Under the pieces are notes generated by a model. The model ran no database searches, was not told where the DNA came from, and saw only the letters and a list, made by a program, of their open reading frames with translations. A DNA stretch of 64,000 bases, taken from Pochonia chlamydosporia 170 (lineage: Eukaryota > Ascomycota > Sordariomycetes > Hypocreales > Clavicipitaceae). This document shows, one piece after another, positions 1 through 64,000 of the stretch (the first letter of the stretch is position 1; the number at the start of each line of letters is the position of its first letter). The stretch is taken from contig NC_035792.1 of NCBI RefSeq assembly GCF_001653235.2, positions 4,526,001 through 4,590,000 of the forward strand, written 5' to 3'. The position numbers and the translations under genes are program-made.

Positions 1-1424
1 GATTTGGAGCGGCACACGAGTACCTTTTATCCAAACGGCCAGGCACCCAGCCAAATGACGACAAGACTAGGGAATTGACCGAGATGAAAAAAAAAACGAT
101 GGCTTCCTTTGCAGGGTCTGCAGGTCTGGGGACCGAGTGAATGACAAGTTGTGCATGCGACAGCACGGAGTTAAGGCAGGGGTTTACTAAGGTTTGCAGA
201 TTCGGATTTTGGATCTGTCCGGAGACCGATATGGACGATTGATTGATTGCCGTTGCACAGGATCAATGCGACCAGGCCCAAGCCAACGAACGAGCTAGTC
301 GGCGGACTGTTCCGAATTTGCGGTGGCTTGTGGCTGAGGAATGGGAAAATGGTAGCCAAGTCCGCAATGGGACAGATGGTGGTGTTTGCTGCCTGCGGAG
401 TTGAATGGTTTTGTCTTGCAGGCGTGACGACAACGATTACGAAGATGGTGGTTTTATCAACAGTGAATTGGGCGTTTGTTGGTTGGTTGATGTAACTGGG
501 CTTGGGTGTCCTTATTAATAGGTCGTGCGAATGAGATGAAATTCAATTACGATGGACCTGAGTAATGGATGGAATCAATCACGTTGTCTGCCCAGGCAGG
601 GTCTTTGCCCGCCTTTCCAACGTGGCGGGAGTTGGAGGTGCAATTGGCGATTTGCAGGGTCAACGGTCGATGCGATTCCGAGGCGGTGGACATACAAACG
701 CTGAACGGTCCCGCTATGACGTCCACGTTTTAATGTTGCGGTTATGTCTGGTCATGTTTGGCTTGTGATGCAGTTGAAGGTGACAGGCTGGCTGTATTGC
801 CTGCCCGTGCTGGGCGGTGTGTGATGAGTGATGAACCTCAATGGATGCTCAAGTGTGATGTTGAGGCAGAGAGAATGCAGCATATTTTTCCAGCATCGAC
901 AAGTGAGCACATGCATCCAAAACCAAGAGCTCTGGTGTCTTCAGAGTTTCTCACTCAGAATGGCATGACCACGGTACGGAGTACTTGACGAGAAACTCCC
1001 CACTGATTGGTCGCGCTCCACTCACCTTCCACTTGACCATGATGCTTCCTGCCACTTACTTTCAATTGTGCCTTGACCTCAGACTCGACTCGACACTACC
1101 GGACCTCAGCCAGCACTGACCGTTTCTCAACCACCAGGTCGACGACTTTCCATAGCCGTTTGTCACTAACATTGGCCAACAGCGACATCTACACAGACCA
1201 CATCTCGCCATTGCCATTTGCTTTGCAGCGGCCATCTCCATAAGCCGATCTCTGATCCGGTTTGAAGCCCACGAGGCCCAAGAGCTGCCCTTTCGTCCTT
1301 TCTCATCGTCGACGACCTCCCACGACTGCATGGCATATCGCCTCAGCTGACCGGCTGATATCCAGCCCGCATCGTCAATTCTTCCACCGGCGCGTGCCTT
1401 CCGACCCCACGACCTGCTCCGACC
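1..1424. other. Intergenic, 5' flank of the Spo7-like gene
   Basis: No coding region can be supported here. Open frames are short, lack splice support and look like no known family. The last few hundred bases before position 1425 are pyrimidine-rich and are probably promoter and 5' leader of the downstream gene. The short motif TACGGAGTAC lies at 975-984 and recurs elsewhere in the window. Confidence 0.6.
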
Positions 1425-2717
1425 ATGGCCGACGACATCGATTCCATCGTCAAGGGCGCACCAGCCGGGACTCCAGACATCAAGAGCAGCTCTGGACCAA
1501 CTCCCATTGCGCCCGCTACCGGCAAACAAGGTGACCCTCTCAACCACGCGCCGAGCTCCCCGTCCATGGTCTACCTGAACCTCCTCATCCTCGAAGCTTC
1601 CCTCCGAGCGCAGTTCCTCGAGCTCCGTGCCAGAAAACGCCATCATACATTCTTCTTGACCCTGCTGACACTATGGGTCGCCTTCTTCGGCTACAAGCTA
1701 TACTTTGCCCCTCGCGAAGACGGCCGTGGTGTTGGAGGCTCCATTTACTGGGCGCTGGAAGGTGCCCAGAAGGTGTGCTTCATGGGAGGCATCATCACGG
1801 CAATTTTGGTCTGGGGAACCGGAATCTGGGACCGTGGCATCCGCTGGCCCAGGAGATGGTTTGCTATCTCCAACAGGGGTCTGCGCGGATTCAACTGCAA
1901 GCTTGTCATAATACGGCGGCCGTGGTGGGCCGAGGCGCTCTCAACAATTGGCTTCTTCCTGACGTACGGCCTGTTTTCGCATACCGCGAGCTCCTCCTAC
2001 CGCCACGTAGAGCCTTGGCTGTTGCGGGAGACGGAAAAGGAGCTTCAGCTTTCCAGTGATGGCCACCCAATGCTGGTGTTGCCTCACGATGATGAGGAAA
2101 AGGGTGGACATGAGGAGGACTTGGCACCCGGAGGCGACTACGTCAAACTGCTTCTGCTGCCGAAGCCATTCTCGCCAACATTCAGAGAAAACTGGGAGCT
2201 TTACCGTACCGAGTACTGGGAGAGAGAAAACGAACGACGAGCACTATTACGCCGAAAGGTTAAGGAACATGATCGCAAGATGGCCAAGCAGGCATACGGC
2301 TGGCTTTGGTGGCTGCCATGGCGGGAAATCCCCCAGCGCAAGCCGCAATCACACAAGACTCTCCATCGCCACTCCAGCAGCGAGAAGGTACGGAGGAATC
2401 GCGGCGGCAGCGTGCGCCGACTATCTACTAGCTCGTCCCGAAGCCAAACGCCAACTTTAGACGTGGACGATGGACAGCTCAGTCGCCGGCCCAGCTCTGC
2501 CTCGGATAAGCGCCGCAAGAAGCCGTCATCCATGTCCAAGTCGAAGCGATCCGGAACAGATTCACGCTCAGTCACCCCAGAAGCGCCGTCGCCATTGACA
2601 AAGGAAGCTACCGTGTCTGTTGACGAGTCTTCTACCGAGGGCAGTGGAAGGGTTTTACGCAGTGCCGGACAAAAGACTGGCAAGGATTCAGTTGAACCGG
2701 ACAAGGCGAGTTCATAG
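1425..2717 (+). CDS. SPO7: Spo7-like regulatory subunit of the Nem1-Spo7 phosphatase
   Basis: Single-exon gene of 430 residues with an ACCATGG start context. The region MVYLNLLILEASLRAQFLEL (about 48-67) followed by two hydrophobic segments (about 75-94 and 117-135) is the hallmark of Spo7. In yeast this ER/nuclear-envelope protein binds the phosphatase Nem1, which dephosphorylates the lipin Pah1 and so controls triglyceride and phospholipid synthesis and nuclear shape. The middle part with RRPWWAEALSTIGFF and the later PKPFSPTFRENWELYRTEYW are typical of filamentous-fungal homologues. The C-terminal 130 residues are rich in Ser, Arg and Lys and look disordered, making the protein longer than yeast Spo7, which is usual for Pezizomycotina. 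Family assignment is confident; function is by homology. Confidence 0.88.
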   Translation: MADDIDSIVKGAPAGTPDIKSSSGPTPIAPATGKQGDPLNHAPSSPSMVYLNLLILEASLRAQFLELRARKRHHTFFLTLLTLWVAFFGYKLYFAPREDGRGVGGSIYWALEGAQKVCFMGGIITAILVWGTGIWDRGIRWPRRWFAISNRGLRGFNCKLVIIRRPWWAEALSTIGFFLTYGLFSHTASSSYRHVEPWLLRETEKELQLSSDGHPMLVLPHDDEEKGGHEEDLAPGGDYVKLLLLPKPFSPTFRENWELYRTEYWERENERRALLRRKVKEHDRKMAKQAYGWLWWLPWREIPQRKPQSHKTLHRHSSSEKVRRNRGGSVRRLSTSSSRSQTPTLDVDDGQLSRRPSSASDKRRKKPSSMSKSKRSGTDSRSVTPEAPSPLTKEATVSVDESSTEGSGRVLRSAGQKTGKDSVEPDKASS

Positions 2718-3845
2718 GAGATGCGTTGTAGATATCTTAATGTGAGAACATGATTAATGTCGAAATTTGGGACACTTTTCATTTGCAATTGTTTCCATTC
2801 TGCTACTGTAGAAGCCATTATTGACAGGGATATTAAGGTCAACCGTACCATCTCTTGCTGTCCTGCTGGGAGATGATGCTGACCTAATAGTTCATGACTC
2901 TCACTCTGCATCTCATCAGATGAGAAGTGCAAAGCGCGCCCACAGATTAAGCTTCATTTACCCAATTGAGCAGGTCGTGCCCGAGCTGACCCATTGAAAC
3001 ATGCTTGGCGATGACATCCGAGTACGGGATGGCCAGATCAGCGTGTAGAAAGCTTATTGGAGCATAAATGAAGTAAATTAGCATCATATCGTGTGAACCT
3101 TGCAGCTGAACATGCAGGATTTTTCTGATCATATTAAAGTTTTGGCTCGGGGAAACTTATTGCGAGTTGTGCTTCGGGTTTGACGGTCTACGACGGCGCA
3201 ATTAGAGTTGAAGGCTATGAAGCACGATTTGATGTTATCGCGTTATTTTCACATGGCACAGCGTACGGAGTACTAGGCCAATAACTGATTCACGACACGT
3301 GTGAGCTCTGCAAATTGGACCTTGATAACCCGTCCAAAAATGGTTGGTGGTCTCGAACGTGTAGACCGAGTGTCTCGTAGTAATATCATCTGCCGGTGCC
3401 AGTGGGTTGCGCCAATTTACCACCCCTGACTAAATAGGATGAACCTTGTGAGGGACGGATGCTTGTCCATCGCTTTTTTACTTTGCCTTCATGCAGGTCC
3501 CAAAGCCACAGCCGGTGGACGCACCGGCGTCTTCGTTTTGATCAATTCGGGAGCGCGATGAGCGAATGAGAGTTTTGGAATGGGCACATTTCGACAAGCA
3601 TCACCCTAAGAAAGGAAGGAGAAGAAAGGCGGCCGTAGCGTGCTACCAGGCCGTATTGCGAATGGTTCGGCGCACACCGGCCTACGTGACATGATGGCGT
3701 CCATGTCGATGTTTCTCATATATATAGCCTGGTCTGCTTTCCATGGAAGTCTGCAGCATTCATTTAAATCCAGTCGCTGGAGTACTTACTGCAGCGGCAT
3801 TGCGCTCTTTAATTCCTAATCCAGTCACTCGTTTACTCACTCACC
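2718..3845. other. Intergenic between Spo7-like gene and GH16 gene
   Basis: No gene is supported. The distal part is the promoter of the GH16 gene, with a TATA box noted separately. TACGGAGTAC occurs at 3264-3273. Confidence 0.6.
3717..3726 (+). promoter_or_regulatory. TATA box upstream of GH16 gene
   Basis: The run CATATATATA lies about 120-130 nt before the ATG at 3846. This is a plausible core promoter position for a secreted enzyme gene with a short leader. Confidence 0.5.
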
Positions 3846-4787
3846 ATGCTGCCGCGATACATCACCGCCGTGGCTGTCGCCGCACAAATCGCACAATGCA
3901 ATCCTCTCGAAGCGCATGTCGGCGTCAAAGTGAAGGATTTCCCGAGGGGATTCCGCACATGCGTCTTCTACGACGACTTCTCCGAAGGCAAGGACTCCCT
4001 CCCCGACCCTGCAAAATGGACCATCGACCTGGGCACGCAGTATTCCCCCAATGGTCCTGCGCAATGGGGAACCGGCGAGATACAGACCTACACGGACAAC
4101 CATGAAAACATCCACATCACGCCTCATCAGACGCTGAAGATCACGCCCCGCCGCGATAAACACGGAAACTGGACGTCGTCGCGGATAGAAACCACTGCCG
4201 AGTGGGACTTTTCCTGCCAAAAAGGCGAGCGTGTCCGCGTAGAAGCGAGGATCAAGCTCGGCGGCAACCCTAAGAACCAGTCGCTGGGCATGTGGCCAGC
4301 CTTCTGGGCCCTCGGGTCAGAGTACCGTGGTAATTACTGGAACTGGCCAGCGGTAGGGGAGATTGATATTCTCGAGTCGGTGAACGGGGAACGCAAGCTG
4401 TGGAACGTGGTGCACTGTGGTACGAATCCTGGGGGCGTGTGCAATGAGCCCGTTGGGATAGGGCATGTCACGGAGCCGTTTGAGAAGGGTGTCTGGCACA
4501 CGCTTGCGTGGGAGGCGCACAGGGCGTTTGGAAAGAGGCAGGAGAGCATGAGTTGGTATCTGGATGGGCGTAGGACGTGGACGCTGTGGAAGAGGGATGT
4601 TGGTGATGAGGCGGCGTGGGAGGCTATGGCGGGCGCTGGGAAGATGTTGTTGCTGAATGTTGCTGTGGGGGGAGGGTTTCCGAATGGTGTTGCGGGGATT
4701 ACGACGCCGACGAAGGATACGCTTGATGGGGAGGGCGCGAGTATGGAGGTTGATTATGTGGCTGTTTATAAGAAGGAGAGGTGGTGA
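3846..4787 (+). CDS. Glycoside hydrolase family 16 (beta-1,3-glucanase-like), secreted
   Basis: Single exon, 313 residues, start in CACCATG. The first 17 or so residues (MLPRYITAVAVAAQIAQ) look like a signal peptide. The catalytic signature GEIDILE is present at 171-177: E172 is the expected nucleophile, D174 the helper and E177 the acid/base. The preceding MWPAFWALG and the later GVWHTLAWE and LLLNVAVGG segments are usual for the GH16 jelly-roll fold. Such enzymes cut beta-1,3- or mixed-linked glucans outside the cell. Length fits a bare catalytic domain with no GPI or carbohydrate-binding tail. The exact substrate cannot be told from sequence. The 3' half is markedly GT-rich in third positions, which creates long antisense frames that are not genes. 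Confidence 0.9.
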   Translation: MLPRYITAVAVAAQIAQCNPLEAHVGVKVKDFPRGFRTCVFYDDFSEGKDSLPDPAKWTIDLGTQYSPNGPAQWGTGEIQTYTDNHENIHITPHQTLKITPRRDKHGNWTSSRIETTAEWDFSCQKGERVRVEARIKLGGNPKNQSLGMWPAFWALGSEYRGNYWNWPAVGEIDILESVNGERKLWNVVHCGTNPGGVCNEPVGIGHVTEPFEKGVWHTLAWEAHRAFGKRQESMSWYLDGRRTWTLWKRDVGDEAAWEAMAGAGKMLLLNVAVGGGFPNGVAGITTPTKDTLDGEGASMEVDYVAVYKKERW

Positions 4788-4862
4788 TGTTGTCGTCAGG
4801 GATGTGGTTTGGGATGGAGGTTGATTTTGTGTGGGGTTTTCTTTGTCGAACATTGTGAGGGG

Positions 4863-5771
4863 TCAACTGGTAGGAAGTGTTGACAGTATCTTGATCTGTG
4901 CGACCGAAAATCCGTAAACACTTGTCAAAGGCTTGCCTAAGAATGCACCAGCCTCGTCTGGAGTCATTTCTTTCAGTTCCAACACATCACTGCCAGCAGC
5001 GTCAACGGCGACTTTTGATGACCGTGTGGTGATTAGGATCCGTCCTCTTGGGCTTTGCGGGAGAACGTCAAGGAGACCAGTGGAGTCTTGCAACCCATTA
5101 AGCACGAGTATGTCATCAGCATTATCAAGAACGAGCAGCCAATGGCCAGCAGCCTCTGAACCCAAATAGCTCCGGAGAACTGCTTTTGGGCCGTCATTGT
5201 CGCCACATGGGATGGCTAGCTTCTGAATGAGTTCTGTTGCGGTTTTTTTTTTGGAAAGCTGGCATGCTCTGGGCGGGCATCCAGAGGACAGAGTATTGTT
5301 TTAATGTAAGTTGAACACGGTGCGCTAGCTCAAGTACGATTTGGGTTTTCCCCATACCGCCGAGTCCCACAAGAGCTACTCGTTTCCTTTCTTCTTCAAA
5401 TAGCATTTGCCATAACTTTTCAATTTGATGTTTACGGCCAGTGAAATTTTTGTTCTGCCCGAATGGTATATAGGAGACTAATCAACTGACGCATTAGGTG
5501 GCTGTATCTATGTTGGCTCTCATTTTAGGCACTAACCTCTGTCCTGCTTATGTACCTTTGATGGCCCTATCTCTGCTAATATCGCCTTCGCGTAAGCGGC
5601 TGCCATAGCTGCGGCATACGGCTGCCAGTCTTTGTTCTTTTGCTCATCTCCATAGTCACATACACCACGGATAACGCCGACCGGGAGGCGATTTATAGTT
5701 CCAGCCGCCTCCATGTTAAGACCAATAATATGATATTTATCTTGTAGTTTATTTTCGTCTTGCGGAATTCT
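4863..5771 (-). pseudogene. Decayed NLR remnant: phosphorylase tail plus NB-ARC start
   Basis: Read on the minus strand. The 5' piece (5771 down to about 5532) is the end of a PNP/UDP-phosphorylase-like domain, with a MEAAG block and a GVIRGVCDYGDEQKNKDW block. An apparent intron follows at the same place as in the intact neighbour. Next comes an NB-ARC start with PFGQNKNFTGR, Walker A GLGGMGKTQ and, in another frame, Walker B WLLVLDNADD and ILITTRS. The frame breaks at a run of ten T on the plus strand (5243-5252), one base out of register. All sequence upstream of the PNP tail and everything after the middle of NB-ARC, including any repeat domain, is missing. It is most likely a truncated, frameshifted relic of an allorecognition/NLR receptor. 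A sequencing slip at the homopolymer would explain the shift but not the truncation. Confidence 0.75.
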
Positions 5772-5993
5772 TTAGAAGCTTGTCTCCTGAGTCGGATGGA
5801 GCTAGACGTCTATCTCACCATCTCTGGAGCCTCTAATGCCATCTTAAACCCGGTGGTCACTTCACTACATGATCCTCGACACTTTATGAAATAACTTATA
5901 AACGCAAAATACTGTTTGGCAAAGTTTGCACATCCCCAAACTTGCCACCAGTACTGACCCAATTGCCTTGGATTTATCGACTATGGTCCCCCC

Positions 5994-6971
5994 CTAGAAG
6001 ACCATAATGAGAATCACACACAAGACTGTACCAATAACACACCAGAAAACAACTTGTTCAACGCATTTTAGTTTGTCTGGGATGTAGATACCTAAACCTG
6101 GCACCAGCAAACGTGAGTGCAAGCTTGGGCGCTGGAGTGGTGTATCAAGTTTTTGGGGGAGGAAATTTGTAACAATTAAATTGGAGCCAGCTCTTAAGGG
6201 GTGCTTAAAAAACTCAAATGCCCTAGCTAAGACTAGAGTTTTTGTTGCATCATGCAAAGGCTCGGTGTAGTGGTAGTTGGACGCAATATCCGCTCGAAGT
6301 GATTCGCATTGTATTGGCGGGATATCTTTTATTGTGCCTGTTCCAGCCACAAAATCTGCCCTGCCTGGGTCTGAAAAAGGTTCCATCTGGAACTGCTCAT
6401 AGTTAGCATCAGGTAAGAAGATACTTTATTAGATCCTACCTCAACAATTCGGACTTCTAATGGAGGTATAAGTCGCAGCCACCGAAGCCCAGAGAGGTAA
6501 CCTGAATGCTTGTATACCCGGTTGAAGAACTGGTTTCCACGTTCATCAAGGTAAACATCCCGGATCTTTGTGAATATCTCTTTATCAGACTGTAGGCCAG
6601 TAAGATTGATACTGATAACCTTTACCACTGTAGACTCAGTGTAATCAAGGCAAAGTGACAAAAATTTGTTACGAGTACCCACGGCGGACGGGAGTGGGTT
6701 AGCTCCAGCGTTTGAATCTTGGTTGGAGCTGCTTGCCTCGACTGGAGCAGGGTTGATATTGTTTCTTTGATGCATGTTGTTCTCCAGCGTATCTTGCAAA
6801 TCCCAGTTTCTAACTCCATCAGCAGAACCTGCCTGAGATTCCACGTCGCTTTGGGATGGACAGGTTTGATGGCTATAGGACGGTCAGCTTGTTGTAACTA
6901 CCTAGTAACCACGATTAAACTGACCTGTGTTCTGCAAAGTCTTGCAAGACGGGAGAAGGGTGTTTGTCCAT
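5994..6971 (-). CDS. Small fungal protein with C-terminal membrane segment, unknown function
   Basis: Three-exon model on the minus strand: 6971-6925, 6872-6440 and 6392-5994, 292 residues, phases consistent. The introns (6924-6873 and 6439-6393) have GTCAGT or GTAGGA donors, CTGAC or CTAAC branch points and TAG or CAG acceptors, so the splicing is well supported. The first ATG (MDKHPSPVLQDF) is in exon 1. The central part (FLSLCLDY... SINLTGLQSDKEIFTKIRD) resembles a broad class of fungal membrane proteins of unknown role often annotated near incompatibility genes. The last 25 or so residues form one hydrophobic helix with no charged tail. It sits between the NLR remnant and the second NLR. 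No function is assigned. Confidence 0.6.
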
Positions 6972-8741
6972 CCAGACGGCCGTGTCTAGGACGAGAGAAT
7001 AAAGACTTGGTTGCTCATCTAATGAGAGTGAATGAGAATGTTCTTTGGAGCGCTTCTTTATACCAACGTGTCTTTTCAACTGGGTTTGTGACTAGCTGCC
7101 CCGGCGATGCATGACTCCGCTTGAAAAAGCTAAGTGTGAATTGGCTCCTGACTTAGGCGTTTTTGGTGATGAATCCCGAGACATGATGAGAGTTTTTGAC
7201 TTCCCTTGTGGAGATGGGGGTTTTGCGAACATGGTGGTGCAAAAGTAGATTTGAGCCTTGTGTAGGAGGGATGTGTAAAAGAAAATGAGGAAAAAGTCGG
7301 GGGTAAATGAATTTTGTGCAGTGGTACAGTGGCCCTAACCTTAACTCTGAAGCGAGGAGCACAAGCACACTTTCCGTCTGGATGAGCTGCGAGGGTCTGG
7401 TCTTGCAGAGTATTGCTCGGGGCTTCACATGACCTGCGCCACTAGAACCTGCACCAGGAGCAATAGTGCTAGAAGATAGTAGGAGTAGCAGCTCTTACGC
7501 AGCACATTTTCAGGTACGGTGAGGAGCCATGTGCAATCTGGAAGTGTTCAGGGAGGTCAAAGCATAATATCACGGTACTAGAGGGAGTCTATTGAACAAA
7601 AAAGCCTATCTCGTACTATTCCTAGCTATGTTGGATTGATCGTGAAGTATGGATGGGGACATTCGACTTTGCTACCTGTGGCGGCATCGGAGTGCGGCGA
7701 ATAAAACTACTTTTTGGTCGCAGTCTCTTAAGCGTTTGTTTGATAATAAAGCGGGACCAGAAATCTAGAAATGTTAATGAACCATTTGGTCACTCTACGA
7801 AGGCATATTGTACAGGCTTACTGTAACTAGTGAGATCCCCGTGGCTATTACAGACGGGTTTACACCCTGCGAAGCCATTAGAGTCCAAGCATATATTGGT
7901 GAGCAATACTGGTTCGAGTTTAAATTTCCCAAGGATGCAAGCTTTAAGTACATCTGGAGCATTTGCTATTGTCCTTAATGAGGCAAAGCTAGAGCCCCCA
8001 TTAGTGCTATGCGTACAAGCCTTAACTGGTTAACCATACATACATAAGCTATCCTTTAGAACAAAATTTCAACTGCTAAGTATGTCGAGGTTAGCGGGAC
8101 GGGCCGTTGTGGGTCTGGATTAGCTGGTTCTCATCTGAGACTGACTCCCAAGATGCTATCCCAGGTCGAGTCACATATAAGCACAAAAGGCCCTGTCTCC
8201 CAACGGTTAAACAAAATGAGGCAAACTGGTTGATCACTTGCTCTGGCATAGCCTTCCACAGCGGCTGTAGGGTTGGGCATGCTTTTCAAATCAATTCGCG
8301 GCTGGCTCCGCCACCACAAGGCTGTTCTAGAAATGTTTGCCACGCCCTACATCGTCCGGGAACTCTGCTTGAATCACACCAAAAGCCTTGTTGCCTTAAA
8401 CCTATGCATATCTGCCCTGCCATCTGTACGCCACGCTTGGGCGTGGCGGGGTTTGGGATGCAGCCCTGCGATTACACTTCTCACGACCAGCACATCAGGG
8501 CTTACTTACCCGGTAGCCATTTATTGGTTTTATGGTAGGAAATATGGCCACAGCCTCACCGGTCATATTTCGTCGTAAAGTCTGTAGAACAACTATGCGT
8601 TGACCCCTCTTTCCAGCAAAATCCCACGTTGTGCCGTGTGCCTCAGCATATGTCATTCAACCTTAATAAGTCCGCAAAAACTCTTCCCTCCATCCGATTC
8701 TACCTTGCACTAGACAGTCAATATTTGCTTGGATGCGCCAA
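6972..8741. other. Intergenic upstream of the NLR gene
   Basis: Nothing coding can be supported in this 1.8 kb. Frames at 8107-8578 are short and without recognisable motifs. A small perfect hairpin (CCACGC, four bases, GCGTGG) lies near 8430-8446. Confidence 0.55.
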
Positions 8742-11700
8742 ATGGCTCCACCAACTCGAGACTTGTGCACGGTGGGATGGATCGCTCCTATGTCGTTGGA
8801 ACTGGCCCCGGGTCGTGCAATGCTCGAAGACTGCCAAAGAGTTTCTGCCGGGGGCAAATATTACGATGTTGGACGCCTAAGCGGGCACTGGGTTGTCATG
8901 ATTGTTTGTTCTCGAATTGGCAATAGTTCGGCTACTATGGCTGTCGCTGATATGCGCCATTGGTTTCCAAACATTAAACACATCCTGGTAGTTGGAATAG
9001 CAGGAGGACAGCCCTGCTATGGTACCGGTGGAAAGGAGCAGATTGTTCTAGGCGACGTTGTCGTCGGTGTCCCACGAGGAAGCGAAGGAGGAGTTGCACA
9101 CTACGAATGCGGAGCGTGGGAAGCAGCAGACCTATTCTCTGCCAGCGGACACACTCTGCACCCATCAGACGATCTTCTCACAGCCGTTAACACCCTTCAA
9201 GGCGACTACATACGGTCAGGATCCGAGATCCCAAGATTCCTGGTTGAGCTACGAGCAAAGCTAGAGCTAGACGAGCAGGCAGAGTATAATGACCAAGGGG
9301 CGGATAATGATTTTCTCTTCCCAGACACGTATCGTCATTCGAATCGCGACATGGATTGCGAAGGGCTTTGCGATTTTACAGCGGCGAAGAAACGAGCGGA
9401 TCGAGGCATAAAGGCCCAGCGAAAGGAAAACTCACCCCGTATTCATTACGGTAACATTGCATCAGGAAATGCCCTCATCATATCAAGCGAGAAACGGAAT
9501 GCATTCTATGAAAAATATCAAGTTTTATGCTTTGAGATGGAATCTGCTGGTGTGATGCACCACAACCAAGCACTGGTCATCCGAGGTATCTGCGATTACG
9601 CGGATTCGCACAAGAATAAGAGATGGCAGAAATATGCCGCTGCTACAGCGGCAGCATACGCAAAGGAGGTCCTACTACTTGTACCACCAGCTGAAACAAG
9701 CAATAGAGGTGAGCCTGCCCAGAGTATGTAGATGTGAATTTAAGCCACGCTTTACCTTTAACTAAGTCCTAAAGTCGTTGCCAGGTGTCATTTTCTAGTA
9801 CCATTTGGCAGGAACCAGGAATTTGTTGGTAGGACGGAAATTCTGTCACAGCTTCAGGAAAGGATTTGGCCAGGCAAAAATAAGGACGATTGTCAGAGAA
9901 CCGCCGTCGAAGGCCTTGGGGGGGTCGGCAAGACGCAGATCGCGCTAGAGGCTGTTTACCGTGTTCATAAAGAGCACCCGGACTGCTCTATTTTCTGGGT
10001 TCCGGCCGTGGACGTAAACACCTTTGAAAACGCATACCGCGATATCGGCAGACAGATGAAGATTGCGGGCATTGACGAAGACAAAGCTGACGTTAAGCAA
10101 CTTGTTAAAACTGCGCTAAGTGACGACAGCAGTGGCAGCTGGCTCTTGGTTGTCGATAATGCCGATGATATTACGTTGCTCTTTGGCGTCACTAGACTGT
10201 CAGACTACCTCCCATTTAGTCGAAATGGCTCGATTCTGTTTACAACGCGGAATCACGAGGCGGCCGTGAAGCTTGTTGTTCATAATAGCGGCATTGTCCC
10301 CGTACTAGAAATGGACAGGAGCGAAGCCTTCGATCTGCTACGGAAAGGGTTGAACGAAAGCCAGATCAGCGACACGAAAAGCACTAAGAGGCTACTTGAT
10401 TTTCTAGCTTACCTGCCGCTGGCAATCAGGCAGGCATCCGCATATATGGCCAAGAAACAGATATCAACTTCAGAGTACCTCGAGCTTTGTGAGTCTGAGC
10501 ACGAGGATATGATCGATCTGCTAGGTAGAGACTTTGATGACCCATATTGATACAAGGAGATTGCAAATCCAGTGGCCACAACATGGCTTATTTCGTTTAA
10601 CCACATCTCAAAGCACGATCCGCTGGCGGCGGAGTACCTAAAGTTCATGAGTCTTCTGGCGGAGAAAGACATCCCGAAGTCGCTTTTACCTACAGCTAGG
10701 AAAATAGAGGCCTTGGAGGCAATCGGCACGCTGAAGGCATATGCATTTATTACGCAACGTGAAGGACAAGATTCATTTGACATGCACCGGCTTGTGCGTC
10801 TGGCGATGCAAAACTGGCTAAAGAACGAGGGACTGAAGAGTTGTGTATCATCTGCGATACAGCAGCTTGATCAAGCATTTCCCTTTCCGGAGCATGAGAA
10901 CAGGGACATGTGGATGAAATATCTACCGCACGCACGAGCCGCGCTAGAGTTTCGGGAACACCTTGAAGGTGGGAAGGTGGACGCTAGCCTTTTGTATAAC
11001 GTGGCCCAAAGTTATTCTTTACTAGGACAATATCAGAAGGCAGAGCAGATGTATCGGCAGACACTGCAGCTTCATGAGAAGGTGCTAGGCAAGAGCCATC
11101 CGGACACACTTTCCAGCATGAATAACCTAGCAGAGGTGCTCTCGGATCTAGGGAAGTATAAGGAGGCTAAGCAGATGCATTGGCAGACACTCCAGCTAAA
11201 GGAGAAGGTGCTAGGCAAAGAGCATCCGTCCACACTTAACAGCATGAATAACCTCGCAGGGGTGCTCTTAAATCTGGGGAAGTCTAAGGAGGCCGAGCAA
11301 ATGCAGCGGCAGGAATGGAAGTTAACGGAGAAGGTTCTAGGCAAAGAGCATCCGTCCACACTTATCAGCATGAACAACGTCGCACTTGTGCTCTCAGATC
11401 TGGGGAAGTATGAGGAGGCCGAGCAAATGCATCGGCAGGAATGGAAGTTAACGGAGAAGGTTCTAGGCAAAGAGCACCCGTCCACACTGATAAGCATGGA
11501 CAACCTCGCACTTGTACTTAAGAAACTGGGGAAGTATAAGGTGGCCGAGCAGATGCATCGGCAGACACTCCAGCTGTACGAGAAGGTGCTAGGCAAAGAG
11601 CATCCGTCCACACTTAACAGCATGAATAACCTAGCAGAGGTGCTCTCGGATCTGGGGAAGTATAAGGAGGCTAAGCAGATGCATTGGCAGACACTCCAGC

Positions 11701-11912
11701 TAAAGGAGAAGGTGCTAGGCAAAGAGCATCCAGACACACTTTCCAGCATGAATAACCTCGCAAATATGCTCTCAAAGCTAGGGAGGTATAAGGAGGCCGA
11801 GCAGATGCATCGGCAGACACTCCTGCTAATAGAGAAGGTTCTAGGCAAAGACCACCCGTCTACGCGAACAAGTCAAAGGAATCTCGATGACTGCTTAAGA
11901 GTGAAGAGATAG
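8742..11912 (+). pseudogene. NLR receptor (PNP/NB-ARC/TPR) interrupted by an in-frame TGA
   Basis: Two-exon model: 8742-9727 and 9785-11912 (intron 9728-9784). Read through, it would be about 1037 residues. Domains in order: an N-terminal nucleoside-phosphorylase-like domain (about 1-325; LVVGIAGG and FEMESAG blocks), then NB-ARC with [12 protein letters not shown], Walker [10 protein letters not shown], Walker [17 protein letters not shown] and [13 protein letters not shown] helical linker (NPVATTWLISFNHI) and MHRLVRLAMQNWL follow, then seven 42-residue TPR units. Codon 584 is TGA (10548-10550), just before YKEIANPVATTWLISF, a stretch conserved in this family, where an Arg is usual; CGA to TGA is the simplest change. 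The frame stays open on both sides. The allele would give a 583-residue protein without the sensor. Alternatives are a genuine short form or a strain-specific null. The family acts in non-self recognition and cell death. Confidence 0.82.
11031..11909 (+). repeat. Seven-unit, 126-nt tandem array encoding TPR repeats
   Basis: Units begin at 11031, 11157, 11283, 11409, 11535, 11661 and 11787. Each encodes 42 residues of the pattern Y-x-EA-[EK]-QM-x-RQ...EKVLGKEHPSTLxSMNNLA...LGK. The last unit is one residue short and runs into the stop. Neighbouring units are nearly identical at DNA level. For example, the stretch after AATAACCTAGCAGAGGTGC in unit 1 to 2 and unit 5 to 6 matches over about 95 nt with one mismatch. 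This points to recent unit duplication or gene conversion. Confidence 0.92.
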
Positions 11913-12941
11913 CTAGGAGCCGCAGCGTAAATTAAATCTCTTCTGTCCCCATAGAGCAAATTAGCGCGGGTGTTTAGACCTAACGGCGCTGGGCAGTATG
12001 CCAGGCTGTCGCGAACGCATTGGTTGATCTCGCGTCCGTCTCGCGGTTACGCGCGCTACCACCAGTCTCCATTGTGCAGGCACCATGTGCAATGCCCACC
12101 GAACACAGAGAAGCGGCAGTCAAGAAGTAGAGGGGGTTCTTATAACCAACTTGGCATTAATTCTTCATGTACCCGTGTAATCAGTAGAGGAAGTTGCTCA
12201 CAATCCTCGGCGTGATCCACCTGCCTTCGGAAAATACGTACAGTAGCCTTAGCGCGCACTCCAACAACACAAGGAACCGGCCAGACTTGTGCACAATAGC
12301 CCCCGAAGGTATTGTCCTATAAGTGCTTAAATTTAATTGGCTTAACGCCCAACACAATGAGTCGCTTCACTACGTGCTGGAGGGAGCTATGGACAAAACA
12401 GAAGGGAGCACGATTGCGACGCTCGGTGACTGGCCACATCCCTTTAACAATGTGGGGAGGTTCTTGATTCTGGGAAATAGATAAGTTTCTGTGGCTCTAG
12501 TTCGTGTCCTTGTACTTTGTATCTGTTGAAGTTAATATAGTTATGAACCCTTGACAGTTTTTGGGTCACAGCGCGAATGCCGCGAGAAGCGAGGTAGACG
12601 AAGGCTATTAACAGTCTTGCCTTCTAATAATCACTGGCATTAGTCCTATCGCTAAGCGGCGGTTATCAAGAAAGCACAGAACGCGTACAAGCCAATGGAA
12701 ATTGAGAATCTAGTAATAGTATATAATTTCACTATCCGCTATCTACCCCAGTGTGCGCCTCTTCATGCCCACGCAGCCAAACTTAGCCCGTTCCGCCTCC
12801 CATGCGACGTGCCCAAACTTTTTGACCACCAAGTCTTTCGTCTGAGTCAGTATGAGCCCCTTCAGCGTACATCGTTCGATTGCTCTTCCACTCGCATCAT
12901 CAAGTAGATAACCAACTCTGCGCCATGCATATGCGGCAACA
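11913..12941. other. Intergenic after the NLR gene
   Basis: No gene is supported. Short frames show no domain features. Confidence 0.55.
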
Positions 12942-13095
12942 ATGCGTCGCCTCTTCCCATTCACCAGGCGTCTTCTGATCCAGCCGCCGTTGCCATCGCT
13001 ATCACGTCAATTCCCCCGTCGTCTGCTAGCAACGACGGGGAGACGCCTCAGACCTTCAGCAACATTGCCACCCTTGTTCTCGCCGTCCGCAGCAA

Positions 13096-13132
<37 letters not shown>

Positions 13133-13928
13133 AGCAGACGCAGAAGCAGAAGCAGAAGCAGACGGGAACAAGATGGAGGATCTTTGCGCAGCTCACGACG
13201 GACTCTCGCAGCTGGACAGTTTCAGCCTGTACCTCCGGCAGAGAAACATCGACAAATGGGGACTGGTCGTCTACCGCTGCTCTTACAAAAATGACGCGGT
13301 CTGGGCTCGTATCAAGGAAGTCATAAAATCGCGCATACTAAAGTCTATCTCGAAAGGCAACCGTGGCGGCGAAAATGGGGAGGAGCATTCAGCGCCATGC
13401 AATATTGCCGAGACCATGGACTGGACGTTTGTCGAAGACCAGGCCTCGCTGGACGGCATTTCCACTCATGATCTCCGCGCACGCTTTCTTGCCCAGCGGC
13501 GAGAAGAATTTTCTCGAGAGCAGCTGCGAGCGCAGGATGCCGTTCCGAGTTCTCTCGCCCAAGACACGTTTGAGAGCGAGGCCCGCTATAACTTCTTCAT
13601 CAAGATTGATCAAGATGTGCTGCAGCAGGCTGTCAATGAGGGTATTGAAGACTGCAGTGTGGACGACGAGAGCCGGCTCTACTCTGTTTTTGTCAACATT
13701 GTCAACGCCAACTGGACACCAGAGCAGGAAGAACAACCCGAGCGGGATCCAGATACTGGGTCGGATCAATTTGCCCCCCTAGAGGGCTTTACACATGAGC
13801 ACGTTGGCTGGTACAGAGCGTCGGTGAACAAACTAGACCTCGAGTTTTACGAGAATCTTTCGGCGATAGATCTCACTAGTATGTGGTATATTGACTATCA
13901 ACGACCACCCGAGATAGTTTACGGGTAG
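12942..13928 (+). CDS. Conserved-looking unknown protein with Asp/Glu-Ala repeat
   Basis: Single exon, 328 residues from the ATG at 12942. I do not recognise the family. The first 45 residues are Arg-rich with no acidic residue (MRRLFPFTRRLL) and could be a mitochondrial presequence. They are followed by an (Ala-Asp/Glu)n run encoded by a hexanucleotide repeat. The main body starts around a second in-frame ATG at 13173 (MEDLCAAHDG), with LDSFSLYLRQRN, DKWGLVVYRCSYKND and GWYRASVNKLDLEFYENL. The pattern of paired aromatic and charged residues looks like a soluble globular protein. If translation starts at 13173 the protein is 251 residues without presequence or repeat. The function is unknown. 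Confidence 0.65.
13092..13163 (+). repeat. Hexanucleotide repeat GCAGAC/GCAGAA within a coding region
   Basis: About eleven copies of GCAGAM in tandem, encoding alternating Ala and Asp/Glu. Unit length keeps the reading frame, so copy-number change would alter only the length of an acidic linker. Confidence 0.85.
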
Positions 13929-14020
13929 CTGAAAAGTTTCAAAATGTACTCGTTCAGATTCCTCTGCCATCTCCAGCTAATTCAACACATGAAGCCACTA
14001 CGGGCTCTAGCCTACAATGC

Positions 14021-14516
14021 TCAGTCCTCAAATTTATACTTGAGCTTTGGGATCCTGTCCTCGATCTCGTCCAGCTCAAGCAAGACGCTCGCAGCCATTT
14101 CCGTAGTTTGCGTACCAAACCGTCGGCAAATGAATCGAACCTGGTCAGCGACGTAGGTGCGAGCAAACTCGGAAACCTGGGCAAAGTATGTCGGGTCTAA
14201 GGCACCCCTTGATCAGCGTTTGATTCACAGATTGATGGCCAAGATGTTAATACTTACAGAACTCGTTCCAGTGCGCTGCTAATCTGCACCATGGAAAACC
14301 CCAATAGTTAGCATTGTCCTTCCTGTTTACGTTGTGCATTTCTTCCACTTACCCCTGGCCTTCTGGGTTATAAAGCTCAATCAGCTGCAGGTTTTGATAG
14401 ATGCCTGCGCTGACAGTGTCCATTCGAGAGACAACTTCATCTTCATTTAGGTACGCAAACGTAGAGATGGTGGTCTTGGAGATGGAGTTGGCTAAAAGAC
14501 ATTCCTCAGCGCCGGG
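14021..14516 (-). CDS. Unknown gene, 3' exons only (5' end unresolved)
   Basis: Minus strand exons 14516-14353, 14258-14233 extended to 14283, and 14196-14021; that is, exon two is 14283-14258. Phases join correctly and end in a TGA at 14023-14021. The introns have GTAAGT donors and CAG or TAG acceptors, and one has a CTAAC branch point. The encoded part includes CLLANSISKTTISTF, SAGIYQNLQLIELYNPEGQ and FARTYVADQVRFICRRFG. I do not recognise the family. An acceptor (TTTTCTAG) precedes the first exon, so more exons are expected, but the sequence beyond about 14520 turns AT-rich and no partner exon can be found. It may be 5'-truncated. Confidence 0.5.
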
Positions 14517-15313
14517 CTAGAAAATTAGCTGTTTCGCAAAACATGTAGATAGGCTTTAAGCTGCTAGAAACATCGTGGTATAGGCGGCAAGACGCAAAAT
14601 ATTGGCACTATGTGTAGATACAGTAATAATTGCTAATAAATAATAGTATAAAATTTTTAGCTATTACCTTGTAGTAGTATTATTGTCTTTTCCACTAGTT
14701 AAGATAGTGGGTTTAAGTGTAAAAGTGGAGATTTAACAGACTTTTGATGCGGCACTGTAGTGGTTTCAGATGTTTGGTTACGTACAGTGAAGGATGGGAA
14801 TTGGGTCGTCTGAGTCAATTGTTTGGGCAGGGATTTGCATTATCAATGGGCCTTGGGATGAATTCGATATGGAGTAGATATTTGCGACATCCGAGTTGTG
14901 TTATGTGATGGACTTTGTCCTTTTGTTGAGTTTTGTGACTCAGGAAGTGGATGGTGCTGACGGAGCTGAAGCACTTTCCTAATTGAGAAGAAGTCAGGGC
15001 GTGTAGTTCGTTTATTGGTTGCTTGTGAGTCACTGGCCAGTCATCGCAAACTAGATCAAGATGCAGTTGATCGCAAAGAGTGTCACTAGTTTGGTTCAGA
15101 GTTACTTGGCTCCGAGAACTCGGGGGATAAGTGGCCATCATGCAGACTTTTGAAGAGGCACTGTAGCTTAAACTCTAGATCCATACCGCGCACACATAAG
15201 AAACCAATGTCACATCCGTAACTCGAAACACAAACACTCAAAATAAACTTTTGAACCCTCCCTTAACCTCCGACCCGTGTCAAGATATTAATAGCCACAC
15301 CCAAACCGCAACC
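14517..15313. other. Intergenic with an AT-rich patch
   Basis: About 14585-14700 is clearly AT-rich and rich in TAATA/TAGTA words, unlike the rest of the window. No coding region is supported. The rest is the promoter of the GNAT gene. Confidence 0.55.
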
Positions 15314-15964
15314 ATGGCCAGCCAAGCACTCCATCTCCACACACGGCTCGAGTCTCAAACCATCCCCATTGTCCTACGCACCATCCAGCCGCAAGACGCA
15401 CCAGGCCACTCAGCCCTCTTGACCGCCGACATTCAGAGCTCCGACCCCTCTGCGAGCGGGATATCCGTCTCGCGGTCGGAGGAGCTCATCGCCGCGCAGA
15501 CACAGTCCGCCGCCGTACCAACTATTCTTGGCGCGGATGGAAAAGTCATCAGTGGACCAGGCAGGGTGAACATGGTATTGGTGCTGAAGACGGAGGGCGA
15601 GAAAATCATTGGCCTGGGGGGCTTCGGCGCCATAAAGGACTGGGAGAGGGAGGGGAGGAAGATCCGCGCGGGGGATGCGGGCGTCGTGATTGACGAGAAG
15701 TATAGGGGAAGGGGGTATGCCGTCGAGGCGATGAAGTTGGCGATAGATTGGGCGTTTACGCCTGTGGCGGAGGGCGGACCGCAGTTGGATCTTGTGACGG
15801 TCACGACGACGGCTACGAATAAGGCTATGCTGGCGTTGACGGATGATAAATTGGGGTTGAGGGGGAAGGGTGTGCTTCGGGATCATGAGTTTGGCGATCC
15901 TGCGGGCGAGATGTACTATGAGTTGACGGCTGAGGAGTGGAAAACCCTGAAGGAGAAGTTGTGA
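15314..15964 (+). CDS. GNAT-family N-acetyltransferase
   Basis: Single exon, 216 residues from the ATG at 15314 (ACCATGG context). An upstream in-frame start at 15251 is possible but in a poor context. The segment GVVIDEKYRGRGYAVEAMKL contains the acetyl-CoA pyrophosphate-binding motif A, R-G-x-G-Y/A (RGRGYA), in the usual beta-strand/helix setting. The C-terminal part (TVTTTATNKAMLAL and LGLRGKGVLRDHEF) fits the N-acyltransferase pattern where a neighbouring Asn precedes a mutated or worn substrate loop. Substrate is unknown; such fungal single-domain GNATs often act on small molecules or protein N-termini. Confidence 0.82.
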   Translation: MASQALHLHTRLESQTIPIVLRTIQPQDAPGHSALLTADIQSSDPSASGISVSRSEELIAAQTQSAAVPTILGADGKVISGPGRVNMVLVLKTEGEKIIGLGGFGAIKDWEREGRKIRAGDAGVVIDEKYRGRGYAVEAMKLAIDWAFTPVAEGGPQLDLVTVTTTATNKAMLALTDDKLGLRGKGVLRDHEFGDPAGEMYYELTAEEWKTLKEKL

Positions 15965-16110
15965 GTTGGTATGTACAGAATAGTTCCATTCACAATCTAA
16001 AGAAAGTTTAAAAGAATGTACAGCATCTCAGTGTAGATGTGTGGCAAAATGCTCAGACCAGCTGCTCCCCTTGCGCCGTTCAAACGCCGTTAATCCCAAA
16101 ATACAAACAG

Positions 16111-17691
16111 TTAGTGTTTCCTCTTCTCCCAGATCAAAACAATCACAGAGTCAAGCTCTTCTGATTCATCCCCTTCGTTTCCCTTGTTGGCCGGTTTCGT
16201 TCCCTTCTTCAAGTAGGCTTGCCATATTGACCCGTTGGCAGCCTTTGCCGAATCGATCAGTTTCCATACGTCCCTCCTCCCGGTCCAATTTAGCGGTCTT
16301 CTTTCGACCTTGTCTTCATTCATGACGATCTGTCCCGAGACTGGAGTATGTTCGGCGTTTCCAAATGCGTTTCCTTCGTCTTCCCCTTCATGCCGATGAT
16401 AGCGATTGAGGCCATCTGGGTGGTGGCTGATTGATACACCGTTGATGACAACCCAATTGTCATGAAAGAGATACTGGTGCATGAAGCAGGCCTCTCCGCA
16501 TACATCAGTCACCAAATGCGCCATGCCAACATCCAGTCGATGTCGGTCTTGGTAGTCGTGCAGTAAAAGGGGGCGACTGCCGGTTTCATGGCTCTCAAGA
16601 TGAGGCTTGTAGTTGCTGTCATGGGGAGAGTAGAATGCCGGAATGACATGCATGTCCATGCCCGCCCACCTCTTAACGCAATGCTTCAACACTACATCCC
16701 ATTTTTGCGCTCGGAACGGCGGTCCAGCGGATGCATCCGTCTCCATGCAAGGCAGCTTGGGAATAAGACTCACGGCTTGTCTGGTTAAGAAGATGGCTCC
16801 TCCGCCGTTTGTGGTCACGGATTTGCCTTCCTGCTGCCAGTCCTGTTTTTCGCTGGGGATGCCAATATACAGCTGCTCGCTGGTATCATAGGTCGATAAC
16901 CGTTCTTGTAGATAATGTAAATTCGGGAAAAAGATGGTATCTTCGACGACGCCAAACCAGCGCTTCTCTTGGCCACTTGCAGCCAGGGTAGCGCCATATG
17001 TTTTCATAACCCGAATCAATTCGTAGTACCTTCTAGTTTTTGATGTCGGCTCAGCAGTCGCCGTGGCATAAGCGTCAATACCTGCGTCGTGCAGCGCCTT
17101 GTCTATATCGTTGAGCTGCTTCTCAGTCGCATTGTCAAGCATGAGTACTAAGCCTGCACCATTGCTGGTCCCATCACTCTTGGTCAACCATCTTTTCCAC
17201 GCTCGAAGCACAGCCCAATCCTTGTCAATGATTCGTTGATACGAGGTGGATATGCCGAACAAAAAAGTTGCCCCGTACATCTTATCCTGTGCTTTGTTGT
17301 TATGAATGGGAAGCTCCATTCTCTTTGCCGCACGCAAATCCGCCGAGGTCGGGTTGCTCAAGTCGATAGTCTTGGGGGTATCCCAGTGAGGCTGAAAGTT
17401 TGCGTGAATATCCGTAATTGGACTCAAGTCCAAGGTCTGTTCCGAGGATTGTACCCTCCAAGCTTGCCATTTCGTAAAGTTGGCAAGTCCATAGTGGTCA
17501 ATCAACCTTTCGAGATATTCTTCCTCCGGTAAGTGATTCCCTGCTGGGGTTGTGTCCTCCACATCAAACGTAAAGGTCCGGCCCTGTCGGTAAGGTTTTG
17601 TAGCTTGAAATAAAAGACCAGCTATTGCCGCTGTTAATAAGAGATGGCTGAGTCTCACTTGGAGCACCGGCACGCCCTTAGACAGCAACAT
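16111..17691 (-). CDS. Fungal glycosyltransferase family 31, type II membrane protein
   Basis: Single exon on the minus strand, 526 residues from the ATG at 17691. A hydrophobic anchor near the N-terminus (LSHLLLTAAIAGLLF) follows a short cytoplasmic tail, giving the type II topology of Golgi glycosyltransferases. The core has RYYELIRVMKTYGATLAASG, then WFGVVEDTIFFPNLHYLQER, whose acidic pair (VVED) matches the metal/nucleotide-sugar-binding motif of fungal GT31/DUF604-type enzymes. GGGAIFLTRQAV and the later HQYLFHDNWVVINGVSIS support the family. The donor and acceptor sugars cannot be named. The ATG-proximal region is shared with no neighbour and the gene stands alone. Confidence 0.8.
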   Translation of the reverse strand: MLLSKGVPVLQVRLSHLLLTAAIAGLLFQATKPYRQGRTFTFDVEDTTPAGNHLPEEEYLERLIDHYGLANFTKWQAWRVQSSEQTLDLSPITDIHANFQPHWDTPKTIDLSNPTSADLRAAKRMELPIHNNKAQDKMYGATFLFGISTSYQRIIDKDWAVLRAWKRWLTKSDGTSNGAGLVLMLDNATEKQLNDIDKALHDAGIDAYATATAEPTSKTRRYYELIRVMKTYGATLAASGQEKRWFGVVEDTIFFPNLHYLQERLSTYDTSEQLYIGIPSEKQDWQQEGKSVTTNGGGAIFLTRQAVSLIPKLPCMETDASAGPPFRAQKWDVVLKHCVKRWAGMDMHVIPAFYSPHDSNYKPHLESHETGSRPLLLHDYQDRHRLDVGMAHLVTDVCGEACFMHQYLFHDNWVVINGVSISHHPDGLNRYHRHEGEDEGNAFGNAEHTPVSGQIVMNEDKVERRPLNWTGRRDVWKLIDSAKAANGSIWQAYLKKGTKPANKGNEGDESEELDSVIVLIWEKRKH

Positions 17692-18685
17692 GGCTCCGGC
17701 CAAAGAACAGCGCCAGGCTGCAGAATCAAATGATGCTGAAGGAACGAAGTGGACTCAAGATAGAGCAGGACACATGGTAGCAGGGGCGCTCTTCACAAAC
17801 AGCACGTTATGACATGGTACGCCCAGGAGTCCAGGACTGGCTGCTTCAGCGTGCTTTGTTGGACAATGACAACGCTTCTTTGACTAACTAGGTAGCTAAC
17901 GAGAGGAACAAACTAATCCCGGCGAGTCGGCGAATGCGCGATTACCTGTCCTTTTTAATAAGAAACGCAGGTTGAGCAAAATACTCACTGTTGCATGGTG
18001 ATAGGCGAGGATCTTCCCACATTATTCGCGATTTACGGCTTATCATGGACGGATGGGCCAGGTGTGAACTGACGATCTACTGGCCCAACCTGCAAACCAG
18101 ACATATGAAACCAACGTGGGTACATCGTGGGTGGAACAAGAGCGCTGGTTGAGGCGGATCCTTGCTGCATTTCGACCAACCCCTTGCCATGGGTGGATAG
18201 CCGATCAGGACAACTCCTGCCAACAGCGGCAGAAATCAGCCGCTTGCCTTTGACAATCCCTATCCATGCAGCTTTTCACGCAAGTTGTGTCGCAGAGTTG
18301 CAAAAAAAAGATTAAAAGTGTGGCCGTGGATGACCTCCCATGTGTCTTGTGGCACACGTGAGGATCATCGTTGTAGCTCAAAAGTCTTCCCCTTCCTCGG
18401 CTAGGTGATTCGGGTCCGCTGATAAGTTATAAGAGGGTATTGGTACAGGATTATAACTAAGGTAGTCTATCATTTTGGCATACACCTTCTTTGGTGCAGA
18501 TGACGGCATTTTCGCAATACGTATAAGGACAAGAAGAAAGATGAGGTCCAAAGAGAAGGCTGCCTTCGCACTCCGTTAGCGCTGCATGACATGCAGGGAT
18601 ATGGCCTCAGAGCCGTTTGCTGTGGACTGGACTTACGTCAATCTTCATCTACAATTGTGATCTGTAGGTAAGTACATTATTTTAT
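17692..18685. other. Intergenic
   Basis: About 1 kb between two minus-strand genes, GT31 and the SLATT protein. No coding region or known element is supported. Confidence 0.55.
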
Positions 18686-19531
18686 CTAGAGTGGACCACC
18701 ATTGAGCCGGGATCCTTCAGCGTTTCTATTTGCTGTGAGGGAACCTGAATTGGTAGAGCGCTGACTCCCTGTCTTGCTCTGCTTCTTGGCTGACAGTATT
18801 TGCTTTGATGCATAACTGGCGGGCATATTCACTGCCACAGTGGCTTTGGCCTGGCGAAACAGGTCGAAGCATTCCGCAAGAACTTGATCTGCAGTTTGGC
18901 CAGCGGGCGCGATGCTTGAGTTCAAGACTTCTTTGATGTGATCCTCGATTTCTTCAAATCCTGCCATGTCGTTGCGGTATCGATCCGGTAGGCCACTGTT
19001 GTGTAGAAGGGCGAGAAAGCCGGCAATCAATGTGTTGATGGCCGCGAGGATTGTTATGGGCTTTCCGTCCTTCAAAGACATGGAGCCCAGAGCAGTCAGG
19101 GCTGCACCAATGAAAAGTTGGAGGATCAGGAGCGTCAATCTCAGGACGCTGGTTAGGTGAAATAGGAAATAGAATCGATATTTATGTGAAACAACCTCTC
19201 GATACAACCCTGGAGGCATGCCCAAGGGTGGCCATAGCCAATGTGTTGGATGAGCTGGTTTGTGGCTTTCACCATCTTTTACTCCACCAATGCCACCAGC
19301 GATTACTGCCCATTCTCCAGAGGATAGAAAACGGTGGGCAACCACCTTCTGATGCCCGTTTGGCTCATGACTTATGGGGAGTGCAGGATCACGTTCAGTC
19401 GGTATGCTTTCCCGGCCTTTGCCCTTGGTCGAGTTCTTGCGAGGACCATCTTGAGATGGAGAGGAGAGGGGGATTGGAGGCAGAACAGGGATATCGGTGG
19501 ACATAGGGCCACCTTTGGGTGCCTTGGACAT
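18686..19531 (-). CDS. SLATT-domain (fungal type) two-TM membrane protein
   Basis: Single exon on the minus strand, 281 residues from the ATG at 19531. A longer in-frame start at 19681 adds a low-complexity stretch and is less likely. Pro/Ser-rich N-terminus, then WPPLGMPPGLYREVV, two helices (about 129-149 and 158-177) joined by a short loop containing GSMSLKDGK, and a cytoplasmic tail with DRYRNDMAGFEEIEDHI. This order is that of the SMODS/SLOG-associating 2TM effector domain (SLATT), fungal version. In bacteria SLATT proteins are predicted pore-forming effectors of nucleotide-signalling defence systems. The fungal relatives have no established role. No partner gene of that kind sits next to it. 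Confidence 0.8.
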   Translation of the reverse strand: MSKAPKGGPMSTDIPVLPPIPLSSPSQDGPRKNSTKGKGRESIPTERDPALPISHEPNGHQKVVAHRFLSSGEWAVIAGGIGGVKDGESHKPAHPTHWLWPPLGMPPGLYREVVSHKYRFYFLFHLTSVLRLTLLILQLFIGAALTALGSMSLKDGKPITILAAINTLIAGFLALLHNSGLPDRYRNDMAGFEEIEDHIKEVLNSSIAPAGQTADQVLAECFDLFRQAKATVAVNMPASYASKQILSAKKQSKTGSQRSTNSGSLTANRNAEGSRLNGGPL

Positions 19532-20411
19532 TGTTGCAGTATGCCAATGCCCACGATGGCTTGTAAGTGGATGCAGGGATGTAAAGATAAGGCTGTAGGA
19601 TGAAAATATTCCAGCACTGAATGGAGAGCTGACAGAAGACAAGGATTGGGGGCGTTGAGGATTGGATTCAAGACGTCTCACGCAAATAAAGCCTGGGGCT
19701 TTAATTGAACGCGGAGAGTGCTCTTTCCCATATTGAGAGATACCTTCCTGCGAACGCTTGAATCAGATGTCACTGGCAGCCTGGGAAATTGGAAGGAGCG
19801 ACCTGGAGAGACCACTCGTCTCATCTGAATGTTGTGTACCTAAGCATGCAAAGCAAATAAATCACATACTGGCCTTTACTTAATTTATCTTGCACACTTG
19901 TCACTCGATGTTTTCCGGCTCTTATTCGAAATTCGTCCTATCTTCCATCCCAGTCTTAACTCCTTGAGATTACCGGATGTGGGTGTACTGGACACTGCGA
20001 GTTACGGCTGTGTACTCACAGTGAAAGATGGAGCGCACCATGTCTGACCAAAATTATTGCAATGCAGCAGGAAATGCTTGGCATTACGATGATAGCTATT
20101 TTCGAAACATGCATCTTGAGTTGCACACATCACGTCTAGGGTGTCTGGAAAACTGTAGAATGCTGACAGAAGAGCATGTGCACTCTGCGCATTGTCCGAT
20201 TCTTGGTTGCAAGTCCTTGAAGCCGGATCTGCATAGGTGGGGCCACTGTAGAGGGGCAGAATTAGCAAAGCTGTCTGGAGTGCTGACACGCTCACCGCCC
20301 AATTTTGCAGGTGGCAGAATCCCAAAAATTTGGCCACGGCAGCCGAGATAGCTTCACAAGAAACCACGATCGACATTTGCTGATTCCCGTACAAGCGGAA
20401 ACCCTACCTTT
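19532..20411. other. Intergenic, divergent promoters of the SLATT gene and TRM1
   Basis: The two flanking genes diverge from this 0.9 kb, so it must hold both promoters. No coding region is supported. Confidence 0.6.
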
Positions 20412-22502
20412 ATGCAGCGCTTCAGGGCCATCCTGTTCGCACATATAAGTCATAGAGTCGTACGATCTGCGTCTGTCTGCGGTTCAGTGCGCCAACAGCC
20501 AATTCCTCTCCTTCGATCCCCGCCGTTGAGGAGACTCACGTCGGCCACACAAACAATGGCGGACGAAGCGCCAAAAGTGCAAGCCATCGAGCGCGATGGC
20601 AAGCAATACAGGGCTATCACTGAAGGGAAAGCGACCATTCTAGTTCCTCACGAGGCGAAAGTTGGCGAAGACACTTCTGGCGAACAAGAGGTCTTCTACA
20701 ATCCCATTCAACAGTATAACCGCGACTTGTCGACGTTGGTAGTCAAGGTTTACGGTGAGATGCTATTGGAGAAAAGAATCGAAACATTCAAGTCAAAAAA
20801 TACAAAGCAAGGAAAGAAACGAAAGCGAGATGAGATCGAACAGGATGCCAACGGTGCGTCCACACAACCCGTCGAAGAGACGGTCGCAGAGGCGGTCGCA
20901 GAGCCAGAGAAAGAAAAGACAGAGAACGGGCACGTTTATAAACCGGCATTCAAGGTCCTTGACGCATTATCTGCATCTGGCTTAAGAGCCTTGCGATATG
21001 CTTTGGAAATTCCTTTTGTTACGTCTGTGACAGCCAATGACTTGTCTCCTTCAGCTGCGGAATCAATAAAGGTGAATGCCAGTCATAATGGGGTGGCAGA
21101 TAAATTCACTGTCACCAATGATGATGCTCTTGCTCTGATGTACCGATCAATTGCAGCAGATCTATCGAGAAGAGATAAACGAGGCAATCCCAGCAAATCG
21201 CACAAGTTCGATGTCATTGACCTTGATCCGTATGGAACTGCTGCTCCATTTTTCGACGCCGCGATCCAGTCTGTCCGGGATGATGGCGGCTTGCTTGTTA
21301 TTACCTGTACAGATAGTGCTGTATGGGCTGGACACAGCTACTGCGAAAAGACGTTTTCTTTGTACGGTGGTGTCCCCGTTAAGGGAATGCACTCCCACGA
21401 GGTAGCCTTGCGCCTTATACTAAACGCCATTGCCACTTCTGGAGCGAGATATGGTCTTGCTATTGAGCCCATGCTGTCACTGTCAATTGACTTCTACACC
21501 AAAGTATTCGTCAGAGTTACGCGGTCACCGTCAGAGGTCAAATTCCTTGGAGCGAAAACCATGATTGTTTACAGCTGCGACCAAGGCTGTGGGTCTTGGG
21601 AGACACAACCCATTCTCAAGAGCAGGCCATTCCCGAATAAAAAGGGAAATGGCTCCTTCTACAAGCACACAATGGCTCAGGGGCCAAGTGCAGATCGATT
21701 TTGCCAGTATTGCGGTTCCAAGATGCACATCAGCGGACCAATGTACGGTGGTAAGATACACAACCAAGATTTCATCCAGCGTATACTGGATGAGATTCCC
21801 AAGACATCTACCGATGTATATGGGACTTTGCCTCGTGTAGAGGGAATGTTGCGGACTGCCTTGGATGAATACATTCCTGGACCTGAGTTGCCTACAGGTG
21901 TTGACCCGAAGGACGCCGAAGCAGCAGTGGTTGACCACACCCCGTTCTTCTTCATCCCTGGAAAGGTTGCGAGCATTCTGTCGTGCGCTACACCGACTGA
22001 CGACATGTTTCGAGGTGCGCTCCTACATTTGGGCTATCAAGTAGGTAGAAGCCACTGCCGCCCAGGCAGCATCAAAACAGACGCACCGTGGTCCACTATC
22101 TGGTTTATTTTGACGGAGTGGATCAAGCAAAAGTCACCGATCAAGACGTCCAAGTTTAAGAAGACTATGCCGGGTTGGAAGATTCTGTACGATGCCGGCA
22201 TCGTTGGACACGAAGACACGACGGTGCCGGAAGGAACTGCAGAGGCGGAGAATAATGAGGCCAAGATGGAGGATGTTGAAGAGCAACAGCAGCTAAAGGA
22301 GGAAGCATCACCAGAAATTGTTGTTGAAAAGGACGAAAGTGGCGATGGCACAAAAGAGTCTTTGACGGAAGAAGAGTTGCGAAAAACGTTGGTGTTTGAT
22401 GACAACCTGGTGAGGCTCGGCCGACAAAGAGGTACCCGGTACATGAGGTATCAGGTTAACCCTCACAAGTATTGGGGCCCAATGACAAGGGCGAAGGGTT
22501 AA
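20412..22502 (+). CDS. TRM1: tRNA (guanine26-N2)-dimethyltransferase Trm1
   Basis: Single exon, 696 residues. Trm1 makes N2,N2-dimethylguanosine at position 26 of tRNAs using S-adenosylmethionine. Seen here: the SAM-binding motif VLDALSASGLRALRYA, the acidic ANDLSPSA strand, the catalytic D-L-D-P-Y-G block at 270-275, the EPMLSLSIDFYTKVFVR segment, and a zinc site from CDQGC plus CQYCGSK. The long Lys/Glu-rich insert near 110-150 and the acidic tail near 610-660 are common in fungal homologues. Two in-frame ATGs are positioned as in yeast. The first (20412) adds an Arg-rich, acid-free 48-residue leader that could target mitochondria, and the second (20556, MADEAPKVQ) would give the nuclear form. 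Confidence 0.95.
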   Translation: MQRFRAILFAHISHRVVRSASVCGSVRQQPIPLLRSPPLRRLTSATQTMADEAPKVQAIERDGKQYRAITEGKATILVPHEAKVGEDTSGEQEVFYNPIQQYNRDLSTLVVKVYGEMLLEKRIETFKSKNTKQGKKRKRDEIEQDANGASTQPVEETVAEAVAEPEKEKTENGHVYKPAFKVLDALSASGLRALRYALEIPFVTSVTANDLSPSAAESIKVNASHNGVADKFTVTNDDALALMYRSIAADLSRRDKRGNPSKSHKFDVIDLDPYGTAAPFFDAAIQSVRDDGGLLVITCTDSAVWAGHSYCEKTFSLYGGVPVKGMHSHEVALRLILNAIATSGARYGLAIEPMLSLSIDFYTKVFVRVTRSPSEVKFLGAKTMIVYSCDQGCGSWETQPILKSRPFPNKKGNGSFYKHTMAQGPSADRFCQYCGSKMHISGPMYGGKIHNQDFIQRILDEIPKTSTDVYGTLPRVEGMLRTALDEYIPGPELPTGVDPKDAEAAVVDHTPFFFIPGKVASILSCATPTDDMFRGALLHLGYQVGRSHCRPGSIKTDAPWSTIWFILTEWIKQKSPIKTSKFKKTMPGWKILYDAGIVGHEDTTVPEGTAEAENNEAKMEDVEEQQQLKEEASPEIVVEKDESGDGTKESLTEEELRKTLVFDDNLVRLGRQRGTRYMRYQVNPHKYWGPMTRAKG

Positions 22503-22856
22503 GAGTATGAATCTGAATCAACAAATGATTGAATGATAGTTATATGTGTAGCAAATAGCAAAGGGCGGTGATTTTAGCGGCATCATGTAGAAAACATGTG
22601 GTGATATCAGGCAGGGTTTACTGCCCCACTGGCACTAGGCTTGAGTTGTTGATGTGACGTGCTTACCAACAGCTTGTGGTGTATCGGAGTCAAACATGGC
22701 ATGTGGATGGATGCCTGTCTTGCTTACACAAATATAAAGCACTGAGCCAAATTTTCGATGCCGCTGGGCTGACATTCCTTTCAACTTGCTAATCTCACAT
22801 TTCTTCTCACACTTCTTGCGGACCTGTCACCCCTCTCCAACGTCAACTTGGTGAAG
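22503..22856. promoter_or_regulatory. Intergenic promoter region with TATA box
   Basis: Short gap between TRM1 and the lipid-kinase-like gene. TATAAA lies at 22733-22738, about 119 nt before the ATG at 22857. No coding region is supported. Confidence 0.5.
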
Positions 22857-24263
22857 ATGGCTGCCAACGCGGGACAAATGACCCCAACACGAGTCCGCGA
22901 TGTTGAATTGACAGAGTCAACTTTGACATGGACGAACGCTGATAATACCAAGGAAGATGCTACAACCCACGAGATTCTCTTCATCATTGGCTCCTCTCCC
23001 GACCACACACCTAGTTTCACCATATTCTGCCTGAAAGAGGATACGGAGAATCAAACACGCCCTTTCCAGCTCCTCCTCCTCCAAACGGACAAAATACCAC
23101 ATGAGCTGAAGAAACTTGTCATCACGGGCTTACCTCCCCATTTACAACCTGCACCCAACAACACAGTTGATATCGTCGTCTCGACAAAATCCGGTACCGG
23201 ACTCGCACAATTATTCTGGCAAGATGTACTCCAACCACTCCTCCAGTCTGCTTCCTCAAAGGCCGCCACGGAAGCCTACGAGGTGACAGTCACGCAAGAC
23301 GCCCAAAGTGTCCGACAATATGCCACGACACTCAAGCAATCATCTGCCCCCCGAACTATCATCCTGCTCAGCGGTGATGGAGGCATTGTCGACCTCCTGA
23401 ACGGACATGAACCTGCCGCTGACGCCATTCTCCCACTCATTGCGTTACTTCCCCTAGGCACAGGAAACGCCTTATTCCACTCCCTGCACAAACCATGTGA
23501 ATCTGTTCCTGGACCAACACCACTCGTCCTCGCCCTGCGCACACTATTTCTCGGTGTTCCAGCAAATCTGCCCATCTTCCAGGCAACTTTCACACCTGGC
23601 TCCCACATCGTCACCTACACGGACCCATCTCTCAGCACCAGCGATTCACAACTCCCGCACAAGCAAGACGTCAAGACTCTCTACGGCGCAATTGTAGCGA
23701 GCCACGGATTCCACGCAAGTATCGTCTACGAAAGCGACACGCCTACCTACCGCGTCCACGGCTCAAAGCGCTTCGGGATGGTAGCCCAGGAACTATTGAA
23801 GATTTCGCATCCCTACAAGGCAGCGCTGGATGTCCTGCCTCCTTCGTCGGATACGTTGGAGAGAGACCCGCATGATACACATGGGTATATTTTGGTATCG
23901 ATGGTGTCCAACTTGGAGAGCAATTTCACGATATCGCCTGCTTCGAAGCCATTGGATGGGAAGTTGCACTTGGTTCATTTTGGGGCGATTAGTGGTGATC
24001 GGGCGATGGAGGCGATGATGAAGGCTTATGATGGGGGGAAACATGTGGATGTGAGGTGGGATGATGGCGAGAGAATACGGTACGAGGAGGTGAGGGAGGT
24101 GAGGGTTGTGAGTGAGGAGGAGGAGGAGGAGAGGTGGAGGGTGTTTTGTGTGGATGGGACGATTGTGCAGGTTGAGAGGGGTGGGGGGATGAGCGTTGGA
24201 CGAGCGGATAGGGAGCTGTTTAGGATTTTGGTTGATAGGAGGGTTTTGGGGAGTGAGGGTTGA
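22857..24263 (+). CDS. Diacylglycerol/sphingoid-base kinase-like protein
   Basis: Single exon, 468 residues. It has the DAGK catalytic-domain pattern: VDIVVSTKSGTGLAQLFWQ (about 104-122), IILLSGDGGIVDLLN with GDGG at 173-176, and LLPLGTGNALFHSL with GTGN at 201-204. The beta-rich C-terminal half (YGAIVASHGFHASIVYES, DGKLHLVHFGAISG) fits the second lobe of these kinases. The family phosphorylates sphingoid bases, diacylglycerol or related lipids. The substrate here is not determined. The usual phosphate-binding G-D-G-T is here G-D-G-G, as in sphingosine-kinase-like members. The tail near 415-440 is acidic (a run of Glu). Confidence 0.8.
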   Translation: MAANAGQMTPTRVRDVELTESTLTWTNADNTKEDATTHEILFIIGSSPDHTPSFTIFCLKEDTENQTRPFQLLLLQTDKIPHELKKLVITGLPPHLQPAPNNTVDIVVSTKSGTGLAQLFWQDVLQPLLQSASSKAATEAYEVTVTQDAQSVRQYATTLKQSSAPRTIILLSGDGGIVDLLNGHEPAADAILPLIALLPLGTGNALFHSLHKPCESVPGPTPLVLALRTLFLGVPANLPIFQATFTPGSHIVTYTDPSLSTSDSQLPHKQDVKTLYGAIVASHGFHASIVYESDTPTYRVHGSKRFGMVAQELLKISHPYKAALDVLPPSSDTLERDPHDTHGYILVSMVSNLESNFTISPASKPLDGKLHLVHFGAISGDRAMEAMMKAYDGGKHVDVRWDDGERIRYEEVREVRVVSEEEEEERWRVFCVDGTIVQVERGGGMSVGRADRELFRILVDRRVLGSEG

Positions 24264-24392
24264 TGATATACAGAGTAGATGGGAATTGATACGCGGTGCG
24301 TAAGGTTGCATTCATAGACAGTAAGGGATATGCGTTGTAAGCTCTTATGAGGAGAAATAAGTGTCTTGTATATTGGCTAACTCCGACCTGCC
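24264..24392. other. Short gap between convergent genes
   Basis: The lipid-kinase-like gene (+) and the ABCF gene (-) end towards each other here with about 130 nt between stop codons. The 3' ends probably overlap at the transcript level. Confidence 0.5.
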
Positions 24393-26842
24393 TCACTGCA
24401 CAATCAACTTATTCACCCTCCTCTCCATTAACCTCTCAAACTCCTCCACGCCATTCTCCAAAGCCGTCATCTTGCCCCCCTTTAACCTATACACGATCCT
24501 CCTCCTCGGGGCCTCCTCCTCCTCATCACTCTCCTCGCTATCATCCTCCTCCTCATCCAGATTCCCCTCGATCGCACCCCTCATGAACCATCTATCGTGA
24601 CTAACCAACACGACTGCGCCATCCCAACTATTCAACGCGATTCGCAGTGCCGTCACCGTCTCATAGTCCAAATGAGTAGTAACTTCATCGAGAATCAAAC
24701 AGTGAGGGCGTTTCCAGAACAACCGTGCGAGTTCACAGCGCACCAGCTGTCCTCCGGAGAGTTTGCACACTGGTATATCTGATGCGATGCGGCCTGGTAG
24801 ACCGAGTTCGCCCAAAAGACCACGAATCTCACCCTCGTTCATTTGGCCGTCAATTTCACGGCTGAGAAGACCGAGCGCAGTAAGCGTTGGATCTTCCTTG
24901 CCGATAGCCTTGATTGCTTCGACGGCATGTTGGGAGTAGTAGCCTAGTTTTAGACGCGGGTGGGTGGTGACGCTGCCTGTGGTAGGGCGTGTCTCCTCGA
25001 CCAGCATCTTGATGAGGGTAGTTTTGCCGGAGCCATTCAGGCCAAGAATGCCGATGCGGTCGCCCATTCCGACAGTGAGATTGATGCCGTCTACAACGAG
25101 GGGGAGTCTCGGGCCGTACCGGTACGAAGCACCGTCCAGAGAGAGGAGGGATCCTGGGAATCGCAGATCGGGAGGCTCAGGTAGCGTAATGACCACTGGC
25201 CGTTCTTCAGGGGGAATGTCGATTTCCTCTCGCGAGGTGTGGAAATATCCCACCAGTTCGCGGTTGAGTTTGAATCGATGCCCCTTGGCATTGACTTGCA
25301 TGCCCATACGGTCGTCGAGCTTCTTCTGCCGCGACTTTGCCTGACGGATCTTGTTTTGGTCGTCGTTCGCCTTGCCGGCTTTCATGTTTTGTGCGATTGA
25401 CTTTTCCATGTGTGCCCGCTGTTTTGCCTGTGCGGACTTCATCTTTTTAAGCCAGAGTTTGCGCTCGGCTTGTGAAGACTCGTAGGTTGGGAGATCGCCG
25501 TGGAAGTAGGTGAGTTGCTTCTCCTTGAGGAGCATGAGATCCGTACAAACGGAGATGAAGTCACGGTCGTGAGATACGATGATGACGGTGGGTGGCTTGT
25601 CCCCTTCGGCGACGTGCTGCAGGTACTTTTGAAGCCAGACGATGCCCAGCAAGTCTAGGAAGTTGGTGGGTTCGTCGAGAATCAGGATGTCAGCGTCTTG
25701 GAGCAGAGCTGTTGCGAGGGCTGCTCGCATGTGCCAACCTCCAGACATGCTGGAGATGGGCTTGCCCATGCGGTCTTCTGAGAATCCGAGACCGGTGAGG
25801 ATGGACTTGGCTCGGGTTTCGACTTGTGCGATGCGGGATGGTTCAACTTGGATTTGAAGATCGGCAAGCATATCCGCCGCTTCTTGGGTTTCGGCTTGCA
25901 AGGTGTCAGGTGTTATTTCCTCGCTGGACTGATTGATTCTGATGGGAGTTAGATGTGTAGTCACTTGGTGGTAAGATTGGCAAACAACGTACAAAGTATC
26001 GGACTCAGCGACAACCTTTTCAAAAGCGACAAGCGCTTTTCGAGCCTGCAAGCCTCGAGCACCACTTCTTAACCTAGCTTCTTTGTCCAGGCGGAACAGG
26101 CGCTTTTGCAGACGATCATGCTTGAGGGATCGCAAGGCTCGGACAGGTCCAAACGGATCCGAGGCATCAACACCGTCAGAGAGAGCTGAGAATATTTAGC
26201 AGGGATTGATTCATGAGGATACATGTCTTTTTATCGGTTGGCCAACCTTTAATCTCCTGCTCGATGGCATCTCTTGCCGTCGCGCGATCAATAACCTCCT
26301 GAAGAACGCTGGCTTCTGATTTACCCTTGTCACCGGGCTTCTCATCGCCATCATCCTCAGTTAGTTTCGTCTGCTGCAGGATGGCAATTCTGGTGCCTTC
26401 TGGGATACCAGGAATGAGCTTGTCCGCAATGGCCCTGAGTAACGCTGCGAGTGAAGATGTCTAGTCAGTGAATTGTTATGGGGTGTGGGAGGTGAGCAAA
26501 GTGGGAGCATACTGGACTTTCCAGTCCCGTTACGACCGACGAGGGCATATCGCTGTCCCTCTTTCAGGAGTAGCTTTGCATTGGACAGAATCTCGAGGCC
26601 TTCGGAGCGTTTGGACTTTCCTTTGGTGGCTGTTGTGGATGTGCCCTTGTCGGCTGATGTGACGAGGATTTGCAAGCCTTGGACGTCGAGCTGGAATTGA
26701 GGGTTGGTGTGAGTAAGGGTTGCTGTGCAATAGAAATGGAGGAGGACAGTACCTCTCGGTAGTTTGGTGAATCAATATGGAATCGTGTCTGCTTGGCGGT
26801 GCAGAGAATGGTGGCAGCTGTTTCTGCTGCCATGGACGTCAT
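24393..26842 (-). CDS. ABCF-family ATPase (soluble twin-NBD protein)
   Basis: Five exons on the minus strand: 26842-26753, 26690-26513, 26444-26247, 26185-25993 and 25938-24393, together 734 residues. Introns are 54-68 nt with consistent phases. There is no membrane segment, only two ATP-binding cassettes. NBD1 has Walker A GRNGTGKS, signature SMSGGWHMR and Walker B ILILDEPTNFLD. NBD2 has LGLNGSGKTT, signature KLSGGQLVR and LILDEVTTHLD, where the usual Pro is replaced but the catalytic Glu is kept. A charged linker with many Lys and Gln residues separates them, as expected for ABCF proteins (Arb1/Gcn20 class), which work with ribosomes. Which of the fungal subfamilies this is cannot be settled here. 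Confidence 0.88.
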
Positions 26843-27848
26843 TTTGAGGCGAGGGATGATTGATGGAATTGCAGGTGTGGTGGTCAATTGAGGTCAATCC
26901 AGTCAAGTCAAATATAGGCAAAGACAGAAACAAGAAATATGTACCAATGAAGCAGAGAATACAAGAACGAGGAAGCCCTGGCTGCGGTATACAATTGGTG
27001 TCGCAATGCAGAGCTGTGGTGAAGTGGAGGATGTCGAAGTGGGAATATTTATATGAAGCGATTGTTTGGGCAGCTTCGTGTGGGATTGAGTCTGGTACTA
27101 CGCAATTGAGCTACGAAACACTATGGTACATTCTTGACCAGGACCAGAGCAAAGCCACGCTTGGATCCAACAACAGAAATGACAATTGAGCAAAGTATTG
27201 ATACTACAAGATCTGCCCAACATGAAAATACAGAACTTCATGACCACAATGATTGTGCCCGCCCCATTCATTCGTTGGAGGTCGTGGAGATTGGAGACCT
27301 GACTTTCCTAATTCGGTTCGGCGTGAGTCACGTCACGAATTTTGACGAATTTTGAATTGACTCTTGCCTTGTCTCGGGCACGGCGATATGACATAGCTCT
27401 CGAAAAAACGCGCGATTGTCCAATTACACAACTTTGTATGGATCAAACTGTGGCAGGTTGTCACAAAGATCAAAATTTCCCGAGAGACAGACACCTGGTA
27501 TCTTGTCATGACAGATCTGGTCTCATCTCATGAACCATGACATCACCCCGCTCTGCATCAGTCTGGAAATAGTGACGAACTAGCACAAGACCTTTTTCCC
27601 ACGGGACAAACTGTTGAACGAATGAGTTGAATACGTCAAGATTATGTCCCAGCACTTTCCCGTTCGTAGCACACAAAGTAGGCAACGTTGTGGGCTGCAT
27701 TCAACTTTTCGCCCATTCGTGTGCCGCCATTACAAGAGACCATCAAATCTCAGCCTTTCATCACTTATTTTCGCTGTCCATGCTCGCCCATATATTTATC
27801 GAGAGACTCCTGTGAAACGTTAGCATTTTTGTGCCCATAAACCGTGGT
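26843..27848. other. Intergenic between ABCF gene and the RiPP cluster
   Basis: About 1 kb with no supportable gene. It contains the ABCF promoter and marks the left edge of the RiPP cluster. Confidence 0.6.
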
Positions 27849-28640
27849 TCAGGTGTCGGTTACCCTTTTAACGCATCTTCTTGGAATCTCATACCCATTG
27901 ATTCCCTTCGGATTTGTCGTAGGATATTCCACCCGCATGTCCATTGCGCAGATTATATGCTGCCGGAGGTAATCAAAACAATGCCTAATGTGGTGAATGC
28001 CCGCCTCTTTTGGCTCTTTATCCATGTCGCCAAGCAGTGCATGTATCGAGGTCGAATTGTGTATAGTCGTCTCGTACGCTGTGTGAATCATTTCCTACCA
28101 GAACCAGATCAGACAAGAGGTATTTTGAGGAAAACAAAAGAGGTAATAAAAAAGGCCAATCGCTCTTGAATACTCGTACCAGACAATGGTATTGATGAGT
28201 CCAAGCGGTGCCATATTGATTGGCTTTCCCATCGACTTGCACACCCGGCGGAAGTCTGTATTCTTCTGCGTTGTCTATGAATATTAGGCCCTCGAACGGC
28301 GGATAGTCCTTCTTCGTGTCCCATACATCTGCTACAGACATGTCCCGATTGTATTCTTCCTTGAAGGACCGAATTTCGTATTCGACTGGTGTAAGGTCAG
28401 TAAATAAATGAGTTTAGTGAGTCGGAATGACTGACTGGAGGGAAAAGGGTTTGGAAACTCTAATGTCGACGTTCTGGATCTCAACAATACGTAGATGAGA
28501 ACAAGCGCACCGACATTCAGTACAGTGAAAAAGGCGACGACTCGACGATGCCGTGGCAGATTTTGCGTCTTTGGCGTGTTGGAATGAGGTAGAAAGGACT
28601 CTTCCTCTTCAAGAGCAACATTTTTGAGACTGTCTGTCAT
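27849..28640 (-). CDS. UstYa-family (DUF3328) oxidase-like protein A
   Basis: Three exons on the minus strand: 28640-28436, 28385-28180 and 28094-27849, 218 residues. A short cytoplasmic N-terminus (MTDSLKNVALEEEESFLPHS) leads into one transmembrane helix (about 34-53) and then a lumenal domain. Two copies of the family hallmark HxxHC are present: HQYHC at 132-136 and HIRHC at 172-176, the latter followed by FDYLRQHIICAMDM. UstYa-type proteins are needed for oxidative ring closure in ustiloxin, asperipin, phomopsin and victorin biosynthesis, probably with copper bound by the His/Cys motifs. The intron after HCL is at the same place in paralogues B, C and D. The first intron uses the GTCAGT donor. 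Confidence 0.9.
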
Positions 28641-29341
28641 GTTGGACAGAGTTTGAAGCAACTGTGCAAAGACGACTTGGAGAGTAATGGCAAAGGGCCG
28701 CCTACACAATGGCTCTGTAAGATTTGGTGAGAAAGGCGGAAAACCATTGACGGGAACCGACTATAGCGACTAGGTGTAAAGTCAAGTCAAACCCCGAACT
28801 ATTTGTTTTACGGAGGGTCTCCATGTATCCACGGCTTGGCGAGTACACATAGCTAGTGGACGGCAGGGTGCCTTCGGACAGAGTGTTCTAGTACCCATTG
28901 TACACAATACTTACGTCCTTAGAGGAAGGGAACACTGAAGAGCCAACAAGATAAGCGAACTGCAGGACACCACATGAACCAGCCGGCTCTTGTACTTTGG
29001 AGACTTGCATGGTGGCCACGTCAATAGTTCAGACTTCCGGCCGAACATGTCCGTCACTCAGCTTTCAACATCTACCAGTCTCTCTAGTTACAATAAATTG
29101 AAGTTTTAGATCAGGTCACTGGCAGAGTGACACTACAACTGTGTATGTTTATTGAGATTAGGCCGTTGTGCTTAATTACACGGCCCAATTCGAACCAAAT
29201 ACGACTGGACGTACGTTACATGCAGTTTACTCGATTATAACTGACACGCTGCCTTCTCTCCGACTGTGCTAATAGAAAGAAGGCTTCGCAACTTCCACTG
29301 CCCAAGTAATTTTACGGGACAGTTTGGAGACGCTCAGTCTC
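28641..29341. other. Intergenic between UstYa-like genes A and B
   Basis: No coding region is supported. It is the promoter of gene A and the 3' end of gene B. Confidence 0.55.
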
Positions 29342-30430
29342 TCATCCAAGGATTCCCTTTAAACTATGCTTCGCCCTGTGATCCAACGTCCAATGAACCA
29401 TTTCATTCCAATCCTTGCATTGATGCTCAACACCCCAGCCATCCGTCGTCTCACGCTTGCCTCCAAGCGGTGGCTCTCGAGCATGCTCGATTGTCATATC
29501 TCCAGCACACATGATTGACTGCCGCAGGTAGTCGAAGCAGTGCTCTACATGGTCTGGAATGGGATCCTGAACCTCGTGCTCTCTATCTCTGCCACCACCA
29601 TGATGGCCGCCATGCCCATTTGGATGATGCTCTTTGTGCGAATCTTCTAGCTGACGTTTATGAAAATGGGCTGTTCGGTTGCCAAAAGATACCATTTCGT
29701 AAAAGAGGAGGCGGATCATTCCCTGTATTTGAGTCAGCCCCAAACCCCTCGATTCTTTTGACAGAGGCTTGTTTCAGATGGGACTTGCCAGACAATGGAT
29801 TTGATGGTATAGGGCCACAGAGTAACGGTCTGGACCTTCGTCAGTGCTGATTCCTGGCTTGAGACCATATTTTTCGGCGGCAGGTACAAGGACATAGCCA
29901 TGACCATCTGGCGCAGCTTCAGCGACCGCGAACTTGGAACGAAAATGAACATAAGGACATGATCCAACATGGCGTACCTGGAATTAAGCTGTCCCAGGCA
30001 GCATTGCTCTCCTCAGATGGAGGACTGGAAAACAGTTCATCTAAGCCGAATACTACGCTATGCGTCTTGACTATACGTAGTTTAGCATTCTCTCCCATTG
30101 CTGTTAACCTTGCGTAAATATTCGCAACTCACCAGCAGGAACAAATGATTCCGGTTTCTTGGCCACATCCTTCAAGAGATGTCGGGATCCAAAGACGGCT
30201 GCAAGCGGAACTACGACCAAGATAAGGCCGATGAAGAGCCAAGTTCTTTTTCGTGATGTTTGGGCTGGTGGGAGTCTGTCCAGCCCTTTGGTATCATCGA
30301 GCTGTTCCTCTGAGTCGTTACTTGATACAGCATAGTAACAAGACTGTTGCTTGGAGGGCGAGGAAAATAATGTGCCGCGAAGGTAGCTTCCGATCATATT
30401 GAAACGTTGAAGAGTTTGTAAACTCTTCAT
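29342..30430 (-). CDS. UstYa-family (DUF3328) oxidase-like protein B
   Basis: Four exons on the minus strand: 30430-30133, 30070-29978, 29907-29789 and 29722-29342, 296 residues. A second in-frame ATG at 30397 would give 285. One transmembrane helix at about 63-81. Conserved blocks follow: an AWDSLIP block, then DGHGYVLVP and YHQIHCL (HxxHC, 165-169), then HVEHC at 228-232 with FDYLRQSIMCAGDM. A His/Gly-rich insert (201-213) precedes the second motif and is absent in A, C and D. The third intron (29788-29723) begins with GCAAGT, so it is a GC-AG intron. The family role is as in gene A; the two are about 0.7 kb apart and point the same way. Confidence 0.9.
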
Positions 30431-31985
30431 GATTTGTAAAATATGAGGAGGGGAGGTTTGTGAGGGTGGGAAGGTCTTAGACCCTGAGATAAAGACCTTG
30501 GGGCCCCGGGGAAGATAGTGATGCGAAGTGTCTGTCTTTGGTCAAGCTCGAAGTGCAGCTTGAAGTGCCCAACTTTGGTCAAGAGTCGCTCTGACAAACT
30601 GTTCTCACCGTGGAAGCGATTTGCGTCCTCGGGATTTACCCATTTAGAACAGTACTTACAGTTTTATGCGCCTGCTATAGATCCACATTGATGCTTTGGC
30701 CTGAGAATAGGAAACCTTTTAGGAAAGTGAATGTAACTGGTGTGGATGCTCGGCATATAGTTGCCAACACCAGAGTACAGGTCTAAGTGTCGTTTGATCT
30801 AGACTTGCTAGACAAGACATCCGTATCACTATCTATTGCATTAGAAGTGGAGCATCGTAAGCTATTGATTGCGTCTCTTTCCAGTGAGCATTCATGTAGC
30901 ATCACATTGGTTGTCATGGGTATGTTTACGGGACTGATCCGGCACAAACCTCCGTAAAATATACGGAACTTTTGACAAATCCAAGAACACATTGCATTTT
31001 GATGCAAGTTTCTTGTTGGCTCACAGCAGTAAATGCGCCAAGAATGTTGCATTGCAGATTGCTGATCATTTAGCGTATTTCTCAGCTAGACAGGTGATGA
31101 GACTGCATCCAGAACCTCGTCGAGTTGTCCTTGCGTTACGCCAACTGTCTTGCCTGTCAATCACTTATCATGTGCTCGTTTTCTTCACATGAGCTCGTTT
31201 GAAGCCTTTTAGTAACCAGGTATTTCTGAATTGGGAATGAGCCGAGTGGAAGTAACGCTGTTATCTCACTTCTACCTGAGACATCGCGGCTTCTGAGAGA
31301 GTCGTTGAGCGGGCTTCATGGCAGTTGTTCAAGCATTTCTCCAAGTACGTTAGTCATCTTCTTAGTATTTTATCCAACTCGGCTCAATTTGAAGAAAGTT
31401 TGGCGTTATACATGTATATTTTCTTCCTAAAATAAAGTCAATGTAAAGACTTTACTGCCCCAATATGAGGAACCAGTATACATGACGCATATGGACATAT
31501 ACCAAAACGCAGTTAATCCATTTGCTCGGCATAGTGTCCACCTCGTTAGTAGGGTGTGCGACTAGTATACTTTCATCCAATGTACTTGCAGTCAAAGATA
31601 GAACAACGGCACGATCCCAGGGTTACATCAGGGTTTCAAATAAGCATATCGTGTGGGGATCCGGGTGCAGGAGGTGAGAATTTAGTGCCTGGGATCCGGT
31701 GTGGTTCAGATCTGAAGGATTCGCTTGACATTGGTGGCCAATAAATCTTGCTGCAGGATCTCGATTGGGAAAATACCGAGACAAGGTTTCTGTGCGTGGC
31801 AGACTTCAGACCCAGGCCCCGGACCCCGGACCCTAGATATCGCCGGGTGATGGACTGGCAAACTCACTTGTGCGATTTGCGGAGAAAATTGACAGAAGGA
31901 CTGTTGCCATGGCTGCCGGTGTGTGTTCGTTGCGTTCAATATCTCCAACTCCAACTTCCCATCTCCAGTATGTTTGCAAAGCAGG
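30431..31985. other. Intergenic, divergent promoters of UstYa-like genes B and C
   Basis: A 1.55-kb region between divergently transcribed cluster genes. I see no supportable coding region or small precursor-like gene here. Confidence 0.55.
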
Positions 31986-33046
31986 ATGGCGTGTCACACT
32001 GCCATGATGGACGAACAACACAGCAGACTTCTTAGTTCAGAGTCATTACCCAACGACGAAACTCTTCATATTTGGGACAAACATGAGGTCGCAAAACGGA
32101 AGCGTACCCAACGACTTCACATCGGGCTGTTGTACTTTGCAAATGTTCTTCTCATGACGGCAGTCATTGTACTGTGTATAAGCAAGGATAATTGCCAGGA
32201 CCCAAGCCTCAAAACATATTGTAGGTCGTTCTTGGTCCTCATGTGGTTATAGAGTTCTCACCAATGTCAACAGCCCCGGCAAACACGGCTGTCGAGTATG
32301 AAGAAATTGTCTTTCACGATATGCCAGGAGAGTGGTCGCCATACTTTGGAAAGCCTACGGATGAAAAGGACGAACTTTGGGATCAATTGTACACAGGTAA
32401 AGTCTTTGCACATAACCCTGCGCCAGTAGTGGCCTCGCTAACATAAACATGTGGGAACAGGAACAGGTATTTTGAGGTTCACGCCAGAGGAAACGAAGAA
32501 AATGCCAAATGAGACGGTTGCAATTCCAGGTCCGGATGGCGATGGCGGAATATATGATCTTGAGGTGTTTCATGAACTTCACTGCTTGGTAAGACTGACT
32601 CTCTGCGAGTGGCCCGTAACAACAAGAAGGGATCAAGTTTTGGTGTTGATTTGCTAGCCAGAATGCTATGAGAAAGACTCTTTTTCCAGAGCGATATCCT
32701 GGTTTCGCTCTGTACCATCCAAACGGCACAAAAGACGACTTTATCGAGATTCATCATAGTACGTCTCACCGGTACTTATCGTCAAGCCTGTTCTGCGATA
32801 AAATAAGTATGCTAATTGACAGTAGGCCATTGCATTGACCGTTTGCGACAAGGCGTCCAATGCGCGGGGAACATAGGAGCCAATTATTATTATTGGAACA
32901 CTGACGCGAATAAATGGATGGTGAATATGCAATCTACACATACGTGTCGCAAGTTCGAAACATTACAGAAGTGGGCGCGGTCTAGAGACTTTACAAAGTG
33001 GGATCCCAAAGTGAGAAGTCATAGTACAGAGAGAATTGGAGGTTAG
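31986..33046 (+). CDS. UstYa-family (DUF3328) oxidase-like protein C
   Basis: Five exons on the plus strand: 31986-32220, 32274-32396, 32461-32588, 32662-32758 and 32823-33046, 268 residues. A basic patch (AKRKRTQR) precedes one transmembrane helix (about 45-65). Family blocks are SPANTAVEYE, ELWDQLY, FHELHC (first HxxHC, 157-161) and HIGHC (194-198) followed by IDRLRQGVQCAGNI. The acceptor of intron 2 is a six-base tandem (CAGGAACAG), so two isoforms differing by two residues are possible. The only UstYa-like gene here on the plus strand, it converges on gene D with less than 190 nt between stop codons. Confidence 0.88.
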
Positions 33047-33234
33047 GCAACATGTAAAGCAATACGTAGACACAAATCCGTGCTTCTTTCTTTTCTTTTA
33101 TAGCTTAGATCTGGCCGAGGAGGCTTACTGTACGAATAAGACTCTAATGTGAAATTCCATTTGTTGTGAGCGAGAGATCTCTATTGTCATGATTCAGGAA
33201 ACTCAAAGAATGTTTTGCCTGCCACCAACTCGAC

Positions 33235-34394
33235 TCAACTCATGGGAAAGTCGGCAGTTCGTGCACCGCACCCGTCTTGGACACCCTCCTGACAATGGAA
33301 GCAGCATGCTTCTCGGCTTTTTCCAAAATGGCTACAGGATCTCGACATCGGTGCTACTCCCGAGTTAGACACACGGCATTCAGGAAGCTAGGGTGAGACA
33401 TGTACGTCTTCACTCACTATTGTGCTAAAGTCAGGGTATGGCGCAGGACCGACATCTCTAACCCAATGAAACATGATCAACCCCATGTCACCGTTACACA
33501 TCAATACTTGGCGCAGAATATCGATGCAGTGGTCCGTATGTCTCCGCAGTGAGCTTGCGCGGTCGAATGTCCAGGCATGGTCTCTGGTCTTGTAATAGTC
33601 GACATGCGTCCATTTCCGGAGCATATTCTTGTTATTGCACTCGGGTTAGTAAAGCTTGGTATTCATCTCCGTCTCCTGGATGAGAAACTAGGAGCTGCTT
33701 GTGGAAGGGAAGAAGATACCAAACAATGGAGCTGATGGAACATTTCCAAGGTCGCCATTCCGCCGCCGCCATTCTCCTTGCCGAGATCAGCGACTGTGGC
33801 AGTAGATACGACATTGCCCGATTCCCTCATTTCCTGCTCTGTCGCAGCAAGTACTATTGAGGTGCCGTCGATCCATTCTGAAAGAATTAGTTAGTGGCCG
33901 TTGACAAATCGAAGAGTCAGGTGAGGTACACAAACTGTTGTGTGTGAAGCGGTTCCAGGCCTCATCCAGTTCATCACTCGGCGGGCCCATGAACACGTTG
34001 GTTGCATTGATCGACCCGTCGAAACGATGCCAGTGGCGAGGGGCAAGGCTTCTTGCGGGGCCTGCATGAAGGAAATTTCTGGTTAGCTTGAATTGTTGAA
34101 GTTGAGGTTCCATGCATGTATGGGTGTTGGTTTGTCAAGTGTGTGCTCACCCCAAGCTAAGTCGGACTCTACACATGGGCGACCAGTGCCAATGTAGTAT
34201 CTGGTCAGAATGATGCCAAGAAAAAAGGCAACAAGGACTGATCCAGACCATATCAGAGATAGCAAGAGCAAACTTGGTGTAATTTGCTTGTGCGGCGAAT
34301 GTTGTTCCCAGCTGTCGCGGTCCCTCACTTCAAACGATGGAGAGCGAGGTTGATGGACCTTTTGGTAAGGGCTTTTCTTGAAGATGGAGAACAT
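33235..34394 (-). CDS. UstYa-family (DUF3328) oxidase-like protein D
   Basis: Five exons on the minus strand: 34394-34151, 34061-33936, 33877-33720, 33627-33418 and 33354-33235, 285 residues. One transmembrane helix (about 41-63) follows a basic/polar tail. Family blocks are PPSDELDEAWNRF, FHQLHC (171-175) and HTDHC (206-210) followed by IDILRQVLMCNGDM, and then a Cys-bearing C-terminal stretch (HRCRDPVAILEKAEK). The HCL/NMLRKW splice junction has a TACTAAC branch point. Together with A-C it gives four divergent UstYa-type proteins, as in clusters that make several crosslinks. Confidence 0.9.
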
Positions 34395-34980
34395 AGTATG
34401 GCCTCGAGACTTCTTTCGTGAGGTGACAAATGATCGAATCGGGTAAGAACAGAAAAGAATTTTGTTGATCTGAGAATGTAAGCCAGAGCTCTCCCGGCGC
34501 TGTCGATGTGGATGTAGGAGAGATGGTCTACATGCCACCCGAGGGACGGGACACTTTCAAAGATGTCTCGAGTCTCGGTTCTAGATTTGAGGTCAGCACT
34601 TGGCCAAGTTGAGCCCAGAAACACCAACGGCATGTGCCAATGGGCCAAGTCGGTCTGCATTTCCAACAGACACCCATCCTACCTCGTTGCTTTTTCCTTG
34701 ACATGAATATACGTATTTGGGCAAACTTGCCCCCAAATGTCTCTTTAGACCAGATAGTGATTCCCCACGAGGTTCATGGCAGGCTATGGCAATCCAAAGC
34801 CATTCCATGTACGATTTTATCCGGTCTATTCCACATGCAGCGCTTAGCTCACCGCCCCCTACATGTACTTACACGTAGAAGCGACAATACATCACATGCA
34901 TACATATGCCTATCCCAACGTGCCGTCTCAGCCTTTGAGTTACCAGGCACCTTGGCTTGTTTCCTCGTTCTCTGCTTCTG
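34395..34980. promoter_or_regulatory. Divergent promoter between UstYa-like gene D and the amine oxidase gene
   Basis: About 590 nt between two divergent genes of the cluster, likely containing both promoters. No other gene is supported. Confidence 0.5.
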
Positions 34981-36963
34981 ATGGCATTCAAACTCCTCTT
35001 TGGCCGCTTGCTTGGCCTGCTCACCGTCTTGAAAGCATTTGCTTCTGCGGACAGGGTGCCTTCGGCCGTAGAGAGTCGTAGTAAGGACGTCAATGCAACA
35101 TACTTACCAACCAAAGCCCCATATGTCAACATCTTTGCCCACCTCTCGGACGAGGAGGATGAAGCTGTACGGTTGTTCCTGAACACAACTTCAAGCACCT
35201 TAGGGTAAGAAACCAATCTCAAATCCGTCTCAGGCCGAAACTGATTAGAATAGCGTCGGAAACTTCACCAAAATATGGTCACTCAACACACTTCCACCGA
35301 ACAAAACCGTGGCGGTAGCCTATCTAGATGGCAAAACGCCGCAACCACCGCGGTACGCTCAAGCGACACTCAGATTCGAGTGCTACATTCAAGAATGGAT
35401 GATTGGGCCTCTTCCCATTAGCAATGAGACATTAGCCAGGCCATTGGACTACATGTACAATGGGAACGCTACGATGGAGTTTCCAAACTGTGTGCAGCGC
35501 GAACCGTTCGAGGGTTTGACCAGCCCTAACGAGACTGTCGAATGGAATGGGCAAACGTTGCCTCACGATGATCTGACGGCTCCGATTGCTGTGGCTCCTG
35601 ACGGGGCGAGATATGAGTTTGATCCTGTGCAGAACTACATTTCATGGAGTACGTGTGTTTCCTGACTCCCAACTCTCTACCTCAACACTCATTTGGCATG
35701 TTCAACCACAGCTAATATAATCCAGTGGATTTCTCATTTCTTGCTGCCCTCAGCCATACCGGCGTCGGTCTTTATGACATCCGTTTCAAGGGCCAAAGGA
35801 TCGTATACGAGGTCGTGCTCCAGGAAGCCATGTCTCACTACGCAGGTATTGATCAGCTGGCGTCTGAAACAGTGTATCTGGACACAATGCTCAAATGGAA
35901 GCCCGGGAAGCTCGTACCAGGTTTCGATTGCCCTAGCTACGCCACTTACACCGATCTTTTCTGCCTGTTCGAATACCCAAAAGATTTCCCTCTCCAGAGA
36001 CACACTGAGGGCTACTACCACGTCACCAAGAACATTGCATTTTTGGTGCGCAGCGTCGTAACAATTGGAAATTACGACTATCAAATAACCTTTGAGTTCG
36101 GACTGGACGGTTCGATTCAAGTCCTTGCGAGAGCGAGTGGCTATATAGCCTGGGCGCCGTGGAATGACACGGCCGAAGATGCAGCGTACGGTTTCAAGAT
36201 CCGCGACGACTGGTCGGGAGCTATGCATGACCATGTATTGAACTTTAAGCTCGATCTTGATGTCAATGGCTCAACAAACAGTCTTTACAAGACTGAGTTT
36301 AAGCCATACAAGCGGAAAGTTCCATGGTCAAACAGCACAATCAACACCATGAAGCTTGAGCGTAGCATCATCATGAATGAAAACCAGGGACAGATAGACT
36401 GGGCGCCAAACTCAGCTGCAACGTATGCTGTGGTCAACTGCGACATACCAAATCAATACGGAGAGTGTCCAGGATGGAAGATCTATCCATCAACAGGCGC
36501 CAGCATTTCTCTCACGGTTCAGAATTCGACGATGCTAGGTAAAGCCGGGCACTGGGCCACTCATCCACTCTTCGCAGTAAAGCGCAAGGACTCGGAGCAA
36601 ACAGCTTCCTACATGTGGAACTACTATAACATCCAGCAACCGCTGGTGGATTTCAGCACCTTCTTTGACGGAGAGTCGCTTGATCGGGAGGATATTGTTT
36701 TGTATTTCAACTTGGGAATGCACCATCTTCCTGATACTTTTGACATGCCTAATACTTTGTTCAGCGGAGCGCAGTCTGGTATTACTATCAGGCCACAGAA
36801 CTATGGCAACTCTAATCCTTCGTTGGCGACAAAGCAGATGGTTCACGTAGCAGAGGATGGGAAGAGTGTAAAGTACTATGGGCAGAAGATGGCATCAGGG
36901 ACACTTAACTTGGACGCGACAAATCCTGACTTGTCGAGAGGTTTTTTACGGGCTGAGAGGTAA
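34981..36963 (+). CDS. Copper amine oxidase (topaquinone enzyme), secretory
   Basis: Three exons: 34981-35204, 35254-35648 and 35726-36963, 618 residues. The first 22 or so residues (MAFKLLFGRLLGLLTVLKAF) look like a signal peptide. The enzyme deaminates primary amines to aldehydes with H2O2 release. Motifs seen: the cofactor-forming Tyr in TIGNYDY (Y323), likely catalytic Asp in YLD (D259), two copper His in MHDHVLNFKLDLDVNG (H374 and H376) and the third in LGMHHLPDTFDMPNT (H539 or H540). The sequence is closest in style to animal diamine-oxidase-type enzymes (PGFDCPSYATY). In the victorin RiPP cluster a copper amine oxidase (VicK) modifies the peptide; its position in this cluster suggests the same kind of role. 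The exon junctions fit well. Confidence 0.9.
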
Positions 36964-38529
36964 ACTCTAACTACTTTCACATAGATATTATACCTTGTAA
37001 AGCCTTTTGTGAAGCATTGGGTGGCCTCAGAGAAGCCACAGTATTGTGTCATGGCCAACAGATAATGAATCAGATATCCAAGCACATGAACAATGCTCAC
37101 CATACGAGAAAGCTCTAAACATGTCAAGGTGCATCAATGAAGAACTGAAACATTACTGGCCCGGTATTTCTGATGAATGTGCTGAGCTAGTACCGAAAGC
37201 AATGAATGTCTTATCTGATACCTGAGACCCTCGTGCAAACAAAGACTCGGTCCAGACTACTATCGGGTCTCAAAACGCCCGTGGTTGTGATCGTCAACCA
37301 GTGTTGCTGCCAAGGCCAGCTTGACACCACGATAACCTTCAACTTCCTATTATGGAAGTAACCGAAATCTGTGTGATGAAGACTTGCAGGTCTAGAATCT
37401 CTCTGCATTCTGCATTTTGGTGTTGTCCTTCCATGGGCCAAGTCTCTGGCCGCCAACACTCTGCGATGGAAGCGGCAAGATATCCCGGTGAGACATCGCA
37501 GGTGGCTATTTGACGGGATGGAATACACTAATGCCCGGTCGGCAGCTCTACAGGGTTTAATGATTGATCCAGCAGGATTTACAGTATGGTGCCATCGTTG
37601 ATCTAACCCGCGCCTCCCCGCGCGGCACATTTGCCGAACCACCCAGAATAGGCAAATGCCGCGAAACACCTAGACTCGCGATTATTCTGATTACTTGGCA
37701 TTTTCTGAGACTCGGCTACATCTGTGAAGTGACTAGCACAAGACAATAAAATGCTGCAGTATGACACACCGCCGGGAAGTCGAGCATTCGCGGCTTGGTC
37801 GTTGCCGCAAGGGCAGGAGAGAATCAATAGTATTCCGACTATGGTTAGTTCGTACTCGGCAGAAGCGGGCAAGCTGCAGGTCTAATATAGCTCGTTCATG
37901 CATCTTCATGTAAAGCCTGTTGGTACATTGACGACTTGTACCTCGTCTTGCCGGCTGGTATATACACCCCCTGGCTCAAAATCACCAACTCACTTCCATA
38001 GGGAGCCTCACTAGAGATAGAGTGACAGTTTCCGAAGATGAGAGATTTGTCATACCTGAAGATGCGTAGTGTACCTGTTCCAATCTAGTCTCGCCCCCAT
38101 CATCCGTTCATTCTCGGGTGCGCAGCGCACCATCCACACATGTAGATAGTACACCATCTGCATCAACATCCTCCTAACCCATCACCGCAGATGATGGCTA
38201 TCAGAACCAACGCTGAACACGTTGCGCATCATTAGAAACTACCCAAAACGCAATATGGCAAGGGACGACCAACCACATCACAAGCTTGGCACCAGTGGTC
38301 GACTTTCCGCGAAAGAGGCAGACATTCCCAGCAAGCTTTAGAAACGTCCCCTGCTTTCGTGTGCACCCACAGCCCGAGAACGAAAAAAAGTGACTTACGA
38401 CACTCAGGTATAAAGACCGTGTATCCTATGTCAACTCAAGTACACCCCCCGAGAATAGCCATCTTTCTCATCAGACTCATTTTTTATCTAAAAGGGAAAA
38501 TATCATTCTGTTTCAACTTACTTCCAAAG
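36964..38529. other. Intergenic upstream of the RiPP precursor gene
   Basis: About 1.6 kb with no supportable gene. Frames of up to 152 codons on the minus strand lack domain features. The right end is the precursor promoter. Confidence 0.55.
38409..38414 (+). promoter_or_regulatory. TATA box of the RiPP precursor gene
   Basis: TATAAA lies about 120 nt before the precursor ATG at 38530. This is in keeping with strong expression of a peptide precursor. Confidence 0.55.
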
Positions 38530-38993
38530 ATGCCTTCTCTTTCCAAGATTGTCATCCTTCTCGCGGCAGTTCAGCCCCTGTTGGCTGCTCCCGTTCTCGA
38601 TACTTCTGTCCAGCCACGGGTATGACCGCTTCCTTCCCATGTCCTTTGATATAAAAGCTAAAGGTGTACTTGAAGGATGCTGTCCAGAATGACGTTGATG
38701 CCGCCAAGCTGCGCAGCTACTGGCCCCGGAACGAGAATGATGTTGATGCTGCCAAGCTTCGGACCTACTGGCCGCGCGAAGCAAACGATGTTGACGCCGC
38801 CAAACTTCGCAGCTATTGGCCTCGTGACGTGAATGATGTCGATGCGGCCAAACTCCGAAGTTACTGGCCTCGTGAAGCAAACGACGTCGACGCTGCCAAA
38901 CTTCGGAGTTACTGGCCTCGTGACGGTAATGATGTTGATGCCGCTAAACTTCGCAGCTACTGGCCGCGTGAGGACGCTGAGGCCGAGAAATAA
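38530..38993 (+). CDS. Repeat-containing secreted RiPP precursor peptide
   Basis: Two exons: 38530-38619 and 38688-38993, 131 residues; acceptors at 38664 or 38676 are also in frame and would add a few residues. Residues 1-20 (MPSLSKIVILLAAVQPLLA) form a signal peptide, followed by APVLDTSVQPR. Six tandem 16-residue units follow, NDVDAAKLR[S/T]YWPR plus two variable residues (NE, EA, DV, EA, DG, ED), and then AEAEK. This architecture (signal, tandem cores, protease sites) is that of the dikaritin precursors such as UstA and PhomA. There is no KR or RR site; the Pro-Arg ending each unit is an accepted Kex2 site. Tyr and Trp (and Lys) in each unit are candidates for crosslinking. It lies between the amine oxidase and the S41 peptidase. 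The exact core boundaries are unknown. Confidence 0.88.
38688..38975 (+). repeat. Six 48-nt coding repeats in the precursor gene
   Basis: Units start at 38688, 38736, 38784, 38832, 38880 and 38928. They encode the same 14-residue core with one conservative change (Ser/Thr), while third codon positions differ. Units 1 and 6, for instance, differ at six synonymous sites and no replacement site over the 14 codons. Confidence 0.93.
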
Positions 38994-39520
38994 ATGCTAG
39001 CACACTCTGTGGGAGTCTTGGAACCAACCAGTTGCTCACCGAAATATGGCAACCAGGCTTCGATTATCTATTGCTAGGTTCCTATTCTTCTGAGCTGTTG
39101 TTAGATTGTTAGCTTGATGGATATTGTAACTTGACCAAGATTGCTGAGAGCTCGTAAACATATCTTTCTGGGTTTAGATAGTAGCGCACGAAGAGTATAT
39201 CAGCTCAATTACACTCTTTTCTCATAACCGAAATCTTGTAAATGCTATGTGATTATTGTTTCCATTGAAGCCAGTTTTAAGGAACACATGAAGTTTGATG
39301 AAGAACAATATCAGCAGCGTATGTATGGGCTGAAATCACATGGCCAGGCAAATTATTCTTAATCCTAGCAAGCTATTTCGAAAACGAATCTCCAGATATT
39401 ACGATTCGATTCTCTACTCCTTCACACCACACGACCAGCTTCGGCTCCCCAGCCCACACGTGCCGATGCATCGTTTGACCACCTTCTAGATTGGAGCCCT
39501 TTACGCAATTCTTCTCAAGC
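38994..39520. other. Intergenic between the precursor and peptidase genes
   Basis: About 530 nt with no supportable gene; it must contain the precursor 3' UTR and the peptidase promoter. Confidence 0.55.
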
Positions 39521-41875
39521 ATGCATTTCAAAATCATCGTCACAATTTTAATACGGGCTGCCCAAAGTTTAGGCGAGCCATGCGCCGAAGTATCAGCATC
39601 ATGGGCAGCCCAAGCCACTGCGCCCTTCACCCGCGACTACAGAGCTCAAGTCCCAGCTCGACTCGCAATCGACTGTCTCACGTCTGTGCCTGTCGATGTT
39701 GAAGGCGACATCAAAGAAATTGAAGAGCTGAAGAATTTCCTACAATTCCAATCGACGCTCAGCTACTTGAAAGAAGGTCACTACGCCAACATCCCAGAAG
39801 AAGTGCACAACCAGCCTCTAGACCTGCTTAGCCGATTAGACGACGTAGCAGAGTCGATCAGAAATAGAACATTTAAAGACGAGTTCGCCGTGCAGCTTGC
39901 TATCCACAACTTATTCAGGCAGAGCGGTGACTTCCACCTTCGCTTTCGACCAGACATGCAGGAGATTTTCCTCTTTGTCAGACCTGAAAGCAAGCTGGTC
40001 TCGTTATCTGAGGATGGAGTAGCATTGCCACAGCTCTATCTTCTGTCGGACTTGGAGAGGGATACAAAAATTTCGTATTCTGCTCTGAAGACGATCAACG
40101 GAGAGGACGCGAGCCAGTATCTTGAGAGGTTATGGACGCACAATGTGTATCATGATGCGGACGCTCGATACAATAGCTTCTTTCCTAATCCAGCGGCTCA
40201 GGCTCTGGGTATGGATAGTGGTGGGCAATTCTATCTCACGCAGGGGCTGTATGATGGCCCGACAACCGAGTTCAAGTTTGTCAATGGCTCGCACGTAGTC
40301 AGGGAGAATGTTGCCATGATTCGTGAGTTTGTCAACTTCTCGGGTGTGAGGGACGGACCATCCTTTTTTGCCAAGTTTTGTCAAGGGAAAATGGGGAGAC
40401 AAGTCAGGGAGACAAGAATCGAGCCATCGAAAAGGTCGAATACAAACACAAGTTCAACATCGTTCCCAATGCCAAAGGGATATCCCCAGCCACTTATCTC
40501 ACAGAGCGGGCTCGCAATTCAGGGCTATCATCTCAACAGCACTAAATATCATGATGTTGCTGTTCTCGCTGTGCCCAGCTTTCAGCCAATTGCAGCCGCA
40601 AAAGATGGAAGAAGTGGCAAAATCAGTGGCTTTCTTGAAGCTCAAAACGTCATCAAGGAGTTTATTGCACAATCAGCACGGGATATGAGAACCAAGCTTA
40701 TCGTTGATTTGCGCGGAAACAGTGGCGGAACAATTGACATGGCATTTGAGTTATTCAAGCAGCTCTTCCCTGGTATTGAACCGTTTGGAGCTTCTAGATC
40801 TCGAGCACATGAAGCTTTTCGACTTTATAGCTCATCGGTTGCCGATCTGGTCAACAATAGGACTCCGACGGTGGTGAATTCACAACTGTACACAGACATG
40901 GCAGGTAGCACGGCGAATGTTGTAGCAAACCTCCTCAATGTCCAAGGGACGCGGTTCAAGGACTTTAAAACATATTACGGTCCATACACCGCCAACAAGG
41001 ACGAATTCACCGCGGCACAAAGATACAACTTTTCCAACCACTTTGGCGGGCATCCACTGGCGCCGTACGTCAACCTCAGCGGCTACGACGAGCACTCCTC
41101 GGCGCGACCACTTCGACTTGATCCTCCGTTCCGCCCTGAGAATATAGTCATACTACAGGACGGGTTTTGCGGATCTGCGTGTGCGATGTTTGCCCAGCTC
41201 ATGGGCGAGCAGGGACACGTACAGACAATTGCGGTTGGTGGTCGGCCTCGAAATGCGCCAATGCAAGGTATAGGCGGGACGAAAGGAGCGCAACTTCTCA
41301 CATTTGACTCGATAATTCGACACATGAGGACGACGGAGGAGATGGTCAAGTTGATGTACGGGGTTCAAGCTGCCATGAACCTAGTTCAGACAACAGCAGT
41401 TGGGAAACTGTTGAATACATCGCAGTTGTATCTTCGTTCGGCGCACTCCAATCCTGATGAGCGGTTGAATGGCGCTGTCAACTCTCTCGATAACTTGAGG
41501 CAAGGCGATGGGAGTAACACACCACTTGAGTTTGTGTACGAGGCAGCGGACTGTCGATTGTTTTACACTAAAGAATCCTTCTTTAATCCGGTTCGACTGT
41601 GGGAGATGTCTGCCACCGTGAAGTGGGGGAATGGAAATGGTGACGGTGATGATGATGATGATGGGAACCGCATGGTAGATTGTGTCGAAGGGAGCATGGG
41701 GCATGCAACGGCCGCAGGTGTCAAGAGGGATGTACCATTTAGTGTGCGAAAGAGAATGGCATGGGATGATAGGATGCAATTCTGGGGCATGGTGTTAATC
41801 GTTGGTACGGCGTGCTTCATGCTGCTGAGTGTCGTTGTGCAGCAGGATTGGCGTTTGCGTTGGCGACGAAGATGA
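39521..41875 (+). CDS. S41-family serine peptidase (UstP-like), membrane-anchored
   Basis: Single exon, 784 residues from the ATG at 39521. A signal peptide (MHFKIIVTILIRAAQS) and one C-terminal hydrophobic helix (FWGMVLIVGTACFMLLSVVV) indicate a lumenal or extracellular enzyme tethered to the membrane. The S41 core has LIVDLRGNSGGTIDMAF and GFCGSACAMFAQLMGE, with Ser552 as the expected nucleophile. In ustiloxin and phomopsin clusters an S41 peptidase (UstP/PhomP) processes the precursor. Its place directly downstream of the precursor, on the same strand, supports that role here. An Asp/Gly run before the C-terminal helix is a likely flexible linker. Confidence 0.87.
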   Translation: MHFKIIVTILIRAAQSLGEPCAEVSASWAAQATAPFTRDYRAQVPARLAIDCLTSVPVDVEGDIKEIEELKNFLQFQSTLSYLKEGHYANIPEEVHNQPLDLLSRLDDVAESIRNRTFKDEFAVQLAIHNLFRQSGDFHLRFRPDMQEIFLFVRPESKLVSLSEDGVALPQLYLLSDLERDTKISYSALKTINGEDASQYLERLWTHNVYHDADARYNSFFPNPAAQALGMDSGGQFYLTQGLYDGPTTEFKFVNGSHVVRENVAMIREFVNFSGVRDGPSFFAKFCQGKMGRQVRETRIEPSKRSNTNTSSTSFPMPKGYPQPLISQSGLAIQGYHLNSTKYHDVAVLAVPSFQPIAAAKDGRSGKISGFLEAQNVIKEFIAQSARDMRTKLIVDLRGNSGGTIDMAFELFKQLFPGIEPFGASRSRAHEAFRLYSSSVADLVNNRTPTVVNSQLYTDMAGSTANVVANLLNVQGTRFKDFKTYYGPYTANKDEFTAAQRYNFSNHFGGHPLAPYVNLSGYDEHSSARPLRLDPPFRPENIVILQDGFCGSACAMFAQLMGEQGHVQTIAVGGRPRNAPMQGIGGTKGAQLLTFDSIIRHMRTTEEMVKLMYGVQAAMNLVQTTAVGKLLNTSQLYLRSAHSNPDERLNGAVNSLDNLRQGDGSNTPLEFVYEAADCRLFYTKESFFNPVRLWEMSATVKWGNGNGDGDDDDDGNRMVDCVEGSMGHATAAGVKRDVPFSVRKRMAWDDRMQFWGMVLIVGTACFMLLSVVVQQDWRLRWRRR

Positions 41876-42360
41876 AGCCAGGATGAGTCTGGTCTGCCAC
41901 TTTAGGTTAGAAGTCATGTTGTGTAGAAAGGCGAGTAGGGTAGACCAGTTTACCCTCTTACTTGATCAACCCGAGAACATTTGATTGCTCACTGCAACTA
42001 AGCCTCGGTGCAACGTTGAAACGCTGTTGGACCGACGGTCAGACACGGCATCTCTGCCAAGACATCTCGACTCTCACGGCCTAGCTTGAATGCGCGTTTG
42101 GTACATCTCCGGTCATGCTGCTCATGAATGTCAAGTATATTTGGGTCTGTGCTGTCCATCATATAAATACGTGGGTTGCTCCTTCCCTTTTCTGCACCAA
42201 GGTCCTCCATCCGTCTACATGAACACCCCATCGCCAACTGCACTCAAGTGCTCTCTCTGTATTGCAACCTAGCAACACCACACTAAATAAATACGATCCA
42301 TTTGCACTTCTTAGACCCTGTTTTGATTCAGGCCAAAAATACATTCACAAAAAGAAGAAA
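41876..42360. promoter_or_regulatory. Intergenic with TATA box of the reductase gene
   Basis: About 485 nt. TATAAAT lies at 42162-42168, roughly 200 nt before the ATG at 42361. No gene is supported. Confidence 0.45.
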
Positions 42361-43285
42361 ATGCCAACCAAGCTAACTACAACATCCACCGTCCCTCTTC
42401 AAAACTCGGATACCCGAATGCCCGTCGTCGGCTTCGGCGTCTACCAGATCGACCGACCAGCCACCACAGACGCATGCCTGCGCGCCATATCCGCCGGATA
42501 CCGTTACATTGACACAGCACAGATCTATCAAAATGAGGCAGAGGTAGGTCTTGCGCTACAGCAATGCGATCTACCTCGTAAAGACATCTTTGTCACCACC
42601 AAGATCCGCTATCCCCGCCTTGGCAAAGGCAAGACCTACCTTCGGGCGCTGCAGAGCGTCCAAAAGATTGACCCCCGTGAAGATGGATACGTGGATCTGT
42701 TTCTCATTCACTCGCCGTATGCGTTGAAGCCTAAAGAACGAAAAGAATTATGGCTGGCGCTGGAGAAGTTGTGGAAGGATGGGAAGGCTAGGGCCATTGG
42801 GGTAAGCAATTATCAGCCTGAGCATTTGGAGGAGATGAGGGGGTATGCGACCGTCTGGCCGCCTGCTGTCAATCAGATTGTTGTAAGTCGCCATTTTACA
42901 CTCCATGTTTGTTCGCATCTTGCTTTCGAAGTGGTGGTAGCTACTAAAGAATATTGTGTGCTAGCTTCATCCCTGCACACAACAGCGTGAGACAGTAGAC
43001 TACTGCAATAAGCATGGCATAGTTCTCCAGGCACATAGTCCGCTATCTAGAGGATTGAAGGCGCAGGAGGACGCAGTTGTCAAAATCGCGGGCAAAGTTG
43101 GTGGAAAGTCGCCTGCGCAGGTGCTGATCCGGTACTGCTTGCAGAAGGGTTGGGTGCCACTGACCAAGAGTGAGAATGAAGCGCGGGTCAAGGAGAATAT
43201 AGACGTTTTTGACTTTGTACTCTCAAAGGAAGATATGGCGTCGCTGGACCGACTTGATCGTGGGGAAGCGCCAAAGTTTGAGTAA
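42361..43285 (+). CDS. Aldo-keto reductase
   Basis: Two exons: 42361-42882 and 42965-43285, 280 residues. The intron has a GTAAGT donor, a TACTAAAG branch and a CTAG acceptor and rejoins NQIV to LHPCTQQRE. The catalytic tetrad is intact: Asp51 and Tyr56 in YIDTAQIY, Lys81 in TTKIRY and His117 in FLIHSPY. GVSNYQPEHLEEM and the NADP-site region RVKENIDVFDF are also typical. Such enzymes reduce aldehydes or ketones with NADPH. In this cluster the reductase could act on the aldehyde made by the amine oxidase or on an oxidised side chain; this is inference. Confidence 0.9.
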
Positions 43286-44143
43286 TTTAATCAGCGCCGT
43301 GGGCATAAACTGCTAGGTATATAAAATCCAAGCTGGGAACTTCTCAAATGGTCTTCGTAATAGTCTTAGTATTTACGTAGATATGTGCCATGGTGGAGTC
43401 TTTATCCTCTTATTATTATTCTCTGCTCTTACTAGGAATCCTCTTTACAGCGAGTTCACGATCCGACATTTAGCATGGCATGTTAAGTTGCTTTGTCACA
43501 CATACACTTGGGCTCTGAACGACTCTTTTTGTGTTCTCATGATGATGCGTCCATTTTGATGTCGCGGATGCTTGCTGTTGCTGGCTCTCCTTGTTTACAC
43601 TGATATTTGCTGACAAAAAAAAAAAAAAAAAAAAAAATACGTGATTCGCACACTGCAAGCCAGTCCTAGGTAGTTCAAAATAACCTGCTGGACTTCAAAT
43701 TGCAGAATAGGGTATTCCCATAAATGGCCGTCCACGGACTTAATTGTAACGGCACTTACAGCACGCCCTACTTGGTAACCGTCTCGGTTCTGCTGCAATA
43801 ATAAAAAATGGGACACTCGAGAAGCGTTTGTCAATCTAACTTGGCCTTACACATATTCCACACTAGTTTCACTAAACTCGAATTGCACTCTCATCCCATC
43901 TCATCTCACCACCCCGGCCAGGTTCCCATGAAGCCTCGGTTCCGACGGCACGCTACCACAACAAGCTGACATCAACAAAACGCATCAGCAAGACGCTAGT
44001 GACGCCCCTGAAAAAAGTTCCTTTCCCCGGACACCAATTATTATAAAACGAGACTATCCGCCCTCACGCGACCCCCGCGTTCCTGACTCCTTTTCCCCTT
44101 CCGTATCTCACGTCGCTCATTCACATTCCCACTCCCTCTCACC
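43286..44143. other. Intergenic with poly(A) run and TATA box
   Basis: No gene is supported. There is a run of 22 A at 43616-43637. TATAAA at 44042-44047 lies about 100 nt before the transporter ATG at 44144. Confidence 0.5.
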
Positions 44144-47100
44144 ATGAATGCTTCCACGCCGCTTTGCGCGCCCACCGCAGACGCAGCCTTCGGGCCAGCC
44201 GTCCAAGGATGCCGCAACAGCTTCGACTTCACCCTCGTTTTCGAACAATCCATCTTCGTTATTCTCCCCGCGTCACTCCTCCTGCTAGCCGCGCCCCTCC
44301 GCCTCATCCACCTCGGCAAAGCGCCCCTCGTCGTGGGCGGCCCTCTCCTCCGCAACGCCAAGCTGGTTAGTCCCTCCACCAGCCAAGCACAAAATACAAA
44401 CCTTGTAAGAAATGTGAAGACAGAATTAACACAGCAAAACTCACCAGTCGGTCGCTGGCGTCCTCGCCACCATCCAACTAGCCCTCGTAGCCCTCTGGGC
44501 AACCCGACCGGGACCTGCATCCCGCGTCACTGCCATATCCATAGCTGCTTCGTGTATATCGTGTGCCTCAAGTGTCATGTCGTGTGCCCTGTCGTATGCC
44601 GAACACGGCAAGTCCCTGCGTCCGTCGTCGCTGCTGAATGTGTTTCTGCTCGTATCGCTGCTGCTTGACGCGGCGCTGCTTCGTACGCTTTGGCTCAGTG
44701 AGTTTGTAAACGGCGCTATACAGGCTGTCTTTTCGGCGTCGTTTGCTGTAAAGGCCGCGCTGGTGGTGCTGGAGGCTGTGGAAAAGTCCCGGTTTCTTCT
44801 TGTCCTTGGCATGCCGGCCGGAGACCGAGACCGAGACGCAGACGGAGAAAAAACGGCGCCGGAGGAGACGGCCGGATTGTATGGGCGCGCCGTTTATGCG
44901 TGGGTCACGCCGTTGTTGAGGACCGGATTCCGGCGGCTCTTGGCGGCGGGGGATTTATTTGTCTTGGATGCGGAGATGAGGACGGCGAGATTGGGCGAGC
45001 GGTTTTGGGGCGTGTGGAATACTGGTGAGATTTTTACCCTTTTTTCCTTGTTCGAGTCTTTTCAGAATCGTGCACTGTTTGCTGCACTCTCACTGCTGGT
45101 CTCATCCACTAACACCACCAGCATCCTTTGCCAAATCTCACAAACACCGCCTCATCACAAGCTGCATCATCACACTTCGCTGGCCACTAACAGCCGTCAT
45201 CATCCCACGCCTCGTCCAGCTCGCATTCACAATTTGTCAGCCCCTCGTTCTTAATCGCTTCCTCGTATTTCTCAGCGATGCCCCTGAATCTCCCAACGTG
45301 GGCTACGGGCTTGTCGCCGCCTATGGCCTCGTGTACTTTGGCATCGCCACATCGCAGGCACTCTACTGGCATTCCAACGCGCGCTTCGTCACCATGCTCC
45401 GAGGGACTTTGGTAACGGCTGTATTTTCCAAAGCCACCGAGATAAGCATCACTGCTACGGATAATGCCGCTGCTGTCACGCTCATGTCCACGGATGTAAG
45501 TCATACCCCCAACCTCTCCCACCACTGCGTCTTAACCATGATATAGGTCGAAGTCATTGTACGGGCCATGAGGCAAATTAATGAATTCTGGGCAAACATT
45601 ATACAAATCGCCATTGGAACATGGCTTCTCAGCAACCATATCGGCTACGCGGCCGCTGGTCCCATCATCGTCTCAGCGGTTGCACTGGCCGCTACAATAC
45701 TCGTATCGCCACAGGCTAAGAAATACAGAGTAGGATGGTTGAAAATGACCCAAAAACGAGTCGGTAAGTTCCCTACTCCCCTCAACATCGTTCACTCCTG
45801 ACTCACTACCAGGCATCACGTCCGCTATGATCGGCCACATCAAAAGCATAAAAATGTCCGGCTTATCCCAAAAACTCTCATCCACCATCTCTACCCTGCG
45901 CGTGGAGGAAATCAAAGCATCAAGGCCATTCCGCGTCTTCGGCGCAATCACTTCTGCCATTGCGCAGATTCCGCTCCTGGTGTCTCCGCCCGTCGCATTC
46001 GCCATGTATCAGGGTGTGGTGGCGAGTACGGGCGAACAATTTGACGCGACGAGGCTGTTTTCTTCGCTGTCATTCATCATTTTACTTGCACAGCCGTTGT
46101 TTTGGATGTTTGAGGTTGTGCTTGATTTGAGTGCGGCGTTTGGTGCGTTTGAGAGGATAGAGACGTTTCTGGTGGAGGCTACAAGAGAGGACTATAGATC
46201 TGTTGCTGCGGCACCGAGCCCGTTGACGCCGTGTACGCGTGCTGGTTCGGATATTGAGCTTCAAAGCTTGAGTAATAGTGCTGCTGAGCAGGGTCAGGTT
46301 GAAGGAGACTTGGGTTCAATGCTTGAGGTACAAGACGGTAGTTTTGCTTGGACGGCTGAGAAGACTGCCGTGCATCATGTGCAACTTCGTCTCTCTCGGG
46401 GCCAGTTCGCCATGATTGTCGGACCTGTTGCCTCTGGAAAGACGACCTTACTCAAGGGTCTGTTGGGGGAAGTTCCTCATGTATCTGGCAAGATCTGGCT
46501 TGGATCAAACCGTCTTTCATGGTGTGATCAAAGCCCTTGGATTCTGGTCAGTCCCAAATCATCTGCTTGACGACTCACCATGTTGCTAATACTCATCAGA
46601 ACCAATCTATCCGCCAAAATATTATAGGATACTCTCATTTCAACGAGCCTCTGTACAACCAAGTCATCAAAGCGTGCGATCTACAAAAGGACTTTACTCA
46701 ACTTCCGAACGGTGACTCAACCGTCGTGGGGAGCAAAGGTCTCGCCCTCAGTGGCGGACAGAAACAACGAGTAGTAAGTTTTTGCAGCATCTTTGGAATG
46801 AACACCAACTGACCATCAGGCACTCGCTCGAGCTGTATACTCCAAGCCGGAAATAGCACTTTTCGATGACCTATTTAGCGGCCTGGATAACCAGACTGCG
46901 AAACGAATATTCAGGAACCTCTTCAGCGCAGAGGGGCTGCTTCGACAGTGGCGCTGTACAATCATTCTCGCGACACAATCAGGTATGCCAAGTCATATCG
47001 TTTGTGTAGCGGATCTTGCTAACAACTGCAGTTGGCTTCCTCCCATCCGCAGATCTCATCGTGTCACTTACTCGCAACGGCGCCATCTCCCAAAAGGGAA

Positions 47101-49253
47101 AGTTTTCTCAACTCCAACATGCAGAAGGCTATGTCAAAAGCTTACTGGTTTCTCGGCAAGAATCTACATCCGATGAAGACACAAACGATGACGAAGAGGA
47201 TCTTCCTCCTCGCACAGGCGCTAAACCTGCTACAGTAGCGGCAAAACAAGATGACAAGCGCCGACAGCTAGGTGACTCGACTATATATCGATACTATTTC
47301 AGCAATATTGGTGCTTCGTTCGTCATTGGCCTGCTAGGCTTGGAAGTGGGATGGGCATTTCTGCAAAGTTTCCCGAGTATGTCTCCCCTTACGTGGAAAC
47401 TACAAGACCCCAATACTAACACGTTACAGCTGTTTGGCTCAACTTTTGGACCAACGCCAATAACAGCGGCGAGCACGGCAAGACAGGCTACTACCTGGGC
47501 ATTTACACCGCTTTACAAGTCCTTGGCGTATTCTGGTTCGCCGCCCTCATCTGGTTTGTCCTGGTATCTGTTGCCGCAAGATCAGGCATCTCTCTGCACA
47601 ACCGCCTCCTATCAGCCGTCATCCGGGCGCCATTATCCCTCTTCACAACCACGGATCTCGGATCAATCACCACCAGGTACGAACCCATTTCCACCAAACC
47701 CCCCGTCAGACCAACTAACAGATTCAGATTCTCCCAAGACATAGGCATGGTAGACAACAACCTGCCCCTTGCTCTCGTCGTCTCCCTAGCAAGTAAGTAT
47801 CCTCCCCGTCTTGAAAAAACACCCATCTCACAAGACCAGGCTTCCTCGGCGTCATCGCCAAAGCCGGACTGCTCGCCTCATCATCCTACTACGTAGCCAT
47901 CAGCTTCCCCTTCCTCGGCGCTCTGTACTTCTACCTCCAGCGCGGATATCTCCGCACATCCCGCCAGCTTCGACTCCTGGACCTGGAAGAAAAAGCGCCC
48001 GTGTATTCGCAATTCCTCGAAACGCTAAGCGGCTTGTCTACCCTCCGCGCATTCGGGTGGTCTCAGGCTGCTATACTCAAGAATTACGAACTGGTAGACC
48101 GATCACAGAAGCCGTTCTACCTGCTCATCATGGTGCAGCGGTGGCTCGTTCTCATCCTGGACCTGACGACCGCGGGACTGGCTTTGCTGGTTGTTGGATT
48201 TGCGGTCTATATGAGGGGTTCGGTGTCCGTGGGACTGACGGGCGTTTCGTTGGTCCAGCTTATATCGCTGAGTGAAACGCTGAACTTGTTGATGCAGTTC
48301 TGGACTTCGATGGAGACGTCTCTTGGTGCGGTGGCGCGGATCAAGCAGTTTGCCGAGGAAACGGGGGAGGAGTACCTCCCCGGCGAGGATAAGGAGCCTG
48401 CACCTAGTTGGCCGCAAAATGGACACATTGTAGTTGACAACTTGTCTGCGTCTTATGGTGACGACGGCGAGGTGAGGGCTTTAGATGGTGTTAGTTTGGA
48501 AATTAGCCCTGGTGAAAAGGTCGCCATATGTGGGCGGACAGGAAGGTAAGTGAACATCACGACACGTCCTGGTCGTTGCTAATCTGTACAGTGGAAAATC
48601 ATCACTCCTACTCGCGTTTCTCAAACTCTTGACACCCGCATCCGGCACCATAAGGATCGATTCCCACTCTCTGTCGTCCATACCGCGAGACACCCTGCGC
48701 AGACGCATCATCACCGTCACCCAGGACCAGTTCATCCTCCCGGGAAGTATTCGCGAGAACATCGACCCCTTCCAGGAATATACACCCGCCGATATAATCG
48801 AGGCCCTGCACCAAGTCAACCTCGGGGAGTTCATCGACGCGCAGAAGAACGGGCTGGATACAAAGTTTGAAGAGGACGCGCTGAGCCACGGGCAGAAACA
48901 GCTGTTTTTTGTGGCGAGAGCCGTGTTGAGGAGGCGTGTGGGGAGGGTGGTGCTTCTCGATGAAGCTACGAGCAGGTATGATTTCGTGTTTGACGGGTGG
49001 CGATGAGATGCTAATGATTGGTAGTGTTGATAGGGAGACGGAGGTGATGGTGCGGAGTGTGATTGAGAGTCAGTTTAAGAGTCATACGGTTGTGTCGATT
49101 GCGCATCGGTTGGAGACGGTGGTTGACTATGACAAGGTTGTTGTTTTGGATGAGGGTAAGGTGGTGGAAGTTGGAAAGCCGAGGGATCTTCTTCGCGAAG
49201 CGAGTCGGTTTAAGAGCCTTTGGAATGCTAGTAACCATGAGAGCACTTCTTAG
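44144..49253 (+). CDS. ABCC (MRP-type) ABC exporter
   Basis: Thirteen exons, 1478 residues: 44144-44365, 44448-45024, 45122-45495, 45547-45763, 45813-46546, 46600-46773, 46820-46982, 47032-47376, 47430-47676, 47728-47792, 47840-48545, 48592-48975 and 49025-49253; all phases fit. It has an N-terminal TMD0 (about 1-190), TMD1, NBD1 (Walker A GPVASGKTT, signature LSGGQKQR, Walker B FDDLFSGLD), TMD2 and NBD2 (GRTGSGKSS, signature LSHGQKQL, VVLLDEATSSVD). NBD1 lacks the catalytic Glu after Walker B (Asp-Asp), as usual in ABCC. The family exports organic anions and conjugates. As the last gene of the cluster, on the same strand as the precursor, it is a likely exporter or resistance pump. Confidence 0.93.
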
Positions 49254-49325
49254 GGTTAAGGTGGTTGTTATATATCATACAGTATGGATGATTGCAATAT
49301 GTAGTCTAGATAAGAAGTATTCGAT

Positions 49326-50819
49326 CTATGTGTCTATATTGTCCCTTTCGACGGTGATGAAACGCCCTTTACCAGCCCTCATGGCTACGATATGTTTTTC
49401 CACACGTTTAGCAGTATCAGAAGCCGATGTATATGCCGCTTGATCTGATACCATGGCCTCTGCTCCCAGTTTCCAGCCCGTGTAGAGTCGAAGAAGCGTC
49501 ACTTTGCCCCACGAGCCAGACCAGTCGACGCAATCATGGCCGTCTCTCAACTGCAGAGCTTTAAACCATGTAGCGCATCCTGTCAGATCCAAAAACTCTA
49601 ATTTGTACAAGTTGTTGCTGAGCATTCTCAACACGAGAAGTGCTTCACTCCAGTCATGGTCTATTGAGTGAGAATAGTAGTTGGTGCCTCCATAAGGTAT
49701 GCTGCGACCTTGTGGTGAGGATATTGTTGAGAACATTGCTCGCGGGGTCAAACACGGTTCGGGCCAGTATGCGAGACTCAAGTGCGTTACTGAAGGCAAC
49801 TTTGACGACAATGACAATAGCTGCTTCCATGACACGTCCCGTGGGCTTCTAGGGTCCAACGCCAGTGACAGATGAGTCAAATTGGGGAGTAAGAGTCGTG
49901 GGGGGCTTGGACTGACGTCGACAGCTTCCCAGGAATCTTGAATCTCGTCAGTCGTCTCGGATCCAGTCGCACTGAATAAAATGTCTGATACGTCTCTCAG
50001 TTTCAGAGAACGGCCGATCGAGGTTGACAGATCCAAGCAAGTGATTTCTGCATTTGCTCTCGACTGCATGTCCAACTCTTCACCGGTGTAGACGCCTTCA
50101 GGAGGCAGCAGGATAATCTTCAAGTCTGACAGTGATATTCCGCCATCCGACGTAATCCCAACATATCTAATAAGGGCTGGCTTGAGATGACTGGGCACGA
50201 AATACAAATGATATTGGTTGTACACGCGATGAAGGTCCCAGTCAATCGCCAAACGCCTGAGGGTGATGTCAATGAGACTATTTTGCTGCGGGAGCCAAGC
50301 TCCAGGCAGAGTAGTTCTGTCGAAGCCAGAGAAATTCACACGCAAAGATCGAGAGAGAGGAGCTGCGGCATCGTCATCATTTCTTCGGGAGACCCAGCTT
50401 CGAGGCGGAGCCGGACCTGCGGGAAGTCTGCGACCATGGCTGTCAAACCTTTGGCGAACAGGCCGCCGTGGAGCGGGTGGCGGTGTCTCGGGAATCTGAA
50501 GTAGCTCTCTGATAGCAGGTGGGACACTTGGAGAATTCACTGGCGGTGAAGGCGAAGACGATGATGCTGCGCCTGAGTGGCGAAGATTCGCGAGAAGTTC
50601 GTTTACACTCCTCGCAGGTTTATCTGGTGGGGAAGAAATAGCGTTAGCATTTCTCCCTCAACGACCTGTGATCCATGTAACGATATGATTGATAACAGTG
50701 ACCCCATGGTTCCAGACTAGAATCAGATGTACGAAACGCTTACCAGACGATGGCGAGCTCGCCGCTGATCCCGTGAGAGACGGCTTGAACGACTTGAGGT
50801 GGTTTCTTTTCTTAGGCAT
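49326..50819 (-). CDS. Conserved fungal protein of unknown function
   Basis: Two exons on the minus strand: 50819-50744 and 50623-49326, 457 residues (intron 120 nt). The start is basic (MPKKRNHLKSFKPSLTG), followed by a Pro/Arg-rich low-complexity stretch (PPAPRRPVRQRFDSHGRRLP). The rest is Leu-rich with repeated motifs such as LPNLTHLSLAL, LPSVTHLSLAY and LEFLDLTGC, spaced like leucine-rich repeats. No F-box is obvious. The gene converges on the ABCC transporter, with only about 72 nt between stops, so the two transcripts may overlap. It is outside the RiPP cluster as judged by content. Confidence 0.65.
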
Positions 50820-53800
50820 GCCCAGTTGAGTGCTCCGTGTTGTGCAAGCGGACGAAGCTCAGAACAAAGGCTCGAGTGGCAGCCGTCAGGTAACAAGCTT
50901 GATGACTTGATGCTTGACTCATCGCGGTCGAACCCGGTCGCCTCATGCTCCAGGCTGCAAAAGTCCCCGCTGATGAGAGCATTCATCATCGGTTGAAGCT
51001 GATTTGTGAATCGTGATTCGTCCAGATCGTGGTCGCCTCTTGGCCCCACTCATTTCCAATCTCGGCCGACTTCTTCAACTTCCTCCACCAACATTCTTGC
51101 TGTCCCTTGCCAACTCATCTATTCCTTCATGCCCGGGCCGAATGCCAATCTTCATCGACGGCAGCCTAAGAAAATAGAGACCATAAAAAAAAAGGGCCGT
51201 ATCGGTATAGTGTCATTCTTGCCGTTTGCTTTATGCGATCTACTACGTGGATGTGAATCCTGCAGCAACCACACGACCACTTGAAACTGGACTCCATCTC
51301 CAGTCCCGAATAGACCCTAAGAGCTCGACATGGTGACGGGATCTCTGATTTCATTCCGTGATATCACCCCTGCTCCAATGGCAACCTTCTCGACAACTTG
51401 ACCGACAAGGCAGCCAAGAAGGGCATCGGCTCTTTATCAAAGTCAGGCCATTCTGCTTTTCATCGAATTGATCGAGTAGACAACGACATCTTCTGCAGTG
51501 ACCACGTTTCGTTTCCTGTGTCACGATAAAACAAGACAGTAGCATATTTGTGCTATTGACAACAACGTATGACTCTACGCTTGAGCACGATAGGCAAAAT
51601 ACCGGCTATAGAGTGGCCCAGCCACCTTTAATTTGGATGTCAACGGGTACTGATCTTAGTAATTCCTGCAGACGCAAATGTATGCCATCTGCGAGCAGAA
51701 CCAGGGCCGTAAGGTAGCGTCCCATTACCAACTCTTTACTAAGGGTGGCATTGCGGGATTTCCGCTTCGATTAAGCTCCTGCTGTCGAACTAGCTCTTGC
51801 CCTGGATCAAAAGCAATGTATCAGATATAGCAATCACTTGGGTCTTTCAGAGGAATCCCCACATTCGGCCCCTCGTCCGTGGTCGTCATCCTAGTCCGTT
51901 TTTGAGATCCATTTTTGGCAAAGCGAAGCGAACAGATCGGGAAGCCCGCGAGGCTCAAAGTAGCAATCGGAGTAGCGTCAGGATCAACCAAGTTAGAGCT
52001 CTCTGATGGATGGACCCAAGACGAAAATGTAGCTGGACTCTTGAGGCATGATGCGATATCGCTTTCTGCACGTTTTCTGAAACTGAGTGTTGCACGGGAA
52101 TAAACATGGCCTGCTGCAAGTACTCCGCATGCTTTGTCAATTATCGCGCATAATCATGGGATCGCAACCTGCTGAAGGTTCCGCACGCATATTTGGAACG
52201 GAGTCTCATCGGCCGCCTCTTGCGCTCTGCTTGCTGCTTGTTACCCTCCTTGATCATCAGCACACTTCTGATTGCATCGACGAGGCTACTAAACTCGATG
52301 TTAGAGACCCGACTTTGACCTGACAAGACAATAAGAATGAGCTCAAGCTCTTGCGGAGTATCATATCCACCACGTTGACGGCTGGTGTTCACTCCTCATT
52401 CAGTACTTGTGCAGAGGGTGCGCAATATCTTGTTGTTTTCAAACTATGCGCTGGTCAACTGACATGTGCAGCGATATCGGCGCTCCCCTTTTAGAGAAAT
52501 TCAGGCCATCTGACTTGGGCTGTCGGAAAACGAGAGTTTGCTTCCTCTGCTTTTATTACCTCGCTCACATGTTATGAATGCAGGCAGACATCCTTGTTTC
52601 CTCGTGTTACCCCTGCTCTGTTCTGCCGACCGGGAATCCAGTGGGAGTCTGAAACACGAATCGATTGGGCCGACTTACCTTCTAGATTTCAGGACTGAAT
52701 TTCAATATATGTGACGCGAATATTGGACGAAGAATAGCCTGCTGTAGAGATACTTTGTGTGGACAACTTGGCACTTCTTCGCCCAATCATGCCAAGCAGT
52801 GTTTACCAGAAGTCTCTTCGATTCCAGAAAGATCGTGGCCAAGACACGCGAGATCGTTCTGGCTTGGGTGAGATCTTGGCCGCAAGCCCCGGCAATTCAT
52901 TTCAAAGTAAACGCAGTGTATGGGCATTGCGGCAGAGTTGCGGTCCTGCATGCTGATCATCGCAGGCCGCGACTGCAAAGCTACTCCCTGTTGGTACACA
53001 CCATGTGTCTAACCGCCACGAAATCATTCCACTATTGTTGCCGTTGTCACATTGCGCAATGGACCGCTTGGTGTGTGGGTTTGCCGCATCTATACTTCTG
53101 CAAACTGGACATTGTTTGCCTCAAATGCCTTCAGAGGTATAGGGAGTCTGGATGCTTTCAGTTATCCTTATGACAAGATTCTCAGTGTCACCTTATGCTC
53201 TGAATTGCACATCTTCTTCCTGCAAATTTGCCATCAAGTGCAGTTGCTGTACTGGGATGTAAAACAACGAGAGTACCCTTTTGTGCCCAGTTGAGCTGGT
53301 TCGGGACCCAGGCCCAGACGGTCATCGATCGTGGGCGGTATAATCCTAAGAAGCAGCCAACCTTTCATTGCGTATGAATTCCAACGCCCTGTCTTTAAGC
53401 TCGAACGGTAGATGCTCTTCTTATGCCAGAACTTTTCCAGAATTGACGTCTGATTTCAGCTTTGGTGCCTAAGTCTCGAGAGATCCAGAAAAGTGGCTGA
53501 GCTAAAAGACACATTTTCTGAGAGGGTGTGTGATTTTCTGCCGCTACACCAACCAGTGGTCTCATGCTTCACCCATCTCGATCCAACACATGGCACATGG
53601 AGCTACTAGCCATCAACCCAGCACTAGTCACTGTTGAAGACGAATAGTTACACTAACAGGCTTGGAAGCATGACGGCCGCCCCGTGTATACTTTGTGCTG
53701 TCAATACGAGAGGGGTGCAGCAGAAAGTATGCCATCTCCACATGGATCCGTTTTTGACTCTTTCCTACTCCCTCAGTTGGCATGTTTACTAGAAACAGCC

Positions 53801-56800
53801 ATGGTCAAAATGATCGGCTACCTGTAGAGACGATTGGTGTAGAAAAGGCGCGAAACTCATCCGAGATGAATGGTTAGTCATTCCACTGTTTTCTCCGACC
53901 ACTTGTCGCAGTAACCGCACCAGGTGGTTCAATATTGCTTGGTTTATGAAGGCCGGCGCAACGCGGTCATCGCATGCGTAGAGGTTCGATTCCTCTGGGG
54001 CATGAAACTTCTTGGGCTCCAATGGACTCAGACCTCGGGAAAGAAGGCTGCCACCTCCAAATGCTTATGTCGTGAGACTTGCTTTTATCGTATCACCACG
54101 AGCTCAAGTTGATGCCTGCTCCCCATACACCCCCTGGATATTGTCGCGTGGCCATGCGGAAGGCCCGAAGCTCCGGGTTTTGGACAGAAGTGTTATGCGA
54201 AACGCCAATTAGGTGATGAGTTTGTGCCTTTGTATGGGAGATTTTGTCTTTCCCTTTGCCGTTCAGAAATGAAATTGTGTAGATGAAGGGATTTTGTCTT
54301 CGCTTCCTTCCATGGCCAAGTAGTTAATCAAAGTCGTGGGATGTTTGTTGTTCGCTCCTTCCTCTAGAAGCCAACAGTCACGAGACTCCAACCACCACGA
54401 GAACCATCTTCACAGAGAATGATTGCTAGGAGCAAAATGTCAATTCTTCTCTTCTTTTGGGTCACTAGCATCACATTGTGAGACCAACATACCAAGTTTC
54501 ATATCCAGGCGTCTGTGTAGGCCCAAACACAGCACAGCACAACGGTGATGTTTCCGTCAAGCTCGGCACCAGAAGTGGTGGCATCCCTCAAACATGCAAC
54601 TACCCGTGTCGCCGCCGCCTTTCCATCAACACCTAACATCTGGCCTATCAGCATAATCAGCCGTGAAATGGAGGTTGCTCCCGGTCTTCGGGTAGCGACA
54701 TCGCCATGCCATTGGACAATGCCAAGGGCAAACAGGTAGCCGGACCGAAGAGTCGGTAGGAATGACTTTCTGCAACTTGTCCAAGGAGTAAGCCCATCAG
54801 GAGGTGAGCTATTTGGATGCCTCATTAACTTGTATGAGGTCAGTTGTTGAGGGATCTGCTGTGACGACGGATATGATGCAAGAGGAGAGTGTCCTACTAT
54901 CTCGTCCGAGTTGCCTCTCGGCCATATGATGAGAACCACAACTGACAGGCTTTTTCGGATTTCTGAGGCCAACAAGCACGGCAAAGATACTAGCCAGTTC
55001 TGAAGGATTCAATGTTGAATAGCTTGATACGCCAACGCCACGTCAAGATCTGTCATGCCCCTGCACGTTTGATGGCTCTCAATCCGCTTCGCTTGGATGT
55101 GGCAGGTGGAAAGCCAACCCCCTGACTACAAGTTAGCTCCGCAGATGTCATTTTCAATTTTGGACCAAAAGGTCTGGTGTGCTGTATTCACAACAAGGGT
55201 TATTATTTGGCCATGTCCCGTATCCTTTTCGTATGAATCAGCAACCACCTGGCCATTCTGTCTTCAAAAAGGGACCAGACCTCGCAACGGACTTCGTTTG
55301 TTTGTCCTCTCTGCTGTTGTTGTGTTTTGTCATTTTGGACGTGAATGTTCACATTCACCGAATCCTCTCTCACAGGCATTTCTCTTATTAAGTAGCCGTT
55401 TCCCAACCACATGCGTACGGGGAGCTGGTTCACTGTCATCGAATTGTCAGTCCCTTCTCTAGATGTCGTGCTACATCTACCATCTCTGGTCAGTTGAAGT
55501 CCCGAACACGAACCCTTCTTTCCACGCGATACACCCCAGCCACAAAGTAGCTGGTCCGCGGCTCAGAAACTGTTCTTTTCCAGAGACTGTACACAAGGGG
55601 ACAATGTTACGCGGTGCCTGCCTTTGACTAACATTCGGAATTCGGTATCAACTGACAGAACCAATATCTAAGGGTTTCAACTTCTGGACTCTCTGTAAGC
55701 GCATACGCGTTTATACGGCCATCAGTCTGCCCTCTGCTATCAGGTTTGGATGCAATTGAATACAATAGCTTCTATTTGGAACAGGTGGGTCATTTCGCAT
55801 TGTGGCAGATAATGTTACAATATTACTGTAGCGCCCTCCTCCTCAACAAGAAAGTTGGGATATATCGCATGATCAACAGCGTCCCTTTATCAAATGCAAT
55901 ATGTTCTAAACGTCAACGCTAACAGCTGTGATTCTTTTGGCAGACCGTCTAAATTTTGATAACCTCCCAGGTTGTACGATCTCAATTTCCAGCACCTATT
56001 CCAAAAACCTCATCATCTACGGGCCCTTCCCAAGCGTGTCCAAAGCAACAGGCCATTCTGTCACTGCTGCGTATAGTTCAGCTGTCTTTTAGTAAGTTCT
56101 GTGGAAGTCAACCTCACATGTAGCCACATTGTATCGTCCTGCTAATCGAGTAGCAAGGGTTAGTTTCCGATCCAGAGCTTACCGTTTTCTTGCAATCTAA
56201 ACACATCGGATCTATTCATTAAACCTGTTTCGTACAGCCGCTTGTATGAGTAGCACACAGATGTTAAACAGTATCTGAATGCTGTGTTGGCGTAAATTAA
56301 TCCGATATTGCTCATATATGGCTGACGTTTGTTCTCAAGCAAATCAGGTTCTTTTTTGGTTCACGGCATCGCTGATTCCGCTACATCAGTCGTTCATTCA
56401 ATATTACCTGCCAAGGCATCAACTTTCTAATGCATCCACAAACCTCCAAGGTAGGAAACTCATCTCAGATTTCATCATTTGTCTCCGTGGAGAGGTCTCG
56501 CCAAGTAGCGATGCCAACAGGGCGCACGCAATGGCCGACGCCAAAGGCAACCAGAAATTTCACACTCCCTGGCCTCGTCCCCCCGACGCAATCATCTGCC
56601 AACTGCAGAAATTGGCCGGCAATGGAGTGTATCCACTTTCTTGAAGGTATGTTCAATAAGTTCATAGCTCTTTCTCCCACCCCTGCCAAAGGATGAGCAC
56701 CTCCAAACGCGAGCACAACCACAAACGTGTTGGTTGGGCCGGTTCCCTTTGATATTCCAGACGCATTATTGAAAGCATGGGGACTACTTGGACCGATGAA

Positions 56801-58044
56801 AGGTTAGAAACCTTTCAACGAGTCTTTCGGACACAGCAGAGTTGTCAGAGATTTACGAGATCAAATCACATTCAACACATCCACATCCATACTCCAGGTG
56901 GGTTTTGTGTAACCTCAAAACCCCCCGGGCAATGGCGTGGCGTCCTTGTTCCGACAACTCTGCACAATCCTTGCCAAGTGCATGCCCGGCTACTGTGCCT
57001 GAAGCTCTGAGTATTCAGATGTACTGTACCACTTGTATCTGGACCCAGCTGCATTACCCTGCCTGATGCACGTCCACCTAACATGCAGAGGCATCCCGAA
57101 CTGGAGGCCCCCGGCCACCCTCACCCTGCCATTGATGTCTTGCCTTGAACACTGGGGGTCTTTCTGGCTAACAAATCGGAAAAGCAGATGCTTATATCAC
57201 GGGTCTCTCGGTGACGGCGTCTGAATCACTCCCCCATACAACTACTGGTGTGGCTGGCTAACGCTCTTTCGTCCAACCACTTAACGCTGTCTTTCGTACC
57301 GATCTTGGTGTGGACAGTTATGCGCAGCAGACAGCGTGAACTGACGTCTTGCTTGCTTACAGAACGATTACAACTCCTCGCCGCCGCCATGCGCGGAGCT
57401 TGACTACCTCGATATACAGCCCCCGACGGGAGAGTTGAGGTGAGTACACATTCCCATTGGTAGCCTGTTCTCGTTGCAGCTAGTGCAGCACTAGGAGTGT
57501 CACCGTTTCCTTCATTACTGTCCTGTTTTTTCATTTTGTTTACTTGTCCATATCCCCTTTTGGGAGGTCGAGTCTCATAGGCTGGGTCGCATTGCCACCA
57601 CCATTTCTCCGAAGTTTGTCGATGCCTCGTGAGCTGGCACTTGCACCGTCAACAAAAATATTAGATAACTTTGGACGAATGCTCTTCCCTCAAATTTCCA
57701 CAGCATCTATCTAAACACACATTGATTTTCCCCCCCAAGAGATGAATCCTCTTGTGTAGACTTTTTGCTTGTTGATCCCAGTCTCCCTTGGAGCTGTCTT
57801 TATAAACCTCCGAGGTTATTCGAGGAAGCGTCCACCACGCCCGAGTACCTATCCCACATCTGCTTGTCTCGTGCAACCTGGGCGTTGGCAGTATTACCAA
57901 GAAGTTTGGTGGTACTTGAACACATTGTATCGCATGGAAAGGCAGGACAGCATCTCTTGTGGTAGTCAACTCCTATGCCGTCATCTCGATTTTGAGCATT
58001 TCTCAACTTACTGCATCGTCAAACCACCCGTCTCTGGCTAACCA
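50820..58044. other. 7.2-kb stretch without a supportable gene
   Basis: No open frame longer than 161 codons is seen and none shows a known motif, splice-supported extension or signal/TM features. It lies upstream of the NDT80-type regulator gene and may hold a long promoter and leader. A T-arm-like sequence (AGAGGTTCGATTCCTCT) near 53980-53996 is not part of a convincing tRNA fold. Confidence 0.5.
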
Positions 58045-59864
58045 ATGGATAGATACAATCAGGACAGCGGCACTTCGTCGCTCACAATAGATGCTCCTGA
58101 AACTTCGCCTCTTCTGAGCCTCTTCCACCCAAATAACGGCTTGGGCACAGGTTCGAACTACACCCACGACTCTGGCGGCTTCTATCCCGCCAGCGGGTCA
58201 ATTTTTACACCAGATGGCAGGTTGCGTCTGAATTCAAAGTAGGTAGCCCGGGCCATGACTCTCAACCAACATCAAAAACGCGAGATCAAAGGAGCAGAGA
58301 GAAAGAGAAAAGGCTCTCGGCAAGTTGTCAACTCTAACGATCTCACAGCACTACACCATCGACTGGCATGGCACATGTTCATCTTCACAATCACCGTACA
58401 ACCCTGCCCCATCTGGGCCCTCATATCAACTCTCGAGATCAGTTTCCCAACTCAGTCGCACCGTATAGGCGAGTGTCAGACCAATTTGCGCGATCACCGT
58501 CCTTCCCGGATTCAAGAAGACAACAGCTAGCTGGTTCACAAAACCCGTTGACGGCCTACACGCCTCCTGCCACAAGGATGGATTCGCACCAGTACACGCA
58601 CAGAGCGGGAGCTCAGAACGAAGTTCCGCCACTTCTCCCGATGGAAATGCTGGGAACCTTGCAGTATATTGACCCAAACATGACAACCATCAAGCCAGAC
58701 ATTTCAGGCGTCATCGACAAGGGACCGTTCCTGTCCTCAGACCGCGAGTGGACCTGCTACAGGCGGAACTATCTGGCCTGCATTTGCTCCTTCAGCCTCA
58801 GTCCCAGTTATCCTGGGGCCGGAATTCAATTCACGCCGACGCCCATGTCTGGAACAAGCACAACGCAAACTTTTCAAGTTTACGGATTTGCCATGTGCAT
58901 TTCGGCTGTAGTTGCGGACAATGAGCAACACAGCATTGAACTCGTCCAGCATACGCCAAAGAGAGACAAGGGGCCAATATCCAAACCAAACAAGACTCTT
59001 ATTGCGCCCAAGACGAGCGCAACTCCACATACTACTTCGCTTAACTTATACGGGGATGGCTCAGGCCTTTCAAGCTCCAGAAGCCTCTACGCGGACGGAT
59101 TCGGGGCTCAGCCAACCGTTGGCCAACAGGTGCCAACCGAACACACGTTTGAGCGTATCCAATTCAAACAGGCGACACAGAACAATGGAAAGAGAAGGGC
59201 AGCGCAACAGTACTATCATCTAGTGGTCGAATTATGGGCAGACGTTGGAACTCAAGGCAGTGAGCAGTTCGTCAAGGTGGCATTTCGGAAGTCGGCGAAG
59301 ATGATTGTTCGGGGCAGGTCGCCAGGCCATTATCAAAACGAACGACGCAACAGCCAGGGAAACGGCACAGGAGGTGCTTCTGGCAGCGGAGGATTCCGAG
59401 GAATGGGCCCAATGGGGGATTTTGGCAACGGCTCTGGTATGGCTGGAGCTGGCCTTGGAGGCTACAACTCCGGATACGACAGTCGTGGCACCAATTACAA
59501 CAACGTCAGGCACCAAGAAATGTCCCCAGAGAGCATATTTTCTTCGAATGACGACCGGCCTTCTAACAAGGCATATTCTTACTATACCGGGGGAGCAGGG
59601 TCATCCTCGTCGTATGAAAACCACAACGACCGGGTGGACTTGTTTGGTCACAGAAATGGCACCGACACGTTGCATTCAAATCTCCCCAACAACGCCACCA
59701 ACGACCGAAAGGTCAAGCCCGAGTTCGATTTCAACATGCTGCCCAGTCCTTTCAGTGGGGGAGCACGGGCCGACGATCACCACCGAGAACGTTTTGATAG
59801 CCGGCCCAGTCCCGGTGGCTTCTACCCGTCTATTGTAACTCCAACCGGACTGGGGGCACTTTAG
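58045..59864 (+). CDS. NDT80/PhoG-type transcription factor, VIB-1/XprG-like
   Basis: Two exons: 58045-58238 and 58349-59864, 569 residues; the intron has a CTAACG branch and CAG acceptor and joins with the right phase. The N-terminus is disordered (SPLLSLFHPNN, HLHNHRTTLPHLGPH). The NDT80 DNA-binding fold is in the middle (about 140-320): the DREWTCYRRNYLACICSFSL, FQVYGFAMCISAVV and IQFKQATQNNGKRRAAQQYY segments match this fold. The C-terminus is rich in Gly, Ser and Asn. Fungal members such as Neurospora VIB-1 and Aspergillus XprG activate extracellular proteases and programmed cell death during heterokaryon incompatibility. The choice of VIB-1 over other NDT80 paralogues rests on overall resemblance only. 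Confidence 0.8.
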
Positions 59865-62800
59865 AGAGACCACAAAAAAAAAAGAGGCACCAGACACAAC
59901 AAGCGAATAGTCCTATTACGGAAACGGCGCTAGCCAAGATGAGAGAAAGGCGAATGCTTTTTTTGGTCTTGATCTTGTTCAGATGCCCTCCCCCCAGCCT
60001 TGGCCCGGCATGCATATGCTTTTGAAAAAAAGAAGACGCTACGGAACCAACCAACACCATCTCACACGTTGGGGCCAAAAAGGAGTGAGGGTGCATTTTA
60101 CCTAGGACAAAAAGGGGTGGACAAAGACTCTTAGAAGGACCGTCCCCGGGGGCCACACTAATAAAACTCGAATGAGTAAAGTTTCAGGCATGGATTAATT
60201 GGCATAAACATTCTTGTTTGATTCGGTACAGCTGGGATACTCTTGTGTATTTTGGGACTGGGAAGGGGGGAAGAGCGGAGGAGAGGCGCTTGGATGGGAA
60301 CACCACACCTCTGGGAAACGACATCACTCGCAGCATAAGTGGAGAAAAGGACGGGTATTGTTTGCATGGATTTTGCCTTGAGGGAATGAGTCCGGTCGCA
60401 GGATCTGGGTGACAGAAGGTTTTCCGTACTACAAGAGCAAGGGAAAGAAAAAAAAAAAAAAGGGTGAAATTTTTGTATGAAACTTGATGGCGGTGTGGGG
60501 GATCGGAACAGGCTTGTGCTGGACTGGACTGCATCCCTGATGCGGATCAACAAGGGGATGGGATGAGATGGGATGGAAAGATATGCTTGGAAACGAGAGG
60601 TTGGGTTAAACGTCAGGCGAGATGGGTGTTATGTGAACTGGGATATTTTCTTTTTTGTCTTTCTATCAAGTTTTTTTTCTGTATTATGAATACCCGCGTT
60701 TCTACCTTACCATCCTTGAAAGTTGCTAGTTAATTTTCCTATGCCACCGTTTTCCTTGGTTTATTTTCATAAATCTTTTCAGCATTCACCTCTTCTTCTG
60801 TTTTTGTTTTTTTTTTTTTTTGCTTTTTCTTTCCCTATTAAACAATCTGCGCATGCTTTCCGAGACATTGTCTCCAATAATAGGCACGGGCGGGCATAAC
60901 ATCCGGCGTGAACGACATCAAAGAGCTTCTTTTGATTTATTCTGCTCTTGCTTCTCTTTGGTTGGAGCTTGGCAGCAAGGAAAAAAATAACACCAGGGTG
61001 TTTCTTAGTTCACATACGGAGTACATGTAGCAACGAACCAGCAAAAAGAATGTAAAAAAACCAGGGCAACTTGGGGGAAGCATGCGAAAAGCAGGGGATG
61101 GTGTGGCTGCTCAACTGGCCCCGCCAGTTGAGCAATTCGCAGGTGCCATGTGAACGGAATTGGTCATGCTTGTGCTCGAATATGATGTTTTAGTGTTTTA
61201 GTGTTTTAGCCCTTTTTGTCATTTTGTCCCTTTTCCTTTGCCTTGTTGCCCTTTTCTTCCAGTAATCTGTTTCTTTGGCGTCATTGATAAGCAATTCGTA
61301 ACCGTCTTTGTCTCCTTTCATGATCATGTGCATTCGTCAATGGCGTTTGAAAGAAAAGCATGATGGAGGGCCACGCCCAGTTCCAGGCCTCGTTGGCCCC
61401 CATCCCACATCCCTCCATCCTGACAGGTCGCGGGAACCTTGTCTCTTTTGTCAGTCTCCATTCTTTTTTTGGTCACTGTAACCTTGTAACCCATCCATTG
61501 AAAGCGAAAATTGGACACTTTGGCCCATTCCAGTTGGGCCACCTGTTGGGATAAGAGGAGAGATGAAGACACCAACAACTCCTCGGCCAGAGTGGTCCAG
61601 ACCACCACCATTCACTAAACTGCCCCCTAAAAGCCCAATCACCCATGCAAGCAGCCGGGTCCGAACAAGAGGAGAGAGACGGTGCGTATCGTAAGAGTGG
61701 CTGGGACTCCGTAATCTGTACAAAATCTAAAAAAAAAAGGAGCCTTCTCGTGGCCTTGTTTCTGACCAACAATATTCGAAGCAATGTCGTTGGATGTGAA
61801 ATGACAAAGCCATTGTGGATCCTAGTTGGATAGTTTAGAACCAAAGAGGCTCGATCCGTCTCGTAGGAGGTGTTGGTTGCTGTGAGAAACCTTAATTCAC
61901 TCCCCCCTTCGGATGTGCCGTACGGCCTTGTGCGACAAAACCATGACGAGGGGCAGACAGCAATCTGGCATGGCATAGCACCTGTTGCTCCATTCTTCCT
62001 GCAGTTCATCGTTCTAGTGTATGCTCCATACGGGATGACCCTCTTTAGATCACGATGCAATCCTGCAAAAAAATCAGACGTCAGGGTGAACCCAACAGCC
62101 TGGAAGTTGGGTAAGAGTGTGCATCAGTTGACTGAAAGTCTCCGGCTAGGGCAGCGTCGCCAACATACCAAACTTCACTTAGCCCATGCAGCTCACTCCA
62201 GATTCAGCATGTATTTCCCTGGCTACATTAGTACATGTAACTGGCAGGCGCCAATGCCGGTTCATCCCATCAATGCCAGTCAGTGTACTCCGTACTCTGC
62301 ACGGAGTACTCCATACTCCGTAGTAGGACAAGATGCGCCTGACCGAACACCCATTTTTCTGAAATTGGAAGTCGGAATGTCTCTAAGGCACTTCTTGACC
62401 GAGCGCTGGGCTAGCCACACCTGGAACAAAATGGTTTGTCTGACAGAGTCTCTTGCATACGTACGTATTTTGCGGCCTCACATAGAAATGCAGCATCTGT
62501 AGATGAAGTGGCTGACACAGGACAGAACGAAATTTCGTCCGGTCAATGACCGAGACGCGGAAGGCAGTGGATCAGGCATGGAAAGAAAGAGAGAGGCTGC
62601 AATCGAAAATGGGTCTGTCTCTGTGACGGGCAGTCCATCCGGAACATGGTCATTCCAAGTGTGATGCAACGGGTCTCTTTCGCCGCCAAACCAGAAGGCA
62701 GAATCCAACCAGAAGACACGGTCACGACACAGAAAACTGAAATGGAGGTGTGAGATCTCGAATAGGGTTTGAGGCTTATCTCATGGTGCTGATGGCGTGA

Positions 62801-64000
62801 AGGGTCTTACTGCCTGGACGGAGATGCTAGGTCCAAGATACAGCGGCCGGAAGTGAGGCGAGTGTTTCCCGAGTCCTGGCAACGAAAAAAGGCGGGAGGG
62901 TGGGCTCCATCCCGCCCATGACAGGTCGTTTTTAATGTTGCGGCAGGGGTTTCTTGTCAAACCGGAGAGTCGTAATAGCCGCCAGGATCAGCCATTGAGA
63001 GGCATGAGTTTCCCGGACAAGGCTTTCTGAATGACCTTGCTGATATGATTTGGTTTCCATGTATTATGGTGCTTTGGACCCTGGGTGCCTCCCCGAGTCA
63101 AGGTATTGATCCGTCGAAATTGAGCAAAAAGTCTCGAGTCTGTGCGGGACGTTGGGCCAGATTTCTTGTGTGTGACGTGAGCTTCCCTTCCTCCTAATCA
63201 TTTCTCAGCCGTCAGATGTGCGCAAGGGTCGCGCAACGGCCCTGTTTGCGGGAATGTGTCCCTCTTCTGTCTCTCCATCTAGCTACTTCTCGGTCGCTCT
63301 CAGTCTCTCTCTCTCACGCAAGCACGATCTCGTCCCACGTACGGAGCACGCATCTGGGCGTCTGGGTAGATGATCACCTCGCACGGGCGATCGTCATCTT
63401 TTTTCTCCTATCCGTCTCCTTCAGGGAGCACAGGTTTGAAAGGTCTCAGCCCTACCGGATATGCTGATACATACAGTACCTCATCTCAAGTTTCACAGCA
63501 TGACACCAGTTGGCGCCGCTCCCGAATCGATGAAGAAAGCAACGTAAAATTATCAGGGACCAAAGGAAACCTGCTCAGTTTGCTTTCATCGTAATGTTGT
63601 TTGTCGCAGCCGTCGTCCTGAGTTCCATCACGCATCCGATCTTCAAAGAAACCCTGAGCGGGACAGGGTTGTTTGTTTCGTTGTGAAAGGACAACTACCA
63701 AAATCCCGCTCACCACGTAGCATATCATGATGCTCATCCTGCTTGTCAATTTCCACCACGTGTCGGCGGTATGCAGTCACTTGGCCGATTCCCTGCTTGA
63801 CACTTGTCCGTGATGTTTCAGCTGACGTTGATGTATGGGCAAAACAAGTTCGCATGTTGAACAACCCTGGGATATGCACCGTTAGACAAAAGACAAGGTA
63901 TAAAAAAAATGTCGCTCGTGATATATTGATTGATTACAGCCATGTATTCCGTGCAGTCCAGGACATTGCTCCGTGCAGGAGGGAGGCTGTCCTTTGCAGC
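59865..64000. other. 3' flank without a supportable gene
   Basis: About 4.1 kb. The first part is probably a long 3' UTR of the NDT80-type gene, rich in A and T homopolymers. A short palindromic stretch with repeated TACTCCGTA/TACGGAGTA lies near 62284-62322. No coding region can be supported. Confidence 0.5.
62284..62322. repeat. Palindromic TACTCCGTA / TACGGAGTA cluster
   Basis: ACTCCGT, seven bases, ACGGAGT form an inverted repeat, followed by two further TACTCC copies. Single copies of TACGGAGTAC also occur at 975, 3264 and 61015. Confidence 0.7.

Follow-up and report, generated by a model that had tools for sequence, protein, structure and literature searches.

A very probable dikaritin-type RiPP gene cluster with single-arginine precursor junctions in Pochonia chlamydosporia

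A stretch of 21 kb in the genome of Pochonia chlamydosporia 170 raises the question of whether the genes gathered there form an intact RiPP cluster and, if so, how it relates to the dikaritin-type systems described so far. The window analysed here, i.e. the whole stretch of 64,000 nucleotides, corresponds to positions 4,526,001-4,590,000 of contig C3 in a genome of 44.2 Mb and 49 contigs. Nine adjacent genes were recognised at 27,849-49,253 of the window, all of them modelled manually as spliced open frames (Table 1); the 29 introns, the coordinates of which have been rechecked, are of the GT-AG type in 28 cases and GC-AG in the remaining one (in Y2), and the catalytic motifs sought are present in the nine models. 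Pfam supports the eight families outside the precursor, the ABCC exporter via one ORF only, with 46 bits for ABC_membrane inside the model. NCBIfam gave matches for none of three proteins. The gene content given in the preliminary description, i.e. four UstYa-family proteins, a copper amine oxidase, a repeat precursor, an S41 peptidase, an aldo-keto reductase and an ABCC exporter within 21 kb, is borne out by the spliced models with their Pfam matches and motifs, as is its remark that no obviously unrelated gene lies in between: no further convincing gene was seen in the gaps when the ORFs and the sequence were inspected by eye. A pseudogene or remnant cluster was rejected on account of the nine open models with intact motifs. 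The cluster appears to extend from Y1 through the ABCC gene, since it is flanked by an ABC-ATPase ORF and a TRM1 gene on the left and by an ORF without Pfam match on the right.

Table 1 Features of the putative cluster and its flanks, in positions of the window
Feature	Description	Position	Strand	Support
TRM1 gene	left flank	20352-22502		
ABC-ATPase ORF	left flank	24393-26195		
Y1	UstYa-family oxidase, 218 aa, 3 exons	27849-28640	-	PF11807 47.4 bits
Y2	UstYa-family oxidase, 299 aa, 4 exons, GC-AG intron	29342-30430	-	PF11807 90.2 bits
Y3	UstYa-family oxidase, 268 aa, 5 exons	31986-33046	+	PF11807 165.1 bits
Y4	UstYa-family oxidase, 283 aa, 5 exons	33240-34394	-	PF11807 158.6 bits
Copper amine oxidase (CuAO)	618 aa, 3 exons, N-terminal hydrophobic segment	34981-36963	+	Cu_amine_oxid 334.8 bits
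Precursor	131 aa, 2 exons (38530-38619, 38688-38993)	38530-38993	+	spliced model
Repeats of the precursor	six units NDVDAAKLR(S/T)YWPR with dipeptide spacers	38688-38971	+	model and TRF
S41-family peptidase	CPAF-like PDZ, 784 aa, single exon	39521-41875	+	PF23658 109.4 bits, PF03572 33.7 bits
Aldo-keto reductase	280 aa, 2 exons	42361-43285	+	PF00248 160.4 bits
ABCC-type exporter	1478 aa, 13 exons	44144-49253	+	spliced model
ORF without Pfam match	right flank	49326-50657		

The four UstYa genes together span 27849-34394, all within 11 kb of the precursor, and their profile scores are to be read against the Pfam cut-off of 25 bits for PF11807. Each model carries two HxxHC motifs (at 132/172 in Y1, 168/231 in Y2, 157/194 in Y3 and 171/206 in Y4); a dicopper site is used by UstYa enzymes (PMC12186524). 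A search of the PDB sequences with the UstYa profile returned four matches, none of them credible (E 0.14 to 0.84).

The precursor gene encodes a short protein with a hydrophobic N-terminal segment (2.42, on the hydrophobicity measure only), which is predicted to be secreted. Its leader ends with SVQPR and is followed by the six repeat units, which are set apart by the spacer dipeptides NE, EA, DV, EA and DG, and by the acidic tail EDAEAEK. TRF detected a 48-bp period in 5.9 copies, corresponding to a period of 16 residues, 14 of which are constant apart from the S/T position, and the protein-repeat scan scored the precursor at 0.92. The repeat containing KLRSYWPR, named as the core peptide in the preliminary description, is thus present, the unit itself being 16 residues long and KLRSYWPR merely its second half. 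Between the units, synonymous differences are near saturation (pS 0.774), whereas the nonsynonymous ones amount to the single S/T change (pN 0.0102); the 14-residue frame having been picked for its constancy, pN is lowered by design, the high pS being independent of that choice. The repeat is under strong constraint, and its origin by chance is rejected on the same two values. If the intron ended instead at a second possible acceptor, 38664, the protein would gain eight residues ahead of the first repeat, the repeats themselves being unchanged. A second copy elsewhere was rejected, the precursor giving a single match in the 44.2-Mb genome. The YWP tripeptide occurs in all six units, placing a Tyr in the putative core, and the view that this core is unfamiliar agrees with our finding neither the SYWPR core nor a comparable cluster in the literature searched.

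The junctions between the units deserve special attention. The pairs KR, KK, RK and RR are absent from the whole precursor, and Pro-Arg closes the leader as well as every repeat. In a large survey of Kex2-processed repeat proteins (KEPs), a protein had to contain three or more repeats separated by KR, KK, RK or RR sites (PMC7329392), and an earlier survey relied on KR, KK or RR sites (PMC6339444). The P. chlamydosporia precursor, with no dibasic pair, falls outside the former definition, and the criteria of both surveys would exclude it. It may still behave as a KEP via its Pro-Arg sites: Kex2 accepts Pro at P2 (PMC8528282), so that cleavage by a kexin at Pro-Arg is possible, the S41 peptidase being the other candidate. 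Kexin-type P domains were located at three places in the genome.

Concerning the relatives of the precursor, the search, in which the 8000 candidates with the most words in common with the query were scored, yielded a sole strong homologue, JN550_013415 (P0001) from Neoarthrinium moseri, with an E-value of 2.9e-16 and 75% over 63 aligned residues. P0002 (E 0.37), with three YWPREGKT stretches in its ENA record, was treated as a chance match. The N. moseri protein contains two NDVDAAELRSYWPR units with the pattern NDVDAAxLRSYWPR; it differs from its P. chlamydosporia counterpart in having two repeats instead of six, a Glu at the position of the repeat Lys, and a leader closed by Ala-Arg (QAR); its repeats are closed by Pro-Arg. 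Dibasic pairs are likewise absent from it. A profile built from the four UstYa models gave 31 matches with E-values up to 1e-20, the N. moseri ones being JN550_013413 (P0003), a model in which a Y2-like stretch (57% over 247 aa) is fused to a Y1-like one (71% over 97 aa), and the Y4-like JN550_013414 (P0004; 68% over 273 aa). The tags JN550_013413 to JN550_013415 are consecutive, each on a contig of 77,807 bases. The expected synteny was therefore found in part in one relative, i.e. for the precursor and three UstYa relatives, whereas no Y3-like protein of N. moseri was among the 31 profile matches, which include only JN550_013413 and JN550_013414, and no CuAO row bearing its name was seen among the 120 listed of 423 matches. 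Many of these rows carry no species name and the N. moseri gene models are imperfect, so that the absence of the CuAO is only suggestive. JN550 stands for the strain CBS 164.80, the genome paper of which, in the sections consulted, mentions antiSMASH RiPP-like clusters and describes none (PMC12369201). Outside N. moseri, Y1 shares 51% over 173 aa with P0023 from Xylariaceae sp. FL0255 and Y4 60% over 279 aa with P0005 from Lophiostoma, and Y3 is matched best, among the 31, by a protein from Psilocybe (44% over 167 aa). For the precursor, Y1, Y2, Y4 and the CuAO, the nearest relatives that bear a name come from ascomycetes (Neoarthrinium, Xylariaceae, Lophiostoma and Discula).

These observations also bear on the idea that the precursor yields secreted linear peptides, signal- or effector-like, with the neighbouring UstYa genes serving another purpose. 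Unmodified Kex2-repeat proteins are indeed common, only 22% of the KEP genes in one survey having DUF3328 neighbours (PMC7329392), yet such a role is very improbable here, given four UstYa genes at most 11 kb from the precursor, the UstYa relatives of N. moseri with their consecutive tags, and the constant Tyr of the repeat.

Turning to the CuAO, its model contains the motifs TIGNYDY (319), MHDHVLN (373), GMHHLPDTFDMP (537) and YLDTM (257), and in the alignment with 3pgb the NYDY site, the HxH, the third His and the YLD motif are all kept. We take these to be the cofactor Tyr in N-Y-D/E-Y, the metal ligands (HxH and the third His) and the catalytic Asp. Two structures named lysyl oxidase, 1n9e and 1rky, are among the nearest solved sequences. 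In the search for relatives, for which 8000 candidates were scored, the nearest of the 120 listed among 423 matches were P0034, at 98% along 65% of the query's length, and a protein of Discula destructiva, at 79% along 57%. A quick tree was made of 121 rows, the window protein and those 120; in it, 47 of the 48 proteins shorter than 680 aa fall together, set apart from the others by a branch with an SH-aLRT of 100, their shortness coming partly from incomplete gene calls, since many of the short rows are fragments; relatives of 625-649 aa do exist (P0039, P0041, P0042, and P0044 to P0049). No CuAO within a RiPP route was found in the literature searched. The victorin gene set, however, includes a CuAO, which makes a glyoxylyl end from an N-terminal glycine, the victorin core beginning with Gly. 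In P. chlamydosporia a CuAO accompanies the repeat precursor and the UstYa genes, which gives at most a weak likeness to victorin; unlike the victorin core, the repeat unit here is without Gly.

What the CuAO would act on can be read in two ways. The occurrence of Lys together with a CuAO in P. chlamydosporia, and of Glu with no CuAO seen in N. moseri, fits the prediction of a lysyl oxidase, albeit in two species, and hints that the enzyme oxidises the repeat lysine. In the other reading the cluster is the same, and the target of the CuAO is the alpha-amine at the N-terminus of the peptide after its release, the lysine lying in a discarded leader. The precedent of the victorin enzyme and the lack of conservation of the repeat Lys between the two precursors speak for it, so that it should be taken seriously; we nevertheless find it somewhat doubtful, as the unit offers no glycine, the nearest solved sequences include lysyl oxidases and, in the two species, the Lys is replaced precisely where no CuAO relative was seen.

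The remaining enzymes are downstream of the precursor. The S41 peptidase has a C-terminal hydrophobic segment and a weakly hydrophobic N-terminal one (1.26); a search of the PDB sequences gave no matches for it. The aldo-keto reductase exhibits the motifs DTAQIY, TTKI and LIHS, with the roles we presume for them in this family, and has no hydrophobic leader, so that it is expected in the cytosol, across the membrane from the secreted enzymes. Two sets of Walker A, signature and Walker B are found in the ABCC model. Genome-wide, PF23658 has three matches, one of them in the cluster, and the CuAO family 18, grouped into about nine gene places, again with one in the cluster.

Several features were sought in the surroundings with negative results. 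No zinc-cluster regulator was found in the window (146 matches scored of 252 candidates); the five tyrosinase matches of the genome all lie outside the window, the nearest on the same contig being about 3.5 Mb away; and no peptide methyltransferase was recognised among the selected window ORFs that were scanned. No word shared by the promoters was found: the best 6-mer occurs in seven of eight promoter stretches, which was equalled in 39 of 100 simulations, the best 7-mer in five of eight (reached in 39 of 100), and the best 8-mers in three of eight (reached in all 100).

It might be argued from this that the cluster is only partly functional, the CuAO, the aldo-keto reductase or the ABCC exporter being mere neighbours. 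The leaderless reductase, the lack of a shared promoter word, and Y3 and the CuAO not being found in N. moseri (among 31 UstYa matches and the best 120 of 423 CuAO matches) all point that way. We regard such a composition as unlikely, because no unrelated gene was recognised among those of the cluster and because the CuAO gene sits between Y4 and the precursor, with gaps of 0.6 and 1.6 kb, even though the genome offers about nine CuAO places.

With regard to known systems, dikaritin clusters typically hold S41 peptidases and UstYa proteins (PMC6514808). The locus in P. chlamydosporia combines UstYa genes adjoining the precursor, tandem core repeats and a Tyr in the core and, as judged from its sequence, very likely represents a true dikaritin-type RiPP cluster. 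As in the ustiloxin B and phomopsin systems, there is a secreted multi-copy repeat precursor accompanied by UstYa proteins and an S41 peptidase (PMC6514808). The ustiloxin and phomopsin systems have KR junctions, a YxI core, a tyrosinase and a zinc-finger regulator (PMC6514808), whereas single-Arg junctions, a SYWP core, no tyrosinase nearby, and the additional CuAO and aldo-keto reductase are seen here. The EDYxI-type core, given as the motif of ustiloxin and phomopsin (PMC6339444), is absent from NDVDAAKLR(S/T)YWPR, and no tyrosinase is present in the window. Asperipin-2a resembles the present case in its repeat precursor, UstYa oxidase, reductase and transporter, with no tyrosinase among the genes listed (PMC6514808); it has, however, four genes with one UstYa, an isoflavone reductase-type enzyme and the core FYYTGY (PMC6514808), compared with four UstYa proteins, an aldo-keto reductase, a CuAO and an S41 peptidase in P. 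chlamydosporia. Victorin shares the multi-core precursor and its probable processing by a kexin and a cluster peptidase, its core having a Phe end and being chlorinated (PMC9233826), whereas the unit here is without Phe. Of the earlier comparison with the ustiloxin, phomopsin and victorin clusters, the dikaritin type is thus well supported and the naming of subgroups goes too far, as no tyrosinase was found in the window, no regulator among the 146 matches scored and no dibasic site in the precursor; the likeness to victorin is weak. Compared with the described dikaritins, the predicted system differs in its single-Arg junctions and in the presence of the CuAO and the aldo-keto reductase, and its core was not found in the literature searched.

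Based on the gene models and motifs, we consider it likely that the cluster is intact and holds a dikaritin-type route, every processing and chemical step of which we infer; the cluster is probably functional. The precursor would enter the secretory pathway and be cut after the single Arg of SVQPR and YWPR. Either a kexin that can accept Pro at P2 or the S41 peptidase of the cluster could make these cuts, or the two could share the task, and the Arg left at the end would probably be trimmed. NDVDAA would most likely be a recognition segment, and the product would come from the C-terminal part of the unit, between SYWP and KLRSYWP. On this part the four membrane-anchored UstYa copper oxidases could perform Tyr/Trp cross-linking, hydroxylation or desaturation; the CuAO would convert an amine, most likely that of the repeat Lys side chain, to an aldehyde, which the aldo-keto reductase can reduce to an alcohol, and the ABCC pump would export the product. 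It should be noted that the lack of dibasic sites, of a tyrosinase nearby and of a shared promoter word, the leaderless aldo-keto reductase and the weakly hydrophobic N-terminus of the S41 peptidase count against this explanation.

Whether single-Arg junctions might occur more widely was approached at the other UstYa loci of the genome. The 48 UstYa matches were grouped into 27 places, and the 26 outside the window were taken together with some 5 kb of flanking sequence at either end; a repeat ORF was detected in eight of these, compared with none of 104 Markov-1 simulated loci, at a threshold of 0.55 and with a scan blind to precursors in which the repeats are few or are interrupted by introns. 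L016 matched only at 0.50, and weaker matches at that level were left out. In the rest of the window the scan picked up one match only, at 10551-11909, where a repeat gene of the TPR type lies, and 50,001-64,000 was free of matches; a repeat ORF is therefore by itself no proof of a precursor. Two of the eight loci, L022 and L028, were dropped by eye, and the other six look like precursors, as judged by eye from unspliced ORFs. Basic pairs are present at the repeats of L014, L015 and L019, whereas L012 (DADDLVHNSWSAR), L018 (KYEPLVAR, KYEPLEAR) and L024 (GGYGDYPPP type) have none inside the repeats, and the units of L012 and L018 close with a single Arg. A more far-reaching proposal can be put forward only tentatively, its probability being low: that a lysyl-oxidase-like CuAO makes a peptidyl aldehyde from each repeat Lys, then reduced or ring-closed beside the Tyr/Trp links formed by the UstYa enzymes, and that a wider class of UstYa precursors cut at single Arg residues has been missed by dibasic searches.

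Nothing here shows a toxin role for the product, which would be a Tyr-Trp peptide scaffold, none such having been found in the literature searched. The natural Lys/Glu contrast between the two species offers a direct test of the role of the CuAO. Single-Arg junctions occur in repeat precursors or ORFs of the P. chlamydosporia cluster, of its counterpart in N. moseri and of no fewer than two further UstYa loci in the P. chlamydosporia genome, so that surveys based on dibasic sites may underestimate the count of UstYa-modified peptides.

Repeat ORFs were recovered beside UstYa genes or matches elsewhere in the genome. The one at L018 carries four KY(D/N/A)KYEP-type repeats, each closed by a single Arg, behind a hydrophobic N-terminal start, and no dibasic pairs were found in its sequence; the ORF at L012 presents four copies of the repeat DADDLVHNSWSA(R/K), its basic pairs being confined to the stretch upstream of the repeats. 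The ORF at L024, with GGYGDYPPP-type repeats of period 10, has no basic pairs. The ORFs at L014, L015, L016 and L019, with basic pairs and repeats such as SPDILYNNQAGWGKR and TSADESYLPMKR, are candidates for ordinary KEP-like (Kex2-processed repeat) proteins. Kexin-type P domains were found in the genome contigs at three places (C6:2570707, C12:363327 and C15:14482), the latter two with identical scores, perhaps representing a duplicated or twice-assembled stretch.

Concerning P0002, an ENA record matched weakly in the precursor homologue search, its 82-aa ORF contains three YWPREGKT stretches; with an E-value of 0.37, it is probably a chance match and was rejected as a relative of the precursor.

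Repeat ORFs at UstYa loci (L, locus-internal coordinates) and further features of the window
Feature	Location	Strand	Evidence
L014 repeat ORF	L014:4916-5509	-	basic pairs; adjoins UstYa gene; protein-repeat scan
L015 repeat ORF	L015:6617-6838	+	basic pairs; adjoins UstYa gene; protein-repeat scan
L016 repeat ORF	L016:2937-3125	-	basic pairs; adjoins UstYa gene; protein-repeat scan
L019 repeat ORF	L019:4060-4221	-	basic pairs; adjoins UstYa gene; protein-repeat scan
L018 repeat ORF	L018:6705-7073, contig C6	+	adjoins UstYa gene; protein-repeat scan
L012 repeat ORF	L012:6815-7102, contig C10	+	adjoins UstYa matches; protein-repeat scan
L024 repeat ORF	L024:3037-3291, contig C2	-	adjoins UstYa; protein-repeat scan
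Three consecutive ORFs	window 8670-11912	+	PNP_UDP_1 phosphorylase domain, NB-ARC-like, TPR-like array
NDT80/PhoG-type DNA-binding protein	window 58338-59864	+	Pfam match, 153.8 bits

In the window itself, the three consecutive ORFs look like a fungal NLR-type gene: the phosphorylase domain in one of them is a Pfam match, the NB-ARC-like character of another was judged by eye, and the tandem array (TRF; 126-bp period, 6.6 copies) is TPR-like in translation.
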